This document shows, piece by piece, positions 1 through 64,000 of a stretch of DNA of 64,000 bases. A program made the position numbers and the translations under genes. The stretch covers positions 79,880 through 143,879 of the forward strand of contig PBNE01000008.1 in NCBI GenBank assembly GCA_002722885.1, given 5' to 3'. The stretch is from Rhodospirillaceae bacterium. Its GTDB lineage: Bacteria > Pseudomonadota > Alphaproteobacteria > SP197. Positions within the stretch are counted from its first letter, which is position 1. The number at the start of each line of letters is the position of its first letter. The notes under the pieces were generated by a model that was not told the origin of the DNA, did no database searches, and was given only the letters and a program-made list of their open reading frames with translations.

Positions 1-148
1 GGCCGCGGCGCGCGACAAACGACCCCACATCGGCAAGATCCCGGCGGTAGGCCACTTGTGTGTTGGCCGAAGCGCCGCGTTCGGCCACCATCATCTCGAA
101 GAAGCGCTCGCCTTCGGTGCCGATGGTTTGTGGGACGGGTGCCGTCAT
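1..148 (-). CDS. xerD: Tyrosine recombinase XerD, N-terminal fragment cut by the window edge
   Basis: Only the first 49 codons are inside the window; the gene continues past position 1. The start is the ATG at 148. The visible protein begins MTAPVPQTIG and runs through ERFFEMMVAERGAS and QVAYRRDL, the usual N-terminal SAM-like (core-binding) domain of XerC/XerD recombinases, which resolve chromosome dimers at dif. The catalytic domain is not visible, so XerD rather than XerC rests on context: alphaproteobacteria commonly have xerD beside aroK-aroB. It lies 9 bp downstream of the exported protein at 158-1945 on the same strand. Confidence 0.8.
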   Translation of the reverse strand, partial: MTAPVPQTIGTEGERFFEMMVAERGASANTQVAYRRDLADVGSFVARRG

Positions 149-157
149 TACAGGCGG

Positions 158-1945
158 TCAGACGCCGTTGGCAAACGCCGCTTCCATGGCGATCAGGCGT
201 GCCTCTCGGCCGAGCCCGACGCTCTGCAGGGCGGCCACAACAGCACCAAGGGTCTGCGGGTCGGCATCAGCCGGCCCACCCTGGCCAAGAGCCACCAGCG
301 ACAACAGGACCGTTTCTCCCAGACGCCCTTCGCGAGAGGCGGGATTCAGCGCGACCAGCAGACCGCCGTTTCTGAGTGCCTCTCCGCTGGCTTCAGCCTG
401 GGGTGGCGTGGCAAGAACCTCGGCCATAAGCGGTTCAGCGGCACGGTCGTTCAGCGCTGCCATCAAAGCCAGATAGAGTTCGCCCTGAGCAGCGACACGA
501 TCGGGAGCCATGCGGGCGCTGGCATCCCACCAAGCGCGCATGCTTCCCCCCTCGTCGGGAAGCTGTTCGCCGAAGGCAAGGCGGTAGAGCGGCCAAAGGA
601 CCGCCGCCTGGGTCGCCACCACGGTGTCACTCCGTGCGCGATCCTGGAGGATCGGCCACCAGCGGGCAGCAGGTTGTGGCATGCCGGCTGCTATTAGAGC
701 CATGGCCGCATCGCCCGAGAACCACGCCAGCTCGACGCTGGGAAGAATTGCCTGGATATCGGGCGCTGCTGCTCGCGCCGCAGCGAGGAACCCTGCCTGG
801 CCGTTTTCGGCAGCCCCGTGGCGCAGCATGGCGGAATAGGCTTCGGCACGGCCGGCTGCCAGGGATTGCTGTCCGGCAGCCTGAAAGAGCAAGGCCCGCC
901 CGACGGGCCCCGCCGTGCTGTTGGCGCGGGACAGGGCATTGAGAATCTGGTCGTCGTTGAATGACGCCTCACTGTAGAGCGACGCCAGAACAGCACCGTC
1001 CATGGCGCCGCCGGCCACCGCCGCCTCTGCCGCGATCAGACGCGTTTCCAGGGGCAGAGCCGCGTGTCCGGTGGTCGCGACCAGAAGGGGCGCAGGCGCG
1101 GTGGCAAGCGCTTCTTCCGAGAGCTGCGCGCCGGTGGCCAACACCATGGCAAACAGGAGCGGGTTAGCATCGGCAAAGCTGTCGAGCGACACCGGCTGGC
1201 CGCTGGCAAGGCCGCGATCAAGTGTCAGAAAACGCTCGTCGATTGTGGTTTCGGTATCCTGCAGCACAGCAATGCCAAGATCGGCTGCCGCCTGCTCACC
1301 GGCCATACGCTGGCAGAACACTAGCGTGAGCGCGATCATGCTGTCGTCGCTCGTTGCGAGGGCATCACGGGCGGCCTGACATGCTTCCCCGTTCCGACCT
1401 TCCAGCAGCAGCGCCTCGACCCGGCCCCGGTGACCATCGGCACTGAGCCCCCGCCGGCCTGCACTGGCAATCAGACCGGGCACGTCCCGTTGCAGACCCA
1501 GTGCGATCAGACGGTCGATCCTGGCACCGAGAAGATCGCCACTGTCGCCTTGCGGCGAGCTTGCAGCGGTGAGCAGGAGACGGCGTGCGAGGTCTGTCGC
1601 TGCAGACGATCCGTTGCCACCCTGCAGGCGCGGCAGCACGACAGCGACAAGAGCGGCATCACTGCCCTGCCACATGTCGAGACCGAAACCGCCAGCGCTG
1701 ATATCGAGAGATCCGGCGTTGTCAGCACTCACGGCCTCCAGCACCTCGACCTCCAGTCCGGAACCCGAACTGCCGCCGGAGCCGGTGGCCTGATCCGAAC
1801 CGGTGGATTCTGTCTCACCCAGGGGAATGATGCTGAGCGGCTCGTTGCTGTCGTCCGACTGAGCAAAGGCAGTGGTGGCCGGGAGTGCGCCGAGCGCAAG
1901 GCAAACCGCACCTGTGCGCAGAGCCTTAAGGGTCGAAACGGTCAT
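158..1945 (-). CDS. Exported Ala-rich helical protein of unknown function
   Basis: About 595 residues from the ATG at 1945; a TTG at 1963 would add six residues. The N-terminus (MTVSTLKALRTG, then a hydrophobic Ala/Leu stretch ending TAFAQ) is a clear signal peptide, so the product is probably periplasmic. The rest is Ala/Leu-rich and predicted helical, like TPR or solenoid proteins, but I recognise no catalytic motif. It overlaps the end of the 46-residue membrane protein upstream by 20 bp and has no good ribosome site of its own, which suggests translational coupling. It sits between xerD and aroK, a position where alphaproteobacteria often keep an unnamed conserved gene. Confidence 0.8.
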   Translation of the reverse strand: MTVSTLKALRTGAVCLALGALPATTAFAQSDDSNEPLSIIPLGETESTGSDQATGSGGSSGSGLEVEVLEAVSADNAGSLDISAGGFGLDMWQGSDAALVAVVLPRLQGGNGSSAATDLARRLLLTAASSPQGDSGDLLGARIDRLIALGLQRDVPGLIASAGRRGLSADGHRGRVEALLLEGRNGEACQAARDALATSDDSMIALTLVFCQRMAGEQAAADLGIAVLQDTETTIDERFLTLDRGLASGQPVSLDSFADANPLLFAMVLATGAQLSEEALATAPAPLLVATTGHAALPLETRLIAAEAAVAGGAMDGAVLASLYSEASFNDDQILNALSRANSTAGPVGRALLFQAAGQQSLAAGRAEAYSAMLRHGAAENGQAGFLAAARAAAPDIQAILPSVELAWFSGDAAMALIAAGMPQPAARWWPILQDRARSDTVVATQAAVLWPLYRLAFGEQLPDEGGSMRAWWDASARMAPDRVAAQGELYLALMAALNDRAAEPLMAEVLATPPQAEASGEALRNGGLLVALNPASREGRLGETVLLSLVALGQGGPADADPQTLGAVVAALQSVGLGREARLIAMEAAFANGV

Positions 1946-2066
1946 TGGGAATGGTCTTTTCAACGTGATGGGTGGGCGGTGGAATATCCCATGTCGCCAG
2001 GAAGGCGACGCCGCCGACCACTACAGCAACCGTCAACAGCATGACCAATCGAACAAGAAAGCGCAT
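1926..2066 (-). CDS. Small single-pass membrane protein, 46 residues
   Basis: This short gene starts at the ATG at 2066 and stops at TAA 1926-1928. The protein begins MRFLVRLVML, has one hydrophobic segment at about residues 4-25, then a short polar tail with the motifs TWDIPPP and EKTIPNDRF. The conserved-looking tail is what separates it from a chance open frame; similar small proteins occur beside aroK in related bacteria (from memory, not searched). It is oriented divergently from aroK and overlaps the next gene downstream by 20 bp, so the two are probably one transcript. The function is unknown; the tail would sit in the periplasm or cytoplasm next to the membrane. Confidence 0.72.
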   Translation of the reverse strand: MRFLVRLVMLLTVAVVVGGVAFLATWDIPPPTHHVEKTIPNDRFDP

Positions 2067-2174
2067 GACCCCGCCGGTGCGTGCATGGAACGATATCGAG
2101 AATGTATGCTATCGTCGCATTATGGCGTGGATGCGGCAATTCCCCTGTCCCAACCTATCAACACAAGAATTGAC

Positions 2175-2717
2175 GTGAGCGACAGCAACAATCCCAGACC
2201 GGATCGGACAATCGCCCTGGTCGGCCTGATGGGCGCGGGCAAATCGACCATCGGCCGCCGCCTTGCGGCACGTCTGGAGATTCCGTTTGTCGATGCCGAC
2301 ACGGAGATCGAACAGGCCGCAGGCTGTACGATCCCAGAGATCTTCGAGCGCCACGGAGAAGCGGAGTTCCGTGAAGGCGAGCGGCGCGTGATCGCGCGTC
2401 TGCTGCGTGGCAAGCCGAAGGTGCTGGCGACCGGCGGCGGCGCCTTCATGAACGAAGAGACCCGCCAGAAGATCAAGGCCAAGGCGCTGTCAATCTGGCT
2501 GCGCGCCGACCTGGAGCTCCTGATGAGCCGTGTTTCGCGGCGCGACAACCGCCCGCTATTGAAGCAGGGCGATCCCCGCAAGACCATGGAACGTCTTATC
2601 GAGGAGCGGTACCCCGTCTACGGCGAAGCCGACATGGTGATCGACAGCAACGAAGGTCCGCATGATGCCGTGGTCGGTCGGATCGTCAGTGAACTGAGAG
2701 CCCGCGAGGCGGCATGA
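2175..2717 (+). CDS. aroK: Shikimate kinase
   Basis: This enzyme phosphorylates shikimate with ATP at step five of the chorismate pathway in the cytoplasm. From the GTG at 2175 it has 180 residues. The P-loop GLMGAGKST is at residues 17-25, followed by the substrate-binding DADTEIE, the GGGAF glycine triplet, and the lid arginines in SRRDNRPLL. The GTG is preferred because the protein then begins at the normal family length; the frame is open far upstream but reads as non-conserved sequence. The stop overlaps the aroB start as ATGA, a coupled pair. Confidence 0.95.
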   Translation: MSDSNNPRPDRTIALVGLMGAGKSTIGRRLAARLEIPFVDADTEIEQAAGCTIPEIFERHGEAEFREGERRVIARLLRGKPKVLATGGGAFMNEETRQKIKAKALSIWLRADLELLMSRVSRRDNRPLLKQGDPRKTMERLIEERYPVYGEADMVIDSNEGPHDAVVGRIVSELRAREAA

Positions 2718-3826
2718 GCAGGTCAGACGTTCTGAATGTCGCCCTGGGCGAGCGCGCCTACGACATCGTTGTGGGTGATGACCTCCTGCAGCGCGCCGGC
2801 GAATTGATTGCGCCAGTGCTGGCGCGTCCGCGCGTCGCCATCGTGACCGATGAAACCGTGGCCGGGCTTCACCTTGGCACCCTGCAGGATGCCCTGGACC
2901 AGGCAGGCATCCGCCACGATGCAATCATTCTCCCCCCCGGCGAACAGACCAAGGATTTCGGGCATTTTCAGGATCTGTTGAACCGGCTGCTCGATTTCGG
3001 CCTGGAGCGGCGCGACATGATCGTCGCCCTGGGCGGCGGTGTGATTGGTGATCTCGCCGGGTTTGCCGCCAGTGTGCTGCGCCGCGGTGTCGATTTCATT
3101 CAGATTCCCACGACCCTGCTGGCGCAGGTCGACAGTTCGGTCGGCGGCAAGACCGGGATCGACACGAGGCACGGCAAGAACCTCGTTGGCGCCTTCCACC
3201 AGCCGCGCCTGGTTCTGGCCGACACTTCCGTGCTCGCCACCCTGCCCCGCCGTGAACTGCTGGCAGGCTACGCCGAGGTCGTGAAGTACGGTCTCCTCGG
3301 CGATCGCGGCTTCTTCGAATGGCTCGAAAGCCACGGCACCGACGTCGTCTCGGGTAGTGCGCAAGCCCAGCGTCACGCCGTGCTGAAAAGTTGTGCCGAC
3401 AAGGCCCGCATTGTGGCTGCCGATGAAAAGGAAACCGGCGACCGCGCCCTGCTCAACCTCGGCCACACCTTCGGCCATGCCCTGGAGATTTCCGTGGGGT
3501 TCGGGGCCAGCCTGCTACATGGCGAGGCGGTCGCGATCGGCATGCGCATGGCGTTCGGACTGTCGCAGGCCCTGGGGTTGTGTTCCGGGCAGGATGCCGA
3601 ACGCGCCGAACGACACATGCGGACCGTTGGCCTGCCCGTTCACCCCGACGATCTTGGCCTACCGCGTCAGGACGCCGCCGTGCTGGCGGCGCACATGGCA
3701 CAGGACAAGAAGGTTCAGGACGGGCGCGTCACATTTGTTCTGGTACACGGGATCGGTGAAGCCTTCCTGAGCCGCGATGTCGAACCCAAGACTGTCGAAG
3801 ACTACCTTGCCAGCCTGCTCGACTGA
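2714..3826 (+). CDS. aroB: 3-dehydroquinate synthase
   Basis: AroB converts DAHP to 3-dehydroquinate, using NAD as a transient cofactor and a divalent metal. The 370-residue product has the NAD-binding GGGVIGDLAGF, the substrate loop PTTLLAQVDSSVGGKTG (residues around 130-147), and the metal ligands in AEVVKYG, NLGHTFGHA and LLHGEAV. Length is normal for the family. The start overlaps the aroK stop by 4 bp, so the two shikimate-pathway enzymes should be made together. Confidence 0.97.
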   Translation: MSRSDVLNVALGERAYDIVVGDDLLQRAGELIAPVLARPRVAIVTDETVAGLHLGTLQDALDQAGIRHDAIILPPGEQTKDFGHFQDLLNRLLDFGLERRDMIVALGGGVIGDLAGFAASVLRRGVDFIQIPTTLLAQVDSSVGGKTGIDTRHGKNLVGAFHQPRLVLADTSVLATLPRRELLAGYAEVVKYGLLGDRGFFEWLESHGTDVVSGSAQAQRHAVLKSCADKARIVAADEKETGDRALLNLGHTFGHALEISVGFGASLLHGEAVAIGMRMAFGLSQALGLCSGQDAERAERHMRTVGLPVHPDDLGLPRQDAAVLAAHMAQDKKVQDGRVTFVLVHGIGEAFLSRDVEPKTVEDYLASLLD

Positions 3827-3927
3827 CCCAACCAGACAAAGCACTGTGTTGTCACACGCCGCAAACAACGACCTGTTCCCGACCCGGCTGCTCGCCGGCC
3901 TTTCTTCAACGAACCGGAACCAACGCC

Positions 3928-5217
3928 ATGATTGGCCCGCTTGAACTGTTTCTTGTTCTCATCGTCGTCTGCATCGTCTTCTCAGCCGTGTTCTCCGGCT
4001 CGGAGACCGCGCTTATCGCAGCCAACCGATCGAAGATTCACAGCCTGGGGCTCTCGGGCAACCAGCGCGCCGTGAAGGTGACCGGGCTGATGCAGGATCG
4101 CGAGCGCCTGATCGGCGCCATTCTGGTGGGCAACAACCTCTTCAACATCGCCGCAGCGTCGATGGCGACCTATGCCTTCACCCAACTTGTCGGCGAGGCA
4201 GGTGTGATCTACGCGACGACCGCGATGACGGTTCTGGTGGTGATCTTCGCCGAGGTTCTGCCAAAGACCTACGCGATCCGCAACTCCGAACGTATGGCCC
4301 TGGCGGTGGCGCCGTTCATGAGCGGCGTGGTCTGGGTTACGCGGCCCGTGACCGCAGCACTGCAGGCTCTGGTGAGACTGATTTTCCGCATGGTCGGCGC
4401 CGACAACGACGGCGACGAGAACGTCTCCGAAGAGGAGATCCGCGGCACGCTGGCGCTCTACAAACACGAGGGCGGTCTGGTAAAGGACGAACATGCCATG
4501 ATGGACGGCGTGCTCGACCTCTCGCAGGTTGAAGTCTCCGAGATCATGACCCACCGCAAGTCAATGGAGACGATCAACGCCGATGATCCCGCCGCCGACA
4601 TCATTGAAGCGATCCTGAAGAGCCCGCACACGCGCATCCCGCTGTGGCAGGGCGACCCCGACAACATCGTGGGCGTTCTCCACGCCAAGAACCTGTTGCG
4701 CGAGCTGCACCGCAGGGGCGGCAGCATTGACGGTGTCGAGATCATGGAGATTGCGACCGAGCCGTGGTTCGTGCCCGACACCACCTCGCTCTCCGAGCAG
4801 CTCACGGCCTTCCGCGAGCGCCACGCCCATTTCGCCCTGGTCGTCGACGAGTACGGCACCCTGATGGGCCTGGTGACCCTGGAGGATATTCTCGAAGAGA
4901 TCGTCGGAGAGATCGAAGACGAACATGACGTGGTTGTCGAAGAAGCGGCTGTGACCGAGGACGGCTCGATCATGGCCGAGGGAGCGGCGACGATCCGCGA
5001 CCTCAACCGTGAGTTCGACTGGAGCCTGCCGGTCGACGAAGCCACCACGATCGCCGGGCTGGTCATTCACGAAGCACAACAGATACCGGATGTCGGTCAG
5101 GTCTTCGCGTTCCACGGCTTCCGCTTCGAAGTGACGGAACGGCAGCGCAACCAGATAACCCAGCTGCGCATCACGCCGCTGCAGGACAACAGCACCGACG
5201 CGGACGCCAGCTCCTGA
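3928..5217 (+). CDS. CNNM/CBS-domain membrane protein (CorC/HlyC family)
   Basis: This 429-residue inner-membrane protein has an N-terminal CNNM (DUF21) domain with about four membrane segments (residues 1-150; note SGSETALIAANRSKI and EVLPKTYAIRN). A pair of CBS domains follows (about 190-320; VDEYGTLMGLVTLEDI), then a C-terminal CorC/HlyC domain (about 340-420). Family members are linked to magnesium or cobalt homeostasis. 'Hemolysin' is a historical label and is not supported by function. The start lies 101 bp after aroB; the stop overlaps the start of the AEC transporter by one base. Confidence 0.93.
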   Translation: MIGPLELFLVLIVVCIVFSAVFSGSETALIAANRSKIHSLGLSGNQRAVKVTGLMQDRERLIGAILVGNNLFNIAAASMATYAFTQLVGEAGVIYATTAMTVLVVIFAEVLPKTYAIRNSERMALAVAPFMSGVVWVTRPVTAALQALVRLIFRMVGADNDGDENVSEEEIRGTLALYKHEGGLVKDEHAMMDGVLDLSQVEVSEIMTHRKSMETINADDPAADIIEAILKSPHTRIPLWQGDPDNIVGVLHAKNLLRELHRRGGSIDGVEIMEIATEPWFVPDTTSLSEQLTAFRERHAHFALVVDEYGTLMGLVTLEDILEEIVGEIEDEHDVVVEEAAVTEDGSIMAEGAATIRDLNREFDWSLPVDEATTIAGLVIHEAQQIPDVGQVFAFHGFRFEVTERQRNQITQLRITPLQDNSTDADASS

Positions 5218-6110
5218 TGGGCCTTGTTGCCGCTCTGATCCCGGTCCTTGCGCCTATCGCGGTCGCCATTCTGGTCGGGATGGCCTGGGCACGCTGGGGC
5301 AAACCCGCCGATCCGGCCAGCCTGACCCAGATCATCCTGAACGTGGGCACGCCGTGCCTGGTGTTCTCGACCCTTTCCACGCTGTCCGTCCCTGCACTTG
5401 AACTGGGTGTGATGGCGCTGGCCGCAGTGCTGATGCTGCTGAGTTTCCTTGCGACAGGCTGGCTTCTGGTCAAGGCCGTGCGCCTGCCCAGCGGTGTCTA
5501 CCTGCCGCCGATCGTGTTCGGCAATCTCGGCAATCTGGGGCTGCCGCTCAATCTCTTCGCCTTAGGCGACGCCGGGCTCGAACTGGGCCTGATCATGTTC
5601 GCGACCCAATCGGTGCTGTTCTTCACGATCCATTTCTGGCTGATGTCGGGCTCGCCGTCGCCGGCCATGATGCTGAAGACACCGCATATCTACGCCATCG
5701 CCGTGGCGCTGGCTTTCACGCTGACCGACACAACGCCGCCGGAGTGGCTTTCCAACACCAGCGATCTGATCGGCGGCATGACCATTCCGCTGATGCTGAT
5801 CATGCTGGGCGTCTCGCTGATGCGCATGAAGGTGGTCTCGGTCGCGCGCCCCATGATGGCGGCGGTCCTACGCCTTGTTCTGGGAATCGCCGTGGCCTTC
5901 GTCCTGTGCGAGGTGCTGTCGCTGGATGGTACGGCGCGCGGGGTTGTCCTGATCGCCTGCTGCATGCCAGGTGCGGTGTTCAACTATCTCGCAGCCGTGC
6001 GCTACGACCGCTCTCCCGGCGAGGTCGCAAGCTACATCGTGATCTCCACGGTGACCGTTCTGGTCCTGCTGCCGGGTCTGGTCCCCCTCGCCTGGTGGAT
6101 GGCGCAATGA
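5217..6110 (+). CDS. AEC-family transporter (auxin efflux carrier-like permease)
   Basis: The product has 297 residues and about ten hydrophobic segments. The family-typical NVGTPCLVFSTL near residue 42 and FGNLGNLGLPLNLF near residue 100 mark an AEC permease of the type linked to malate, malonate or other organic acids. The start codon overlaps the preceding stop (TGATG) and its stop overlaps the SDR start (ATGA), so it belongs to a tightly coupled run with enzyme genes. The substrate cannot be deduced; an organic acid handled by the following catabolic-looking genes is a reasonable inference. Confidence 0.9.
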   Translation: MGLVAALIPVLAPIAVAILVGMAWARWGKPADPASLTQIILNVGTPCLVFSTLSTLSVPALELGVMALAAVLMLLSFLATGWLLVKAVRLPSGVYLPPIVFGNLGNLGLPLNLFALGDAGLELGLIMFATQSVLFFTIHFWLMSGSPSPAMMLKTPHIYAIAVALAFTLTDTTPPEWLSNTSDLIGGMTIPLMLIMLGVSLMRMKVVSVARPMMAAVLRLVLGIAVAFVLCEVLSLDGTARGVVLIACCMPGAVFNYLAAVRYDRSPGEVASYIVISTVTVLVLLPGLVPLAWWMAQ

Positions 6111-6880
6111 ACGCCGTCTCTGAATTAGACAGTCGCGTGGCCCTGATTACCGGAGCAAGCCGGGGCGTCGGTGCGGCCACCGCACGCGAGCTTGCAGCCC
6201 AAGGGGTGGCCGTGGTGCTGGCCGCACGCAGCGGCGATGCCGTGCGGCTGCTGGCCGAAGAGATCGAGCAGGACGGCGGACGCGCCCGCGGCGTGGCCTG
6301 CGACGTCAGCCGGTACGACGATGTCGAGGGTGCGGTCACGACCTGCTGCGAAGCTTTCGGCGGCATCGACATCCTGGTCAACAACGCCGGTGTCATCGAA
6401 CCCATTGCACGGCTGAGCGAAAGCGACCCCGCAGCCTGGGGCCGCGCGTTCGATATCAACGCCAGAGGCATCTATCACGGCCTGCGGGCGGCGATCCCAT
6501 TCATGGAACGTCAGGGCTCGGGCGTGATCGTGAACATCAGCTCCGGGGCCGCAACAGGCGTGCTGGAGGGCTGGAGCCATTACTGCGCGAGCAAGGCGGC
6601 GGCCCTGTCGCTGACCCGGTGTGCCCACAAGGAGGTTGCCGACAAAGGTGTGCGTGTGGTGGGCCTGAGCCCCGGCACCGTGGCGACCGAGATGCAGGCC
6701 CAAATCAAGGCCTCGGGTATCAACCCGGTCAGCCAGCTCGATCCTTCCGTCCACATCCCATCCGATTGGGTTGCCCGCGCCATCGCGTGGCTCTGCACCG
6801 ATGACGCCCGAAGCCACGATGGCAGCGATGTCTCGTTGCGCGATGAAGCCATCCGGCAGCATATCGGGCTGACCACATGA
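6107..6880 (+). CDS. Short-chain dehydrogenase/reductase
   Basis: This 257-residue Rossmann enzyme has the cofactor motif TGASRGVG at about residues 15-22, the structural NNAG, catalytic Ser in NISSGAA, and Tyr/Lys in the YCASKAA motif. The acidic CDVS after the second strand is typical of NAD(P) SDRs. The start ATG overlaps the AEC stop, and the stop overlaps the start of the damaged RidA gene (ATGA again). The specific alcohol or ketone substrate is unknown. Confidence 0.93.
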   Translation: MNAVSELDSRVALITGASRGVGAATARELAAQGVAVVLAARSGDAVRLLAEEIEQDGGRARGVACDVSRYDDVEGAVTTCCEAFGGIDILVNNAGVIEPIARLSESDPAAWGRAFDINARGIYHGLRAAIPFMERQGSGVIVNISSGAATGVLEGWSHYCASKAAALSLTRCAHKEVADKGVRVVGLSPGTVATEMQAQIKASGINPVSQLDPSVHIPSDWVARAIAWLCTDDARSHDGSDVSLRDEAIRQHIGLTT

Positions 6881-7305
6881 AAAAGGGGTTCCACGCTGGG
6901 GACGTATGGGACGCACGGGGTCGTGGCTTCAGCATGGGGATTGTCGCGCCTGAGGGGCGCACGATCCACCTGACCGGCCAGGTCGCCTGAGATGCCAACG
7001 AAACCATCTTGGGCGACGGTGATGTGAGCCGTCAGACCGAGATGTGCTTCGACAACATCGAACGTCTGTTGCGTGACGTGGGCGGTACGCTGGACGATCT
7101 GGTCTCGGTGACAACCTGGTTTATCGACCACGAGCATCTGCCCTTGATCCAGGCTGTGCACGCCGCGCGGCTGGCAGGCGACCACCCGCCGGTAAGCACG
7201 TCGGTGATTGTGGCCGGTCTGGGCGACCCCGACTTTCTGACCGAACTGACAGCCGTGGCAGTTGCCCCGGAGGAGCGGTTTCACCCGCCTGGGGCTGCCG
7301 GATGA
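6877..7305 (+). pseudogene. RidA/YjgF-family gene interrupted by an in-frame TGA
   Basis: From the ATG at 6877 the frame reads MKKGFHAGDVW... to HLTGQVA, then hits TGA at 6988-6990, and continues as DANETILGDG... through TTWFIDHEHLPL and PPVSTSVIV to a normal stop at 7303-7305. RidA relatives have GQVAWD at this point, so the stop replaces a Trp codon (TGG to TGA). Without it the protein would be about 142 residues, normal for an enamine/imine deaminase. TGA is the ordinary stop elsewhere in the window, so recoding is unlikely. A GTG restart near 7024 would lack the first strands. It overlaps the SDR by 4 bp. Confidence 0.85.
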
Positions 7306-7377
7306 CGACCCTCACGGCTTGCGCGACTTGGTGAGCACGCATTATGTTGCGCCGCACAATAGACACCGGACGTGACG

Positions 7378-7953
7378 ATGCCCCTTTCCGAGCCTGTCGC
7401 CCGCGAGCACATCCACACCCGCGAGATCATCTGCCACGCCTATGAGCGTGGGGACGGTCTGTTCGATCTCGACGCCCATCTGACCGATGTGAAGACCTAT
7501 GGCTTCGACAACCGGGACCGTGGCCACATCGAAGCCGGAGAGCCGATCCACTGCATGTGGCTGCGCCTGACGATCAACGCCGATTTCGTGATCCAGGCCG
7601 TCGAGGCGAAGATGGATCACACACCCTACAACTTCTGCACCCGGATCGAGCCGGACCACCAGAAGCTGGTCGGTGCGCAGATCGGCGCGGGCTGGAACCG
7701 CAAGGTGCGTGAACACCTGGGCGGCACCCACGGCTGCACCCATCTGCGGGAGATGCTGGGCCGCATGGCCACTGTGGCGTTTCAGGCCGTCTATGGCCGA
7801 CGTCGCCGCAGCGGCGAGGAGATCGACAGCCCCCCCGACCAGAAGCCCTGGGTGATCGACGGCTGCCATACCTGGTCATCCGACAGTCCCGTGGTGAAGA
7901 TGGAATATCCGGACTGGTACACCGGACCGGTTTCGGAGGATGCTGCCAAATAG
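7378..7953 (+). CDS. DUF2889-family protein
   Basis: About 191 residues from the ATG at 7378; a GTG at 7372 would add two. The opening PVAREHIHTREI, the central KTYGF and GEPIHCMWLRLTI, and the GCTHLREMLG motif are characteristic of DUF2889. The family has no assigned function and often sits in aromatic or organic-acid degradation clusters. It lies between the broken RidA gene and a maleate isomerase-like gene, which would suit a small catabolic operon. His and Cys residues (HTRE, CTHL) could bind a metal, but that is speculation. Confidence 0.85.
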   Translation: MPLSEPVAREHIHTREIICHAYERGDGLFDLDAHLTDVKTYGFDNRDRGHIEAGEPIHCMWLRLTINADFVIQAVEAKMDHTPYNFCTRIEPDHQKLVGAQIGAGWNRKVREHLGGTHGCTHLREMLGRMATVAFQAVYGRRRRSGEEIDSPPDQKPWVIDGCHTWSSDSPVVKMEYPDWYTGPVSEDAAK

Positions 7954-7975
7954 GCAACTTCGGGGAAGCGGCACC

Positions 7976-8761
7976 ATGAACGTTCCGGCCAGCCAGATCG
8001 CTGCGATCAGCCCGTCACGCGGCCGTGCCCGCATCGGTGTGATCACGCCCTTCACCAACACGAATCTCGAAGCTGATCTCGCGATTCTGCGCTCCGACGG
8101 TGCGTCATACCACGTCACACGCGCCGGCGGCTACGACATCGACGAGGTGCCGGATTCCGATCAGATGCGTCAGTTTGCGCTATCGGGTCTCGACGACGTG
8201 CTGGCCATGTTGGTCCCTGCCCGGACCGACATCATTCTCTACGGCTGCACCTCGGCGACGCTCTCGATGGGCCCGGAGTACGACCGCGAGTTCTGTACCA
8301 TGATCGAGGAGAAGATCGGTGTGCCGGCTGTGACAGCGGCCGGAGCCATTGTCGAAGCCCTCGACGATCTGGGCGCGGGAACCATCGGATTCTGCTCACC
8401 CTACACCGAAGAGCTCAACCGCGAGGCCGCCGCCTTTCTGGGCGCGGGCGGCCACCAGGTGATCCAGTCCGCCTATGTCGGCGAGGATCTGGGCAACGAC
8501 GGCCAGAACGCATTGACGCCAGACCGAGTTCTGCAGCTGGGCCTGGAGGCCAATCACAACCAGGCCGATGCCGTGGTAATGTCCTGCACCGACATGCGGG
8601 CGGTCGAGGTGATCGAAGACCTAGAAGCCAGAATCAGCAAGCCGGTCGTCACCAGCAATCAGGCCATGATTTACATCGCAATCAAGCGGCTGGGCCTGCC
8701 CGGCCGGGTGCCGGGCCTCTTAGGCGAACGCACCGGCGCTGCTCTGAGCGCTGCTCGTTAG
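7976..8761 (+). CDS. Asp/Glu racemase-superfamily protein, maleate cis-trans isomerase-like
   Basis: This protein has 261 residues from the ATG at 7976, which follows GGGGAAG by about 7 nt; an upstream frame extension is unlikely. It has the two cysteines of the superfamily: one in YGCTSAT and one in MSCTDMRA. With RIGVITPFTNTNLE at the N-terminus it fits the maleate isomerase/arylmalonate decarboxylase branch, which works by cysteine chemistry on dicarboxylates. It closes the plus-strand run that includes an AEC (organic acid) permease, consistent with use of a C4 dicarboxylate. Its stop overlaps the convergent bolA stop by 4 bp. Confidence 0.85.
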   Translation: MNVPASQIAAISPSRGRARIGVITPFTNTNLEADLAILRSDGASYHVTRAGGYDIDEVPDSDQMRQFALSGLDDVLAMLVPARTDIILYGCTSATLSMGPEYDREFCTMIEEKIGVPAVTAAGAIVEALDDLGAGTIGFCSPYTEELNREAAAFLGAGGHQVIQSAYVGEDLGNDGQNALTPDRVLQLGLEANHNQADAVVMSCTDMRAVEVIEDLEARISKPVVTSNQAMIYIAIKRLGLPGRVPGLLGERTGAALSAAR

Positions 8762-9027
8762 ACCTCCGACGGCGCTTTGGCATCGATGGCCAGCGCGTGA
8801 ATGTCGGTCTTCATCTCATCAGCCAGGGTTTTGTAGACCAGGCGCTGGCGGGCCACACGATTGAGGCCGTCGAAGGCTGCAGAGACAACACGGACGCGAA
8901 AGTGGCTCTCGCCTTCGGGCCGGGCGCCGGCATGGCCGGCGTGAAGATGGGACTCATCGACCACGTCCAGCACCTCGGGCGCCAGGGCTTCGGTAAGTTT
9001 CGTCTGGATGGCTGATGCCACGCGCAT
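8758..9027 (-). CDS. BolA-family protein
   Basis: The 89-residue protein has the BolA fold signature: IQTKLTEAL at the N-terminus, ESHLHAGH (metal/glutaredoxin-interacting His), FRVRVVSAAFDGL and RQRLVYKTLADEM. BolA proteins partner with monothiol glutaredoxins in Fe-S and stress regulation. It is convergent with the maleate isomerase-like gene and divergent from the J-domain gene. BolA beside a J-domain protein and cobST is a common alphaproteobacterial arrangement. Confidence 0.95.
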   Translation of the reverse strand: MRVASAIQTKLTEALAPEVLDVVDESHLHAGHAGARPEGESHFRVRVVSAAFDGLNRVARQRLVYKTLADEMKTDIHALAIDAKAPSEV

Positions 9028-9112
9028 GGTCCGTGTTCCCTGATTGCAACAGCGTAAATGTGGCTGCGCGCCTTAACTTGCAAGGGTCGTGCGGCCTTCC
9101 CATACTCTCACG

Positions 9113-9709
9113 ATGGCACGATCACGCTCTCAACGCGCCCTGGAAGACGACGGCCCATCCGAACGGCTGTGCGCCTGGGAGGGCTGCAACCAGCCCGGCG
9201 AACACCGGGCCCCGCTGTCACGTCATCAGATCGGAGAGTTCCAATACCTCTGCATTGATCATGTCCGCGTCTTCAACCAGTCCTGGAACTACTTCGAGGG
9301 CTGGGACCAGGAAGAAATCGAGGCGTACCAGCATGCCGATCTGACCTGGCATCGCCAAACCTGGAAACCCGACGAACGGCTGATCCGCAGCCGTTCGTTC
9401 AGAGAGGCCTTCCTGAACGACGACTTCAAGGACCCGTTCGGTTTTATGAACGACGAGGCCGAGGGCGGCGGCAGTAAACAGGACCGGAGTGCATCGCGCG
9501 AGGATGCCGGCACAATGGCCGAGGAGCGGCGTGCGTTCCAGCTTCTTAAGCTCAAACCCGACGCATCGAAGACCACGATCAAACAACGATTCAAGGATGA
9601 GGTGAAGGCCTGTCACCCCGATCTGAACGGCGGCGACAAGGAAGCCGAGGAGCGCCTGCGCGACGTGATCTGGGCCTATCAGAGGCTGACCCGTTCGGTG
9701 CCTGCCTAG
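9113..9709 (+). CDS. J-domain protein with N-terminal Cys/His motif
   Basis: About 198 residues from the ATG at 9113. The J-domain is at the C-terminus (about residues 140-195) and contains the HPD tripeptide in ACHPDLN, needed to stimulate Hsp70/DnaK. The N-terminal part has [16 protein letters not shown] and a later LCIDHVR, four residues that could hold a zinc ion. This is a J-protein with a private N-terminal module, not DnaJ itself. It precedes cobS by about 210 bp, where alphaproteobacteria usually keep it, though no role in cobaltochelatase assembly is established as far as I know. Confidence 0.9.
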
Positions 9710-9918
9710 ACGGCCATGCCTGCGGGATTTCCCTGCATTTGCGCCCCGCTTTCTTAGCCCCCTCTAGGCTTGTATCCCACAGGGGCGCCGTGCCAAGGTA
9801 CGGCCCGCTCGAAGCGGCTGGTTTTGCCCCGCAGAAACGTCCACAAGCGAGCGAAACAGGCGCTCCGGATCTCCGATCCGGGAACGCTCCCAGACATTCA
9901 GACGACGACGTGCGAGAG

Positions 9919-10920
9919 ATGGTGAAAGAACCCAGCGAAATCGGCCTGCTTCCGGAAGGTGACCCCGATACAACGGTGAACGCCGCCAAGGTTTTTGGCG
10001 TCGAAACCAGCATGGAGGTGCCGGCCTATTCGGAACGCACCGAACACGTGCCCGAAGTGGACGAGGCCTATGTCTTCGACCCGCAGACAACGCGGGCCAT
10101 TCTGGCCGGCTTTGCCCACAACCGCCGGGTGATGATCCAGGGCTATCACGGCACCGGTAAATCGACCCATATCGAGCAGGTCGCCGCACGCCTGAACTGG
10201 CCGTGTATCCGCGTGAACCTCGACAGTCACATCAGCCGTATCGATCTGATCGGCAAGGACGCCATCGTTCTGCGTGACGGCAAGCAGGTGACGGAGTACC
10301 GCGAGGGCATCCTGCCCTGGGCAATCCAGCACCCCATTGCCCTGGTGTTCGACGAGTATGACGCCGGCAGGCCCGACGTGATGTTCGTGATCCAGCGCGT
10401 TCTGGAGGTACAGGGCAAGATGACCCTGCTCGACCAGAACAAGGTGATCCATCCCCACCGGTCCTTCCGTCTGTTCTCGACCGCCAACACGGTGGGCCTG
10501 GGCGACACGACAGGCCTCTATCACGGTACCCAGCAGATTAACCAGGGTCAGATGGACCGCTGGTCCGTCGTCTCGACCCTGAACTATCTGGAGCACGAGG
10601 AAGAAGAGAAGATCGTGCTCTCGAAAATGCCGGGTTACGACAACAAGAAGGGCAAGGACACCATCAAGCAGATGGTTGCCGTGGCCGACCTGACCCGTGG
10701 TGCCTTCATGACCGGTGATGTCTCGACCGTCATGTCGCCGCGTACGGTGATCACCTGGGCCGAGAATGCCGAGATCTTCGGTGATGTCGGCTTTGCCTTC
10801 CGGGTGACCTTCCTGAACAAGTGCGACGAGACCGAACGCCAGCAGATCGCCGAGTTCTACCAGCGCTCGTTCAACGCCGAGCTGCCGGAATCGGTCGTCA
10901 TGCAGTCGGCCGCCCGCTGA
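9919..10920 (+). CDS. cobS: Aerobic cobaltochelatase subunit CobS (AAA+ ATPase)
   Basis: CobS and CobT form the AAA+ chaperone that powers CobN in inserting cobalt into hydrogenobyrinate a,c-diamide in aerobic B12 synthesis. The 333-residue product from the ATG at 9919 matches the usual length of about 330. It shows Walker [10 protein letters not shown], Walker [10 protein letters not shown], a sensor STANTVG and the arginine-rich C-terminal part. GTG codons at 9910 and 9922 are alternatives; the longer open frame upstream looks non-conserved. It lies 10 bp ahead of cobT. Confidence 0.95.
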
Positions 10921-10930
10921 TACCAGAGCC

Positions 10931-12808
10931 GTGAGCCGCGACGAGAACATCGTGGAGCCGTTCAAGCGTGCCGTGATCGGCACGATGCGGGCGATGTCGC
11001 GTGACGATGAGCTCGAGGTGAACTTCGGCGTGCAGGACCCCTCGGTCAGCGGCCACGCCGCGCAACTGACCCAGCCGCCCCGCGATCTTGACCAACACAC
11101 GGCGTCGATGACACGCGGCGAAGCCGACGCCCTGGCCCTGAAGTTACGCCACCATGACGCCAAGACCCACGCCCGACGCCGTCCGCTGGGTGAGATCGGT
11201 CGTGCGATTTATGACGCCGTGGAAGACGCCCGCTGTGAGAGCCTGGGCGCCAACCGTATGAAAGGCGTCGCCGACAACCTTTCTGTCGTGCTGGAAGAGC
11301 GTTGCCGCAACAAGGGCCTGCATCGTATCACTGATCAGGACGAGGCGCCGCTGGCCGATGTCATCGGACTTGTCGTGCGTGAGAAGCTGACCGGTGAAGC
11401 GCCGCCGCCCTCGGCCGCCAAAGCGGTCGAGATGTCGCGCGCCTGGCTGGAAGAGAAAATCGGTGACGACCTTGAGAACCTCCACGAGGTGATCAAGGAC
11501 CAGGAGGCGTTTGCCCAGAGCCTGCGCAAGCTGATCTCCCATCTTGAGCTTCCCGATGAGGAAACCGACCAGACCTCCGAGCAGACTGATCCCGATGGGG
11601 CCGACGACCAGAGCGATCCCGATCAGGCCGAGGGCGAAGCCGAAGGCGAGACCGGCGAAAGCGGCAGCGAGGACCAGAGCGACGCCGACAGCTTCGATGA
11701 ACAGGCCGCCGACGACGACGCCATGGCGGCTGATTCGGAAGAGGCCGACGATGACCAGATGGTGCCGTCGGGTGCCGATGACACCGATCCCAGCGGCCAG
11801 ATGCGCCGGCCCGAGGACATGTACGGCAATCGGCGCGAGCCGACCTACAAGGCCTACACCCAGGAGTTCGACGAAATCATCGATGCCCAGGACCTGTGCG
11901 ATCCCGAAGAGCTAACCCGCCTGAGGACACAGCTCGACCAGCAGATCATGCATCTGAAGGGCGTGACGTCGAAACTGGCCAATCGGCTGCAGCGCAAGCT
12001 GATGGCTCAGCAGAACAGGGCCTGGGAGTTCGATCTGGAAGAAGGCCTACTCGATTCCGCACGCCTCTCGCGCATCGTGGTCGACCCGCTGGTCCCACTC
12101 AGCTTCAAGATCGAGCACGAGACCGAATTCCGCGACACCGTGGTGTCGCTTCTGATCGACAACTCCGGTTCGATGCGCGGCCGGCCGATCGGCATCGCCG
12201 CGATGAGCGCCGACATCCTGGCCCAGACGCTGGAGCGCTGCGGCGTGAAGGTCGAAATCCTGGGCTTCACGACACGTACGTGGAAGGGGGGGCGTAGCCG
12301 TGAGAAGTGGCTGTCCGAAAGCAAGCCCACCGCACCGGGCCGTCTGAACGATCTACGCCACATCATTTACAAGGCCGCCGACGCACCATGGCGCCGCGCA
12401 CGCAAGAGCCTGGGCCTGATGCTGCGCGAAGGCCTGCTGAAAGAGAACATCGACGGTGAGGCCCTGCTGTGGGCCCATGACCGCCTGATCGGCCGGCCCG
12501 AACAGCGCAAGATACTGATGGTGATCTCCGACGGCGCTCCAGTTGATGATTCGACACTGTCGGTCAACTCCGGCAACTATCTTGAGCGACATCTTCGCGA
12601 TGTGATCGGCTACATCGAAGGGCTGTCACCCGTCGAACTGATCGCCATCGGCATCGGGCACGACGTCACCCGCTATTACCGCCGGGCGGTGACGCTGGTG
12701 GATGTGGAGCAACTCGGCGGCGCCGTGCTGGGCGAGCTGGCGTCCCTCTTCGATGAAGAGACGCCTGCGATGCGTGAGGCATCGGCCAAGGGGCGCCGCG
12801 CAGCCTAG
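10931..12808 (+). CDS. cobT: Cobaltochelatase subunit CobT
   Basis: The 625-residue protein starts at GTG 10931. It has an N-terminal helical domain, a long acidic low-complexity linker (about residues 200-290, rich in D, E and Q) and a C-terminal von Willebrand A domain with the MIDAS motif DNSGSMRG at about residue 410. That is the standard CobT architecture. CobT docks with CobS to remodel CobN. The 10 bp gap after cobS indicates one operon. The stop overlaps the convergent TetR gene stop in a shared CTAG. Confidence 0.96.
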
Positions 12809-13455
12809 GGCGTCTTGGCGAGCTGGGCCTCGAGGCCTAGGATCATCGTCTCAAGACCGAACGCGAACTCGTCCTCGACGTCAGGCTGTGTAATCTCGCC
12901 GACCAAAGACCGCGTGATCGGAAAATTCCCCGTGGTGAGTGCAGCCTCGAGGTCGGCACGTTCTTCATCATCATAGTCGCCCGTCCGGCCGGTGAGCTCG
13001 GACCAGGCAAAGGTCTCGGGGTATGCCAGAAGTTGCCGCGCGGCATAGACCGTCTGCGCGGCCTTGAAGCCGGCGTCGTGCAGAATCGCGTGGGCGGCCT
13101 CGTGCAGAGCGATCTCGTTGTCGGCGTACTCGGGGTGCATCACGTAGATCAGAAACGGCCCGGGGTGGCGATGGGCCAACGCGCGAAAGGCACGGCACAG
13201 GGCCTCGGCACGCTCCTGCCAGGTAACGCCGGCAGCCGGCAGATCACAGACCCCCAGAAAACGCCCGACCACCGCGTGCAGCAGGGCCTTTTTGCTCGGC
13301 ACGTAGTGGTAGATCGCCATGGGATCGACACCCAATTCGCCGGCCAGACGGCGCATGGTGAGGTCACGGCCCGGCTCCGTATCGAGCAGACGCACCGCTG
13401 CATCGACAATCCGTGCGTGGGAAAGGTTGGTGCGCTGTGCGATGGTCGCCTCCAT
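12805..13455 (-). CDS. TetR/AcrR-family repressor
   Basis: This 216-residue regulator has an N-terminal helix-turn-helix ([10 protein letters not shown], then [20 protein letters not shown]) and a helical ligand-binding domain. It is divergent from the flavin oxidase gene with only 62 bp between them. That gap holds two palindromes (13469-13483 and 13488-13502) lying on a strong promoter, so it very likely represses the oxidase gene and perhaps itself. The inducer is unknown; a substrate or product amine of the oxidase is the natural guess. Confidence 0.92.
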
Positions 13456-13462
13456 ATGTCGC

Positions 13463-13502
13463 TTGACATTCTACGACGCAGAAATTATTCTACATTGTAG
13501 AA
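13463..13502 (+). promoter_or_regulatory. Promoter with tandem TetR-type operators for the flavin oxidase gene
   Basis: A consensus -35 TTGACA (13463-13468) is followed after 17 bp by TATTCT (13486-13491). A perfect 7-1-7 palindrome TTCTACATTGTAGAA occupies 13488-13502, overlapping the -10 and the start site. A second copy with one arm mismatch, TTCTACGACGCAGAA, occupies 13469-13483 in the spacer. Their centres are 19 bp apart. The layout is that of a repressor site controlled by the adjacent TetR protein. Confidence 0.75.
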
Positions 13503-13517
13503 AACAGCGAGACCGCC

Positions 13518-14843
13518 ATGACGCCTTTCAAGACATCGATAATCAGCCGCCGCGCCTTTATGGGCGGTCTCACCGCCAGCGTGATGACACCGGCACTTGC
13601 CCGTGCCCAGCTTTCGGCCAATCCGGATGTGATCGTGATCGGCGCCGGCGCAGCAGGCCTGGGTGCCGCACGCAAGTTGATCGATGAGGGGCACGAGGTT
13701 ACCCTGATCGAGGCGGCCGACAGAATCGGCGGTCGGGCCCATACCGACATGACCACCTTTGGTGTGCCCTATGACATCGGCGCCCATTGGCTTCACACCG
13801 ATTCCCGCAACCCCTTCAACGAGTATGGCCGCGAAAACGGCTTCGACATCTACCGCGCGCCGGACGAATGGCGTGTGTTTGTCGAAACACGAGAGGTCGA
13901 CGGTGACGGTCTCTGGCGCACCTGGGATCAGATGTACGACGCTATCGGCGACAAGGCCGAACGCGGCTTCGACATCTCGGCCGCCAAAGCGACTGAAAAC
14001 GTCAGCGGCGACTGGGCTGCCACCGCAGCCTTCGCGATCGGCCCCTGGAGCATGGCCAAGGATCTGGAAGACTTCTCGATCACCGACTGGTGGAGCGGCG
14101 CCGACGGCTCGGACTACTACTGCCGCGAAGGCTTCGGCACGCTGGTGGCGCACTATGGCGCCGGCATTCCCGTGTCACTTGGAACCACCGCAACGGCCAT
14201 CGACTGGAGCGGCGATGGTGTCTCGGTCGAGACCAACAAGGGCACGCTGCGCGCCAAAGCCGTGATCGTAACGGTCTCGACCGGGGTTCTGGCAAGTGGC
14301 GCCATCTCCTTCACCCCGACCCTGCCGGCCGCCAAGCTGGAGTCCTTCCAGGACATCTCGATGGGGCTCTACAACCATATTGCCCTGCAGTTCTCCCGCG
14401 ATGTCTTCGAGTTGGGCGAGGACGGCTATCTGTTTTACCAAATCGGCGATGACGGCAAAGGCTTCGGCACGCTGACCAATGCCGGCGGCCACGGCCTCGC
14501 TTATTGCGACGTCGGCGGTTCGTGGGCGGAAGAGCTGGAGCGCCAGTCCGTCGAAGCCCGGGTCGACTACGCCCTCTCCAAGCTCCGCGACCTCTTGGGC
14601 AGCGGCGTCGACAGCGCCTTTGTGAAGGGCGACGCCACATCATGGGGGCAGAACCCCCTCACCCTGGGCTCTTACGCCTCGGCAATCCCGGGCAGCGCCT
14701 CCAGGCGTCGCGATCTGCGCGCGGAGGTGGGCGACCGCATCTTCTTTGCCGGCGAGGCCTGCAGTCCCGATTTGTGGGCCACCGTGGCCGGAGCGCTCAA
14801 GTCAGGCCAGAGCGTCGCCAGGGACGTAGCGCGGACGATCTGA
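13518..14843 (+). CDS. Flavin-containing amine oxidase, Tat-exported
   Basis: The 441-residue protein begins with a twin-arginine signal (ISRRAFMGGLTASV, ending near ALARAQ), so it is probably folded with FAD in the cytoplasm and exported. The dinucleotide motif VIGAGAAGLGAARKL and the GG doublet in DRIGGRAH mark an FAD-dependent amine oxidase; the C-terminal FFAGEACSPDLWATVAGA is the second FAD motif. The family oxidises amines to aldehydes with peroxide release. The substrate is not predictable. Expression is probably set by the divergent TetR gene. Confidence 0.93.
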   Translation: MTPFKTSIISRRAFMGGLTASVMTPALARAQLSANPDVIVIGAGAAGLGAARKLIDEGHEVTLIEAADRIGGRAHTDMTTFGVPYDIGAHWLHTDSRNPFNEYGRENGFDIYRAPDEWRVFVETREVDGDGLWRTWDQMYDAIGDKAERGFDISAAKATENVSGDWAATAAFAIGPWSMAKDLEDFSITDWWSGADGSDYYCREGFGTLVAHYGAGIPVSLGTTATAIDWSGDGVSVETNKGTLRAKAVIVTVSTGVLASGAISFTPTLPAAKLESFQDISMGLYNHIALQFSRDVFELGEDGYLFYQIGDDGKGFGTLTNAGGHGLAYCDVGGSWAEELERQSVEARVDYALSKLRDLLGSGVDSAFVKGDATSWGQNPLTLGSYASAIPGSASRRRDLRAEVGDRIFFAGEACSPDLWATVAGALKSGQSVARDVARTI

Positions 14844-14858
14844 AGCCATCCGCGTTGT

Positions 14859-15635
14859 CTAGCCCAACGTTTCGTTGAAGAACGCCACCGTGCGTTTCCA
14901 CGACAGGGCGGCGTCGGCCGCGTCGTAGCGGGCGCTGGAGGGGTTGGCGAAGGCGTGGTCGGCTTCATACCAGTGGACCGTGTAGGGCCGACCGGCCTCC
15001 GTCATCGCTGCCTCGAACCCTTCGACCATGGTCTCAGTGATCCAGCGGTCGCGGGTCGCAAAGTGACCGAGGACCGGGCCCTGCAATACCGCGAGCTCGT
15101 CGGGCGTGAGGTCGACATTGCCGTAGTAGATCACGGCGCCCTCGACCGCTCGTGCCATTGAGGCATTGAGAGACCAGCCACCACCGAAACACAAGCCCAC
15201 AGTGCCGACTGTGCCGGTGGCATCGTCGCGGGCGCGCAGCCAGTCGATCCAGGCAGCCAGAATCTCGGTCGCCTCGTCGTCGTCAATCTGGTTCATTTAG
15301 CGGTTGGCCTGATCGGCGTTGCTCGTGACCTTGCCTTCATAGAGATCAACGGCCAGCGCTCCGTAACCCTGTGCCACGAAATCGACGGCGACGGCCTTGA
15401 TGCTGACTTTGAGGCCCCGCCACTCGTGGATCAGAAGCACGCTGGACGCCGGCGCTGTGGCCGGGGCACCCCAGGCGGCCCAGACAGTGAGCCCTGAATC
15501 GGTGGAAATTTCGACCGTTTCGAGCGAGGATGCCGCCGCACGCGCCGCGTTGGGATCGGCCAAGACCGCAGCCAGGCTGCCGCCCGCAACTGGCGCCGTC
15601 ATCAAGTGTCCAAGAACCTCACGTCGGGCAAACAT
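14859..15635 (-). pseudogene. Dienelactone hydrolase-family gene interrupted by an in-frame TAA
   Basis: The ATG at 15635 has GGAG 9 nt upstream and begins a twin-Arg-like leader (MFARREVLGHL). The frame continues through LLIHEWRGL to SNADQANR, meets TAA at 15297-15299, and resumes in the same frame with MNQIDDDEATEILAAWIDWL. The downstream half holds the nucleophile Cys in GLCFGGG, the Asp in ATRDRW and the His in ADHAFAN. An intact protein would be about 258 residues, normal for the family. The stop separates the N-terminal strands from the catalytic triad, so neither piece should work alone. Confidence 0.85.
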
Positions 15636-15693
15636 GGTCATACGCTCCAAAACGGTTGTCTCTGCGGTCAGGCCACCCACTCACCAGACCACG

Positions 15694-16689
15694 ATGAAGC
15701 TGACCGCGGTCACAAGCCTGTGTGCCGTGCTGGTGCTGACCGGCGCAATGGCGGCCTGCAACACCTTCACCCGCGACACCGGCGAGCAGGACATCACCGC
15801 TGTCGACATCGATCCGCGCAATCCCGGCGAGGTGCGCATCGGCGAACTGGTGTTCATGGCCGGCTATAAGCTGGAGTTCGACACCCGGTTTTTCGGCGGC
15901 CTCTCAGGCCTTTTCATCGACGACAACGGCAATCGCATGGTCGCCGTGACCGATCACGGTGACTGGATTTCTGCGCCACTCAGTCACGATTCCGAGGGCC
16001 GGCTGACGGGCGTGGGAACGATGACAATGAGCCCGCTGATCGGGCTCGACGGCGAGGCCATCGACACCATTCTCGAGCCCCAGGAACGTGACGCCGAAGG
16101 GCTCACGGTGATGCCCGACGGCCGCGTGATGGTCTCCTTCGAGCGGCGTCACAGGGTCTGGGTCTATGACGACCTGGCCTCGATCGAGGAGCCGCTGGAG
16201 CTCGAACTTCCCGATACCATCGTGCGCCTGCCGGGCAACGGGGGCATCGAGACCATCGAGTTCCTGTCCGACGGTCGCCTTCTGATGATTGCTGAGGAGC
16301 CGGTGGGCACCGGCATCACCATCGATGCCTGGATTCTGGACAAGGACCTGCGCTGGCGCTGTATCGGCTATATTCAGCGCGACGGCTTCCAGGTCACCGA
16401 CGCCACCGCTCTGCCCGATGGCCGGGTGCTAGTGTTGGAGCGCTGGTATGCCGCGCCCGCCTCGCTGCGCATCCGCATACGCGAGCTGTCGCCGGAGATG
16501 CTCGACGCCAACACTCCGCTAGACGGCGAACCGATCGTGTTGTTGAAGCAGAACCTGATCATCGACAACTTCGAAGGCCTCGACCACCGCGTCGGGCCCG
16601 ACGGGACGATCTATCTCTACATGATCTCCGACGACAACTTCGAAGCCCTGCAGGCGACCTATCTCTATCAGTTCCGCCTCGATCCATGA
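15694..16689 (+). CDS. Esterase-like (phytase-type) lipoprotein
   Basis: The 331-residue product from the ATG at 15694 starts with a lipoprotein-like leader (MKLTAVTSLCAV then TGAMAACNTF), so it may be anchored at the outer membrane through Cys. The body contains repeated strands of the 'esterase-like activity of phytase' family: GLSGLFIDDNG, DAEGLTVMPDGRVMVSFER and IETIEFLSDGRLLMIAEE, a beta-propeller type. Real phosphatase or esterase activity cannot be confirmed. It is divergent from the broken hydrolase and overlaps the GNAT start by 4 bp. Confidence 0.85.
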   Translation: MKLTAVTSLCAVLVLTGAMAACNTFTRDTGEQDITAVDIDPRNPGEVRIGELVFMAGYKLEFDTRFFGGLSGLFIDDNGNRMVAVTDHGDWISAPLSHDSEGRLTGVGTMTMSPLIGLDGEAIDTILEPQERDAEGLTVMPDGRVMVSFERRHRVWVYDDLASIEEPLELELPDTIVRLPGNGGIETIEFLSDGRLLMIAEEPVGTGITIDAWILDKDLRWRCIGYIQRDGFQVTDATALPDGRVLVLERWYAAPASLRIRIRELSPEMLDANTPLDGEPIVLLKQNLIIDNFEGLDHRVGPDGTIYLYMISDDNFEALQATYLYQFRLDP

Positions 16690-17180
16690 GCAAGGGATCG
16701 GCTAGGCTCACGCTGCGTGCCGCACGTGAGGATGATCTCGATGCCTATTTCACGATCTTTCGCGAGGTACAGGAACTGCATGTCGCCGAACGGCCGGACC
16801 TGTTTCAGCCGGCAGAGTTGACCGACGCCTTTCGCCATCACTTCGCCGATGCGGTGAAGCAGAATCACAAGGAAATCGTGATTGCCTGGCTGGGTGACGA
16901 GCCGGTCGGCGCCGTGCACTACGAGTTCTCCAGCCTGGACCCCACAGGGGTCTATCTGATTGACCACCCCATGGTCTGGATCGAATCCATCGGGGTCGTG
17001 CCGCAGTTGCGGAGGAAGGGTATCAGCCAGGCATTGATCGCCCTGGTCCGCGAAGTCGCGGCGCGACACGGCATTGCCGACATCGGTCTGGAAGTGTGGA
17101 GCTTTAACGAAGCAGCACGTGCAGCGTTTGAGGCTTCAGGTCTGACCGTCCATGCCCGCACCATGTGGGGCAAAACATAG
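16686..17180 (+). CDS. GNAT-family N-acetyltransferase
   Basis: The 164-residue protein has the GNAT acetyl-CoA-binding core: VWIESIGVVPQLRRKGISQAL (motif A, around residues 95-116, with the RxxGxxQ pyrophosphate loop) and a motif B region ending in FEASGL. The substrate is unknown. It begins inside the stop of the phytase-type lipoprotein (ATGA) and is followed by a 143 bp convergent gap holding a small hairpin. Confidence 0.9.
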   Translation: MSKGSARLTLRAAREDDLDAYFTIFREVQELHVAERPDLFQPAELTDAFRHHFADAVKQNHKEIVIAWLGDEPVGAVHYEFSSLDPTGVYLIDHPMVWIESIGVVPQLRRKGISQALIALVREVAARHGIADIGLEVWSFNEAARAAFEASGLTVHARTMWGKT

Positions 17181-17297
17181 GCCGGCAGCTGGCGGCTCAC
17201 ATCACGTTCCGTCATGACACGGCTTGACCGGGCCATCCATCTGCCTGCCTAGACCCCACGCACCAACGGACGACGTGTCAAGGATCCGGGTTGGATT

Positions 17298-17314
17298 GCC
17301 CCATCAAGTGGGGC
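17298..17314. terminator. Small hairpin between convergent genes, possible terminator
   Basis: A 6-bp perfect stem GCCCCA/TGGGGC with a 5-nt loop lies 10 bp from the end of the VUT transporter gene, in the gap between two convergent genes. It has no T-run, so an intrinsic terminator is only a possibility. Confidence 0.3.
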
Positions 17315-17323
17315 GATGACCGG

Positions 17324-17929
17324 TTACGTTGAGGCGGCGCCGTTCGGGCCGGCCAGGAACTGCGGGGCGAAGGTTGCCATCAGGGCGCGATAGGGCACGA
17401 GCAGGCTCATGGCCATGACGGCCTTCACGGCGTAATCGCCGATGCCGAGCTGGTACCAGACCAGCCCCCACTCCGGGAAAAAGACCCAGAATAGCAGGTA
17501 GAAGAAGATCAGCGTATCAACGGCTGAGGCCACGGCCGACGAGACCAGCGGTGCATGCCACCAGGCGCCTTTGCGCAAGCGCTGGAAGATCGCGATGTCG
17601 AGAAGCTGGCCGGTCAGGAAGGCGGAGCCGGAGGCCACGGCCGTCAGGATGGCGACCTGGGAGAGGATGTTGGGCGCTTCGAAAGGCACCCAGTCCGAGA
17701 ACACCGCCGACATAAGGACGCCGACAACAAAGCCGACGAACACGACCTTTGCCGCACGGGCGGGGCCGAAGGCTCGATTCGAAAGATCAGTCACCAGAAA
17801 GGCCACCGGGAACGTAAACGCACCCCAGGTCAGCCAGTCGTTGATCGGGAAATGAACCAGAACGTTGGAGATCACCACCACGAAGGACATGGCAGCAATC
17901 GGAAGGGCGAGTGTCATCGGACGGGCCAT
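17324..17929 (-). CDS. VUT-family (YhhQ-like) queuosine precursor transporter
   Basis: This 201-residue integral membrane protein has about six hydrophobic segments and the family signature TFPVAFLVTDLSNRAFG near residue 40. The family imports 7-deazaguanine precursors such as preQ0/preQ1 for tRNA queuosine. The start at ATG 17929 gives the usual length; the frame extends upstream into the rpmB gap without similarity. It follows rpmB by 37 bp on the same strand and may share its transcript. Confidence 0.9.
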   Translation of the reverse strand: MARPMTLALPIAAMSFVVVISNVLVHFPINDWLTWGAFTFPVAFLVTDLSNRAFGPARAAKVVFVGFVVGVLMSAVFSDWVPFEAPNILSQVAILTAVASGSAFLTGQLLDIAIFQRLRKGAWWHAPLVSSAVASAVDTLIFFYLLFWVFFPEWGLVWYQLGIGDYAVKAVMAMSLLVPYRALMATFAPQFLAGPNGAAST

Positions 17930-17966
17930 GGCCAGTCGGCTCCGGTTCAGATTGTCAGGGGCAGGC

Positions 17967-18269
17967 TCAGGCCGCAGCGGCGGCCTTGCGCTCCAGTGCC
18001 TTCTCGACACGGCGCTTCAGGCGCAGCGCACTGGCGGGCAGCTTGGCATCGCGCCCGCTGGTGAGGAAGGCATCAATACCGCCACGCTTTTCGACCGTGC
18101 GCAGGGCATTGGTCGAAACACGCACACGCACGGTGTGGCCCAGTGCCTCCGAAAACAGACTCGCCTGGATCAGATTCGGGCGGAACACGCGCTTGGACTT
18201 GTTCTCGGCGTGGCTGCGGTTGTTGCCAACCATGACGGTCTTGCCCGTCAGCTCGCAGGTGCGCGACAT
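17967..18269 (-). CDS. rpmB: 50S ribosomal protein L28
   Basis: The 100-residue protein shows the L28 signature: MSRTCELTGK, GNNRSHAENKSKRVFRPNL and VRVRVSTNALRTVEKRGGID. It binds 23S rRNA in the large subunit. The C-terminus ends in a short Ala run, typical in alphaproteobacteria. It has its own strong promoter about 60 nt upstream (18336-18364). Confidence 0.98.
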   Translation of the reverse strand: MSRTCELTGKTVMVGNNRSHAENKSKRVFRPNLIQASLFSEALGHTVRVRVSTNALRTVEKRGGIDAFLTSGRDAKLPASALRLKRRVEKALERKAAAAA

Positions 18270-18335
18270 GGGAATGCTCCTTAGAATACGTCAAGGCGGC
18301 GCTGCCCTTCAGGCGCGCCCATCAATCCGGCGGGC

Positions 18336-18364
18336 TCTATACGCTGTAGTCTGGGTCAGGTCAA
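18336..18364 (-). promoter_or_regulatory. Sigma-70 type promoter for rpmB
   Basis: On the minus strand TTGACC (18364-18359) is followed after exactly 17 bp by TATAGA (18341-18336). Transcription would start near 18328, leaving a leader of about 60 nt before the rpmB ATG. This is among the best promoter matches in the window, as expected for a ribosomal protein gene. Confidence 0.7.
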
Positions 18365-18385
18365 CATCCCGGCGCGTTTCCGGAC

Positions 18386-19372
18386 CTATCGGTCGTCCAG
18401 CAATCGCTGGGCGGCCCGGCGCAAGGGCATGGCGCCCGAGGCCACCTCGGTTTCCAGCGTTTCGCGCAGCACCTTGCGCTCCGAATCGGCAGCCAGACGG
18501 GCGGTTGCCAGACGCACGACCTCGTCCCAAAGCGCCGCAGAAGCCTGCGAACGACGTTTGTCCTCAAGATGGGCTTGGCTTGCTGCAAAATACTCATCCA
18601 CCACAGCCCAGACAGCATAAAGGCCGTCCCCAGTGAGGGCCGAGCAGGCTTCGACCTTCGGCGTCCAGAACGTTTCGTGCGGTCGCACCAGAGACAGAGC
18701 GGCCCGGTGGTCGGACACAACGTGGCGCGCCGCATCGGCCAGGGCGCCATCGGCCTTGTTCACACAGATTAGGTCTGCCAGCTCCATAATACCGCGCTTG
18801 ACGCCCTGCAGGCTGTCCCCGGCCCCCGGCGCCAGCAGCAGGAGGAAAATGTCGGTCATGGCCGCCACGGTCGTTTCGGACTGCCCCACGCCGACGGTTT
18901 CCACAATCACGAGATCGTACCCAGCCGCCTCGACCACCCGGATCACGTCGCGGGTGCGTCGTGCGACACCGCCCAGCTCTCCCCCCGAGGGCGACGGCCT
19001 GATAAAGGCGCGGGTGTCGGCCGCCAGCCGTTCCATGCGTGTCTTGTCGCCCAGGATCGAACCCCCGCCCAAGCGCGAGGACGGATCAACCGCCAACACG
19101 GCGACGCGACGACCTTTCTCCAGGGCATGCAAACCGAAGGCTTCGATGAAGGTCGACTTGCCAACCCCCGGAGCACCAGAGATTCCCAGCCGCCAGCTTG
19201 GGGCCTCTGGCGTGACGAGTGACTCAAGCAGTTCGGCAGCTCGGTCCTCGTCTTCTGAACGTGATGACTCGACCAGAGTGATCGCACGCGCGAGAGCGCG
19301 GCGGTCACCTGATCGGATGGCGTCGGCAGTGGCCCCGCTCAAGACAGCACCGTCACGCAGCCTGTTGCTCAC
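18386..19372 (-). CDS. meaB: MeaB/ArgK G-protein chaperone of methylmalonyl-CoA mutase
   Basis: MeaB loads and protects adenosylcobalamin in methylmalonyl-CoA mutase. The product has a P-loop GAPGVGKST near residue 65, the switch [24 protein letters not shown] and the guanine-specificity NKAD. From GTG 19372 it has 328 residues, the family norm; the longer frame upstream overlaps the mutase gene and is less likely. It overlaps the end of scpA by 20 bp, so mutase and chaperone are translated from one message. Confidence 0.93.
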
Positions 19373-21488
19373 CCCGGACAAGGTCCAGGATTTCGGCGGC
19401 GGCCTTGGGAATGTTGGTGCCGGGGCCGTAGACGGCGGAGACACCGGCTTCGTTCAGCATGGCGTAGTCCTGGGGTGGCACGACACCGCCGACGACAACA
19501 CGGATATCGGTTGCACCCTGATCGGCCAGGGCCGCAATGAGCTGTGGAACAAGCGTCTTGTGGCCGGCGGCCTGGGTCGACACACCAATGATGTGGACAT
19601 CGTTCTCGATGGCCTGACGGGCAGCTTCCTCCGGCGTCTGGAAGAGCGGACCGACATCGACATCGAAGCCGATGTCGGCAAAGGCAGTGGCGATCACCTT
19701 GGCACCGCGGTCATGGCCGTCCTGGCCCAGCTTCACCACCAGCATGCGCGGGCGGCGGCCCTGCTCGCTGGCGAAGGCTTCGACATCGGCGCGGATCGCC
19801 TGGAAGTCCTCATCACCTTCCCAGGCCGCGCCATAGACGCCCGAGATCGAGCGGGTTACGGCACGATGACGGGTAAAGACGCTTTCCATGGCGTCGGAGA
19901 TCTCGCCCACAGTCGCGCGGGCGCGGGCGGCCTCAATGGAAAGCGCCAGCAGGTTGCCTTCGCCCTTGGCCCCTTCGGTCAGCGCGCTGAGGGCTGCCTG
20001 ACAGGTGGTTTCGTCACGACTGGCGCGAATCGCCTCCAAGCGCGCGATCTGCGATTCGCGGACAGCCGTGTTGTCGATATCGCGGACATCGACCTGCTGA
20101 GGGTCATCGGCCTGGTACTTGTTCACACCAACAATGACCTCTTCGCCCCGGTCAACCCGGGCCTGACGGCGGGCCGCACTCTCCTCGATGCGGAGCTTCG
20201 GCATGCCGGCCTCGATCGCCTTGGTCATACCGCCCATCGCCTCGACCTCATCGATCAGGCCCTGCGCCTCGTTGACCAGCGAAGCGGTCAGCGCCTCGAC
20301 GTAGTAGCTACCGCCCAGGGGATCAACGACGTGGGTGACACCGGTTTCCTCACTCAGAATGAGTTGGGTGTTGCGCGCGATCCGAGCGGCAAAGTCGCTA
20401 GGCAGGGCCAGCGCCTCATCGAAGCTGTTGGTGTGCAGGCTCTGGGTTCCGCCCAGCACCGCCGCCATGGCTTCATAGGCCGTGCGGACGACGTTGTTGT
20501 AGGGGTCCTGCTCGGTGAGCGAGACGCCCGAGGTCTGGCAATGTGTCCGCAGCATCGACGACTGCGGCTTCTGCGGGTTGAACGGCTCCATCAGGCGCGA
20601 CCACAGAAGCCGTGCGGCGCGCAGCTTGGCGACCTCCATGAAGAAGTTCATGCCGATGGCAAAGAAGAAGCTGAGGCGCGGTGCGAAGGCATCGATATCG
20701 AGCCCGCGCGAGAGCGCCGCACGGACATAGTCGACCCCGTCGGCCAGGGTGAAGGCGAGCTCCTGCACCGCCGTCGCACCAGCTTCCTGCATGTGGTAGC
20801 CGCTGATCGAAATCGAGTTGAAGCGCGGCATGTTGCCCGCCGTATGCGCGATGATGTCAGCCACGATCCGCATACTGGGTTCAGGTGGATAGATGTAGGT
20901 ATTGCGGACCATGAACTCCTTGAGGATGTCGTTCTGGATCGTGCCCGAGAGCTGATCCTGGCTGGTGCCCTGCTCTTCCCCAGCCACTACAAACATGGCA
21001 AGCACAGGCAGCACCGCACCGTTCATGGTCATCGAGACCGACATCTGATCCAGCGGGATACCGTCGAACAGGATCTTCATGTCTTCCACGCTGTCGATCG
21101 CCACGCCGGCCTTGCCGACATCGCCCACCACACGCGGATGATCGCTGTCATAACCGCGGTGAGTCGCGAGATCGAAAGCAACCGAAAGCCCCTTCTGGCC
21201 ACCGGCAAGCGCCTGCCGGTAGAAGATGTTTGATTCCTCGGCGGTCGAGAACCCGGCGTACTGGCGGATCGTCCAGGGCCGGTTGGTGTACATCGTGCCG
21301 CGCACACCACGCAGATAGGGACCGAACCCCGGCAGGCTTTCGATGTCCTGCAGAGCCTCTAGATCGTCTGCCGTGTAAAGCGGCTTCACAGCAATTCCCT
21401 CAGGCGTCTGCCACACCAGATCGTCTGCAGACCGGCCTTTCAGCTCTTTTTCAGCCAGATCACGCCAATTCTGGGGCACATCACGCAT
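19353..21488 (-). CDS. scpA: Methylmalonyl-CoA mutase
   Basis: This adenosylcobalamin enzyme interconverts (R)-methylmalonyl-CoA and succinyl-CoA in propionyl-CoA metabolism. The 711-residue protein has the TIM-barrel catalytic domain ([19 protein letters not shown]) and a C-terminal B12-binding domain with GQDGHDRG, whose His is the lower cobalt ligand. The ATG at 21488 is preferred over 21506 because GAGG lies 9 nt upstream. All signatures for a full-length single-chain enzyme are present. A promoter and a dyad shared with phaA and etfB lie just upstream. Confidence 0.97.
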
Positions 21489-21509
21489 CGAACGGGTCCT
21501 CAACATTCA

Positions 21510-21557
21510 CTTCGCACTTGCGAGATGAGTATTGGACCGCGCCCGCCGCGTCGTCAA
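21510..21557 (-). promoter_or_regulatory. scpA promoter with TTCGCA-N2-TGCGA operator
   Basis: On the minus strand TTGACG (21557-21552) and AATACT (21533-21528) are 18 bp apart. Immediately downstream, TCGCA-CT-TGCGA (21512-21523) forms a perfect 5-2-5 dyad over the likely start site. The same dyad type occurs at the etfB and phaA promoters. The -35 element overlaps the stop codon of the frameshifted TPR gene upstream. Confidence 0.55.
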
Positions 21558-21941
21558 TCCAGCACGATCTCCACATCGCGTGGCGCACCGTCTTCTCCGT
21601 TGATCGTATAGACGTCATCAGGATAGGCGGAGAAGGCCATCAGGCAATCCATCAGCGCTTCAGCCTCGACGTAGTCACCCGGCTTCGATTTCGGTCCCCA
21701 AAAGCCCTTCGGGGCCCTCAATCTCAGCAGCCGTTAGATAGAGTTCACAGGCCTTCTGGGTTTTCTCATAGGTGCCCTGGCCCATGGCGTACATTTCGCC
21801 CAGCGGTAGGGCCGCACGCACATCGCCCTGTTTTAGTGCAGCTTCAAAGGCCGCCAGGGCGAGGTCGTAGTCGGCAAGGGACGGTGTTGCCACGACCAGA
21901 CAACTCAGCAAAGCAACCCATGACACAACGCGACCGGCCAT
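21554..21941 (-). pseudogene. Small exported TPR/Sel1-like gene with a frameshift
   Basis: The ATG at 21941 (with GGGGGA upstream) starts a signal peptide (MAGRVVSWVALLSC to PSLAD) and a Sel1/TPR-like stretch (FEAALKQGDVRAALPLGEMYAMGQG, read in two halves). After EIEGPEG the frame ends early at 21675. In the neighbouring frame the sequence continues sensibly as FWGPKSKPGDY, EAEALMDCLMAFSAYP and GAPRDVEIVLD to a stop at 21554-21556. One extra base in the GGGCTTTTGGGG region (about 21696-21708) explains this. The intact product would be about 128 residues and periplasmic. Confidence 0.7.
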
Positions 21942-22007
21942 CACCGGTTCATCCCCCGCTCCGTGGCCGTCAGGATGACGCCCGGTGCGGGTCGACGCAA
22001 GGACGAG

Positions 22008-22502
22008 TCAGAACGAGTCGTAAGCCGCGGTAAACCCGGTGAGTGACAGCGGAAGCTGGGCAGGCTGGCCGAAGGTGTCAACGACCGTGACCACGCCCTG
22101 ATTGCCACCCTTGAGAGAGGCAACGACATCTGCGGTCATATCGACCTGTGTCATGCAGCCATCGGCAAAACAGGTGAGATACCCGACCGTTCCCATATCG
22201 ACCTGATCGATTGCCAGGTTGAGTCCATTGGGAAGGAGCACGCCGAGTGGAACCGTCAGTCTCAGAAGCGGATCTTCACCGGGCGGTTTGGCAACCACAG
22301 CCGACATCACCCGCTCGAGACTGCTCTGCATGTTGACCGCCTGGAACATGAAGCATTCTTCGGCGCCGGACGGGCCGATGCCGCAATGGACTTCCCAATC
22401 GCCATGGGTTTCCCGCAGGGTCTGCGAGGGATCCTGCGCCCACAGTGGGCGAGCGGTGAACACCGCAAGGCCAAGACAACAAAGGAACACTACAAAACGC
22501 AT
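22008..22502 (-). CDS. Invasion-associated locus B (IalB)-family exported protein
   Basis: The 164-residue protein from the ATG at 22502 (GGGAG 9 nt upstream) has a signal peptide (MRFVVFLCCLG to PLWAQ). It carries the family features HGDWEVHC, ECFMFQAV, LRLTVPLGVLLPNGL and the late cysteine pair in YLTCFADGCMTQV, which probably forms a disulfide. IalB-type proteins are widespread periplasmic proteins in alphaproteobacteria; the name comes from Bartonella and does not imply pathogenicity here. Confidence 0.9.
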   Translation of the reverse strand: MRFVVFLCCLGLAVFTARPLWAQDPSQTLRETHGDWEVHCGIGPSGAEECFMFQAVNMQSSLERVMSAVVAKPPGEDPLLRLTVPLGVLLPNGLNLAIDQVDMGTVGYLTCFADGCMTQVDMTADVVASLKGGNQGVVTVVDTFGQPAQLPLSLTGFTAAYDSF

Positions 22503-22689
22503 CGAGGCACTCCCAGGCCGGATCAACGGCTCGGCGAACCCCCTCATGGGGCCACTGCGATGGCAAAAGTGTGTCACGCCGAGACGGCAACCGACAACGC
22601 CATCGGGCGGTCGATACCCTGTTCCCGGCCAAAACGCCATGATAGGTTCGCTGGCTGCCTTACACCGCGATTCTTCGAAGGGGTCCACC

Positions 22690-24027
22690 ATGGACGACAA
22701 TTCCTACAACTATCCCGATCGGCCCAACGATCTCGAATCCTTCTGGATGCCGTTCACCACGAACAAGGGCTTCAAGCAGGCCCCGCGCCTGCTTTCAAGC
22801 GCCAAGGACATGCACTACCAGACCCCCGACGGACGCCAAATTCTAGATGGCACGGCCGGCCTGTGGTGCTGCAACGCGGGCCACGGCAGGGAGAAGATTG
22901 CCGAAGCCATCAAGGACCAGGCCGACCGCATGGATTTCGCGCCGACCTTCAACATGGGGCACCCCGCAGCATTTGAGTTTGCCAACCGGCTGGTCGAAAT
23001 AATGCCGGGCAATCTGGACCATGTGTTCTTCACCAATTCCGGTTCGGAATCGGCCGACACGGCCCTGAAGATCGCACTGGGTTACCACTACGTTCGGGGT
23101 AAGGGATCCAAGACACGCCTGATCGGGCGCGAGCGCGGTTACCACGGCACTAATTTCGGCGGCACGTCGGTCGGCGGCATCGTCAAGAACCGGCAGTTCT
23201 ATGGCGGCCTGATTTCGGGCGTGGACCACATCCGTCACACCCACGATATCGAACACAACGCGTTTTCGAAGGGACAGCCCGAATGGGGCGCCCACCTGGC
23301 CGACGATCTTGAGCGTCTGGTGCAGCTCCACGACGCTTCAACCATTGCCGCTGTGATCGTTGAACCAGTCGCTGGATCGACTGGCGTGCTGGTTCCGCCC
23401 AAGGGTTACCTGCAGCGCCTGCGCGAGATATGCGACAAGCACGACATCCTGCTCATATTTGATGAGGTCATCACCGGCTTCGGCCGACTGGGTTCGAGCT
23501 TTGCGGTCGAGCATTTCGGTGTCGAGCCCGATATCGTGACCACAGCCAAGGGCCTGACCAATGCTGCCGTGCCCATGGGCGCAGTCTTCACGCAGAAGAA
23601 GATTTACGACGCCTTCATGGACAACACAGCCGCAGGCATCGAACTCTTCCATGGTTACACCTATTCGGGCCACCCGCTGGCCGCTGTGGCAGGCATTGCG
23701 ACGCTCGACATCTACAAGGAAGAGGGCCTGTTCGAACGGGCAGCCGAGCTTTCGAGCTATTGGGAAGACGGCCTGTGGTCGCTGAAGGGCGGCGATCATG
23801 TCATCGACCTGCGCAATCTCGGCATCATCGCCGGGATCGAGCTGGAACCCCGTCCCGGCGTGCCGACAGCACGCGCCATGGAGGCCTTCCACAAGTGCTT
23901 CGACGAGGGCCTTCTGGTCCGCGTGACCGGCGACATCATTGCACTGTCGCCGCCGCTGATCGTGGAGAAGACACATATTGATCAGATCTTCGACACCATC
24001 GGCAGCGTCCTCAAGACCGTCGACTGA
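22690..24027 (+). CDS. Class III omega-aminotransferase (beta-alanine/omega-amino acid:pyruvate type)
   Basis: This PLP enzyme has 445 residues from the ATG at 22690, which follows AAGGGG by about 8 nt. It shows the class III motifs LESFWMPFT near the N-terminus, GTAGLWCCNAGHG, TNSGSESADTALK, the Asp in IFDEVITGFGR and the PLP lysine in TTAKGLTNA. This set is typical of omega-amino acid:pyruvate transaminases. It is divergent from the IalB-like gene and followed 8 bp after its stop by a strong hairpin. The exact amine donor is not determinable. Confidence 0.93.
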   Translation: MDDNSYNYPDRPNDLESFWMPFTTNKGFKQAPRLLSSAKDMHYQTPDGRQILDGTAGLWCCNAGHGREKIAEAIKDQADRMDFAPTFNMGHPAAFEFANRLVEIMPGNLDHVFFTNSGSESADTALKIALGYHYVRGKGSKTRLIGRERGYHGTNFGGTSVGGIVKNRQFYGGLISGVDHIRHTHDIEHNAFSKGQPEWGAHLADDLERLVQLHDASTIAAVIVEPVAGSTGVLVPPKGYLQRLREICDKHDILLIFDEVITGFGRLGSSFAVEHFGVEPDIVTTAKGLTNAAVPMGAVFTQKKIYDAFMDNTAAGIELFHGYTYSGHPLAAVAGIATLDIYKEEGLFERAAELSSYWEDGLWSLKGGDHVIDLRNLGIIAGIELEPRPGVPTARAMEAFHKCFDEGLLVRVTGDIIALSPPLIVEKTHIDQIFDTIGSVLKTVD

Positions 24028-24461
24028 TTGAGCCGGTACCGGGTTTCCAACGAAACCCGGTACCAGGCAGGCCGGTGGCCGCCAAACCAGCGCCGAGCGC
24101 TGCAGCACAGAACAGCAGGGTCAACCATTCGCTGGGTGCGAACGGCAGCAGCACAGCCATGACGGCAAGATAGCTGCCTTGGCACGCCAGCATGCTCAGG
24201 AGCCAGTCCGCGTTGCGGCAGGCCGCAGCCATGTAGCCGATGGCACAGGCCGCGATCGCGGGCATCGCATAAAACGTGCCCAACGCAGCTTCCGATTCGA
24301 AGGCAGGGCCGAACACCAGGGCAAAAAAACGAGATGGGGTCGGAGTTGACCGGCATGCCGGCCATCCAGCCACCGGCCGCCGCACCCCATCAGCGCGAGG
24401 CCCAACCCGCGATGCCGATGACGAGCGGCGTCGCGACAAGCTTGAAGAAAAAGAGACCCAA
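24011..24461 (-). pseudogene. Decayed integral membrane protein gene
   Basis: Reading from a possible TTG at 24461, just past the phaR stop, the frame gives LGLFFFKLVATPLVIGIAG, then WASR, TGA at 24390-24392, then WGAAAGGWMAGMPVNSDPISFF. A run of seven T's (complement of 24323-24329) then shifts the frame, and the protein continues as ALVFGPAFESEAALGTFYAMP with further hydrophobic segments to a stop at 24011. The phrase around SGWxxGxPxxSGPxxFFLALE is familiar from a family of small multi-pass membrane proteins (from memory). Two separate lesions, one nonsense and one homopolymer frameshift, argue that the gene is dead. No good start codon remains. Confidence 0.65.
24035..24064 (+). terminator. 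12-bp stem hairpin after the aminotransferase gene
   Basis: GGTACCGGGTTT (24035-24046) pairs perfectly with AAACCCGGTACC (24053-24064) around a 6-nt loop, starting 8 bp after the aminotransferase stop. There is no following T-run on the plus strand, but it is the strongest hairpin I found in the window and sits where a terminator is expected. Because it is symmetric, it could also act on the decayed gene from the other strand. Confidence 0.6.
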
Positions 24462-24469
24462 GGCCGGTG

Positions 24470-25090
24470 TCAGCGACCCTTGGCGATGGCGTCCAACTGT
24501 TTCTGCAGCGCGTCGATCTGTCCCTTCAGGGCATCGAGATCGCCGCGACTGGCGCCATCGTCACCGTCGGATGCGCCATTCGGCTTGCCACTGCCGTTCC
24601 CGTCGGGGGCCGGCGGCTGCCACATCTCCATGGCACGCTGGAACATCGCCATGTTGTTCTTGACCATGTCCTCAACGGCCGCACCATTGTCCTGCCCCGG
24701 GAAGGGGAACATCTGGCCGAAAGTCTTCGACATGTTGTCGCGCATTTGCTCCTGATTGCGCGCCAGGTTCTCCATGCTCATCTCGAGATAACGCGGCACG
24801 AAGTTCTGCAGGCTGTCGCCGTAGAACCCGATGAGCTGGCGCAGGAAGCTGATCGGCAGAAGGTTGGCACCCCTGGCCTCTTGCTCGACGATGATCTGCG
24901 TCAGAACCGAGCGGGTGATGTCGTCACCGGACTTGGCGTCATAGACAGCGAACTCCACGCCTTCTTTCACCATTTCGGCAAGGTGATCGAGCGTGACGTA
25001 GCTGCTCGTCGCCGTGTTGTAGAGACGACGGTTCGCGTACTTCTTGATGACGACGGTATCGTCGTCCTGCTTGTCGTTCTTGCGTGCCAT
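24470..25090 (-). CDS. phaR: Polyhydroxyalkanoate synthesis repressor
   Basis: The 206-residue protein from the ATG at 25090 has the PHB accumulation regulator DNA-binding domain (KKYANRRLYNTATSSYV, residues 16-32), two PHB-binding repeats, and a Gly/Asp-rich C-terminal linker ending in a coiled coil (LDALKGQIDALQKQLDAI). PhaR binds both PHB granules and promoter DNA, releasing phasin or synthase genes when polymer appears. It is divergent from the PhaE-like/PhaC-like pair across 135 bp that contain repeated TGCATTGCG motifs, its likely targets. Confidence 0.96.
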   Translation of the reverse strand: MARKNDKQDDDTVVIKKYANRRLYNTATSSYVTLDHLAEMVKEGVEFAVYDAKSGDDITRSVLTQIIVEQEARGANLLPISFLRQLIGFYGDSLQNFVPRYLEMSMENLARNQEQMRDNMSKTFGQMFPFPGQDNGAAVEDMVKNNMAMFQRAMEMWQPPAPDGNGSGKPNGASDGDDGASRGDLDALKGQIDALQKQLDAIAKGR

Positions 25091-25132
25091 TCCGGCCCAC
25101 TCCGCAGCATGATTGGCTGCTATTATGACGCC

Positions 25133-25189
25133 AATGCTGCATTGCGAACAGAGTTTGTTGCATTGCGGTATTTTGTTTGGATCGCAATG
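25133..25189. promoter_or_regulatory. Probable PhaR operators between phaR and the PhaE-like gene
   Basis: TGCATTGCG occurs at 25138-25146 and again at 25159-25167, 21 bp apart, that is, two helical turns. The first copy overlaps a perfect dyad AATGC-T-GCATT (25133-25143), and an inverted partial copy CGCAATG lies at 25183-25189. The TGC-N3-GC core resembles sites reported for alphaproteobacterial PhaR. The repeats lie directly between the divergent starts. Confidence 0.5.
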
Positions 25190-25225
25190 GGCACAACGCG
25201 TGCCGAACCCGCTATAGTACATACC
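25190..25225 (+). promoter_or_regulatory. Promoter for the PhaE-like gene, possibly giving a leaderless mRNA
   Basis: TATAGT (25213-25218) is a good -10 element and ends 7 bp before the ATG at 25226. Transcription would then begin at or next to the start codon. The hexamer 17 bp upstream (25190-25195, GGCACA) is a weak -35 and abuts the last TGC/GCA motif, which suits a regulated promoter. Confidence 0.45.
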
Positions 25226-25561
25226 ATGACAGCCAACGATGACCTGGAAAAACTCGCCAAGGATTTTATTGATCTCTGGCAGGATCATCTGGCGCAAGAG
25301 GCGGCCGATCCGGCGTTGGCGCGCTGGGCACAGACTTGGATTGCGGCCATGCCGACGGGAGGGACCAGCCATGACACAACGGATGGGACCTCGCCCGCTT
25401 CCACTGCATCTGGCGACGTCGGCCAGCGTCTTGATGAGTTCGCTCGCCGCCTTGCCGTCTGCGAAGAGCGGCTTGATAAGCTGGAACGCAAACGCAAACC
25501 GACCAACCAGCGCAAGCGAGGCGGACCGGATCCAGACGGCGATCGCAGCGGCCGACGCTGA
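25226..25561 (+). CDS. Short PhaE-like protein, possible partner of the adjacent PhaC-like enzyme
   Basis: This 111-residue protein starts MTANDDLEKLAKDFIDLW, continues with WAQTWIAAM, a Ser/Thr/Gly linker and a C-terminal coiled coil (VGQRLDEFARRL and EERLDKLERK), then a basic tail. The arrangement resembles a miniature PhaE, the helper subunit of class III PHA synthases, or a phasin. It has no catalytic motif. Its 3' end overlaps the PhaC-like gene in another frame, and it is divergent from phaR. The PhaE assignment is inference from context and coiled-coil character. Confidence 0.7.
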   Translation: MTANDDLEKLAKDFIDLWQDHLAQEAADPALARWAQTWIAAMPTGGTSHDTTDGTSPASTASGDVGQRLDEFARRLAVCEERLDKLERKRKPTNQRKRGGPDPDGDRSGRR

Positions 25562-26588
25562 AGTCCTGACGGCTGCCGTTGCAAGCGAGGCCACGACGCG
25601 TCTGGCTGACTTCGTCGCCGGCATCCGCGCCTACCGCGACCACCCCTATGTCCGACCCCGTCCGGAGGCAGCGACCCTCTGGCAGGACGGCTCCTCCAGC
25701 CTGCTCGACTACGGTGGAGACGGGCGGCTCGTGCTGCTCACACCCTCGCTGATCAACCGCTCGACGATCCTCGATCTGCTGCCCGGCGCCAGTTTCTGCG
25801 CCTGGCTCAAAGCGAACGGCCACCGCCCCCTCCTGCTCGATTGGGGTCCCCCCGGCGACGAAGAGCTGGAATTCAATCTCGACGCCTACATCACAACTCG
25901 GCTGGGTCCGGCGCTCAATGCCGCCTCGGCGCTCGCCGATGGACCGGTGCCGTTGATCGGCTATTGCATGGGCGGACTGCTGGCCCTGGCGGCCGCCCTG
26001 CGGCAACCCAGCGATGTCAGCGGCCTCGCACTTCTGGCAACGCCCTGGGATTTCCACGCGGAACGGGCCAGCCGGACAGGCATCCTCGCCACCGCAGCGG
26101 CCCCACCCTCAGGTCCCGGCACGCCACCCCTGCCCGTCGATCTGATCCAGGCCCTTTTCACCTTCCTGCAGCCCAACCTGCTCCAGGCCAAGTTTCGCCG
26201 CTTTGCCACTATGGATCCTGCCAGCCCCGACGCCGAGGCCTTTGTCGCTCTCGAGGACTGGCTCAACGACGGCGTGGAACTCGCGGCCCCGGCCGCCCGT
26301 GACTGCCTGATCGGCTGGTACCGCGACAACACACCCGGCAAAGGCGGCTGGTGCGTGGCAGGTGAACCGATCAACCCCTCAAGGCTGACCTGCCCAGCCT
26401 TTGTCGCCCTACCGACCCGCGACCGCATCGTGCCTCCCGCCTCCGCCAGCGCTCTGGCCGATTCCCTGCCCGGTCCCACCGTGATCGAACCTCGCGCAGG
26501 CCACATCGGCATGATGGTTGGCAGCCGCGCTGAAATGGACCTGTGGGTGCCGTTAGGCGATTGGTTGACCGGGTTGCACCGCGGCTAA
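25434..26588 (+). CDS. PhaC-like alpha/beta hydrolase with a cysteine lipase box
   Basis: The protein has GYCMGG (Cys codon at 25965-25967), TRDRIVPP and GHIGMMVG, that is, a Cys-Asp-His triad in the order seen in PHA synthases; the GxCxGG box is their hallmark, while depolymerases and esterases have Ser. At about 385 residues it is close to class III PhaC in size. The start is uncertain: ATG 25434 is used here, but TTG 25473 (after GAAGAG) fits the family N-terminus better, and ATG 25371 has the strongest ribosome site (GGGAGG). All options overlap the PhaE-like gene. Confidence 0.8.
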   Translation: MSSLAALPSAKSGLISWNANANRPTSASEADRIQTAIAAADAEVLTAAVASEATTRLADFVAGIRAYRDHPYVRPRPEAATLWQDGSSSLLDYGGDGRLVLLTPSLINRSTILDLLPGASFCAWLKANGHRPLLLDWGPPGDEELEFNLDAYITTRLGPALNAASALADGPVPLIGYCMGGLLALAAALRQPSDVSGLALLATPWDFHAERASRTGILATAAAPPSGPGTPPLPVDLIQALFTFLQPNLLQAKFRRFATMDPASPDAEAFVALEDWLNDGVELAAPAARDCLIGWYRDNTPGKGGWCVAGEPINPSRLTCPAFVALPTRDRIVPPASASALADSLPGPTVIEPRAGHIGMMVGSRAEMDLWVPLGDWLTGLHRG

Positions 26589-26591
26589 GCC

Positions 26592-26647
26592 TTCGCACTT
26601 GCACAAGAAATTTTGCACCAGCGAAATAGAGATTCGTGCCCTATATT
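26592..26647 (+). promoter_or_regulatory. phaA promoter region with two TTCGCA/TGCGAA-type sites
   Basis: TATATT (26642-26647) is a good -10 element 39 bp before the phaA ATG. Upstream, 26592-26603 reads TTCGCACTTGCA, which shares CTTCGCACTTGC exactly with the scpA dyad, and 26611-26626 reads TTTTGCA-CC-AGCGAAA, a near copy of the etfB dyad TTTCGCA-N2-TGCGAAA. The second site covers the -35 region, as expected for a repressor. Confidence 0.5.
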
Positions 26648-26686
26648 TGAATGCAACAGATTCACGCTCGATCAGGAGAGATCACC

Positions 26687-27859
26687 ATGACCGATATCGT
26701 CATTGCCCGTGCCGCGCGGACGCCAGTGGGTTCGTTCAGTGGCGGGCTTTCGAGCCTGGCTGCCCATGACCTGGGCGCGATCGCCATCACCGGTGCCATC
26801 GAACGTGCCGGAATCCAGCCTGGCGATGTCGATGAGGTCATCATGGGTCAGATTCTGCAGGCCGGCGAAGGCCAGAATCCGGCCCGGCAGGCCTCAATCG
26901 GCGCGGGCATTCCGGTCGAAAGCCCGGCCTGGAGCCTGAACCAGCTTTGCGGCTCCGGCCTTCGTGCGGTCGCCGTGGGCGCGCAGCAGATCAGCCAGGG
27001 CGATGCCTCTGTCGTGGTCGCCGGCGGCCAGGAAAGCATGAGCCAAGCGCCGCACTGCGTGCACATGCGCAACGGCACCAAGATGGGCCCGGCCGAGATG
27101 GTCGACACCATGATCAAAGACGGCCTGTGGGACGCTTTCAACGGCTATCACATGGGCAACACTGCCGAGAACGTAGCCAAGCAGTGGCAGATCACCCGCG
27201 AGGATCAGGACAACTTCGCCGTGACCAGCCAGAACCGCGCCGAAGCGGCCCAGAAGGCCGGCAAGTTCAAGGACGAGATTGTCCCGGTCACGATCAAGAC
27301 CCGCAAGGGTGAAACAGTCGTCGAAGACGACGAGTATATTCGCCACGGTGTCGAGTACGACTCGCTCGCCAAGCTGCGCCCGGCCTTCGAGAAGGGCGGC
27401 ACGGTCACGGCCGGCAACGCCAGTGGAATCAACGACGGCGCTGCGGCCGTGGTCCTGATGACGTCCGACGAAGCCGCCAAGCGCGGCATAACGCCAATGG
27501 CGCGGATCGTGAGCTGGGCGCACGCCGGCGTCGATCCCGCGATCATGGGCTCGGGCCCGATCCCGGCGAGCCGCAAGGCGCTGAAAAAGGCCGGCTGGTC
27601 GATCGACGACCTCGACCTCGTGGAGGCCAACGAGGCCTTCGCTGCGCAGGCTTGTGCCGTCAACAAGGACCTCGGCCTTGATCCGGAGAAGGTCAACGTC
27701 AATGGCGGCGCCATTGCCATCGGCCATCCGATCGGTGCCTCGGGCGCCCGTGTGCTCAACACCCTGCTGTTCGAGATGCAGAAGCGCGATGCCAAGAAGG
27801 GCCTCGCCACGCTCTGCATCGGCGGCGGCATGGGTGTCGCCATGTGCGTGGAGCGTTAA
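26687..27859 (+). CDS. phaA: Acetyl-CoA acetyltransferase (beta-ketothiolase)
   Basis: This biosynthetic thiolase joins two acetyl-CoA to acetoacetyl-CoA, the first step to PHB. The 390-residue protein from the ATG at 26687 (AGGAG upstream) has the acyl-accepting Cys in [10 protein letters not shown] near residue 88, the [11 protein letters not shown] loop, His in [10 protein letters not shown] and the second Cys in LCIGGGMG. Full length and intact. phaB lies 1.5 kb downstream, separated by a transporter gene. Confidence 0.96.
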
Positions 27860-27968
27860 GCCTCACATCAAGGTTGTCCACCGCCTGAGCGGTTCGGGCG
27901 GCCACAGACATGGAGTGTAGGGTTAAGCTACCGGGACATTCCGTTCCGCCGCCAACCCCGGAGCACCC

Positions 27969-29189
27969 GTGAGTTCTGTACGTTCGTCCAAGTGGCGCGC
28001 GATCCTGCTGCTTGTCTTTTGCGAGTTGGCAGCAATGGCGCTGTGGTTTTCCGCTTCTGCTGTGGTGCCATCCTTGGTGCTCGAATACGGGCTGAGCGGG
28101 CATGCGGCGTCCCTGCTGACAAGCAGCGTCCAGATCGGCTTTGTCGTGGGCACGCTTGCCAGCGTCCTTCTCGGACTCGCCGACCGGCTTGACCCACGCC
28201 GATTCTTCATGATTTCAACCCTGGTCGCCGCGGCGGCGAACCTTGCACTGCTGGCAGTGCCGCCGGATTCCATCGCCACGCCCGCCCTACGGCTCCTCAC
28301 CGGCGCCTGCATGGCCGGGATCTATCCCGTAGGCATAAAGATGGCGGCGAGCTGGGCGGAGAAGGACCTCGGGCTTCTGGTCGGGCTTCTGGTGGGTGCT
28401 CTCACGCTGGGGTCGGCGGCACCACATCTCTTCAACGCCCTAGGCGGCATCGACTGGCGGTTCACGATCGCAGCCGCCTCCGGCGCGGCGCTGGCGGCCG
28501 CCCTGCTGATCAACCTGGTCCAGATCGGGCCGCAACATGGCCGGGCGGCAAAGTTCGATCCCGTTGTGGCGCTGCGGGCCTGGACGTACAAACCCCTTCG
28601 CCTCGCCAATCTGGGATACCTCGGCCACATGTGGGAACTTTATGCCATGTGGGCCTGGCTCGGAGTGTTCCTCGACGCAAGCTTCCGCCTGTCCATGGCT
28701 GACGACACAGCCGCGACCTGGGCCCGCTTCGGAACCTTCGTCACCATGGGTCTGGGCGGCTTTTTGGGTTGCCTTGTCGGTGGCCTGCTCGCCGACAGGA
28801 TGGGCCGCACGACTCTTACCATCGCCGCCATGACGGTCTCGGGTGGCTGCGCCGTCATAGTCGGTTTTCTGTTCGGCGGGGCACCGTGGCTGCTCCTGCT
28901 GGTCTGCCTGATCTGGGGCATCAGTGTGATTGCCGATTCAGCGCAGTTTTCGGCCAGCATCACCGAGCTTTCGGACAAGGAGGGTGTGGGCACCATGCTC
29001 ACTCTCCAGACATGCCTGGGCTTTCTGCTGACCCTGGTCACGATTCACCTGATGCCGCTGCTGACCGACGCTGTGGGCTGGACCTACACCTTTACGGTCC
29101 TGGCATTAGGTCCGGCCGTCGGTGTTCTGGCCATGACGCGCTTGCGCGCCCATCCCGACAGCACCCGGCTGGCCGGAGGGCGTCGCTAA
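27969..29189 (+). CDS. MFS transporter
   Basis: This 406-residue protein from GTG 27969 has twelve predicted membrane segments, the FSASAVVPSL opening typical of MFS proteins, and a loop with LADRLDPRRFF between helices 2 and 3 (motif A-like), repeated as LADRMGRTTL in the second half. The substrate is unknown. It sits between phaA and phaB, which are normally adjacent, so it is either an insertion or a carrier for a substrate feeding acetoacetyl-CoA. Confidence 0.92.
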   Translation: MSSVRSSKWRAILLLVFCELAAMALWFSASAVVPSLVLEYGLSGHAASLLTSSVQIGFVVGTLASVLLGLADRLDPRRFFMISTLVAAAANLALLAVPPDSIATPALRLLTGACMAGIYPVGIKMAASWAEKDLGLLVGLLVGALTLGSAAPHLFNALGGIDWRFTIAAASGAALAAALLINLVQIGPQHGRAAKFDPVVALRAWTYKPLRLANLGYLGHMWELYAMWAWLGVFLDASFRLSMADDTAATWARFGTFVTMGLGGFLGCLVGGLLADRMGRTTLTIAAMTVSGGCAVIVGFLFGGAPWLLLLVCLIWGISVIADSAQFSASITELSDKEGVGTMLTLQTCLGFLLTLVTIHLMPLLTDAVGWTYTFTVLALGPAVGVLAMTRLRAHPDSTRLAGGRR

Positions 29190-29241
29190 AAGCAGCAAAA
29201 CTGGCCCCAAAGCTGTCGAAATCGTGACTCCAGATGCGAAA

Positions 29242-29261
29242 TTTGAGCGAAATCGCTCAAA
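29242..29261 (+). promoter_or_regulatory. Perfect 9-bp dyad upstream of phaB
   Basis: TTTGAGCGA (29242-29250) and TCGCTCAAA (29253-29261) form a perfect inverted repeat with a 2-bp centre, 102 bp upstream of the phaB ATG. TGCGAAA lies next to it (29235-29241), a half-site of the dyad seen at phaA and etfB. This is a likely operator; a hairpin role is less likely because a gene follows. Confidence 0.5.
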
Positions 29262-29362
29262 CCGTCTGGACTCGTTCAGGGCAAATCTCTACATGCCTCT
29301 CACAGGCTGTCCCGAGGGAGCAGCCTGCCATTTCTCCCAACGTTCAGACCGGAGTTTCGACC

Positions 29363-30085
29363 ATGGGTCGTGTCGCCCTTGTGACCGGAGGCAGCCGTGG
29401 TATCGGCGCCGCCATTTCCATTGCTCTCAAGGACACGGGATATCAGGTTGCCGCGAACTATGCTGGCAATGACGACGCCGCACGCGAATTCAGTGCCGAA
29501 ACCGGCATTCCGATCTTCAAATGGGATGTCGCCGACCACGACGCCTGCGCCGCCGGCGTCGCTCAGGTCGCCGAACAGCTCGGCACGGTCGAAGTTCTGG
29601 TCAACAATGCAGGCATCAGCCGCGACGGTTTCCTGCACAAGATGCCCGAAGAGAACTGGGACCGGGTGATCGATGTCGATCTCAACTCCTGCTACCACAT
29701 GAGCCACGCCGTGCTGAATGGCATGCGCGGCGCCGGATTCGGCCGGATCATCAGCATCAGCTCGATCAACGGTCAGTGCGGCATGATGGGCGTGGTGAAT
29801 TATGCTGCCGCCAAGGCCGGCATGCTGGGCTTCACCAAGGCGCTGGCGCTGGAAAACGCCGTCAAGGGTCTCACCGTGAACGCGATCTGCCCCGGTTACG
29901 TGAAGACCGACCTGATTGCTCACGTCAGCGACGAGGTCATGGACGGTATCATCAAGGGTATTCCCGTGGGCCGCATCGGCGAACCTGAAGAGATCGCCCG
30001 CTGCGTCACCTTCCTGGCCGATGACAACGCCGGTTTCATCACCGGCTCCACGATCTCAGTCAACGGCGGCGCCTACATGGCGTGA
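29363..30085 (+). CDS. phaB: Acetoacetyl-CoA reductase
   Basis: PhaB reduces acetoacetyl-CoA to (R)-3-hydroxybutyryl-CoA with NADPH, the monomer for PHB. The 240-residue SDR from the ATG at 29363 (GGAG 8 nt upstream) has TGGSRGIG, NNAGISRDG, Ser in SISSINGQ, YAAAKAG and the family phrase NAICPGYVKTDL. GQCGMMGVVNY is typical of PhaB rather than FabG. Confidence 0.94.
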   Translation: MGRVALVTGGSRGIGAAISIALKDTGYQVAANYAGNDDAAREFSAETGIPIFKWDVADHDACAAGVAQVAEQLGTVEVLVNNAGISRDGFLHKMPEENWDRVIDVDLNSCYHMSHAVLNGMRGAGFGRIISISSINGQCGMMGVVNYAAAKAGMLGFTKALALENAVKGLTVNAICPGYVKTDLIAHVSDEVMDGIIKGIPVGRIGEPEEIARCVTFLADDNAGFITGSTISVNGGAYMA

Positions 30086-30124
30086 GTCTTGCCAAGGCGC
30101 TCGGGTTCAGGTCACCTGCGCGCC

Positions 30125-31270
30125 ATGGCCGACGACCTTTTTGACCCCCGGCACTACATCGACGTTCGCCGCCCTGTAATGAAGGCGCGAACCCTGCCAT
30201 CGTGGTGCTACACTGATCGCACGTGGTTCCAGAGAGAGCGCGAGCGTGTATTCGCGAAGGCCTGGCAGTTCGTGGGCCGTGTCGATGAGGTTCCCGAGGG
30301 CGGCTACTTCAGTGTCGAAACCATGGGTGGTCCAGTGCTCCTGATCCGCGAGCGCGACAAGGCGCTGCGCGCCTTTGCCAACACCTGTCGGCACCGGGGT
30401 GCACGGCTCGTACGCGGGACAGACACCGGTCCCCGCATTGTCTGCCCCTATCACGCCTGGAGTTACAGGCTCGACGGTTCGTTGGCCAGAGCGCCCGGCA
30501 TGAAGAACACACGCGGCTTCAAGGAGAACGAGCACGGCTTGACCCCAGTCCGGATGGAGACCTGGGCCGGATTCATCTTTGTCTGCTACAGCGCCGAAAC
30601 ACCCGCTCTGAAGACCTATCTGGGCGACCTGCCGGAGCGCCTGGCGAGCCATCGGCTTGAGGATTTTGTTTGTGTGCGCCGGCGAACGTACGAGGTTGGC
30701 GCGAACTGGAAGCTGATCGCCGAAAACGCGATGGAAGCCTATCACACCGGTACGGTCCACGGCGCATCGCTCGGCCAGCAGGAGGCCCGGGAGCTAACAA
30801 CATCCGGACATTGGGACTCTATTCAGGTGCTGGGCGAAGAATCGATCGGTGTTCTTCCGGGTGAGCAGGCACCATTTGCCCAGGTGCCGGGCCTGAGTGA
30901 CGAGGCGGTGGCCGGCACGTTCTTCACCACGCTGCATCCCAACACCCAGTTCGCCTGTGTCCAGGACAGCATGTGGTGGAGCACCTGGAGGCCGCTGGCC
31001 GAGGATCACACGGTGCTGGAGGTCGGGCAGTGTTTTCCCCGTTGGACAGCGGAGCGCGATGACTTTGAGCAGGGTGCCGCACCCTACTTCCACCGCTGGG
31101 ACACCGGAATCAACGAGGACAACCTGATCTGCGAAGCCCAACAGGCTGGCCTGAGTTCCTTACTTCATCGCCAGGGGCGGTTTTCGGATCGTGAACAAGC
31201 CGTTCATCGTCTCAACAACTGGGTTCTTGATCAGATGATCGATGATGGCCGGGACAGCCGACGTATCTAG
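30125..31270 (+). CDS. Rieske aromatic ring-hydroxylating-type oxygenase, alpha subunit
   Basis: The 381-residue protein has an N-terminal Rieske domain with Cys-x-His in TCRHRGAR and Cys-x2-His in VCPYHAW, which bind the 2Fe-2S cluster. A C-terminal catalytic domain has the mononuclear iron ligands in AENAMEAYHTGTVHG. The start at ATG 30125 is preferred to the frame opening at 30089. Such enzymes hydroxylate or demethylate aromatic or quaternary amine substrates. No reductase or ferredoxin partner gene is adjacent, so it probably borrows one. It follows phaB by 39 bp. Confidence 0.92.
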   Translation: MADDLFDPRHYIDVRRPVMKARTLPSWCYTDRTWFQRERERVFAKAWQFVGRVDEVPEGGYFSVETMGGPVLLIRERDKALRAFANTCRHRGARLVRGTDTGPRIVCPYHAWSYRLDGSLARAPGMKNTRGFKENEHGLTPVRMETWAGFIFVCYSAETPALKTYLGDLPERLASHRLEDFVCVRRRTYEVGANWKLIAENAMEAYHTGTVHGASLGQQEARELTTSGHWDSIQVLGEESIGVLPGEQAPFAQVPGLSDEAVAGTFFTTLHPNTQFACVQDSMWWSTWRPLAEDHTVLEVGQCFPRWTAERDDFEQGAAPYFHRWDTGINEDNLICEAQQAGLSSLLHRQGRFSDREQAVHRLNNWVLDQMIDDGRDSRRI

Positions 31271-31349
31271 TCCGTCGCAGGTGGCGCCGGACGGTCTGTC
31301 AGGCGCCGGCCAGTGCCGTAACCGGCAGGGAACAACGAGGGGAGACATC

Positions 31350-31615
31350 ATGCCGAGACATGGGCAGAGCAGTGGCGCGTCACCGACGGGGACGGTTCCA
31401 CCTTTACAATCACACTCAACGGCAACGGCAGCGCCACCAGCACCTGGCAGGATGGCGAGGAAGGTTCGTGGTCTGATGGCGGCGACCACGCATTGGTCAC
31501 CTGGACCAATGGCTGGTGCGACCGCCTGGAAATCCACGACGGCGGCCACCGGAAAGTCGCCACAGCTTCCGGTGGCACCGAGCCCGATAACAGCTCTCCG
31601 GCCACCCCCGTCTAG
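31350..31615 (+). pseudogene. Small unknown gene with a frameshift just after its start
   Basis: A strong ribosome site (GAGGGGAG) precedes the ATG at 31350, but that frame gives low-quality sequence. The neighbouring frame reads well from 31358: TWAEQWRVTDGDGSTFTITL, NGNGSATSTW, EEGSWSDGG, ALVTWTNGWCDRLEIHDGG, to TAG at 31613-31615, with no start codon of its own. One missing base within the first codons would join the two into a protein of about 88 residues, rich in Gly, Trp and Thr and probably beta-rich. I do not recognise the family. Confidence 0.6.
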
Positions 31616-31633
31616 ATCGAATCGCGAAAGGCC

Positions 31634-32299
31634 CTAGTGCGACGCCAGAAAGGCGGCCATGTGATAGGCTGCCTGATCGGGCAGGTAGGTCGCGCGTTGT
31701 CCGACCGGGCAGGCACGGCGAGCGCGGCAGCCCAGATTCAGGCAATCAGCACCGTCCGGCTTGCGCATGTGATCAGCGCAGGCGGGAACATCGTAACCGT
31801 CCGTCGTGAAAGCCCCGACCAGACACGTCGTCAGGCACGGTTTGTCCGCGCAACTCTCGCAGGGGCTGCTGATCTCGTCGTACTCGGGCAGGCCCTCGAC
31901 ATCTTCGGCGAAGATCAGCGCACCGCGATAGGCATGCCAGAGGCCGTGTTCGGGGTGAATCAGCATGCCGATCGGTGAAGGAAACACCGGTTCGGCCCGC
32001 TGCGCCCAGCGTTGGAACGGTAGCCAGGGCGGTCCGTCGAACGGATAGACCGGAGCGGCACCCAGCTGTTCCGCGACAGGCGCCAAGGTGCGACGGGCCC
32101 AGGCGTTCATGGCATCAGGTTCGTCCTGGCGTTCCTGAGCGAACACCGGCCACATCATCGGCCCGGCATTGCCCACCATCACAACACAACGGGCGTCTTC
32201 TCCCAGACCATCACCAGCTTCCGGTGCAAAGCCGCCACGTGCCAGCAGACCCTTGGGCACCAACGCCTCGGTGATCCTGTTGTAATGCACCGTGGTCAC
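31634..32299 (-). CDS. 4Fe-4S ferredoxin-like protein
   Basis: This 221-residue protein starts at GTG 32299, which overlaps the GST stop (GTGA). The C-terminal third has SSPCESCADKPCLTTC and later LNLGCRARRACPVG, two cysteine groups like those that ligate 4Fe-4S clusters in QueG and related small-molecule reductases. The N-terminal part has no corrinoid motif I can see, so it is not QueG itself. Coupling to a glutathione S-transferase suggests a shared redox or detoxification job. Confidence 0.82.
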   Translation of the reverse strand: MTTVHYNRITEALVPKGLLARGGFAPEAGDGLGEDARCVVMVGNAGPMMWPVFAQERQDEPDAMNAWARRTLAPVAEQLGAAPVYPFDGPPWLPFQRWAQRAEPVFPSPIGMLIHPEHGLWHAYRGALIFAEDVEGLPEYDEISSPCESCADKPCLTTCLVGAFTTDGYDVPACADHMRKPDGADCLNLGCRARRACPVGQRATYLPDQAAYHMAAFLASH

Positions 32300-32910
32300 G
32301 CCGGCGTGTTCTGCGGCCGGGTGACAGCCAGCGAGGGGCGTTGACCGAAGCTCTGGACCCAGGCAGCCAGAGCCAGATGATCGTCCCGCCATCCCATGTC
32401 GCCCAAGCGGAAGTCGACATACTCCAGCGCACAGATCACCGAAAGGTTGGCAACATCAACGACATCACCCATGTCCGCGGTCTCGCCTTCCAGGGTGTCG
32501 ACCGCTCGCATGATCTTGCCCTTCTGGCGAGCGATAAAGTCGCTCCAGATACGCTCCTCGGGACGGCGGCCTTCCATCACCGAGGCCACGCCAGCCTCCA
32601 TGATGCCGTCGGCCAGCGCATGACGGCGCAGGATACGGGTGCGTTCGGCCTGGTCGTCAGGGATCAGCCGCGGACCCGATCCCATACCGTCGAAATGGCT
32701 GACAATGACGATGCTGTCGTAGACCGCTGTGCCATCGGCGAGGACAAGCGCCGGGACCTTTTCCAGCGGATTGGCTCCAACGAGCCCGTCGTGCCCGGCC
32801 GGCGTGACCATCTCAATGGCCACCTTGTCGGCCAGGCCGCGTTCGTGGGCGGCGGCCAGCGCCTTGCGCGCAAAGGGCGAGGTCGGGCTGTAGAAAAGAG
32901 TCATCGTCAT
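32296..32910 (-). CDS. Glutathione S-transferase family protein
   Basis: The 204-residue protein has the thioredoxin-fold N-terminal domain (LFYSPTSPFARKALAA, residues 5-20; NPLEKVPALVLADG; YDSIVIVSHFD) and an all-helical C-terminal domain. The ATG at 32910 has GGAGG 7 nt upstream. The catalytic residue would be the Ser in SPTSPF, as in beta- or zeta-like GSTs. Its stop overlaps the start of the ferredoxin-like gene. Confidence 0.92.
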   Translation of the reverse strand: MTMTLFYSPTSPFARKALAAAHERGLADKVAIEMVTPAGHDGLVGANPLEKVPALVLADGTAVYDSIVIVSHFDGMGSGPRLIPDDQAERTRILRRHALADGIMEAGVASVMEGRRPEERIWSDFIARQKGKIMRAVDTLEGETADMGDVVDVANLSVICALEYVDFRLGDMGWRDDHLALAAWVQSFGQRPSLAVTRPQNTPA

Positions 32911-32966
32911 GGATCATCCTCCAGCGGCGGCTTTGGTACATTCCGCGTCATGTTAGGGTGCGATTG

Positions 32967-33710
32967 ATGTACCAGGATGTCGCCGATCTCAATGCGTTTT
33001 ATCGCGCTCCGTTGGGTCAGGTCTCGCGCAGGCTTCTTCTGGCCCGGATGCGGGCGCTGTGGCCTGATCTGAACGGCATGCGTCTGATGGGTCTGGGCTA
33101 CGCCACACCCTACATGCGTCTCTTCCAGGAGGAGGCCGAACGGGTGGCCAGCTTTGCGCCGGCGCCGCAAGGCGTGATCCGCTGGCCGCTGTCGGGACAG
33201 ACGCAGGTCTGCCTGACCGACGACTTCGCTTTGCCTCTTCCCGATGACTCCTTCGACCGTGTCCTGATGATTCATGCGCTCGAATACAGCGAGGCGCGCA
33301 CCGCCATGATGCGGGAGATCTGGCGTGTTCTGACCCCGGGAGGCCGCCTGCTGGTGGTCGTGGGCAACCGCCGGGGACTCTGGTCACGCGCCGACCATAC
33401 GCCGTTCGGGCATGGCTACCCGTTCAACGAATCCCAGATCGATCAGCTCCTGCGTTCCAGCATGTTCACACCGCTGGCGACCGAATTTGCACTCTATGTT
33501 CCACCCTCACAGCGCGGTCTTTCGGTTTGGTCCGCGCCTGCATGGGAACGGATCGGCCGAAAGTGGGGTCTGCCGCTGCCGGGCGTGGTGATGGTGGAGG
33601 CGACCAAGCAGATGTATGGCGCCTTACCCACTGCCAGACGGCGCAGCTTGCGCCAGCGCATCATGGTGCCCGGAAACGCGACTACCCAGCCTAGCACCAC
33701 GCGAGACTAG
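32967..33710 (+). CDS. SAM-dependent methyltransferase-like protein
   Basis: The protein has 247 residues from the ATG at 32967; TTG 32964 and GTG 32958 are alternatives. The class I fold is visible as LMGLGYATPYMRLF (motif I, with a degenerate Gly-rich loop), PLPDDSFDRVLMIHALEY (motif post-II) and WRVLTPGGRLLVVVGNRRGLW. Family members often lie near gloB or metW in alphaproteobacteria and have no known substrate. It is divergent from GST, and its stop shares CTAG with the convergent metW. Confidence 0.88.
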   Translation: MYQDVADLNAFYRAPLGQVSRRLLLARMRALWPDLNGMRLMGLGYATPYMRLFQEEAERVASFAPAPQGVIRWPLSGQTQVCLTDDFALPLPDDSFDRVLMIHALEYSEARTAMMREIWRVLTPGGRLLVVVGNRRGLWSRADHTPFGHGYPFNESQIDQLLRSSMFTPLATEFALYVPPSQRGLSVWSAPAWERIGRKWGLPLPGVVMVEATKQMYGALPTARRRSLRQRIMVPGNATTQPSTTRD

Positions 33711-34402
33711 GCTGCCTTGCGTCTCGATTTGCTCTTCGGTCTGGCTGGGCGGTGCAGTTCGAACACGGCCTGTTCGGCAAAAAGATTCGACTGCCATTCG
33801 AAGCCAGCCTTGATTGCAGCGACCTCGCGTTCCTTGGCGATGCCATAGGCTCGACCAACCCGGATGCCGCTGATGCGGATGAGGTCGAGGAAGTCGCGCA
33901 CGGTGCAGGGGCGGATGTTCGCCGTTTCGAACCACGGACTCGAAAGTGTGCGGGTGTGCGGCATGCGGCCCCGACTCACCATCGACCACCGTGCACGCCA
34001 GTGGCCGTAGTTTAGGATCGAGACAACAGCCGTGTCGGCAATGCGCAGGAGCTGGCCCAACACCTCACGGGGATTGTGCACTGCCTGCATGGTGTGGCTC
34101 AGGATGGCATAGTCGAAGCTGTCATCGGGATAGTCGACGAGGTGCTTATCAGCATCACCCTGAACCACAGGAAGGCCGCGCACGACACAGGCATTCACGC
34201 CAGTCTGGCTGAGCTCCATGCCCCGGCCGTCACAGCCCTGCTCTTTCACGAGATACTCGAGCAAAGCGCCGTTGTCGCAGCCGACATCGAGCAGACAGGA
34301 CTCTGGTTCGATCATGCTGGCGACCAGCGCCAGGTCCGGTCGCAGGCCGAACTGATTGTCACCGATGTTGAAGCGGTCGCGCGAACTGGAGAGCAGACTC
34401 AT
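33707..34402 (-). CDS. metW: Methionine biosynthesis protein MetW
   Basis: MetW has a methyltransferase-like fold and works together with MetX in making O-acetyl-homoserine. The 231-residue protein has CLLDVGCDNGALLEYL (motif I, residues 36-51), GDADKHLVDYPDDSFD and LSHTMQAVHNP. The start lies 3 bp after the metX stop, the standard metX-metW operon. The basic C-terminal tail (RPKSKSRRKAA) is typical. Confidence 0.95.
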   Translation of the reverse strand: MSLLSSSRDRFNIGDNQFGLRPDLALVASMIEPESCLLDVGCDNGALLEYLVKEQGCDGRGMELSQTGVNACVVRGLPVVQGDADKHLVDYPDDSFDYAILSHTMQAVHNPREVLGQLLRIADTAVVSILNYGHWRARWSMVSRGRMPHTRTLSSPWFETANIRPCTVRDFLDLIRISGIRVGRAYGIAKEREVAAIKAGFEWQSNLFAEQAVFELHRPARPKSKSRRKAA

Positions 34403-34405
34403 CGT

Positions 34406-35566
34406 TCAGACTCCCAGATCACGGGCAACGCTGTCGAGGAAACCGCGTGTGGTCGCAAAAAGATCAGGCTCCTCGAGCAGGAAGGCATCATGCCCCTTGT
34501 CGCTCTCGACCTCGACGAAGCTGACGTTACGCCCCGCACGGTTCAGCGACCGCACGACCTCCTTGCTTTCGGAGGTCGGAAACAGCCAGTCGCTGGTGAA
34601 GCTGACCAGCAGGAAACGGGCCGAGAGATTACGCCAGGCATTGGCGAGATCGCCGCCAAACTCCGATTCCAGATCGAAGTAATCCATCGCCCGTGTGATG
34701 TAGAGATAGGCGTTGGCATCAAAGCGCTGGACGAAGCTGGCGCCCTGATGGCGCAGATAGCTTTCGACCTGGAAGTCGGCATCGAAGCCATAGGACTTGG
34801 TGTAGCGGTCCTGCAGGGCGCGACCGAACTTGCGCCAAAGGGCCGGCTCGGAAAGGTAGGTGATGTGTGCGGCCATGCGCGCGACCGACAGCCCCGCCTC
34901 CGGCCGCTTGCCTTCCTTGTAGTAGAATCCGTCACACCAGTCGGGATCGGCCATGATCGCCTGGCGCCCGACTTCGTGGAAGGCGATGTTCTGAGCAGAG
35001 TGGCGCGCCGCACCGGCAATCGGCACCGCACTCACGACACGGTCGCCGTGACGCGCCGCCCATTCCAGGACCTGCATACCGCCCATCGAGCCGCCCACGA
35101 CGGACATGATCTTCTCGATCCCGAGCTGATCCATCAGCATCGCCTGGACGTTGACCATGTCCCGAATAGTGATGAGAGGGAACGAGGTGCCGTAGAGCTC
35201 GCCGGTCTCCGGATTGATCGCAGCCGGTCCGGTGGTGCCCATGCAACCACCCAGGCAGTTCGGGCAGATGACATAGAACCGGTCGGTATCGATCGGCTTT
35301 CCGGGGCCCACCATACGCTCCCACCAGCCTTCCTTGCCGGTGATCGGATGAATCCCGACCGCAAACTGGTCACCGGTCAGCGCATGACAGATCAGAATGG
35401 CATTGCTGCGCTCGGCATTGAGAGTCCCCCAGGTCTGATAAGCCACGGCGACCGGACCCAGCTCTGCGCCGGATTCAAGTGTGATCGGCGCGCCATCGGC
35501 CAGCAAGACGCGCGGGCCGGGCAGGTTTTCCTGGATTTCGTGAACGGACGTGGCCGCCTGGGTCAT
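34406..35566 (-). CDS. metX: Homoserine O-acetyltransferase
   Basis: MetX acetylates L-homoserine with acetyl-CoA, the first committed step to methionine. This alpha/beta hydrolase of 386 residues from the ATG at 35566 has [19 protein letters not shown], nucleophile Ser in VGGSMGGMQ, Asp in TSDWLFP and His in KGHDAFLL. It is followed directly by metW and is divergent from the chorismate mutase gene. I looked for a SAM-II riboswitch upstream and did not see one. Confidence 0.96.
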
Positions 35567-35630
35567 GATGATCTCGCCCCGTTGCATGCGGGCTGTTGAT
35601 ACGGACTATGGTCTGGCGGAGCGTGTTCCG

Positions 35631-35659
35631 TGGGTATGCAGCGGCACGAGTTATGTCAA
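35631..35659 (-). promoter_or_regulatory. Candidate metX promoter
   Basis: On the minus strand a consensus -35 TTGACA (35659-35654) is followed after 17 bp by TACCCA (35636-35631), a weak -10. The leader would be about 60 nt. It is supported mainly by the perfect -35. Confidence 0.35.
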
Positions 35660-35731
35660 TGTTTTCTTTGCCATTCCCGCCCCTGTCTCATAAACATCCG
35701 TGCCCTTGGGTCATCGGGACAACGTTCAATC

Positions 35732-36517
35732 GTGTCAGCCACCGACGATCAGCTCGCCCGGTTGCGTCAGGAAATCGACGCTCTCGACGATGCGCTTCTG
35801 GACCACGTCATGCGCCGTGTGGAGCTGGTCAATGGTGTCGTGGCTGCGAAGCGTGCAGCCAGAACGATCGGACGCTACCTGCGGCCGGGCCGTGAAGCCG
35901 TGATTCTGCGTCGCCTGGCCCGGGCCAACACCAGTTCCTTCCCGACCCCGGCCCTGATCCGGCTGTGGCGTGAGCTGCTCTGCGCCATGCTGCCAGTCCA
36001 GGGGCCATTTTCCGTGGTCGTGGGGGATGACACCATCCCGCTGTGGGACACAGCGCGCGATTTCTACGGTTCCGACACCCGGATGCACTCGGTCGCGGAC
36101 GGCGTGGCCGCCATGGCCGCCGTCAGGGACGGTGAGAACGAGGTAGCGGTTGTCGCCGCGGACGACGAAATACTGATCCGTGCCCTCATGGCGCCGTCGG
36201 AACAACCCATTAGCATCGTCGCGTTCCTGCCATTCGTCGCCATGCGCCCGGAAACCGGCCAGCGGTGCCCGGCATTTGTTCTGTCACGTCATCGCCCCGA
36301 GGAAAGCGGTGAAGATCGGACCGTGCTTGTTTTTGACGCCGATCCCACTGATGCGCTGGGCGATACTGCCCTCGATGTGGCCACCTGGCGACGCTGGCCG
36401 GGCGTGTGGTGCGTGGAGATCGAGGGTTATCATGACGGCGGTGAAGATCGCCGTTTTTCGTGCGGCAGCTTGACGGCGACCGTGCTGGGGGCCTATCCCG
36501 CCCCGCTTTCCCTCTGA
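35732..36517 (+). CDS. Chorismate mutase with a prephenate dehydratase-like C-terminal domain
   Basis: From GTG 35732 the protein has 261 residues. Residues 1-85 are an AroQ-type chorismate mutase (RLRQEIDALDDALLDHVMRR, VVAAKR, GREAVILRRL), which converts chorismate to prephenate. The remainder (about 95-255; FSVVVGDDTIPLWDTARDFYG, VAAMAAVRDGENEVAVV) resembles the two-lobed fold of prephenate dehydratase, but I see no TRF catalytic triplet and no ACT domain. The second domain may be regulatory. It heads an operon with hisC and tyrA, so prephenate made here feeds tyrosine. Confidence 0.85.
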   Translation: MSATDDQLARLRQEIDALDDALLDHVMRRVELVNGVVAAKRAARTIGRYLRPGREAVILRRLARANTSSFPTPALIRLWRELLCAMLPVQGPFSVVVGDDTIPLWDTARDFYGSDTRMHSVADGVAAMAAVRDGENEVAVVAADDEILIRALMAPSEQPISIVAFLPFVAMRPETGQRCPAFVLSRHRPEESGEDRTVLVFDADPTDALGDTALDVATWRRWPGVWCVEIEGYHDGGEDRRFSCGSLTATVLGAYPAPLSL

Positions 36518-36529
36518 TCGGCTGAAACC

Positions 36530-37633
36530 ATGACAGCACCGCAACCCCGCCCGGGGATTCTCGATATCAAGCCCTATGTGCCCGGCAAAAGCGGCGGCGC
36601 CGATGGCGATACACGTCCGGTGATCAAGCTGTCGTCGAATGAGTCGGCCCTGGGCCCCAGCCCGCTTGCGGTCGAGGCCGCCAAGGCTGCTGCCGAGACC
36701 ATGGTGCGTTATCCCGATGGCGGCGCGACCGGCCTGCGTGAGGCGATCGGCGAACGCTGGGGCCTCGATCCCGCGCGCATCATCTGTGGCAACGGCTCCG
36801 ACGAACTGCTCGAAATGCTGCCGCGTGGCTATGCCGGCCCGGGCGATGAAGTGCTCTACAGCCAGTACGGTTTTGCGGTCTATCCGATCGCCACCAAGGC
36901 TGCGGGCGCGACCCCCGTCACGGCACCGGAAACGGACTACCGGACCGATGTCGATGCGATGCTGGCCGCGGTCACCGACAACACACGGATCGTGTTTCTG
37001 GCCAATCCCAACAACCCGACCGGAAGCTACATCCCGGCCGCCGAAGTCCGGCGCCTGCGCAAGGGTCTGCGCGACGATGTTCTGCTCGTGATTGATTCGG
37101 CCTATGCCGAGTTCGTCAGCCGCGACGACTACACAGACAGCGCGGAGATGGTTCATGAGAGCAACAACACCGTAATGACGCGCACGTTTTCGAAGATCTA
37201 TTCGCTGGCAGGCCTGCGCATCGGGTGGCTCTACGGGCCTGCCGACGTCGTTGATGCCATGCACCGCATTCGCGGGCCGTTCAACGTGAACGCCATGGCG
37301 CTGGCTGCCGCATCGGCCGCCATCACCGATGAGGACCACGTCATCGCCGCCCGCGACCACAACGACCGCTGGTTGCCGCGCCTGACCCAGAGCCTGCGCG
37401 GCATGGGTCTGATCGTGCACGACAGCGTGGTGAACTTCCTGCTGGTGAGGTTTCCCGGCGGGGCAGAGCAGACACACGCGGCTGAGGCCTTTCTGGCCGA
37501 GCGGCGCATCTTCGTGCGCGGACTCGATCCTTACGGCATCGCCGACGGACTACGCATCAACATCGGCCTCGATCACGAGATGGAGGCGCTGACCGCAGCG
37601 CTCGCCGACTTCACGGGACAAGGCCATGACTGA
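36530..37633 (+). CDS. hisC: Histidinol-phosphate aminotransferase
   Basis: This 367-residue class I/II PLP aminotransferase has KLSSNESALGPSP at the N-terminus, CGNGSDELLEML, ANPNNPTGSYI, DSAYAEF and the PLP lysine in TFSKIYSLAGLRIGW. HisC transaminates imidazole acetol phosphate in histidine synthesis. In this position between chorismate mutase and tyrA it may also act on aromatic keto acids, a dual role known for HisC relatives. It overlaps tyrA by 8 bp. Confidence 0.95.
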   Translation: MTAPQPRPGILDIKPYVPGKSGGADGDTRPVIKLSSNESALGPSPLAVEAAKAAAETMVRYPDGGATGLREAIGERWGLDPARIICGNGSDELLEMLPRGYAGPGDEVLYSQYGFAVYPIATKAAGATPVTAPETDYRTDVDAMLAAVTDNTRIVFLANPNNPTGSYIPAAEVRRLRKGLRDDVLLVIDSAYAEFVSRDDYTDSAEMVHESNNTVMTRTFSKIYSLAGLRIGWLYGPADVVDAMHRIRGPFNVNAMALAAASAAITDEDHVIAARDHNDRWLPRLTQSLRGMGLIVHDSVVNFLLVRFPGGAEQTHAAEAFLAERRIFVRGLDPYGIADGLRINIGLDHEMEALTAALADFTGQGHD

Positions 37634-38513
37634 CGGCAAACTCTTCAACACCGTCGCCTTCATCGGCATTGGCCTGATCGGATCGTCCCTCGCACGCGTC
37701 ATGCGCCGCGACGGCCTGGCCGAGCGTATCGTTGTCTGCGCCCGGCGCGACGAGACCCTGCAAAAGGCCCAGGACCTCGGCCTTGCCGATCATGTCACCA
37801 AAGATCCGGCCGAAGCGGCCGATTGCGCCGACATCGTGCTGATCTGCACGCCGATCGGAACCAATGGCGCCATTGCCCAAGCCATCGCACCGGTTCTCAA
37901 ACCCGGCCAGATCGTCACGGACGTGGGCTCGGTCAAACAGGCCGTGATCGACGCCGTCTCGCCACATATGCCCGAGGGCGTTCATTTCGTGCCCGGTCAT
38001 CCGCTGGCCGGGACGGAAAACTCAGGTCCGGAAAATGGGTTCGACACGCTGTTCGAGGGCCGCTGGGTCGTGCTCACACCGCCTGACGGCACCGATGATG
38101 GAGCCGTCGCGAAGGTCAAGACGATGTGGGAGTGTGCCGGATCGAACGTCGACGTGCTCGATGCCGCCCATCATGACTGGGTGCTTGCGATCACCTCGCA
38201 TCTTCCGACCCTGATCGCCTTCAACATCGTCGGTACGGTGGCCGATCTGGAGACCAGCACGAAGCAGGAAGTGATCAAGTATTCCGCCACTGGATTCCGC
38301 GATTTTACCCGTATCGCGGCACAGGACCCCGTGATGTGGCGCGATGTCTATCTCCACAACCGCGAGGCGGTTCTGGAAATGCTACAGCGTTTCAGCGAAG
38401 ACCTTTCGCGCCTGCAGCGGTCGATCCGCTGGGGTGAAGGCGAAGAGCTGGAAGACCTGTTCAAACGCAGCCGCGAAATCCGCCGCAACATCATCGACGC
38501 CGGACAGGCCTGA
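37626..38513 (+). CDS. tyrA: Prephenate/arogenate dehydrogenase
   Basis: The 295-residue NAD(P) enzyme has the Rossmann motif IGIGLIGSSLARVM (residues 13-26), VILICTPIGTNG-like strand sequence, DVGSVKQAV, and the catalytic region HFVPGHPLAGTENSGPENG with its His. TyrA oxidatively decarboxylates prephenate or arogenate toward tyrosine. It has no ACT domain, as is usual for the cyclohexadienyl dehydrogenases of alphaproteobacteria. The start lies within hisC (8 bp overlap). Confidence 0.94.
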   Translation: MTDGKLFNTVAFIGIGLIGSSLARVMRRDGLAERIVVCARRDETLQKAQDLGLADHVTKDPAEAADCADIVLICTPIGTNGAIAQAIAPVLKPGQIVTDVGSVKQAVIDAVSPHMPEGVHFVPGHPLAGTENSGPENGFDTLFEGRWVVLTPPDGTDDGAVAKVKTMWECAGSNVDVLDAAHHDWVLAITSHLPTLIAFNIVGTVADLETSTKQEVIKYSATGFRDFTRIAAQDPVMWRDVYLHNREAVLEMLQRFSEDLSRLQRSIRWGEGEELEDLFKRSREIRRNIIDAGQA

Positions 38514-38526
38514 GCCCTCTAGAAAC

Positions 38527-39558
38527 CTAGAACCCTACTTCGGGCGTGATCACAGGCGGCACCTCCATCACCCGGATGGGTCCAACAGAGAGCAGGCCGT
38601 GCTGGATCGAGATATCGACGGCCAGGCGTTTGGACCCGTCGTCTCCTGTTGCTGCCATGATGTCGAGCGCGGTGCCCGCCACCATGGCCTGACCGCGTTC
38701 CAGCTCACCCATCTCTTCCATGGCGTTGAGCAGTTCGCGATAGCCCACGACATCGGCCCGGAAGGCCCCGATGGGACGCAGTTGGGTGTCGAGCGACGCT
38801 GTCCCCTCCGCCTCAATGTCGAGCGGCGGCCAGTCGACATCCAACGCCTGAATCTCGATGATGCCGCCGGCCACACGCCAGGCCTCAAGCTGGCTCGCCA
38901 GGGAGCCATGGCCCGACAACTCACCCCACAGGCGCAGAGTCGCTGCGGCCGAAGGCACCTCAGACTGGAAGAACGGCGGCATCAGCCCGACGGGAAGGCC
39001 CACACCTGTCGCCAAGAGGTAGGCATCATGAGCCGCACCGCCTTCCGCTTCACGCACGTCGATCTCCAGGAGATCGGCGGTCAGGGGGACCTGGTTCTGC
39101 TGGTGGATCGCGCTGACACCCTCAAACCGGGCCATCAGAGCAGTCGCCCGGTCATCGGTCATTGCGATGCGTGCGGTGCCGCTTTCCATCATGATGCGGA
39201 TCATGCGCAGGAGATATCCGTCGTCGATGATGACCGTCTGCTGGCTGGGCAGGTCGAAGGAGAAGCTAGCGAGTGTCCACGGTTTGAACTTCGCGATCAG
39301 CTCCGGCCCCTGCCAGATCGCCTCTCCACCACTGCCCTGCCAGCTGACGGCGGGATCACTGATCGTGATGTCGAGCGAGAAAGGAAAGCCCGAGGCCTCG
39401 GTGGCGGAATAGGTCCCGCTCCAGGCCTTGCCCGGTATCGGTGCCGCCCAATAGGCGACCCACTCGCCCGAACGCGAGGCCATGACGTTCCAGTAGACCG
39501 TGTAGGCAACGCAGACGAGGACCAGAAGGGCCAGAAAGACAACGAAGAGACGACGCAT
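38527..39558 (-). CDS. DUF2125-family exported or membrane-anchored protein
   Basis: The product has 343 residues from the ATG at 39558, which follows GGGGA. It starts with a strong membrane anchor or signal (MRRLFVVFLALLVLVCVAY) and then has the alternating beta-strand pattern of DUF2125: ASGFPFSLDITISDPAV, KFKPWTLASF and a C-terminal GLLSVGPIRV. The fold resembles periplasmic lipid-handling (AsmA-like) barrels, but function is unknown. It is convergent with tyrA and divergent from chaC. Confidence 0.88.
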   Translation of the reverse strand: MRRLFVVFLALLVLVCVAYTVYWNVMASRSGEWVAYWAAPIPGKAWSGTYSATEASGFPFSLDITISDPAVSWQGSGGEAIWQGPELIAKFKPWTLASFSFDLPSQQTVIIDDGYLLRMIRIMMESGTARIAMTDDRATALMARFEGVSAIHQQNQVPLTADLLEIDVREAEGGAAHDAYLLATGVGLPVGLMPPFFQSEVPSAAATLRLWGELSGHGSLASQLEAWRVAGGIIEIQALDVDWPPLDIEAEGTASLDTQLRPIGAFRADVVGYRELLNAMEEMGELERGQAMVAGTALDIMAATGDDGSKRLAVDISIQHGLLSVGPIRVMEVPPVITPEVGF

Positions 39559-39648
39559 GATCCCCGCGTTATAGGCCCTTTGGCCCTGGGACCAAAGCAC
39601 CGCCGACAGTGATTGCCAGCGCGCGAGGACTCGCCTAAATCACGGGCC

Positions 39649-40221
39649 ATGAAAGCTGTCGGTCCTCCCTCCCCGATCCTCCACACCGAACCCAATGGCG
39701 ACATCTGGGTCTTCGGTTACGGCTCGCTGATGTGGAAGCCGGGGTTTGACGTGCTGGAGCGGCGCAGCGCGCTGATCCTCGGCTACCACCGCACCTTTTG
39801 TGTTTACAGCCACTGGCATCGGGGCAGTCCGGAGAAACCCGGCCTCGTGATGGGCCTGGCGCCGGGCGGTTCATGCAGGGGCGCGGCCTACCGTGTGGCC
39901 GCCGACAACGCCCGCGCCGCCGTCGACTATCTCGACGCCCGGGAACGGGTCACCGATGTCTACAACCCCCGCTGGGTCAGCGCCCACACCGACAACGGCA
40001 CCGTCACCGCCATCACCTATGTGCCGGGTCCGCGCGGCCACATCCAGTACGCCGGCAAGATCGACGCGGCCAAGGCCGCCGACCTGCTAGCCCATGGCGT
40101 CGGCAATTCGGGCCCGGGCTGGGAATACCTCGAAAACACCGTCGCCCACCTGATCGACGAAGGCATCCGCGACCCGTACCTGATCGATCTCAGAGACCGG
40201 GTACGGGAGATAAGGCGTTAA
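39649..40221 (+). CDS. ChaC-like gamma-glutamylcyclotransferase
   Basis: The 190-residue protein has the ChaC opening WVFGYGSLMWKPGF, the RTFCVYSHWHRG loop, GLVMGLAPGGSCRGAAYRV and the late WEYLENTVAHL. ChaC-type enzymes cleave glutathione to 5-oxoproline and Cys-Gly. The catalytic Glu is expected in the central part; E in DARERVTDVY is the likely one. The start at ATG 39649 gives the family length. Confidence 0.93.
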   Translation: MKAVGPPSPILHTEPNGDIWVFGYGSLMWKPGFDVLERRSALILGYHRTFCVYSHWHRGSPEKPGLVMGLAPGGSCRGAAYRVAADNARAAVDYLDARERVTDVYNPRWVSAHTDNGTVTAITYVPGPRGHIQYAGKIDAAKAADLLAHGVGNSGPGWEYLENTVAHLIDEGIRDPYLIDLRDRVREIRR

Positions 40222-40236
40222 CCTCCACTCAGCACC

Positions 40237-42543
40237 TCACGCGCATTTCGAGAAGCCACAGGAGGTGCAGAGATTGCAGCCTTCCTGGTGGATCAGGCTG
40301 GGCTGGCTGCAGCGGGGGCAAGTGTCGGGCAGGCGGCCGGCGGGCCGGCCGGCGGCGCGGGCGAGGATCTCGACATTGCCGCCTTCGGGCTGGATGAAGC
40401 CGATGTTGATCATGTGGGTTTCCAGCACCTCGCCGATCGCCGCCAGCAGGGACGGCACATAACGCCCGCCCATCCACTGGCCACCACGCGGGTCGAACAC
40501 GGCCTTGAGCTCCTCGACCACGAAGCTGACATCACCGCCCCGGCGGAACACCGCCGAGATCATGCGCGTGAGGCCCAGGGTCCAGGCATAGTGGTCCATG
40601 TTCTTGGAGTTAATGAAGACCTCGAACGGGCGGCGGCGGCCGTCACGCACGGTGTCGTTCACCGTAAGATAGATCGCGTGATCGCTCTCGGGCCAGCGCA
40701 GCTTGTAGGTCTGGCCGGGCAGCACCTCGGGCCGGTCGAGCGGTGCCGTCATGTAGACCACACCACCGGTCTCATAAGCATCAGCCGGGGTGGTTGAGGC
40801 CGGTTCATCCAACGGCAGGCTCGACTGGGCACTCTCCTTGGCCGGTGCCTCCAGAACGGCGCCAGTGACATCGTTCGGACGGTAGGTCGTGCAACCTTTG
40901 CAGCCTGATTCGTAGGCCATCAGGTAGACTGACTTGAAGTCCTCGAAGGCGATGTCCTCGGGCACGTTGATGGTCTTGGAGATCGAGCTGTCGACATACT
41001 TCTGCACCGCCGCCTGCATCTTCACGTGGTCTTCCGGATGCAGGGTCTGGGCATCGACGAAGTAGTCGGGCAGCGGTGCGTCGTCACCCCGCATGCGACG
41101 GTAGAGGCGCACGGCATAGTCGGCGACCTCCTCGCTGCGGCGGCTGCCGTCGGGCATCAGAACGTTGCGTGTGTATGAGAAAGCAAAGACCGGCTCCAGG
41201 CCCGAGCTGACGTTGTCGGCAAAGAGCGAGATCGTTCCCGTGGGCGCGATCGAGGTGACCAGGGCATTGCGGATACCGTGCTCTGCAATGGCCTCACGCA
41301 CATCATCATCGAGTTCCATCACGCTTTCACCGGCGAGGTAGGCATCTCGCTCGAACAGCGGGAACGGCCCCTTCTCCTCGGCCAGTTTTGCCGACGCCAG
41401 ATAGGCCTGTCGCTGCAGCCGCTTCATCCAGGTCTCGGTGAGCTCCAGCGCACGCGGGCTGCCGTAGCGGGCCTTCATCATGATCAGGGCATCGGCCAGG
41501 CCAGTGACCCCGAGGCCGATGCGCCGCTTGGCCTGGGCCTCGTGGCGCTGCGCTTTCAGCGGAAAGCGGGAGACATCGACCACATTGTCCATCATACGCA
41601 CGGCCGCGGCTACGGTACGGTCGAACGCTTCGGTGTCGAGCGCGGCATCATCGCGGAAAGGCTCGGTGATGAAACGCGACAGGTTGACCGACCCCAGCAG
41701 GCAGGCGCCATAGGGCGGCAGCGGCTGCTCGCCACACGGGTTGGTGGCCGCGATCGATTCACAATAGTTCAGGTTGTTCCGCCGGTTTATCCGATCGATG
41801 AAGATCACGCCGGGCTCGGCATAGGCATAGGTCGCGCGCATGATCTGATCCCAGAGTTCGCGCGCGCCGACGGTCTTGTGGACCATGCCGTCGAACTTCA
41901 GCTCCCAGGCGTCATCGGCCTTCACGGCCGCCATGAAGGCATCGGTCACCAGAACCGACAGGTTGAACATGCGCAGGCGGCCGGCCTCCTGTTTGGCCCC
42001 GATGAAGGCTTCGATGTCGGGGTGATCGCAACGCATCGTGGCCATCATTGCGCCACGGCGGTGCCCAGCGCTCATGATGGTCCGGCACATGGCGTCCCAC
42101 ACATCCATGAAGGTCAGCGGACCCGAAGCATCAGCACCAACCCCCTTCACCCGCGCGCCCTTGGGCCGCAGGGTCGAGAAGTCGTAGCCGATACCGCCAC
42201 CGGCCTGCATGGTGAGCGCGGCTTCCTTCAGGTGATCGAAGATTCCGGCCATGTCGTCGGGAATCGTGCCCATGACAAAGCAGTTGAAGAGCGTGACGTT
42301 CCGCTCTGTGCCCGCCCCGGCCAGGATGCGCCCGGCGGGCAGGAACTTGTAGTCTGCCATCGCGTCGTAGAACGCCTCTTCATGGTCGCCACGGCAATCC
42401 TCGCCCTCGGCTGCAGCAAGCGCCTGCGCCACGCGGCGCCAGCTCGCCTCCACATCGCCGTCGACGGCGGAACCGTCGGAGGCTTTCAGGCGGTATTTCA
42501 TGTCCCAGATCTGCAGGGCGATCGGAGAAGGCGCGTCGGTCAT
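40237..42543 (-). CDS. nrdJ: Adenosylcobalamin-dependent (class II) ribonucleotide reductase
   Basis: The 768-residue protein reduces ribonucleotides using a B12-derived thiyl radical. It has the 10-stranded barrel with NCFVMGTIPDDM, active-site Cys in NPCGEQPLPPYG, GLGVTGLADAL, and SIAPTGTISL. The C-terminal tail carries CPRC and CTSC, a zinc-ribbon plus redox-cysteine tail common in this subclass. Length and motifs match the single-chain NrdJ of alphaproteobacteria. There is no nrdR-like box and no cobalamin riboswitch upstream that I can see. Confidence 0.96.
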   Translation of the reverse strand: MTDAPSPIALQIWDMKYRLKASDGSAVDGDVEASWRRVAQALAAAEGEDCRGDHEEAFYDAMADYKFLPAGRILAGAGTERNVTLFNCFVMGTIPDDMAGIFDHLKEAALTMQAGGGIGYDFSTLRPKGARVKGVGADASGPLTFMDVWDAMCRTIMSAGHRRGAMMATMRCDHPDIEAFIGAKQEAGRLRMFNLSVLVTDAFMAAVKADDAWELKFDGMVHKTVGARELWDQIMRATYAYAEPGVIFIDRINRRNNLNYCESIAATNPCGEQPLPPYGACLLGSVNLSRFITEPFRDDAALDTEAFDRTVAAAVRMMDNVVDVSRFPLKAQRHEAQAKRRIGLGVTGLADALIMMKARYGSPRALELTETWMKRLQRQAYLASAKLAEEKGPFPLFERDAYLAGESVMELDDDVREAIAEHGIRNALVTSIAPTGTISLFADNVSSGLEPVFAFSYTRNVLMPDGSRRSEEVADYAVRLYRRMRGDDAPLPDYFVDAQTLHPEDHVKMQAAVQKYVDSSISKTINVPEDIAFEDFKSVYLMAYESGCKGCTTYRPNDVTGAVLEAPAKESAQSSLPLDEPASTTPADAYETGGVVYMTAPLDRPEVLPGQTYKLRWPESDHAIYLTVNDTVRDGRRRPFEVFINSKNMDHYAWTLGLTRMISAVFRRGGDVSFVVEELKAVFDPRGGQWMGGRYVPSLLAAIGEVLETHMINIGFIQPEGGNVEILARAAGRPAGRLPDTCPRCSQPSLIHQEGCNLCTSCGFSKCA

Positions 42544-42579
42544 GGACGTCGTCCAGTTATCTGATGTCAGGAAAGCACC

Positions 42580-42607
42580 AGTCTAACCCAGGATGTTCCC
42601 TTCTCAA
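42580..42607 (-). promoter_or_regulatory. Candidate nrdJ promoter
   Basis: On the minus strand TTGAGA (42607-42602) and TAGACT (42585-42580) are 16 bp apart, about 37 bp upstream of the nrdJ ATG. It is a moderate sigma-70 match in the right place. Confidence 0.4.
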
Positions 42608-42668
42608 AGCGATGTTCACGACCCGTTCCCGGCGATCTTTTTACAGTGATGCCCGTTTTCCCCGTTCT

Positions 42669-43388
42669 TCATGCGCCGCCGGCCTCGTCGAGCAGTGTCC
42701 GTGTGCCGCCTTCAATCCTTGTTTCGAGCTCGGCCATGAAGGCCTTGCGCTCGAGTCCAGGGGGAATGGGGTCAAGAAACGCGATCACCGCACGACCGGG
42801 ATGCTTCAAGAATCCTCGACGGCGCCAGAACAGGCCCGTGTTGAGTGCCACCGGCACGACCGGAATGTCCAGCCCGGTGTAAAGCGCTGCAACACCCGGA
42901 TGGTAGCGCTGCAATTCGCCCGGAGCGACACGGGTGCCTTCAGGGAAGATCACCACCGACCGGCCCTGCGCCACCACGGCGCGAGCTTGCGTCACCATGG
43001 ACTTAAGGGCTGAGGTTCCGCCACTGCGGTCTACAGCGATCACATCCATGGCCGCAACAAACCAGCCGACAACGGGCACCTGGAGAATTTCCTGCTTCAG
43101 GACAAAGCAGGCCTGCGGCAGGCACGCGGTCAAGGCATAGGTTTCCATGGCGGACTGGTGCTTTGCTGCGAACAGGAAGGGACCGTCCGGCAGCATGTCG
43201 AGCCCGCGCATCTCCAGATCCAGGTCCGCGATCACGCGCAAGACGGCGACCTCGAATCTGGAAAACCAACGGGTCACTCGGACCGCACGGGGACGGTCGA
43301 ACGCAAGTAACGGGGACGCCACGATACCCACAACGAGCATGGCAATCACCGTGACGGCCAGAAACACCAGGGACCGAAGCCATGTCAT
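42669..43388 (-). CDS. plsC: 1-acyl-sn-glycerol-3-phosphate acyltransferase (PlsC family)
   Basis: The 239-residue membrane-bound enzyme has an N-terminal hydrophobic anchor (SLVFLAVTVIAMLVVG) and the acyltransferase blocks: FAAKHQSAMETY (block I, here H-x4-E where many relatives have H-x4-D), VDRSGGTS, VIFPEGTRV (block III) and VPVALNTG (block IV). It would make phosphatidic acid. The ATG at 43388 overlaps the stop of the YdcF-like gene (ATGA), so it is the last gene of the ftsE-ftsX-ydcF-plsC run. Confidence 0.92.
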   Translation of the reverse strand: MTWLRSLVFLAVTVIAMLVVGIVASPLLAFDRPRAVRVTRWFSRFEVAVLRVIADLDLEMRGLDMLPDGPFLFAAKHQSAMETYALTACLPQACFVLKQEILQVPVVGWFVAAMDVIAVDRSGGTSALKSMVTQARAVVAQGRSVVIFPEGTRVAPGELQRYHPGVAALYTGLDIPVVPVALNTGLFWRRRGFLKHPGRAVIAFLDPIPPGLERKAFMAELETRIEGGTRTLLDEAGGA

Positions 43389-43975
43389 GCGGGGGGCCAA
43401 ACCAGACTGACGAGATACTTGGTGTACTCGTCGGCAAGCAGGATCAGTGTCCGCGGATGACGCCACCAGGTTTCGATCCTCACTGAATCGGGGAATACCG
43501 GGTGCGGCACGATGGTAATGCCGGGCATAACACGCCTGAAGAGGTCGAGACTGCGCGGCATGTGATAGTTCGCCGTCACCAGACGCAGCGACATACGGCC
43601 ACCTGTGGCCATCCAGGCTGCGGTCTCACGCGCATTGCCCACCGTATGATCAGCGTCGTGGCCGAGGTCGATGCAACAGGCCAGTGTGGTCGGCGCCTGA
43701 TCGTTGAGATCGAGAATCGTCGCGACATCGACGCCCGAGTAGACACCGGACACGAACAGGCGTTCGCCCAGTCCGTTCTCCAGCAACGCCAGGCCGACCG
43801 GAAGGCGCTCGCTGCCGCCTGTCAGTACAACAATCGCATCAGTTGCCGTGGTCCTATCGTCGACACCACGCGGCACATGGTCGACGAACCAGATGAAGCC
43901 ACCCGTCCACGCCAGAAGCAGAAAGGCAAGAAGAGCCAGAAAACGCCAGGCACGGGGTGTCCGGCGCCGCCTCAT
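43385..43975 (-). CDS. YdcF/SanA-family membrane-anchored protein
   Basis: The 196-residue protein has one N-terminal membrane segment (FLALLAFLLLAWTGGFIWF) and a DUF218 domain: DAIVVLTGGSERLPVGLALL, LFVSGVY, ARETAAWM, LRLVTANYHMPRS. The family is tied to envelope integrity; the biochemical role is unclear. It overlaps ftsX and plsC by 4 bp at each side, so all are likely co-translated. Confidence 0.92.
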   Translation of the reverse strand: MRRRRTPRAWRFLALLAFLLLAWTGGFIWFVDHVPRGVDDRTTATDAIVVLTGGSERLPVGLALLENGLGERLFVSGVYSGVDVATILDLNDQAPTTLACCIDLGHDADHTVGNARETAAWMATGGRMSLRLVTANYHMPRSLDLFRRVMPGITIVPHPVFPDSVRIETWWRHPRTLILLADEYTKYLVSLVWPPA

Positions 43976-44850
43976 GGCATGCGCACCAGCGTGAGCTGCA
44001 CGGTGACCCGAGCCGTAATCATGGCGATCATCGCGGCCACCAGCGGAACCGCCATCAGGGCAAACCAGTCCGAAGCGCCCAGGGCCACCTGGGGCAGCAG
44101 GGGGGCATCAAGGCGCACCGCGAGGGATCGCACAATCATGAGGCAGAGCGCCGCAAGGCCCAGGCCCGGCGCGCCGCCGACAACAGCCAGCAGTAGGGCC
44201 TGATTCTGGAACAGACGCGCAACATAACTGTCGCGCGCGCCGACCTGGTGCATCACGGCAATGGTGTTGTGGTGCATCGCGAGCCCGGTGCGGGTCATGA
44301 AGATGACTGTAGCGACCGAGGCGAGGCCGATCAGAATCAGAATCACGGCTGCAATCAACTGCAGCGCGCCCGCCGTGGCGCGTACGGGTTCCAGCCAACG
44401 GCGACCGTCATCAACCCTGATCCCCGGCAGATCAGGCTCAAGGAGTCGCTCAGCGGCAGCCGGATCAAGCGCTCCAGGGGCCACGATCTCGACGTCGATC
44501 AGGGCCGGCAGGGGTAGCAGCGAGAGATTGAGGTCATCTCCGATCCAGGGCGCCAGAAGAGCAGCGATGCGTTCATCGCCCAGCGGCGCGACAGCGACGA
44601 CACCGGGAAGTTCCTGAAGCCGCGTGACGGCGCGCGCCACGCCATCGTCGGCGACCTGGTCGGCCGGCACTTCGATGGTCAGGCGTACACTGTGGCTCAA
44701 CCGCCACTCTTCGATTGCGCTGTCAAGCACCAGGGCAACGGCCAGGACCAGTACCGAAAGGAACACCATCGTGCCGATGATCCAGAGTACGAATCGCGCC
44801 GAAGGATCGGACGCAAGAGGAACATCGGAAACGCTGCGCCAAAGGTGCAT
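43972..44850 (-). CDS. ftsX: Cell division ABC-transporter-like protein FtsX
   Basis: The 292-residue protein has four membrane segments in the FtsX pattern: one near residue 25-48 (IIGTMVFLSVLVLAVALVL), a large periplasmic loop (about 50-165; LQELPGVVAVAPLGDERI), then three helices, the last near the C-terminus. With FtsE it regulates peptidoglycan hydrolases at the septum through the periplasmic loop. The start overlaps the ftsE stop by one base (TGATG). Confidence 0.94.
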   Translation of the reverse strand: MHLWRSVSDVPLASDPSARFVLWIIGTMVFLSVLVLAVALVLDSAIEEWRLSHSVRLTIEVPADQVADDGVARAVTRLQELPGVVAVAPLGDERIAALLAPWIGDDLNLSLLPLPALIDVEIVAPGALDPAAAERLLEPDLPGIRVDDGRRWLEPVRATAGALQLIAAVILILIGLASVATVIFMTRTGLAMHHNTIAVMHQVGARDSYVARLFQNQALLLAVVGGAPGLGLAALCLMIVRSLAVRLDAPLLPQVALGASDWFALMAVPLVAAMIAMITARVTVQLTLVRMP

Positions 44851-45500
44851 CAGGATGCCGCGGCAGCAAGCCGCCCATCGTCGAGGCGCAGCACGGGATG
44901 AACGAAGCGTTGCGGCAGGTTGGTGTCATGGGTCGCGATGAACAGCGTCGTGCCCTGCTCGAACAGGTGCATCAGCCGCTCGGCCATGGCGTCGTCCAGA
45001 TTGCCCGTCGGCTCATCTGCCAGCAGCAGATCCGGCTGGCCGATCACCGAACGGGCCACGGCCACACGCTGCTTTTCACCGCCGGAAATATAGGGCGGTT
45101 GCACATCGATCTTGTCGCCGAGGCCGACCCACTCCAGAAGCTGCAGGACATGACCGCGAACCTGGGCCGTTTCAGCCCCTGCAACGCGAAGGGATAGGGC
45201 CACCTTGTCGAACCCCGTGAGATGGTCGAGCAGGTGATAATCCTGGAAAACCACGCCGATGCGGCGGCGCAGGTCGGGAAACACCGACCGCGGGGCGCTG
45301 TTGATGTCGTGGCCGAACATGGTCATCAGGCCACGGGTTGAGCGACGGGCGAGGTACAGCAAGCTCAACAGAGACGATTTTCCGGCACCACTGGGGCCCA
45401 CAAGGAAATGGTAGGAGCCCGGTGCCAAGGAAAGATCAATATCGTGAAGAACCTCCGGCCCACTCCTATAGCGCAACCCGACGTTTTCGAAGCGAACCAC
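44850..45500 (-). CDS. ftsE: Cell division ATP-binding protein FtsE
   Basis: The 216-residue ABC ATPase has Walker A VGPSGAGKSSLLSLL, Q-loop VVFQDYHLLDHLT, signature ISGGEKQRVAVARS and Walker B LLLADEPTGNLDD. It binds FtsX at the inner membrane and drives septal hydrolase activation by ATP hydrolysis. It is divergent from the zinc-ribbon protein gene, a common alphaproteobacterial layout. Confidence 0.96.
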   Translation of the reverse strand: MVRFENVGLRYRSGPEVLHDIDLSLAPGSYHFLVGPSGAGKSSLLSLLYLARRSTRGLMTMFGHDINSAPRSVFPDLRRRIGVVFQDYHLLDHLTGFDKVALSLRVAGAETAQVRGHVLQLLEWVGLGDKIDVQPPYISGGEKQRVAVARSVIGQPDLLLADEPTGNLDDAMAERLMHLFEQGTTLFIATHDTNLPQRFVHPVLRLDDGRLAAAAS

Positions 45501-45614
45501 GTCGCAATCTCCGCTTTCATGCCTGTTGCCGTCGTGACGGGCGTCCCTTGCCAGTCACACCAGCCCCGCCTATAGATCATAGCAGTAAGGGCGCGTGACG
45601 CCACGCGAAGGGAC

Positions 45615-46610
45615 ATGAATCTTACCTGTCCGTCATGTGGAACAAGGTTCCGTCTGCCCGATGGAGCCGTGGGCGACAAGGGGCGCAAGCTACGCTGCGC
45701 TTCGTGCAAACATGTCTGGTTCCAGGCGCCGGAGACACATGTTGTCTTGCCGCCGGACCCTGCCAGCACTCCATCCGAAACAACACCGCCTGCGCCCGAA
45801 CCTGCCGCCGAAGCCGAGCATCACGAGCCGGCCGCGCCGACGGCTGAAACTCACGAAGCTCCGCAACACGAGGTTGATGAAACCGCCCCCGAACCGGAGG
45901 TCCCTGCTGAGCGCTTCAGGCCGGTCCCTATAGACGAAGAACCGGAGCCGACGGAAAAGCCGGAGCCCGATGCGGCACCCATCCGGGCCATGCCCTATTC
46001 CGCGGCGTTGGCAGCCGAGGCCACGGTATCGCCGCAAGCCGAGGACGAACACAGCGAGGCAGACAGCAACGAAGCATCGCCCGACGAGACGGCTGAGCCC
46101 GCCTATGACATATCGCGTGTTGTAGCGCCCGACGCCGCACCCGACGAAAAGACAAAGCCCAAGAGCAGGGGCAGCGGTGGCAAGCTGTTCCTGATGCTGC
46201 TGATCCTGCTGGTCACCGCAGCACTGGCGGCCTACCACTGGCGCGCCGACATCATGCGCGTCGTCCCGACCACCGTGGACTACTACGAGCTGACCGGGCT
46301 TGTCGGACCACCAAGCCCCAGCGGCCTCGAAATCCGCGACGCCGGTTTCAGCGTGGAGATCGAAGACGGCCACTCGTTGATGGTGGTCAACGGAAGGCTG
46401 GTGAACACCAGCAGCGAATTCCAACGCCTGCCTGAGTTGCGGATCGAGATACTCGACGGCAGCAAAATGACGCTGCACGACTGGCGATTCAAGGCGACCG
46501 CCTCTGGCCTTGGCCCAGGCTACGAGACCTGGTTCCGAACGACCTATCCGGATCCGCCGCGCAGCACCGACGCGAACTATCTGATGGTGACCTTCGACGA
46601 TGTCCGCTAG
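45615..46610 (+). CDS. MJ0042 zinc-ribbon protein with DUF3426-like domain
   Basis: The 331-residue protein opens with a zinc ribbon (LTCPSCGTRFRLPDGAVG and LRCASCKHVWF, residues 3-37). It continues with a long Pro/Glu-rich linker (about 45-185), one membrane segment (KLFLMLLILLVTAALAAYHW) and a C-terminal beta domain (SLMVVNGRLVNTS, LRIEILDG) like DUF3426. Such proteins are predicted to sit in the inner membrane with the ribbon in the cytoplasm. Function is unknown. Its stop shares CTAG with the damaged GNAT gene. Confidence 0.9.
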   Translation: MNLTCPSCGTRFRLPDGAVGDKGRKLRCASCKHVWFQAPETHVVLPPDPASTPSETTPPAPEPAAEAEHHEPAAPTAETHEAPQHEVDETAPEPEVPAERFRPVPIDEEPEPTEKPEPDAAPIRAMPYSAALAAEATVSPQAEDEHSEADSNEASPDETAEPAYDISRVVAPDAAPDEKTKPKSRGSGGKLFLMLLILLVTAALAAYHWRADIMRVVPTTVDYYELTGLVGPPSPSGLEIRDAGFSVEIEDGHSLMVVNGRLVNTSSEFQRLPELRIEILDGSKMTLHDWRFKATASGLGPGYETWFRTTYPDPPRSTDANYLMVTFDDVR

Positions 46611-47112
46611 AGCGGACTTTCGACCACCGAAAGCTGCATCAGAACGCTGTCGAGCCAACGTTCGTGCTTGAATCCGACATTCCTCCGTGTCTCTACCTCC
46701 CGGAATCCCAGGGAACGGTGCAGGCCGATCGAGGCGTGATTGGCCGAATCACCGATGATTGCGACCATCTTGCGACGGCCTGCCAGACGGCACCGTGCGA
46801 TCAGCTCCGCCAGCATGGCCCTGCCTGCACCCTTCCCCATATGATCGGGATTAACGTAGACGGAATTCTCCACCGTCGCCCCGTAGGCCGGACGCGTGCG
46901 ATAGGGACCGGCATAGGATACCCCAACACGTCGCCTCGATCCACGGCAACAAACCATGGCAGGCCTGCCTCGACCACCAGCCGCCAGCGATCGCGCATAT
47001 CCGTTTCACCGGACAGTTCGAGTTCAAACGATTCAAGACCCCATCTGACGTGATGGCCATAGATCGGCGTGATGGCGGCGACATCGCTGTCTACGGCATC
47101 GCGAACCACCAC
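46607..47112 (-). pseudogene. GNAT acetyltransferase gene (phosphinothricin-type) with a frameshift
   Basis: From GTG 47112 the frame reads VVRDAVDSDVAAITPIYGHHV, SFELELSGETDMRDR and VAVDRGDVLGY, then fails. The next frame continues the same family sequence: SYAGPYRTRPAYGATVENSVY, GKGAGRAMLAELI, MVAIIGDSANHASIGLHRSLGF, to TAG at 46607-46609. A single missing base near 46918 joins the two halves into about 168 residues, as in Pat/Bar-like acetyltransferases. The second half holds the acetyl-CoA loop. An ATG at 47119 is out of frame by one extra base, which may be a second lesion. Confidence 0.8.
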
Positions 47113-47131
47113 CGGTCATAAACTCCGTGAG

Positions 47132-49555
47132 CTAGAAACGGCGCAATAGTCGCTGCAGATACTCCTGTTCCTGCAGCGGACGGTGTTGCTCACCGGCGCG
47201 CTTGTAGAGTTCATCAAGAATCTCCCGTGCACGGATTATCGCACCCTGATCCGGCAGGGTGATGTCGGAGGTGTTCGAATCCCCGTCGCCGCCCATGTTG
47301 CGCCCCATGGGATCGCGCGGCGCGGCAAAGAAGTTCTGGCCGTCGCCTGTGGCATCCTCACCGGCCTGCTCCATCATCTGTTCCATAAGGCCATCGGCCC
47401 CCGAACGCAGGTACTCAAGCGTTTCGGTCTGATGGTCGACCGCCTGGCCCGGCCGATCGGCGTCGAGCTGGCGCACGGCGCGACCCATCGACCGATCAGC
47501 GCGTGAAAACTCGCGTGAACTTTCAAAACCGAACTCGTCCATGCGGCTCATCAGGTTCTGCAGAACGCCCTGCAGCTGAACCTGTGTGGCGGACTGGTCT
47601 TCGGTCTCAAACTCGCCGTTCTCGCTCTCCCGCAGCATGCCGAAGGTCTCATCGAGCAGCTCCTGCTGTTCGCTCATGAGCTGACGGATTGTGTGGATCA
47701 CCTCCGCAGCCTGGGCCGAGATGTTACCGGTGAGGTCTGACAGGTTGCCGACCGAGATGTTCTCCATGATCTCCTCAAGCCGGGTCAGCAGGGTCTGCGC
47801 CTGATCATGCGAACCCGTGCGCACCAGTTCTCGAATCTGCTCGACCAGATCAGTCAGCTCCCGGCTGCCCACCGCCTTCAATGCATCGGTGGGATCAAAC
47901 AGATCACCGGGATCGGTGCGCAAGCGGTTCGACAACGCCCGCATGTAGTCGTCCATGGCCAGACGCAGTTCTTCAAGCAAGCGTTCGATCTCCTGCTCGG
48001 ATGCGCCTTCGGTCAAGGCCCCGAGTAACTGATCCTGCAGGTCACGGACACGCTGCTCGGCAAACGCCAACGGCCCTTCCTCGATGGCCAGCGCGGTATC
48101 CCACATCAGTTCGATCACCGACTGACGCGCAACCTCGGGCTCATCTTCGGCGTAGAACAAACGCTTAGACCCGGCAACCAGAGCCAGATGCACGCTGGCG
48201 TCATCCAGATAGGCATCCGGGGTCAGGGTCAGCCCTTCCAGCATGTTGGCCGTGAGCTCGGCGAAGTTCGGGTTCATCACCAGAAGCTTGCGCTGGTCGT
48301 TGATCTGGCGTGCCACCGGATGCATGAAGAACCGCTCCGGCATCTTGAAAAAATACTCCTGGCTCAGCGTTTCCTGTCCGGTCACGTCGGTGGCGCTGAG
48401 AACCAGTGAGACATCCATGCCGGCCCAGGGGTGAGACATGAAGTTGTAGAAAGCCGGCGCCTGCATGTCGGCGATCCCGACCTGGGCCAGCGGAACGGAA
48501 ATCTCCAGGGCCTCGGTATCGTCTGTTCCCTCTCCCGTGCGGCGAATCGTGCCGTGAATGGCGCTGAGGCCGTAATCGTCACGGGCCAGAACGTCGAGCC
48601 GCAGGCTGGTGCGCAGGGTCTCGGTCGGCTCGGCGGTCAGCGTGACCATCGGCGCTTCGTCCTGAATCACGTCGATCGGCCAGGCGGCGATCTGGTTGCC
48701 CGCCTGATCGACGGAAAACTGGCTGCCACCATCGAAGACATGAACGATCTGATAACTACCAAGACCGGCCGGCTCGAAGACCACGATTTCTTCGTCGATG
48801 CTCAAGGTCGGCGCTTCATCGCCGCCACGAACCTGGGCGACCAGTTCACTGCCGGCAGGAATGGCAATCGGTTCACCCTCGGGACCCTGATCCAGGGCAT
48901 CGAGCCAAAGCGGTGGAATGCCGGTGTATGCGGGCGGGGTGATCCACAACGTCAGTTCGCCGGCTTCTCCGCGAGCCGCGACCGATGAAAAGTCCGGTGC
49001 GAACAGAGCCGCGACATGAGCATCGGCCCGCGACCAGCCCGCGATCAGGCCCAGTGCAAAGACCATGATGGCGACCGAGCGCAGAGCCAGACGATCAGTC
49101 GAGGACACGTGGGATTGGGGCCGGCCGACACGGATGGCACGAATGCGTTCCGCCATGCGCGTGCGGTGAGCCTCGAACAGTGCCTGACTCTGGGGATCGC
49201 GCATGTCACCCGCAAACTCATCCTCAATAGCGAGGAGTGGACGGTGATCAAATCCGCTCTTGCTCTCCAGCCGGCGCAGGGCGGCGTCCTCATCGGGCCA
49301 GGTGACGCCGCGCAGATCACGCCAAAACGCCAAGGGGACCGCAAAGGCGAAAACCGCCAGGGTGAACACATGAAGAACACCGGGAAGCCATGACCACAAG
49401 CCCATCAGAACCAGGCCAGTAAACACCAGGAGCAGCGAGACACCACGCCAGGTCCGCTTCAGCAGGTCTTCGGCAAAGATGGCGGCCTTGGCCAGCATCA
49501 GCCTGCGCGACACGGCTGCCGGCCGGCGTTTGATGCGGTTGATGGATGGCGCCAT
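47132..49555 (-). CDS. TIGR02302/DUF4175-family membrane protein
   Basis: The 807-residue protein starts at the ATG at 49555 (AGGAG 8 nt upstream). It has two or three N-terminal membrane segments (LLLVFTGLVLMGLW, VFTLAVFAFAVPL, and SVAIMVFALGLIAG near residue 160), a middle beta-rich region with ITPPAYTGIPPLWL, and a long C-terminal helical/coiled part rich in Gln and Glu. The family is alphaproteobacterial, usually next to lysA as here, and has no assigned function; an envelope-stress or export role is speculation. Confidence 0.9.
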   Translation of the reverse strand: MAPSINRIKRRPAAVSRRLMLAKAAIFAEDLLKRTWRGVSLLLVFTGLVLMGLWSWLPGVLHVFTLAVFAFAVPLAFWRDLRGVTWPDEDAALRRLESKSGFDHRPLLAIEDEFAGDMRDPQSQALFEAHRTRMAERIRAIRVGRPQSHVSSTDRLALRSVAIMVFALGLIAGWSRADAHVAALFAPDFSSVAARGEAGELTLWITPPAYTGIPPLWLDALDQGPEGEPIAIPAGSELVAQVRGGDEAPTLSIDEEIVVFEPAGLGSYQIVHVFDGGSQFSVDQAGNQIAAWPIDVIQDEAPMVTLTAEPTETLRTSLRLDVLARDDYGLSAIHGTIRRTGEGTDDTEALEISVPLAQVGIADMQAPAFYNFMSHPWAGMDVSLVLSATDVTGQETLSQEYFFKMPERFFMHPVARQINDQRKLLVMNPNFAELTANMLEGLTLTPDAYLDDASVHLALVAGSKRLFYAEDEPEVARQSVIELMWDTALAIEEGPLAFAEQRVRDLQDQLLGALTEGASEQEIERLLEELRLAMDDYMRALSNRLRTDPGDLFDPTDALKAVGSRELTDLVEQIRELVRTGSHDQAQTLLTRLEEIMENISVGNLSDLTGNISAQAAEVIHTIRQLMSEQQELLDETFGMLRESENGEFETEDQSATQVQLQGVLQNLMSRMDEFGFESSREFSRADRSMGRAVRQLDADRPGQAVDHQTETLEYLRSGADGLMEQMMEQAGEDATGDGQNFFAAPRDPMGRNMGGDGDSNTSDITLPDQGAIIRAREILDELYKRAGEQHRPLQEQEYLQRLLRRF

Positions 49556-49594
49556 GGCAGGGCTCCTTGAACCCGGCTAGGTTTGACCGGACTG

Positions 49595-50869
49595 TTATGC
49601 AGCGTCGGCGTCGGAACTCCAGTTCGGGAGGGAGTCCAGTGCCATCGCTTCGTCGTAGCTGGGCCGACGGCGTACCACGGTGAACGCATCACCCCGGACA
49701 AGCAACTCCGGAACCAACAGACGCCCATTGTAGCCCGAGGACATCACAGCGCCATAGGCGCCGGCGTGACCTATGGTCACAAGATCGCCAGCCTGAAGGA
49801 GCGGCAACTGGGCATCAACAGCCAGAATATCGCCCGATTCGCAAACCGGGCCGGCCACCGTGGTGGGTTCCAAAGCATCATCGCTGCGGTTCACCGGCCA
49901 AACCGGATGATGGGCATCATAGAGCGTGGGCCGGATGAGATCGTTCATGGCCGCATCGACAATCGCGAAGCGACGGTCACCAGCCTGCTTTATGGCGTTG
50001 ACTCGCGTGACCAGAACACCCGCCCCGGCCACGAGCCAACGCCCCGGTTCAATCATGAGCTGGGCACCGGACCGTCGTGCGACATCATCAAGCAGACGCG
50101 CATACTCGCTCAGAGGAAGTTCCTGTTCGTCTTCATGGTAGGCAACGCCGAGGCCACCACCGAGATCAAGACGGCTGACCTCATGGCCCTCGGCCCGCAT
50201 GGCCTCGGTCAAGGTGATCAACCGGTCATTGGCCGCGGCGAAAGCCGACACGTCCTTGATCTGCGAGCCTATGTGCACCGCAAACCCGATCGGGACCACG
50301 TGGTCCAGCGCGGTGGCTTTGCGGAACAGCGCCTGTGCCTCATCAACTGCCAGACCGAACTTGTCGGTCTTGCGTCCGGTCGAGATTTTCTCGTGCCCAC
50401 CAGCGGCAACATCGGGATTGATGCGGAAGACGACATGGATTTCGCGCGACTGGGCTGCGGCGATCTCACCAATGCGGTCGAGTTCGATGGCGGTTTCGAT
50501 GTTGATCTGGTGGATTCCGGCGCTGATGGCAAAGCCGAGTTCGTCAACCGTCTTGCCGACGCCGGAGAACACGATCCGGTCCGCAGGCACTCCAGCCGCC
50601 AGCGCACGGCGGATTTCCCCCTCCGAGACCACATCCGCTCCCAGGCCGAGCCGGCCGAGGAGTTCGATCACGGCAAGATTGCTGTTGGCTTTCACCGCAT
50701 AGGCGATCCCGGTGCTGCTGGAGCCAACGGCATCCAGAAGCAGGCGGGCGCGGTGCTCGAGCGCCGAAGCGCTGTAGCAGTAGAACGGAGTCCCGACCTC
50801 GTCCGAAAGACGGACCAGACAGACATCTTCGGCGTGAAGCCGGCCCTCGCGATAATCAAAGGCGATCAA
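49595..50869 (-). CDS. lysA: Diaminopimelate decarboxylase
   Basis: LysA decarboxylates meso-diaminopimelate to lysine with PLP. The 424-residue protein has the PLP lysine in AYAVKANSN, RINPDVAAGGHEKISTG, FGLAV, HIGSQI, LDLGGGLG and EPGRWLV, plus the active-site Cys in GPVCESGD. The only in-frame start is TTG 50869; its first bases overlap the lptM stop as TTGA and GAGGGGG lies upstream, so the unusual start is credible through translational coupling. Confidence 0.95.
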   Translation of the reverse strand: MIAFDYREGRLHAEDVCLVRLSDEVGTPFYCYSASALEHRARLLLDAVGSSSTGIAYAVKANSNLAVIELLGRLGLGADVVSEGEIRRALAAGVPADRIVFSGVGKTVDELGFAISAGIHQINIETAIELDRIGEIAAAQSREIHVVFRINPDVAAGGHEKISTGRKTDKFGLAVDEAQALFRKATALDHVVPIGFAVHIGSQIKDVSAFAAANDRLITLTEAMRAEGHEVSRLDLGGGLGVAYHEDEQELPLSEYARLLDDVARRSGAQLMIEPGRWLVAGAGVLVTRVNAIKQAGDRRFAIVDAAMNDLIRPTLYDAHHPVWPVNRSDDALEPTTVAGPVCESGDILAVDAQLPLLQAGDLVTIGHAGAYGAVMSSGYNGRLLVPELLVRGDAFTVVRRRPSYDEAMALDSLPNWSSDADAA

Positions 50870-50988
50870 TAGTTTCGCGCCCCCTCTTCATCGTCCCCAT
50901 CGTCGCCCGGAGGCTTGAGAGGACCCTTTCGGCCACAGGCCGACAGGGCGGCGGCCAGCGCCAGCATCACTAAAACACGACGGGTCAT
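50866..50988 (-). CDS. lptM: Small LptM/YifL-type lipoprotein
   Basis: The 40-residue product begins [22 protein letters not shown]: a lipoprotein signal peptide with lipobox LSAC, lipidated Cys18, then the family phrase [10 protein letters not shown] and an acidic tail. LptM is an outer-membrane lipoprotein linked to LPS transport (LptD assembly) in E. coli. Its place between argH and lysA is the normal one in proteobacteria. It overlaps argH (ATGA) and lysA (TTGA) by 4 bp each. Confidence 0.9.
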
Positions 50989-52394
50989 GTCAGATACCTC
51001 CTGCGGGCCTCGGCGGCAGCGGCTACAACACGTTCGGGCGCCGTCCCGCCAAGGCTGGTACGGCTGGCGACGGACGCATCGACGGTCAGGACATCATAGA
51101 CCGTGGCGTCGATGCGCGCCTCGACCGCCTTCATGGTCTCGAGTGGCAGCTCAGCCAGATCGCAATCGGCCTCTTCGGCCGTCTTCACGAGCGCACCGGT
51201 CACATGATGCGCCTCGCGGAACGGCATGCCGTGGGTCCGGACCAGCCAGTCCGCTAGGTCGGTTGCCGTCAGGAAACCATCGGCCATGGCCCGGCGCATG
51301 GCATCGGCATCGACGGTGAGACCGGCGATCATCGCGGTCGTGGCCGGGATGGTCAGCATCAGCGTCTCGGCAGCGTCGAACATGGGCTCCTTGTCTTCCT
51401 GCATATCCTTGCCATAGGTCATCGGCAGGCCCTTGAGCATGGTCAGCAGCGAAACAAATGCGCCGACGACACGGCCCGACTTGCCCCGGACCAGTTCGGC
51501 AGCATCGGCGTTACGCTTCTGCGGCATGATCGATGAGCCGGTTGTGAGGCCATCGGGCAGCCGAACGAAGTTCCAGGCCGGGCTGGTCCACAGAACCAGT
51601 TCCTCGGCCAGCCGCGACAGGTGCATGCCGATCACCGAGCCCGCCGCCAGGAACTCCAAGCAGAAGTCGCGGTCCGACACGGCATCCATGGAGTTGGCCG
51701 CCGGACGATCAAAGTCTAGAGCCTGCGCGGTCATCTCCCGGTCGATCGGGAAGGATGTCCCGGCCAGGGCGGCAGCACCCAAAGGTGACTGGTTCATACG
51801 TGCCCGGGCATCGACCAGACGGCCACGATCGCGCCCGAACATTTCCACATAAGCCAGCAGATGATGGCCAAAGGTCACAGGCTGCGCCGGCTGCAAATGG
51901 GTAAAGCCAGGCATCACCACATCGGCATGGGTTTCCGCCTGATTTATCAGGGCCGCCTGGAGATCACACAGTCCCGCTTCGACCGCATCGAGCGCGTCAC
52001 GCAGCCAAAGGCGCATGTCGGTGGCAACCTGGTCGTTGCGCGAGCGGCCTGTGTGAAGGCGCCCGGCCGGCTCACCGATCATGTCCTTCAGGCGGGCTTC
52101 GACGTTCATGTGTACGTCTTCCAGCCCGGGATCAAAGGTGAAGGCGCCGGAGCGGATCTCGTCGGCGATCCGGTCGAGGCCGCCCTGGATCGCGGCCTCG
52201 TCCTCTGCGCTGATGATCCCCTGGGCCGCCAGCATCGCGGCATGGGCCTTTGAGCCCCGGATATCATGGAGTGCGAGCCTGTGGTCGAAGACCACGGACG
52301 CGTTGATGCGTTCCATGATCTCCAGCGGGCCTTCCGCGAAACGCCCGCCCCACAGCGGGTTGGCGGCGCTTTTGCTGTCGTTCGATGATGTCAT
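50985..52394 (-). CDS. argH: Argininosuccinate lyase
   Basis: ArgH splits argininosuccinate to arginine and fumarate. The 469-residue protein from the ATG at 52394 has the fumarase-superfamily signatures [31 protein letters not shown] and the loop [12 protein letters not shown] with its catalytic Ser. Length is normal. It overlaps lptM and lies at the head of the argH-lptM-lysA run on the minus strand. Confidence 0.97.
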
Positions 52395-52504
52395 AGCGCG
52401 CGGCTTAGAACAGGTTGCGCCCGGATGGAAGTCATTCGAGGCCGCGACAAGATCCAACAAGAGCGCTAAAGAGAGACTTTCCCGCCCGAATTAACGGTCT
52501 CACG

Positions 52505-53746
52505 GTGACAACAGACAGCCAGAACAGCGTCCCGCAGGGCCTGCTTTTCGTGTTCGGACGCGTCTTCGTGCCCTTCGCGCTGGGCTACTTCCTGTCTTAC
52601 ATGTACCGCACGGTCAACGCCGTCCTGGGGCCGATCCTGGGCACGGAACTGGGCATCGACGCGGTGGCGATCGGCCTGCTGACCGGCGCCTACTTCTTTG
52701 CTTTTGCCGCTGTCCAGATTCCTCTCGGCATGGCGCTCGACAAGTTCGGCCCGCGCAGAACGCAGACCGTTCTACTTGCCGTCGCGGCGGCAGGAGCGTT
52801 TCTGTTCAGCCAGGGTGACAGCACGCTGGAGCTGGCCATGGCCCGCGCCCTGATCGGCGTAGGTGTGTCCGGCTGCCTGCTGGCCTCGTTCAAAATCTTC
52901 GCCCTTTGGATGCCCAAGCAGAAGCTCCCGCTGGTCAACGGCCTGCTGCTGGCCTGCGGCGGCGCAGGCGTGATGGCCTCATCGTCGCCAGTGCAGGCGG
53001 CGGTCGAGCTGATGGGCTGGCGTCATCTCTTTCACATCATCGCCCTGGCGACTCTTGTCGTGGCAGTGATCATCTTTGTTATCGTGCCGGAACGCCGCGC
53101 CACCGGCGAACCGAACAACCTGGCGGATCAGATCCGTGGTCTCACCGAGATTTTCCGCTCGCGCATCTTCTGGTCGGTCGCGCCGCTGGTGATGACGGCA
53201 CAGGCCGCGTGGATGTCGACCCAGGCGCTGTGGTTCGGGCCATGGCTCCGCGACATGGCCGGGCTCGACGCCGATGCGGCTGCCACGACCCTCTTCATCG
53301 GCGGCATCGGTATGGTGCTGGGTTACGCATCATTGGGATGGCTGACAGAACGATTGAGCCGCATCGGGATTTCCGTCGGCCTTGTCGCCGGGATCGCCAC
53401 AGCCATCTTCATCGGGGTTCAACTGTTACTGGCGTTCAACGCAGCTCTGCCAGCCTGGGTTCTGACAGCGGCCTTTGCCTATACCGGGGGCGCACCAACA
53501 ATCTTCTATGCCAGTCTGACCCAGAAATTCCCTGTGGCCATGGCCGGACGTGTCAACACATCCCTGGCGCTCTTCACCTTCAGCCTTGCCGGGCTGTTGC
53601 AACTGGCCATGGGCGCCATGCTGGACTTCTTCCCGGCCACGGCCGGAGGATACACCGAAACCGGCTATCTCATCGCCTTCGGTGGCTGGGCCACGTTTCA
53701 GATTATCTGTTTCGGCTGGTTTCTGCTGGCTCGACGACAGACCTGA
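52505..53746 (+). CDS. MFS transporter
   Basis: The 413-residue protein from GTG 52505 has twelve predicted membrane segments. It carries GYFLSYMYRTVNAVL in helix 1, LGMALDKFGPRRTQTVL (MFS motif A between helices 2 and 3) and a symmetrical second half with GWLTERLSRIG. It is divergent from argH and convergent with the ornithine cyclodeaminase-family gene, with no gap between stops. The substrate is unknown. Confidence 0.92.
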   Translation: MTTDSQNSVPQGLLFVFGRVFVPFALGYFLSYMYRTVNAVLGPILGTELGIDAVAIGLLTGAYFFAFAAVQIPLGMALDKFGPRRTQTVLLAVAAAGAFLFSQGDSTLELAMARALIGVGVSGCLLASFKIFALWMPKQKLPLVNGLLLACGGAGVMASSSPVQAAVELMGWRHLFHIIALATLVVAVIIFVIVPERRATGEPNNLADQIRGLTEIFRSRIFWSVAPLVMTAQAAWMSTQALWFGPWLRDMAGLDADAAATTLFIGGIGMVLGYASLGWLTERLSRIGISVGLVAGIATAIFIGVQLLLAFNAALPAWVLTAAFAYTGGAPTIFYASLTQKFPVAMAGRVNTSLALFTFSLAGLLQLAMGAMLDFFPATAGGYTETGYLIAFGGWATFQIICFGWFLLARRQT

Positions 53747-54712
53747 TCAGCGGTCCAGCCGTTGACCGACACCCTGCTCGACCGCCTTGGTGTAGCAGAG
53801 CGCGGCAAGGGCAAGATCGCCCATGGCCAGTCCACGAAACGCGAAGACAGTCCGCTCCTCATCGTTCAGGCGGTCGGGTTGTGCTCCCGTGGCAAGATCG
53901 GTGAGGTCACCGGTGATCAAGTTCTGCGGCACCATAGGGTCGGCCATTGAACGTTCCTGCTCGGCATCGTCGATGAAGATACGATCCATACGCGCGATAC
54001 TGTCGGCATGCCACGGGCGCGTCAGATCGGTCATGGCGGTAAAGCTGCCAGACGACATCAGGTCGGCACTGACAAAGGACTCCTTAAGTGTGGTATGCGG
54101 CACTGACGAGACGATCAGGTCGGCACCACGAATGGCGTCTTCAGGTTCAGTGCAGCCTTCGGCCTCCAGTCCCATCTCGCGCGCCAACGCCACCAGCTTG
54201 TCACGGTTCGCCGCACCACGGCCAAGGGCGCGAATGCGCTTGAGTGGGAAAATCTGGCTGAACGCCTCGAGATGGCAGCGGGCCTGCAGGCCACACCCGA
54301 GGAACGCCAGCGTCTCGGCATCCTTGCGCCCCAGGTGATGCGCCGCCGTTGCCGACAGGCCGGCCGTACGCACACCGGTGATCCAGTCCGCATCCATGAT
54401 GCCCAGAGGCAGACCGCTTTCGCTGTCGAACACGGTGATCAGGGCGCCGATGGTTTCCAGACCCTGCTGCGGATTGGCAGGATTCATGCCGAGGGATTTC
54501 ACCGCCATCAGGGGCGGCTCGCTGGCCGTGGCCAGCATTGACATGTGGAGCTTTGCGTCACCGGGAAGAATCTGGGCTTTGGGTGTGTTCCAGGCCCGAC
54601 CCTCTGCCCCCTGGCTTAACAGGCTCTCGATCATGCCGATGATGTTGGCCGTCGTGATACCCAGCGAACGAACATCCTGGCGGCGCAGGTAGAGAAGGCT
54701 CTCGTCGGTCAT
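53747..54712 (-). CDS. Ornithine cyclodeaminase/mu-crystallin-family protein
   Basis: The 321-residue NAD(P)-binding protein has KAQILPGDAKLHMSML, the Lys in MAVKSLG, ITGVRTAGLSATAAHHL and the Rossmann motif LAFLGCGLQARCHLEAF, followed by DLIVSSVPHTTL. Members include ornithine cyclodeaminases, ketimine reductases and alanine dehydrogenases, so the substrate is open. It is divergent from the patatin gene. Confidence 0.92.
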   Translation of the reverse strand: MTDESLLYLRRQDVRSLGITTANIIGMIESLLSQGAEGRAWNTPKAQILPGDAKLHMSMLATASEPPLMAVKSLGMNPANPQQGLETIGALITVFDSESGLPLGIMDADWITGVRTAGLSATAAHHLGRKDAETLAFLGCGLQARCHLEAFSQIFPLKRIRALGRGAANRDKLVALAREMGLEAEGCTEPEDAIRGADLIVSSVPHTTLKESFVSADLMSSGSFTAMTDLTRPWHADSIARMDRIFIDDAEQERSMADPMVPQNLITGDLTDLATGAQPDRLNDEERTVFAFRGLAMGDLALAALCYTKAVEQGVGQRLDR

Positions 54713-54829
54713 GGTGTGATCCCGTGCTTTGCGTGGCGATTCTGGTATCGGTCCCTTGTGGCAGGCACACTATCGCCAGACAACAATGTTGTCGTTCCGT
54801 CGTTGCCAACCGAGGAGAAAGGCCCTTTC

Positions 54830-55801
54830 ATGGGCACATCCAGACCGTCAAGCTTTCGTATCAGGCTGGGAGGGCGCGTGCTTTCCGCGAGCCTTGTCGC
54901 CATACTCACGATGGACTGTACCGCCCTGCCGCGAGACACGGAACGGGTCGCCCTCGATGACGTCAGTACGATCCCAGGCCTGGAGACGGTTCGGGGTGCT
55001 CCCTCACCTCTCGGCGGCACCATACGGGACAACTTCGATGCATCGTTTGCACAGGAGAGCGCGGCCGGCACCTACCCGCCCGACGCCAACAGCACCGTTC
55101 ATTGCGCAAGTCTCGTGCTCTCGGGCGGCGCCGACTATGGCGCCTTCGGTGTCGGTGTTCTGGCCGGCTGGACTGAAACAGGCACCCGACCCGAATTCAA
55201 GGTGGTCACGGGCGTCAGCACCGGTGCGATGATCGCATCGGTGGCCGTCCTGGGTCCTGTGTATGAAGAGGCCCTTCAGGAATCCTTCACCACCATCGAT
55301 CAGGACGATTTTCTGACGCTGCGCGGCATCTTCGACATCATTCTGGGCACCGACGCTGTTGCCGACAGCAGGCCACTGCAACGCCCCATTGCCGCGATCT
55401 ATGACATGAAGGTCATGCAGCGCGTAGCCGAAGAGCACAACCGCGGCCGTCACCTCTACATCCTGACAACGAACATCGACACGGAAGTTCCCATCCTCTG
55501 GAGCCTGGGTGCCCTGGCCAACGTCGGCACACGGGAAGCTCTTGATCTGAGCCGCAAGATCATCACGGCGTCAGTCTCACCGCCGGGAGTCTTCCCTCCG
55601 GTCCTCATCGACGCTGTAGTCAACGGTGAGCTATACCAGGAAATGCATGCCGACAGTGGCGTGGTGACCAGCATGATGTCCACTGGCGGGATCATAGACT
55701 TTACCGACACCGCACAAAGGCTGACCAGTGTCGAAGCAGCAGCCCATGACGTTCATCTGATCCGCAATGGCTTCGTCACGCCACGCCCACGTGTCGTTTA
55801 A
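54830..55801 (+). CDS. Patatin-like phospholipase lipoprotein, C-terminus probably lost
   Basis: The product has 323 residues from the ATG at 54830, with a lipoprotein-type leader (SASLVAILTMDCTAL). The patatin domain is complete in its core: oxyanion loop LSGGADYGAFGVGVL, nucleophile Ser in GVSTGAMIAS, and the Asp of the dyad probably in MHADSGV (DSG rather than the usual DGG). TAA at 55799-55801 ends it at FVTPRPRVV, but family-like sequence continues beyond the stop (see 55802-56061). The truncated form may still be active because the catalytic dyad is retained. Confidence 0.85.
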   Translation: MGTSRPSSFRIRLGGRVLSASLVAILTMDCTALPRDTERVALDDVSTIPGLETVRGAPSPLGGTIRDNFDASFAQESAAGTYPPDANSTVHCASLVLSGGADYGAFGVGVLAGWTETGTRPEFKVVTGVSTGAMIASVAVLGPVYEEALQESFTTIDQDDFLTLRGIFDIILGTDAVADSRPLQRPIAAIYDMKVMQRVAEEHNRGRHLYILTTNIDTEVPILWSLGALANVGTREALDLSRKIITASVSPPGVFPPVLIDAVVNGELYQEMHADSGVVTSMMSTGGIIDFTDTAQRLTSVEAAAHDVHLIRNGFVTPRPRVV

Positions 55802-56061
55802 CGCAATCTTCCGACATCATCGGTGCGTCGACCCAGACCATGCTCAAATGGGCAGGCACCTTCGACACCGTTCGCATCTGCCTTATCCATGATGCCCGCG
55901 GCGATGACGTCTACCAGCTCAACATTCCGCCCGACTTTGAGCTGGCGACCGAAGACTACTTCGACAAGCAGGTCATGAACGACCTATTTACCGTGGGGCA
56001 CCTGTTGGGTTCCGATCCCAGGTCCTGGCAGACCAAACCGCCACAGCTCAAGGGATTTTGA
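55802..56061 (+). pseudogene. Orphaned C-terminal segment of the patatin gene
   Basis: Directly after the TAA the same frame gives RNLP, then a one-base loss near 55812 moves the good reading to the next frame: DIIGASTQTMLKWAGTFDTVR, ICLIHDARGDDVYQLNIPP, DFELATEDYFDKQVMNDLF, to TGA at 56059-56061. This reads as the missing tail of the upstream patatin (about 86 residues). Two independent lesions, one stop and one deletion, separate it from the catalytic part. The ATG at 55840 could start a 73-residue fragment, but I see no ribosome site. Confidence 0.7.
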
Positions 56062-56113
56062 GGCTCTCAGCAAGCCAACCGGAGCAGTCCAGACAACAAT
56101 CCCATGGGAAGAG

Positions 56114-57055
56114 TTAAGGTTGCGCCCAGGCACCGAACGGTTTTATCACGACGAGACCGCCACGGCTCAGATCGGCTTCATCCAGGTTACTGAGACCGTT
56201 GCCGTTGATCAGGCCGCTCAGTTCATCGACATAAGCTTGGCCACGTTCCGAATAGGCCGTCAGAGTCGCGGCCAGCTCCAAGCCGCTGACGGTCTGGCCA
56301 GCCTCGCGCAACCCACCACGCCGATCACGCAATCCCGAATAGGCCGCATGGCTGTTGAGATTGAGCATATAGGCGGCCACGGAATACAACGTAGTCGGGA
56401 ACGATTTGATCCGGTAGTCGCCGAGTTCACCGCGCTGCTCCGACGGCACCATGCCGTCGTCTTCCCAGGTCCACTGACCGAACAGGGCATTGGCTTCGGT
56501 GGCAAAGCGCGACGTACCCCAGCCGCTTTCGATCGCGGCCTGGGCAAGCACTAGCGATGCCGGAATGACATCGACCAGGCGTTTGAGCCTCGCGATCTCA
56601 TCGGGTCCAATCTCGGCATTTTCAGAACTGATCACCTTTTAGCGGAGCGCCAGTTCGGACAACCAACGTGCGTCACGTGTGCCAAGGTCCTGAGGATCTC
56701 TCAATGACAGGAGCCGTTCACGATCTTCGATGATCGTCTCATTGGCGCGCAGTGCCAGCGGCGCCATCGCCATCAGGAAGAGCGTCTTCTTTGTCTCCAC
56801 ATCAATCTCATCGCTCCAGCCCTCCGGCCAGTGCGTCAGGCCCATGCGCGGAACGACAGGGTAGATTTCTGCCCATGCGTCGCGGCTGTAGCCCAGTTCG
56901 TCGAAGACCATCATGGTCTCGGCGGCCGAAGAGACCGGAATGACCTCCCTTTGCAGGGCTGCAAAGCGTCCCAACATCAGCCCCAGCAGAGCGAGGCCGA
57001 CAAACAGCACGGCGACAATGATGATGCCGCGTCGTCTGGGCGATGGAGATGTCAT
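56114..57055 (-). pseudogene. Bax-like glucosaminidase-domain gene interrupted by an in-frame TAA
   Basis: The ATG at 57055 starts a membrane anchor (RRRGIIIVAVLFVGLALLGL) and the Bax N-terminal part (VPRMGLTHWPEGW, KKTLFLMAMAPLALRANE, DARWLSELALR). TAA at 56639-56641 interrupts, and the same frame resumes with KVISSENAEIGPDEIARLKRL, VDVIPASLVLAQAAIESGWG and NALFGQW, the glucosaminidase domain with catalytic Glu in AIESGWG. Relatives have LAERYGV at this point, so the stop probably replaces Tyr. An intact protein would be about 313 residues. The catalytic half has no signal of its own. Confidence 0.85.
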
Positions 57056-57097
57056 GGACAAAGTATGCCCGCCCTCTGAAACGGCGAGAACCCGGGC

Positions 57098-57973
57098 CTA
57101 GCGCGTCGGAACCGGTTCGTCGCCGGTGTAGTCATAGAAGCCCTTGCCGGACTTGCGGCCCAGCCAGCCAGCTTCGACATATTTGGCCAGCAGTGGGCAC
57201 GGCCGGTACTTCGTATCAGCCAGACCGTCGTAGAGCACCTGCATGACCGAGTAGCAGACATCGAGGCCGATAAAGTCCGCCAGCTCAAGCGGACCCATGG
57301 GATGGTTCGCACCAAGCTTCATGGCGGTATCGATCGACTCCACGGTGCCGACACCCTCGTAGAGGGCATAGACCGCTTCGTTGATCATCGGCAGCAGGAT
57401 GCGGTTCACGATGAAGGCCGGGAAATCCTCGGCGTTCGCCGGAACCTTCTCCAGCGTCAGCGTGAGATCGCGAATCGTACCGAAGGTCTCCGCATCGGTC
57501 GCCAGGCCGCGGATGAGCTCCACCAGTCTCATGACCGGGACGGGGTTCATGAAGTGCATGCCCATGAACTTCTCGGGCCGGTCGGTCGCCGCGGCTAGGC
57601 GGGTGATCGGGATCGACGAGGTGTTCGAGCAGATGATCGCTTCGGGCTTCAGCGTTTCGGTGAGCTGCGTGAAGATTTCCTTCTTCACAGCTTCATTCTC
57701 GGTTGCCGCCTCGATCACGCAATCGCACTGGGCGAGATCGGCAAACCCGTCGACCACACTGATCCGGGCAAGGCCCGCCGTCTTGTCGTCTTCGGCGATC
57801 AGACCACGGCGGACCTGACGGTCCATGTTACCATCGATGGTCTTGAGCGCATGATCGGCACGGGAACGGTCAGCATCGACCAGAGCGACGTCGTAGCCGG
57901 CCAGCGCGCAGACGTGGGCAATGCCCGAGCCCATCGCACCTGCACCGATCACGCCAATGCTCTTGATCTCCAT
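57098..57973 (-). CDS. 3-hydroxybutyryl-CoA dehydrogenase
   Basis: The 291-residue NAD enzyme has the Rossmann motif VIGAGAMGSGIAHV (residues 8-21), DCVIEAATEN, CSNTSSIPIT, the catalytic His in GMHFMNPVPVM and a C-terminal dimer domain (DFPAFIVNRILLPM, GANHPMGPLELADFIG). It oxidises (S)-3-hydroxybutyryl-CoA to acetoacetyl-CoA (Hbd/PaaH type). It lies downstream of etfB-etfA on the same strand, so beta-oxidation electrons and substrate are handled by neighbours. Confidence 0.94.
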   Translation of the reverse strand: MEIKSIGVIGAGAMGSGIAHVCALAGYDVALVDADRSRADHALKTIDGNMDRQVRRGLIAEDDKTAGLARISVVDGFADLAQCDCVIEAATENEAVKKEIFTQLTETLKPEAIICSNTSSIPITRLAAATDRPEKFMGMHFMNPVPVMRLVELIRGLATDAETFGTIRDLTLTLEKVPANAEDFPAFIVNRILLPMINEAVYALYEGVGTVESIDTAMKLGANHPMGPLELADFIGLDVCYSVMQVLYDGLADTKYRPCPLLAKYVEAGWLGRKSGKGFYDYTGDEPVPTR

Positions 57974-58037
57974 CGACTGTCCTTTCGTGCGAGAACCGCG
58001 AGTGGCCTTCAGGGCCGGGCGCTGTGTTGCTCGCTTA

Positions 58038-58988
58038 TCATGCCTGGACACCCTGGCTCTGCAATTCGCCCTTTAGTTCCGGCACGGCCTGGAAGAGGTC
58101 CGCGACGAGGCCAAAATCGGCAACCTGGAAGATCGGGGCTTCCTCATCCTTGTTGATGCAGGCGATGACCTTGCTGTCCTTCATGCCCGCCAGATGCTGA
58201 ATCGCGCCGGAAATTCCGACGGCGATGTACAACTCGGGCGCAACGACCTTACCGGTCTGGCCGACCTGGTAGTCGTTCGGGACATAACCGGCATCGACCG
58301 CCGCGCGGCTCGCGCCCACGGCAGCACCCAGGATGTCGGCGACTTCCTCAAGCATCGAGAAGTTGTCACCCGACTGCATGCCGCGGCCGCCGGAGATCAC
58401 GACACGGGCCGTGGTCAGTTCCGGGCGCTCGTTGTCGGACAGGGCCGCGCCTTCGAAGCTCGAAAGACCGGCATCGGACGCACCACCGACAGTCTCGACC
58501 GCCGCCGAGCCGCCTTCCTCGGCCGCAGCCTCGAACGAGGTGGTGCGGACGGTGACCAGCTTCACGGCATCGGTCGACTGCACGGTCGCCATGGCGTTGC
58601 CGGCATAGATCGGACGCACGAAAGTGTCTTCAGAGACGACCTCGGTGATATCGGAGACCTGCTGCGTGTCGAGCAGCGCGGCAGCCCGGGGCATGATGTT
58701 TTTGCCCGTGGTCGTGGCCGCGGCCACGACGTGGCTGTAGCCCGACGCCATGCCCGCGATCAGCGGCGTGACATTTTCGGCGAGCTGGGCTTTCAACGCG
58801 GCGTCATCGGCCACCAGAACCTTGGAGACACCGGCCACCTTGGCAGCCGCTTCACCCACGGCACCACAGCCTTCGCCGGCCACGAGGACGGTGATGTCAC
58901 CACCCATTTGGCTAGCGGCTGTAACCGCGTTCAGGGTAGCCGAGGACAGAGCCTCGTTGTCATGATCGGCATAAACGAGAATAGCCAT
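58038..58988 (-). CDS. etfA: Electron transfer flavoprotein, alpha subunit
   Basis: The 316-residue subunit has the N-terminal domain (MAILVYADHDNEALS) and the FAD-binding C-terminal domain: RVVISGGRGMQSGDNF, GASRAAVDAGYVPNDYQVGQ, TGKVVAPELYIAVGISGAIQ and INKDEEAPIFQVADFGLV. ETF passes electrons from acyl-CoA dehydrogenases to ETF-ubiquinone oxidoreductase. It starts one base after the etfB stop. Confidence 0.97.
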   Translation of the reverse strand: MAILVYADHDNEALSSATLNAVTAASQMGGDITVLVAGEGCGAVGEAAAKVAGVSKVLVADDAALKAQLAENVTPLIAGMASGYSHVVAAATTTGKNIMPRAAALLDTQQVSDITEVVSEDTFVRPIYAGNAMATVQSTDAVKLVTVRTTSFEAAAEEGGSAAVETVGGASDAGLSSFEGAALSDNERPELTTARVVISGGRGMQSGDNFSMLEEVADILGAAVGASRAAVDAGYVPNDYQVGQTGKVVAPELYIAVGISGAIQHLAGMKDSKVIACINKDEEAPIFQVADFGLVADLFQAVPELKGELQSQGVQA

Positions 58989-58989
58989 C

Positions 58990-59739
58990 TCAGATCACTC
59001 CCGCATCGTTGTGCAGCTTGTCGACGAGTTCGGACACCGAGCCGACCTTGATACCGCCCTGACGCTTCGGCGGCTCCTCGACCTTGATGGTGTTCAGGCG
59101 CGGTGTCGTGTCGACACCGAGATCGGTCGGAGTCTTCTTGGCGATCTCTTTCTTGCGCGCCTTCATAATGTTCGGCAACGAGGCGTACCGCGGCTCGTTC
59201 AGGCGCAGGTCGACCGTCAGTATCGACGGCATCTTGAGTGCCACGGTCTCAAGGCCACCATCAACCTCGCGGGTGACCTTCATGCCGCCATCGGCAACTT
59301 CGACCTTCGAGACGAAGGTGCCCTGAGACCAGCCCAACAGACCCGACAGCATCTGGCCGGTCTGGTTGGCGTCGTCATCGATCGCCTGCTTGCCGAGGAA
59401 CACGATGTCGGGGCTTTCTTCCTCGACCACCTTGGCCAGCATCTTGGCGACGGCCAGAGGTTCGAGTTCACCGTCGTGCACCACGTGAATGGCACGGTCC
59501 GCACCCATGGCGAGCGCGGTACGGAGCGTTTCCTGGCTCTGCTCGGGGCCCATCGAGATCGCAACGACCTCTTCAGCGGTTCCGGCTTCCTTCATACGCA
59601 CGGCCTCTTCGACCGCAATCTCGTCGAAGGGATTCATCGACATCTTCACATTCGCGAGGTCGACACCGCTCTGGTCCGCCTTGACGCGCACCTTCACGTT
59701 GTAGTCGATCACCCGCTTGACCGGGACGAGAACCTTCAT
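58990..59739 (-). CDS. etfB: Electron transfer flavoprotein, beta subunit
   Basis: The 249-residue subunit begins [19 protein letters not shown] and has [36 protein letters not shown] and the signature [22 protein letters not shown]. It pairs with EtfA and binds AMP. The ATG at 59739 is the family start. A promoter with an overlapping dyad lies at 59806-59849. Confidence 0.97.
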
Positions 59740-59805
59740 CGCATCCGTCTCCAAGCGACTGGTTTCATAGAAAAGATCGGAAGATGAACGGTCGGAAACC
59801 GCTCA

Positions 59806-59849
59806 TTTCGCAGGTGCGAAAACTAGGGCCCCGCCTCGGCACCTGTCAA
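59806..59849 (-). promoter_or_regulatory. etfB promoter with TTTCGCA-N2-TGCGAAA operator
   Basis: On the minus strand a consensus TTGACA (59849-59844) is followed after 18 bp by TAGTTT (59825-59820). A perfect 7-2-7 dyad TTTCGCA-CC-TGCGAAA (read on the minus strand, 59821-59806) overlaps the last bases of the -10 and covers the start site. This is the geometry of a repressor site, and the dyad matches those at scpA and phaA. Confidence 0.6.
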
Positions 59850-59919
59850 CGCGCGAAAGGGGCAAATTTGTTTCCGAATCGACAGCATTTGCATCGTTTG
59901 GCGTCCGCGAAGGTATCGC

Positions 59920-60489
59920 TCACCCGTTTTGTGTTCCGCCAGGTGCCCACAACACGTCATTAGCACCTCTGTCGTTCAGCCAGCGCGCCATGACAAAGAG
60001 ATGGTCGCTCAACCGATTGGCGTATTTCACGGCCTCTGGATTGACCTCCTCATCGCCCGCCAGTTCAGTCATCAGGCGCTCGGCGCGACGGATCACGGTG
60101 CGCGCCAGATGGAGATTAGCAGCAGCCGGCGAGCCGCCCGGCAGGATGAATGAGGTCAGAGGCGCAAGATCAGCATTCATGGCATCGATCTCGTCCTCCA
60201 GCCGCTGGACCTGGTCGGCGGTGATGCGCAGGGCACCGGAGGCCTTGCGCCCGTCATAGGGCGTGCAGAGATCGGCGCCGAGGTCAAAGAGATCGTTCTG
60301 GATCCGCGCCAGCGTGGCATCATCATCACCTGTGGTGTGGAGCCGTGCCATGCCGATCACGGCATTGGCCTCGTCCGATGTTCCATAGGCGGCCACGCGG
60401 GTGTCATGCTTGGCGACACGGCGACCGTCGCCCAGCGAGGTCTTTCCCTTGTCGCCGCCGCGTGTGTAGATCTTGTCGAGTTTGACCAT
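59920..60489 (-). CDS. Cob(I)alamin adenosyltransferase (PduO type)
   Basis: This enzyme transfers adenosine from ATP to cob(I)alamin, making the adenosylcobalamin used by scpA and nrdJ in this window. The 189-residue protein has the ATP-binding N-terminus KIYTRGGDKGKTSLGDG, GTSDEANAVIG, the cobalamin-contacting FILPGGSPAAANLHLARTV and RRAERLM. It sits 7 bp after the twin-transmembrane gene and 180 bp before etfB on the minus strand. Confidence 0.95.
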   Translation of the reverse strand: MVKLDKIYTRGGDKGKTSLGDGRRVAKHDTRVAAYGTSDEANAVIGMARLHTTGDDDATLARIQNDLFDLGADLCTPYDGRKASGALRITADQVQRLEDEIDAMNADLAPLTSFILPGGSPAAANLHLARTVIRRAERLMTELAGDEEVNPEAVKYANRLSDHLFVMARWLNDRGANDVLWAPGGTQNG

Positions 60490-60496
60490 GGTTGTC

Positions 60497-60694
60497 TCAA
60501 CCCTTGTCGGCCAGGAAGAACATCACGACGAGCATGACCAGCGCGGCAAACTGAAAACCGACGCGAAAGCGCATCAGCTTGTTGCCATGTTTGCGGTTGA
60601 ACTCGCCGCCCTTCACGAAGCTGCCGATCCCCAGAAACAAGGCACCAAGGGTCAAGATCACGAAGATCAGGGCAACAATGGCAAGCCAGCTCAT
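60497..60694 (-). CDS. Small twin-transmembrane (HIG1-like) protein
   Basis: The 65-residue protein from the ATG at 60694 has two membrane helices (WLAIVALIFVILTLGALFLG and VGFQFAALVMLVVMFFL) around a conserved loop GGEFNRKHGNKLMRFRV. The loop is the hallmark of bacterial HIG1/twin-TM proteins. It is commonly the gene before the cobalamin adenosyltransferase in alphaproteobacteria. A link to respiratory complexes is suggested by HIG1 homology but not shown for this family. Confidence 0.88.
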   Translation of the reverse strand: MSWLAIVALIFVILTLGALFLGIGSFVKGGEFNRKHGNKLMRFRVGFQFAALVMLVVMFFLADKG

Positions 60695-60816
60695 AAGGAG
60701 CCCTTTCCGGCCGGTGGTCGGCACGTCGGTGGGAAACAGCAGAGATAAGTACTGGCGCTGTCCTATGCCAGTGGGAACATCAACTCATTTCCGAAACAAA
60801 TACGCAGCCACGTGAC

Positions 60817-61404
60817 TCAAGTGTCCGTCCGGACCAAAAGAGACTCCAGCATGGCCCTATATGTTGCAAAGCCCGGGGCAACCGTTTCCGGATTCTTGCC
60901 TTCATCGTCCCAGCGGCGCAGGCGAACGGCATCATCGCTGAACGGCTGACTGCCAAATGTCCGCGCGTCCTCATCAGTCATAATGCCGCCCTGCAGGGAC
61001 ATCGTATGGATCGAGGCGTCCGATAGGCGCTCGCGATAACTCGGTTCGATAGCACAGAGATATCGCTTGGCATCGACATGCAGGCGCACGGGCTCGGTCA
61101 CCTCTGGCGGGAAGAAGGACTCCAGCACGCACGGTGCGGCACGGTCGTGGCGCTTTTCAGCGACGGTCTCGTTGGCGTTGTCGGGATCGGGATCAACATA
61201 GTAGCCGACATCATGAAGAAGGGCGGCGGCCACCAGAGCATCCGGAGCGTCATCGCGCCGGGCGCAGGCTGCACACTGCAGCATGTGTTCACCCACCGTC
61301 ACCGGCTCGCCCAGATAGCTCTGCTCCATGATCACGGCAAACAGGGCCTCGATCTTGTCGATAACGTTGTCATGGGTCAGGTCTGAAAGAAGCGCGGGTT
61401 TCAT
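60817..61404 (-). CDS. HD-domain phosphonate oxygenase (TmpB/PhnZ-like)
   Basis: The 195-residue protein has the diiron HD-oxygenase pattern of TIGR03276: Tyr30 and Glu33 in SYLGEPVT, His40 in EHMLQCA, His64-Asp65 in LLHDVGYY, His86, His109 in RLHVDAKRYLC and an Asp in LRRWDDEG. PhnZ and TmpB cleave the C-P bond of 1-hydroxy-phosphonates, releasing phosphate. The Tyr-x2-Glu pair is the substrate gate of this subfamily and separates it from ordinary HD phosphohydrolases. The start overlaps the stop of the dioxygenase gene (ATGA). Confidence 0.9.
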   Translation of the reverse strand: MKPALLSDLTHDNVIDKIEALFAVIMEQSYLGEPVTVGEHMLQCAACARRDDAPDALVAAALLHDVGYYVDPDPDNANETVAEKRHDRAAPCVLESFFPPEVTEPVRLHVDAKRYLCAIEPSYRERLSDASIHTMSLQGGIMTDEDARTFGSQPFSDDAVRLRRWDDEGKNPETVAPGFATYRAMLESLLVRTDT

Positions 61405-62504
61405 GACATCTGTCGTTCCAGCACGCGCAGCGTGCTCAGCATGGAGTCCTTGTCGGCGTAACAACCCTGAAGGTGGCGGCGGCCTGAGCCGCCGACGGTC
61501 TTGCGGCCGTGCAGGACCCGCTGGTTGTCGACCATGAAAAGGTCGCCGGGACCGGCCTTGAACATGACCTCCAGTTCAGGACGTTGCAACACCTCAGCAA
61601 AGCGTCGATAGGCGCGATAGAACGCCGGCATCACGTCGGCGGGCAGATCGAAAGTACTGATCGAACGGTTATTGAAGCGGACTTCGGCGATCTCGCCACG
61701 GTCATCAAGCGTGATCAGCCGGGCGCGGGCGCAAAGCTCCGTGTCGGCACTGGCAAATCGGAACGGGACGGCGTACCGCGTCAGAAGGTCGAAGGACGTT
61801 CCGTCCTCGTCACGCAACAGGGTCGCCGCCTTGAAGCCATCTACCACGACCGAATCCCCGCCGTCGTTTTCGCCGACCAGGCAATGCAGAAGCTGCAGGC
61901 CCGGTACCGGATCGCGATAGGGATTGTCGGTGTGGCACGACAGGCCCATGCCGGTGTTGGCCAGGTTGATGGGTTCGGGGTCGCTGCGGACTTCGAAGAA
62001 GCGGCCGTAGTTCGTCTCGCGCACGAAGCCGAAACTCTCGGCGACATCGATGAGCGTTCCTGGTTCCGATGGCACGCCGGTCAACAGCGTGAAGCCGAGG
62101 TCGCGCATGTCGATCAGCCAGGCGTGCCGGGCGCCCGCGTCCGCCATGACCGTATCGAACCCGTGAACGGGCATCGTGTCGGCGAGTTCGGCACCCCAGA
62201 GACGGAGCGTCGAAGCCGGCGGCGGTGCCGCGTGGCTCCGCAACCAGCCCAGATCGAAGTCGGCCTCATGGCCATCGGGCGCGAATCGGATGCGGAGCGA
62301 ACCAACGCCGTTGGAGACGGATTCAACGACCGTCGTGTCATCAAGATCGGTGATTTCGAAAAGCTTCTGGCCGTTGGCGTGGCGTGCTTCCGCACTGGGC
62401 GAATTGTCGCGCAACCACAGGGCATGGACCGTGTCGCACCGCCCATCGCTCCAGGAAAGACCCAGCCGATCACCGGCATTGTCCCACGCGACTAGATCAA
62501 CCAT
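61401..62504 (-). CDS. TmpA-like 2-oxoglutarate/Fe(II) dioxygenase (GBBH/TauD family)
   Basis: This 367-residue protein has an N-terminal GBBH-like beta domain (LWLRDNSPSAEARHANGQK; the zinc-binding cysteines of eukaryotic relatives are absent) and a TauD-type catalytic domain. That domain has HxD in LSCHTDNPYRDPVPG, the distal His in DNQRVLHGRK and an Arg in GSGRRHLQGCY. TmpA hydroxylates 2-trimethylaminoethylphosphonate before TmpB cleaves it; the two-domain architecture plus the coupled HD gene point to TmpA rather than PhnY. Carnitine-type hydroxylation is the alternative. Confidence 0.85.
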   Translation of the reverse strand: MVDLVAWDNAGDRLGLSWSDGRCDTVHALWLRDNSPSAEARHANGQKLFEITDLDDTTVVESVSNGVGSLRIRFAPDGHEADFDLGWLRSHAAPPPASTLRLWGAELADTMPVHGFDTVMADAGARHAWLIDMRDLGFTLLTGVPSEPGTLIDVAESFGFVRETNYGRFFEVRSDPEPINLANTGMGLSCHTDNPYRDPVPGLQLLHCLVGENDGGDSVVVDGFKAATLLRDEDGTSFDLLTRYAVPFRFASADTELCARARLITLDDRGEIAEVRFNNRSISTFDLPADVMPAFYRAYRRFAEVLQRPELEVMFKAGPGDLFMVDNQRVLHGRKTVGGSGRRHLQGCYADKDSMLSTLRVLERQMS

Positions 62505-62626
62505 GGCTCAGGTTTCCGCTTCGAGATTCAGCGCATCTTGCTGCCGTCTCTCACCGCCTGCAATCGTGTTGCACATCGGCATCTTCAAATCGGTTAGAAT
62601 GGTGGGGGATGTCTTGCGGAGCCGCT

Positions 62627-63112
62627 GTGGACGCAATCACACGAAGTTATGAGGAAACCCTCGTCGCCTACTTCGAAGAGGAGATTGAGGGTGAGGCCTA
62701 TTTCAAGGCGCTCGCCGCGCATTTCAGCGAACCGGGTGCTGCCGAAAAGCTGGTCCTGATGGGTGAGGTCGAACGCTGTTCAGCCAATGTCATGCGCCCA
62801 CTGCTTGCCAAATACGGTCTCAAGACCCGCGACGAAACCATGCTGCGCGAGAAGGCGGTGACCACCATCGGCCGCGACTCCGGCCGGTCCTGGTCGGAAT
62901 TCGTCGATCACGTCGCCGGCTACTATCCCGTCTACATCGACACCTTCGAAGCGCTGGAGCGCATGGCCCCGGCCGAGGACCGCGCTGCCCTGGAGCGGCT
63001 GACCGAACACGAGCACGTCACGATCGCCTTTGCCGAGCGGGAGCGGGCCGGCATCGCCGACAGTGCCAAGCCGATGCGCGACTACGTCGCCTTGTGCGAC
63101 AGCCAGAACTGA
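62627..63112 (+). CDS. Hypothetical helical protein, ferritin-like size and spacing
   Basis: About 161 residues from GTG 62627, which has GGAG 5 nt upstream; an ATG at 62609 would add six residues. The protein is helix-rich with FEEEIEGEAYFKALAAHF, EVERCSANVMRPL and LTEHEHVTIAFAERE. The Glu and Glu-x2-His groups in four helices look like a ferritin-like or rubrerythrin-type diiron fold, but I cannot assign a family. It is divergent from the tmpA-like gene and convergent with the nitronate monooxygenase. Confidence 0.75.
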   Translation: MDAITRSYEETLVAYFEEEIEGEAYFKALAAHFSEPGAAEKLVLMGEVERCSANVMRPLLAKYGLKTRDETMLREKAVTTIGRDSGRSWSEFVDHVAGYYPVYIDTFEALERMAPAEDRAALERLTEHEHVTIAFAERERAGIADSAKPMRDYVALCDSQN

Positions 63113-63115
63113 GGG

Positions 63116-64000
63116 TCAGCCCCGTCCCAGCTTCGAAAGAACCGCACCGGCAACCTCCATCATCTCATCCATAATGGTCGCAACCGGCTTCACGTCGTTC
63201 ACCACACCGATCCCCTGGCCGGCGTACATGCACATGGCCGTCACGTCCCCGCTGATGGTTCCGTTGGGATCTTCCGTTGAGTAGCGCGGGATCGGATCGC
63301 CGTTGGCCTGATGGGCCACAACGTCCCCCTCGCCCGGCCGGTGGCCGGACGGTGGTTGATCAGCTTCCAGCCACATTTTCACCGTGTCGTTCATCAGTGC
63401 CCGGTGCGGCGCATCAGGCCAGCCAAGATCAAACAACGTTGAGTAGAAGGCATCCGTTTCTCGCGCCGCCAGCATCTGCACCTGATGCTCCGGATGCATG
63501 GCGTTCTCCTCGGACATCACGAACCGCGTACCGACCCAGGCAGCGCCCGCGCCCAGCGTCAGGACGGCGGCAAGGCCCCGGCCATCGGCGATGCCGCCGG
63601 CCGCAATGACATGTGTGTCGGGCACGGCATCGACCACGGCAGGCACCAGAACCATCGTCGAGACTTTCCCCCAAACGTGGCCGCCGGCCTCAACGCCCTG
63701 GGCGACCACAACATCAACCCCGGCATCGACCACCCGGCGCGCCTCTTCAGCCGAGCCGACCGTGTGGAAATGCAGAGCGCCGGCGCCATGAATGCGCTCG
63801 ACCAAGGGCGCGGGATCGCCCCAGAAGGTCGAGATAAACGGGACGCCGGCGTCAAGCATGACATCGAGACTGGCGTGTTCGTCCTCACCCATCAGCGAGA
63901 TCACATAGTTCGCACCGATCGGCCGGTTGGTCAGGTCGCGGACCGCAGACAGGGTCTCGCGTGTTCCGTGCTTGCCCAGCCAGGTGCCCGGAATAATGCC
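63116..64000 (-). CDS. Nitronate monooxygenase-family flavoprotein, N-terminus outside the window
   Basis: The visible 294 residues run from IIPGTWLGKHGTRET (cut at the right edge) to the stop at 63116-63118. They show the FMN-binding TIM barrel of 2-nitropropane dioxygenase-like enzymes: RPIGANYVISLM, VDVVVAQGVEAGGHVWG, THVIAAGGIADGRGLAAVL and GAAWVGTRFVMSEEN. Relatives oxidise alkyl nitronates or serve as enoyl-ACP reductases (FabK); the catalytic His is in AGGH. The first 30-40 residues are missing only because the window ends. Confidence 0.9.
   Translation of the reverse strand, partial: GIIPGTWLGKHGTRETLSAVRDLTNRPIGANYVISLMGEDEHASLDVMLDAGVPFISTFWGDPAPLVERIHGAGALHFHTVGSAEEARRVVDAGVDVVVAQGVEAGGHVWGKVSTMVLVPAVVDAVPDTHVIAAGGIADGRGLAAVLTLGAGAAWVGTRFVMSEENAMHPEHQVQMLAARETDAFYSTLFDLGWPDAPHRALMNDTVKMWLEADQPPSGHRPGEGDVVAHQANGDPIPRYSTEDPNGTISGDVTAMCMYAGQGIGVVNDVKPVATIMDEMMEVAGAVLSKLGRG

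Follow-up and report, generated by a model that had tools for sequence, protein, structure and literature searches.

A conserved 22-bp dyad upstream of etfB, scpA and phaA as a candidate shared operator of acyl-CoA genes in a Rhodospirillaceae bacterium

Results

Genes, promoters and dyads of the three operons

The window, i.e., the whole stretch of 64,000 nucleotides analysed here, was searched for protein domains by scanning 64 of the 66 retained open reading frames against Pfam. Three of its operons are considered. The gene etfB on the minus strand (58990–59754; PF01012) codes for the electron transfer flavoprotein beta subunit and is followed by etfA (58038–58988; PF01012, PF00766) and by hbd, coding for a 3-hydroxyacyl-CoA dehydrogenase (57098–58051; PF02737, PF00725). 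The methylmalonyl-CoA mutase gene scpA, also on the minus strand (19353–21506; PF01642, PF02310), is followed by meaB (18386–19444; PF03308). On the plus strand phaA (26651–27859; PF00108, PF02803) codes for an acetyl-CoA acetyltransferase (thiolase). Judged from the sequence, the true start codons of scpA and phaA are probably the ATGs at 21488 and 26687.

Upstream of each of the three genes lies a dyad with the full form TCATTTCGCA-N2-TGCGAAATGA, comprising 22 bp. At etfB it spans 59803–59824 on the minus strand and scores 33.0 with our position weight matrix (PWM); its core (59806–59821) reads TTTCGCAGGTGCGAAA and is a perfect dyad. The scpA dyad (21507–21528, minus strand, score 28.0) includes TTCGCACTTGCGA at 21511–21523. 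Two elements precede phaA on the plus strand, namely dyad B at 26608–26629 (score 21.3), with TTTTGCACCAGCGAAA at 26611–26626, and a half-matching box A (CTTCGCACTTGCACAA, 26591–26606), with TTCGCACTTGCA at 26592–26603. All four strings named in the preliminary description were thereby confirmed. The 12 bases that it reported as common to scpA (21510–21521) and phaA (26591–26602), CTTCGCACTTGC, are real as well, although the copies are oppositely oriented with respect to their genes, scpA being on the minus strand.

Promoter boxes were read by eye and their positions rechecked. For etfB a sigma-70-type promoter is inferred at 59821–59849 on the minus strand (TTGACA at 59844–59849, 17 bp spacing, CTAGTT at 59821–59826), and TTGACA is also present in the etfB upstream regions of the family. 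The putative scpA promoter occupies 21528–21557 on the minus strand (TTGACG at 21552–21557, 18 bp spacing, AATACT at 21528–21533); boxes resembling it were found in family upstream regions. For phaA the presumed –10 box is TATATT at 26642–26647 on the plus strand. With these putative boxes the earlier observation that the etfB and scpA dyads sit just after the –10 box holds: both begin at this box, and the etfB dyad overlaps its end together with the expected transcription start. At phaA, dyad B lies over the presumed –35 zone.

Frequency of the motif in the window and in its genome

Allowing up to two mismatches, the window contains seven matches versus 3.92 expected (sd 1.67). As seven is only marginally beyond the shuffled windows, 5 of 100 of which reached this number, the evidence from the window alone is weak. 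The whole genome (3.71 Mb) contains one perfect site, with about 0.15 expected per genome at its own composition, and six sites with one mismatch; a control with the reversed pattern gave two. The motif is therefore rare elsewhere in this genome, as it is in the family.

Conservation of the dyad at orthologous genes of the family

According to the preliminary description a common regulon should be checked by looking for the motif at the orthologues of relatives. Of 16 genomes of the GTDB family of the window, 12 carry the dyad upstream of etfB; the corresponding counts are 9 of 14 for scpA and 9 of 15 for phaA. These sites cover all five genera of the family for etfB, four for scpA and three for phaA. 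A site was counted as strong when its PWM score exceeded 15. The scpA genes of G003 and G008 (fragments lacking the 5′ end) and phaA of G008 (no orthologue, best identity 49%) are not part of the counts. The scpA and phaA sites of G013 were scored separately and then added; with these set apart, strong sites were present in 12/16, 8/13 and 8/14 cases, and none of these 28 scores was reached by any of 300 shuffles each. The first scoring used a PWM trained with a site from locus L145 that was later removed as false, and the later scripts used 26 sites.

Because the PWM was built from these same sites, an exact-pattern count served as an independent check. Perfect TTCGCANNTGCGAA sites occur 15 times in the 16 genomes, and 14 of them lie at etfB, scpA or phaA (reversed control, 1). 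In the etfB leader of the 12 genomes the dyad core varies hardly or not at all, while the remaining leader diverges; at scpA the strong sites in 9 of the 14 orthologues occupy one and the same position. The three genes thus share a closely similar 22-bp sequence within the family. Both the conservation at orthologues and the concentration of the perfect sites support the proposal made earlier, that one operator is shared by these acyl-CoA genes.

The dyad is not retained throughout. In a clade of four genomes (G006, G009, G010, G011) strong sites are missing at both etfB and phaA, and the scpA site is weakened (score 11.6). G005 has no strong site at scpA and phaA, and G015 none at phaA.

A search for weaker sites (up to three mismatches, 12 genomes) revealed fadBA as a fourth target in three genomes, with scores of 22.9 (G012), 22.9 (G013) and 15.5 (G008); FadB and acyl-CoA dehydrogenase were confirmed by Pfam in G012 alone. 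Weak matches at the start of rpmB (window position 18248), near the beginning of a hydrolase-like gene (L333, L334) and at gyrA in G001 were dismissed as coding or single.

The dyad elsewhere in the Alphaproteobacteria

Outside the family the surroundings of 41 of 44 sites were read, the other three being among the four sites of G126. Four of the 41 lie upstream of scpA (two), etfB (one) and phaA (one), with a Poisson estimate of 6e-8. Further sites precede genes for CoA-transferase (two), PHB depolymerase (one) and a short-chain dehydrogenase (one), and the dyad was also found at genes for pyruvate carboxylase, PPDK and pyruvate dehydrogenase E1. Genes of other functions are hfq (four sites), DeoR regulator/glpD (three), tolB-pal (two), gyrA and others without a common theme. 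In family f37 (L233–L235) TTTCGCA-N2-TGCGAAA lies between a DeoR-type regulator gene and a FAD oxidoreductase gene; in L234 this pair is supported by Pfam, and we read the oxidoreductase as glpD. Most etfB genes elsewhere are without the dyad: among etfB upstream regions taken from named records, 1 of 79 had a site with up to two mismatches (80 loci, one without upstream DNA).

Frequent occurrence at unrelated promoters had been named beforehand as evidence against a common regulon. Within the family this was not observed, the motif being rare there, whereas outside it the sites at hfq, tolB-pal and DeoR/glpD do speak in this direction. Given these other functions, we do not claim a single regulator for all sites of the class.

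Which protein could bind the dyad?

The earlier statement that the window holds no matching regulator gene has to be qualified, since the window encodes two regulators that the preliminary description left unmentioned, PhaR and a TetR-family protein; neither is favoured as owner of the dyad.

The gene phaR (24470–25090, minus strand; PF07879, PF05233) is situated between scpA and phaA and codes for a PHB-responsive regulator; its start was set at the ATG at 25090 within the open reading frame 24470–25624. PhaR could recognise the dyad as a variant of its own box with the spacer one base wider, that is YGCR-N2-YGCR for YGCR-N1-YGCR. The available text on Sinorhizobium meliloti PhaR gives the consensus WNWD2NYGCRNYGCRNH2WNW and lists PHB depolymerase, ppdK, pyc and pdh among the targets (PMC12542648). 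Spacer aside, the half-site and the AT-rich arms of the dyad match this consensus, and the class-wide targets of the dyad overlap those listed there. In addition, PF07879 is present in 42 of 43 genomes with the motif versus 189 of 342 others, and box A of phaA, similar in G000 (the genome of the window), G007, G012 and G013 with N2 spacing in these four genomes, reads TGCGCCGCA in G014 with a spacer of one base. For its targets and its co-occurrence PhaR was initially favoured.

The promoters at which PhaR is expected to act argue against this assignment. The 14 family phasin loci counted carry 34 N1 boxes and 2 N2 boxes; L319, where the domain start is misplaced, and the divergent L321, L322 and L324 were left out of this count. 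With the dyad PWM the phasin upstream regions of 18 loci, including L319 with its misplaced start, scored at most 0.6 (L323 and L325 entered neither analysis), and the family phaR promoters were low as well. PhaR has a conserved operator of its own kind, TGCA-N1-TGCA: in the window the phaR promoter has TGCATTGCG boxes at 25138–25146 and 25159–25167, and the four family phaR promoters that were read contain N1 boxes only. Upstream of phaR at 30 loci throughout the class N1 alone is clearly enriched (32 versus 4.9 in shuffles), N2 with 8 being comparable to N0 and N3–N6 (6–8). Moreover, N1 phasin boxes persist in three members of the four-genome clade that lacks the dyads at etfB and phaA (L316–L318; L319 uncounted). 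The co-occurrence is weakened because it is confounded with genome size: p is 2e-9 overall, but 0.055 for genomes of at least 2.5 Mb and 0.073 below, with size-class counts made by hand. The phaR gene is present, but the strong sites at etfB, scpA and phaA have a two-base spacer instead of YGCR-N1-YGCR. Judged by the promoters of phasin genes and of phaR, PhaR was largely rejected as owner of the dyad; its binding to a widened box is an unlikely, minor rival reading.

The three operons could also be served by at least two unrelated regulators whose dyads resemble each other, and the dyad at DeoR/FAD oxidoreductase, hfq and tolB-pal in other families suggests that the string may belong to several systems. 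Considering how closely the 22 bp agree at the three family genes, and that one clade has lost or weakened the site at all three, we regard this as improbable. Still less probable is that the dyad acts in RNA, as a 5′-terminal hairpin of the messages. TTTCGCACCTGCGAAA could fold with a four-base loop and is near the message start of etfB and scpA, but there transcription is expected to start within the dyad, and at phaA the dyad lies upstream of the presumed –10 box, so that a transcript from this promoter would not include it. The differing place in the promoter, at the start site of etfB and scpA and over the –35 zone of phaA, fits a DNA operator.

The TetR-family regulator (12805–13455, minus strand; PF00440, PF02909) is encoded about 6 kb from scpA and adjoins cobT in G000. 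Its orthologues are at cobT in G007, G004 and G001; the cobT neighbourhoods of G006 and G011, two members of the clade lacking the dyads at etfB and phaA, gave no TetR match. Nevertheless, G015 has the acyl-CoA dyad yet no TetR match beside cobT, the regulator is paired with an amine oxidase gene, and its divergent promoter carries a conserved operator of its own, TTCTACA-N-TGTAGAA, in four of four genomes compared (in the window at 13488–13502, with a second copy at 13469–13483). On account of this different operator the protein was rejected, and its binding to the dyad is highly improbable.

A propionyl-CoA regulator of the ScfR/PccR type, which would act at TTTGCAAA boxes, is scarcely credible, although its function would fit and its half-site is loosely similar: a search for PF09856 gave nothing in G000 and matches in 4 of 16 family genomes (three above the cut-off; the control search was positive in Caulobacter and Corynebacterium), and the dyad is kept in genomes free of it, e.g., G000, G001, G014 and G015. 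The earlier remark that the sites differ from the ScfR/PccR box was correct, since TTTGCAAA-N4-TTTGCAAA was absent from the three window promoters when read by eye; for the suggested kinship of the half-sites the distribution of PF09856 gives no support. This distribution refutes a general role of ScfR/PccR; an XRE regulator that lacks the ScfR domain could still act.

No autoregulated regulator gene was found among 20 stretches read around sites with up to three mismatches in 12 genomes (some weak matches were not fetched), and no regulator is common to the site neighbourhoods across 13 stretches of other families. The regulator binding the dyad was thus not found, the PhaR and TetR of the window having other operators.

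Discussion

A shared operator over the acyl-CoA gene set is well supported by the comparison of genomes, and the three operons are probably under one common regulator protein. We consider it likely that a single dimeric repressor uses the dyad as its operator and thereby controls genes of acyl-CoA metabolism, beta-oxidation and the PHB cycle. In the proposed mechanism a dimeric helix-turn-helix repressor encoded outside the window would bind the dyad, covering the –10 box through the start site at etfB and scpA and the –35 zone at phaA. RNA polymerase would be blocked by this covering of core promoter elements. A metabolite of the pathway, acyl-CoA or acetoacetyl-CoA being the natural guess, would release the repressor, and etfBA-hbd would be switched on for electron transfer from acyl-CoA dehydrogenases, together with scpA-meaB (methylmalonyl-CoA mutase), phaA (thiolase) and, in some species, fadBA. 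In this model we infer the promoter boxes, the start sites, the repression and the use of one protein for all sites.

Several known systems are comparable. Regulators of the ScfR/PccR/RamB/PrpR type control propionyl-CoA and short acyl-CoA metabolism through TTTGCAAA boxes; the metabolism is the same, but the box is another and the genome has no match of the ScfRs family. TetR-type operators such as that of RutR have a 7-N2-7 geometry, and the two 7-bp arms with a 2-bp spacer are alike, but sequence and targets differ, and no TetR protein was linked to the dyad here. PsrA, FadR and LiuR are proteobacterial fatty-acid regulators of etf and beta-oxidation genes with boxes that are not known to resemble TTTCGCA-N2-TGCGAAA. 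The DeoR-type/glpD-like pair of f37 has the same dyad in another pathway and in other bacteria, its binding being assumed from the place of the site. As far as described in the available text for S. meliloti (PMC12542648) and Bradyrhizobium diazoefficiens (PMC6201568, PMC10888616), the PhaR/AniA regulon has the same PHB/acyl-CoA setting, and YGCR half-sites, AT-rich arms and a location over core promoter elements are common to both, but its boxes have a one-base spacer (GC-N3-GC) where the dyad has two bases.

In the open-access literature searched there was no report of the exact motif spellings or of a joint etfB and mutase regulon; among the matches listed there for its half-sites in connection with a regulator, none was relevant by title.

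That these genomes contain a conserved operator distinct from their PhaR box suggests that a regulator is still missing, for which the defined 22-bp DNA is now usable as bait. The one-base difference in spacer also offers a clean test of the spacing stringency of PhaR. PHB storage, propionyl-CoA use and beta-oxidation converge on the genes concerned. More tentatively, but quite possibly, the Alphaproteobacteria may have a second, undescribed regulator of acyl-CoA, acetoacetyl-CoA and PHB metabolism besides PhaR, which would bind TTTCGCA-N2-TGCGAAA. If so, its regulon would have been rewired in each lineage, comprising etf, mutase and thiolase genes here, and CoA-transferase, PHB depolymerase or pyruvate carboxylase genes in other families.

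The dyad in the window and in its own genome

All four copies of the inverted repeat named in the preliminary description were found: a perfect 7-N2-7 dyad upstream of etfB (59806-59821), a copy with one mismatch to TTCGCANNTGCGAA upstream of scpA (21511-21523), and two looser copies, spaced 20 bp and with two mismatches each, upstream of phaA (26592-26603 and 26611-26626). Within the window the dyad count exceeds chance expectation only slightly: 7 sites with up to two mismatches were counted versus 3.92 expected, and 7 was reached in 5 of 100 shuffles. In the 3.71 Mb of the own genome the etfB site is the single perfect one and six sites have one mismatch, scpA among them; the reversed pattern gave two.

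As judged from the sequence, etfB and scpA have a TTGAC-type -35 element plus a -10-like box, and at both genes the dyad would start at the -10 edge and span the expected transcription start. At phaA it appears to lie over the -35 zone, upstream of the presumed TATATT box. Since the position of the dyad in the promoter changes between the genes and its sequence does not, an RNA hairpin fits less well than a protein operator, which would most simply be that of a repressor.

Conservation within the family

The order of the window is represented in the collection by one family, with 16 genomes from five genera. DNA upstream of the orthologues was compared, and sites with a position weight matrix (PWM) score above 15 were considered strong. 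The conservation in relatives that the preliminary description had named as a check was observed for all three genes: strong sites are present at etfB in 12 of 16 genomes (all five genera), at scpA in 8 of 13 orthologues (four genera; 9 of 14 including genome G013) and at phaA in 8 of 14 (three genera; 9 of 15 including G013). The scores of the 28 strong sites of the main table were reached by none of 300 shuffles of each upstream region. As the PWM was trained on those same family sites, the count of the exact pattern serves as an independent check: the 16 genomes contain 15 perfect TTCGCANNTGCGAA sites, 14 of which are situated at etfB, scpA or phaA, and the reversed pattern occurs once. The full dyad consensus is TCATTTCGCA-N2-TGCGAAATGA, and in the etfB leaders of the 12 dyad-bearing genomes it forms a sharply conserved block amid diverging sequence.

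At etfB and phaA, strong sites are absent from four genomes (G006, G009, G010, and G011), whose scpA site is weakened (score 11.6). G005 lacks a strong site at scpA and phaA, G015 at phaA.

In G013:C23 the matches to scpA and phaA are broken into several pieces and contain in-frame TGA codons, perhaps reflecting sequencing errors or decay. By eye, the etfB leaders of several species (alignment A1, columns 20-45) apparently contain a second, sequence-variable inverted repeat right after the dyad, for example ATGAGCC...GGCTCAT in G012.

Allowing up to two mismatches, nearly all family sites are again found at the three genes; the exceptions are a LutB-like operon, the neighbourhood of pal, the region upstream of gyrA and a few isolated positions. 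A scan of 12 genomes that tolerated up to three mismatches added a fourth acyl-CoA target: fadB-fadA, an operon that follows an acyl-CoA dehydrogenase gene, in G012 and G013 and, with a weaker site, in G008 (Pfam assignment for G012 only).

Candidate regulators

We scanned 64 of the 66 retained frames of the window plus two others against Pfam (cut-offs 1e-3 to 1e-8). The only transcription regulators recognised among them were PhaR (24470-25090) and a TetR protein (12805-13455); about a dozen frames had no match. The earlier statement that the window encodes no matching regulator thus has to be modified: two regulators are encoded there, and both show other operators.

PhaR is unlikely to own the dyad. 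Its gene lies between scpA and phaA, its published regulons take in PHB depolymerase, ppdK, pyc, and pdh (PMC12542648), and G014 has an N1-like box at the position of box A, the upstream half-matching box at phaA. However, the published PhaR box, YGCR-N1-YGCR with AT-rich arms (PMC12542648), has a spacer one base narrower than that of the dyad (N2). The family phasin promoters (14 loci) contain 34 N1 boxes versus 2 N2 boxes, and the four phaR promoters read in the family contain N1 boxes only. Upstream of phaR at 30 loci class-wide N1 is enriched (32 versus 4.9 in shuffles), whereas N2 (8 versus 3.8) is no commoner than other spacings. N1 phasin boxes are retained in three of the genomes that lack the dyad at both etfB and phaA. 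Between phaR and phaC (25138-25167) lie two classical PhaR boxes (TGCATTGCG), which have similar counterparts in G007, G001, and G014 and likely serve PhaR autoregulation.

The TetR protein was rejected, its own divergent promoter bearing TTCTACA-N-TGTAGAA in the four genomes compared. In the window two copies, one imperfect, lie between the TetR and amine oxidase genes (13469-13502), with similar copies at the corresponding divergent promoter in G007, G004, and G001; this is likely the operator of the local TetR. ScfR/PccR was dismissed, as PF09856 has no match in the window's genome. No regulator is common to the site neighbourhoods compared.

The dyad across Alphaproteobacteria

With at most one mismatch, TTTCGCANNTGCGAAATGA occurs in 43 of 385 genomes of the class, the reversed control in one. 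Outside the family are 38 of the 43, with 44 sites. Surroundings and reading frames were examined for 41 of these, with many, not all, neighbours scanned against Pfam. Directly downstream are scpA (2), etfB (1, where the adenosyltransferase gene and etfBA-hbd are arranged as in the window), and phaA (1); four matches at these three genes greatly exceed the number expected by chance (Poisson 6e-8 at an assumed 3500 genes per genome). Further downstream genes are CoA-transferase (2), PHB depolymerase (1), short-chain dehydrogenase (1) and, as read, pyruvate carboxylase (1148 aa, from the sequence start), PPDK, and pyruvate dehydrogenase E1.

Four genomes, belonging to two families, carry the dyad directly in front of hfq and after a gene for a HAD hydrolase (L243, L244, and L245 of f135, assigned by N-terminal sequence; L261 of f107, by Pfam). 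In three f37 genomes (L233, L234, and L235; Pfam for L234 only) TTTCGCA-N2-TGCGAAA lies between DeoR-type regulator and FAD oxidoreductase genes, read as glpR-glpD. Other sites are at tolB/pal (2), gyrA, an H+-pyrophosphatase gene, and genes without a common theme. Together these sites count against a single story class-wide. As to the refuting condition of a motif common at unrelated promoters, nearly all strong sites within the family lie at the three genes; outside it, genes of other function carry the dyad as well. Among the named records, just one of 79 etfB upstream regions (80 loci, one without upstream DNA) has a match with two or fewer mismatches; the motif is widespread, yet its use at etfB is rare outside the family.

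In two families the dyad was seen with tolB on one side and a presumed pal, an OmpA-type gene, on the other (L212 in G002; L270 and L271 in f42, the pal of L271 assigned by likeness to L270 alone).

The shared operator proposed earlier is real and conserved among relatives, and the genes that it marks belong to acyl-CoA metabolism. Most likely, a putative dimeric repressor encoded elsewhere would bind the dyad and be released by a pathway metabolite.
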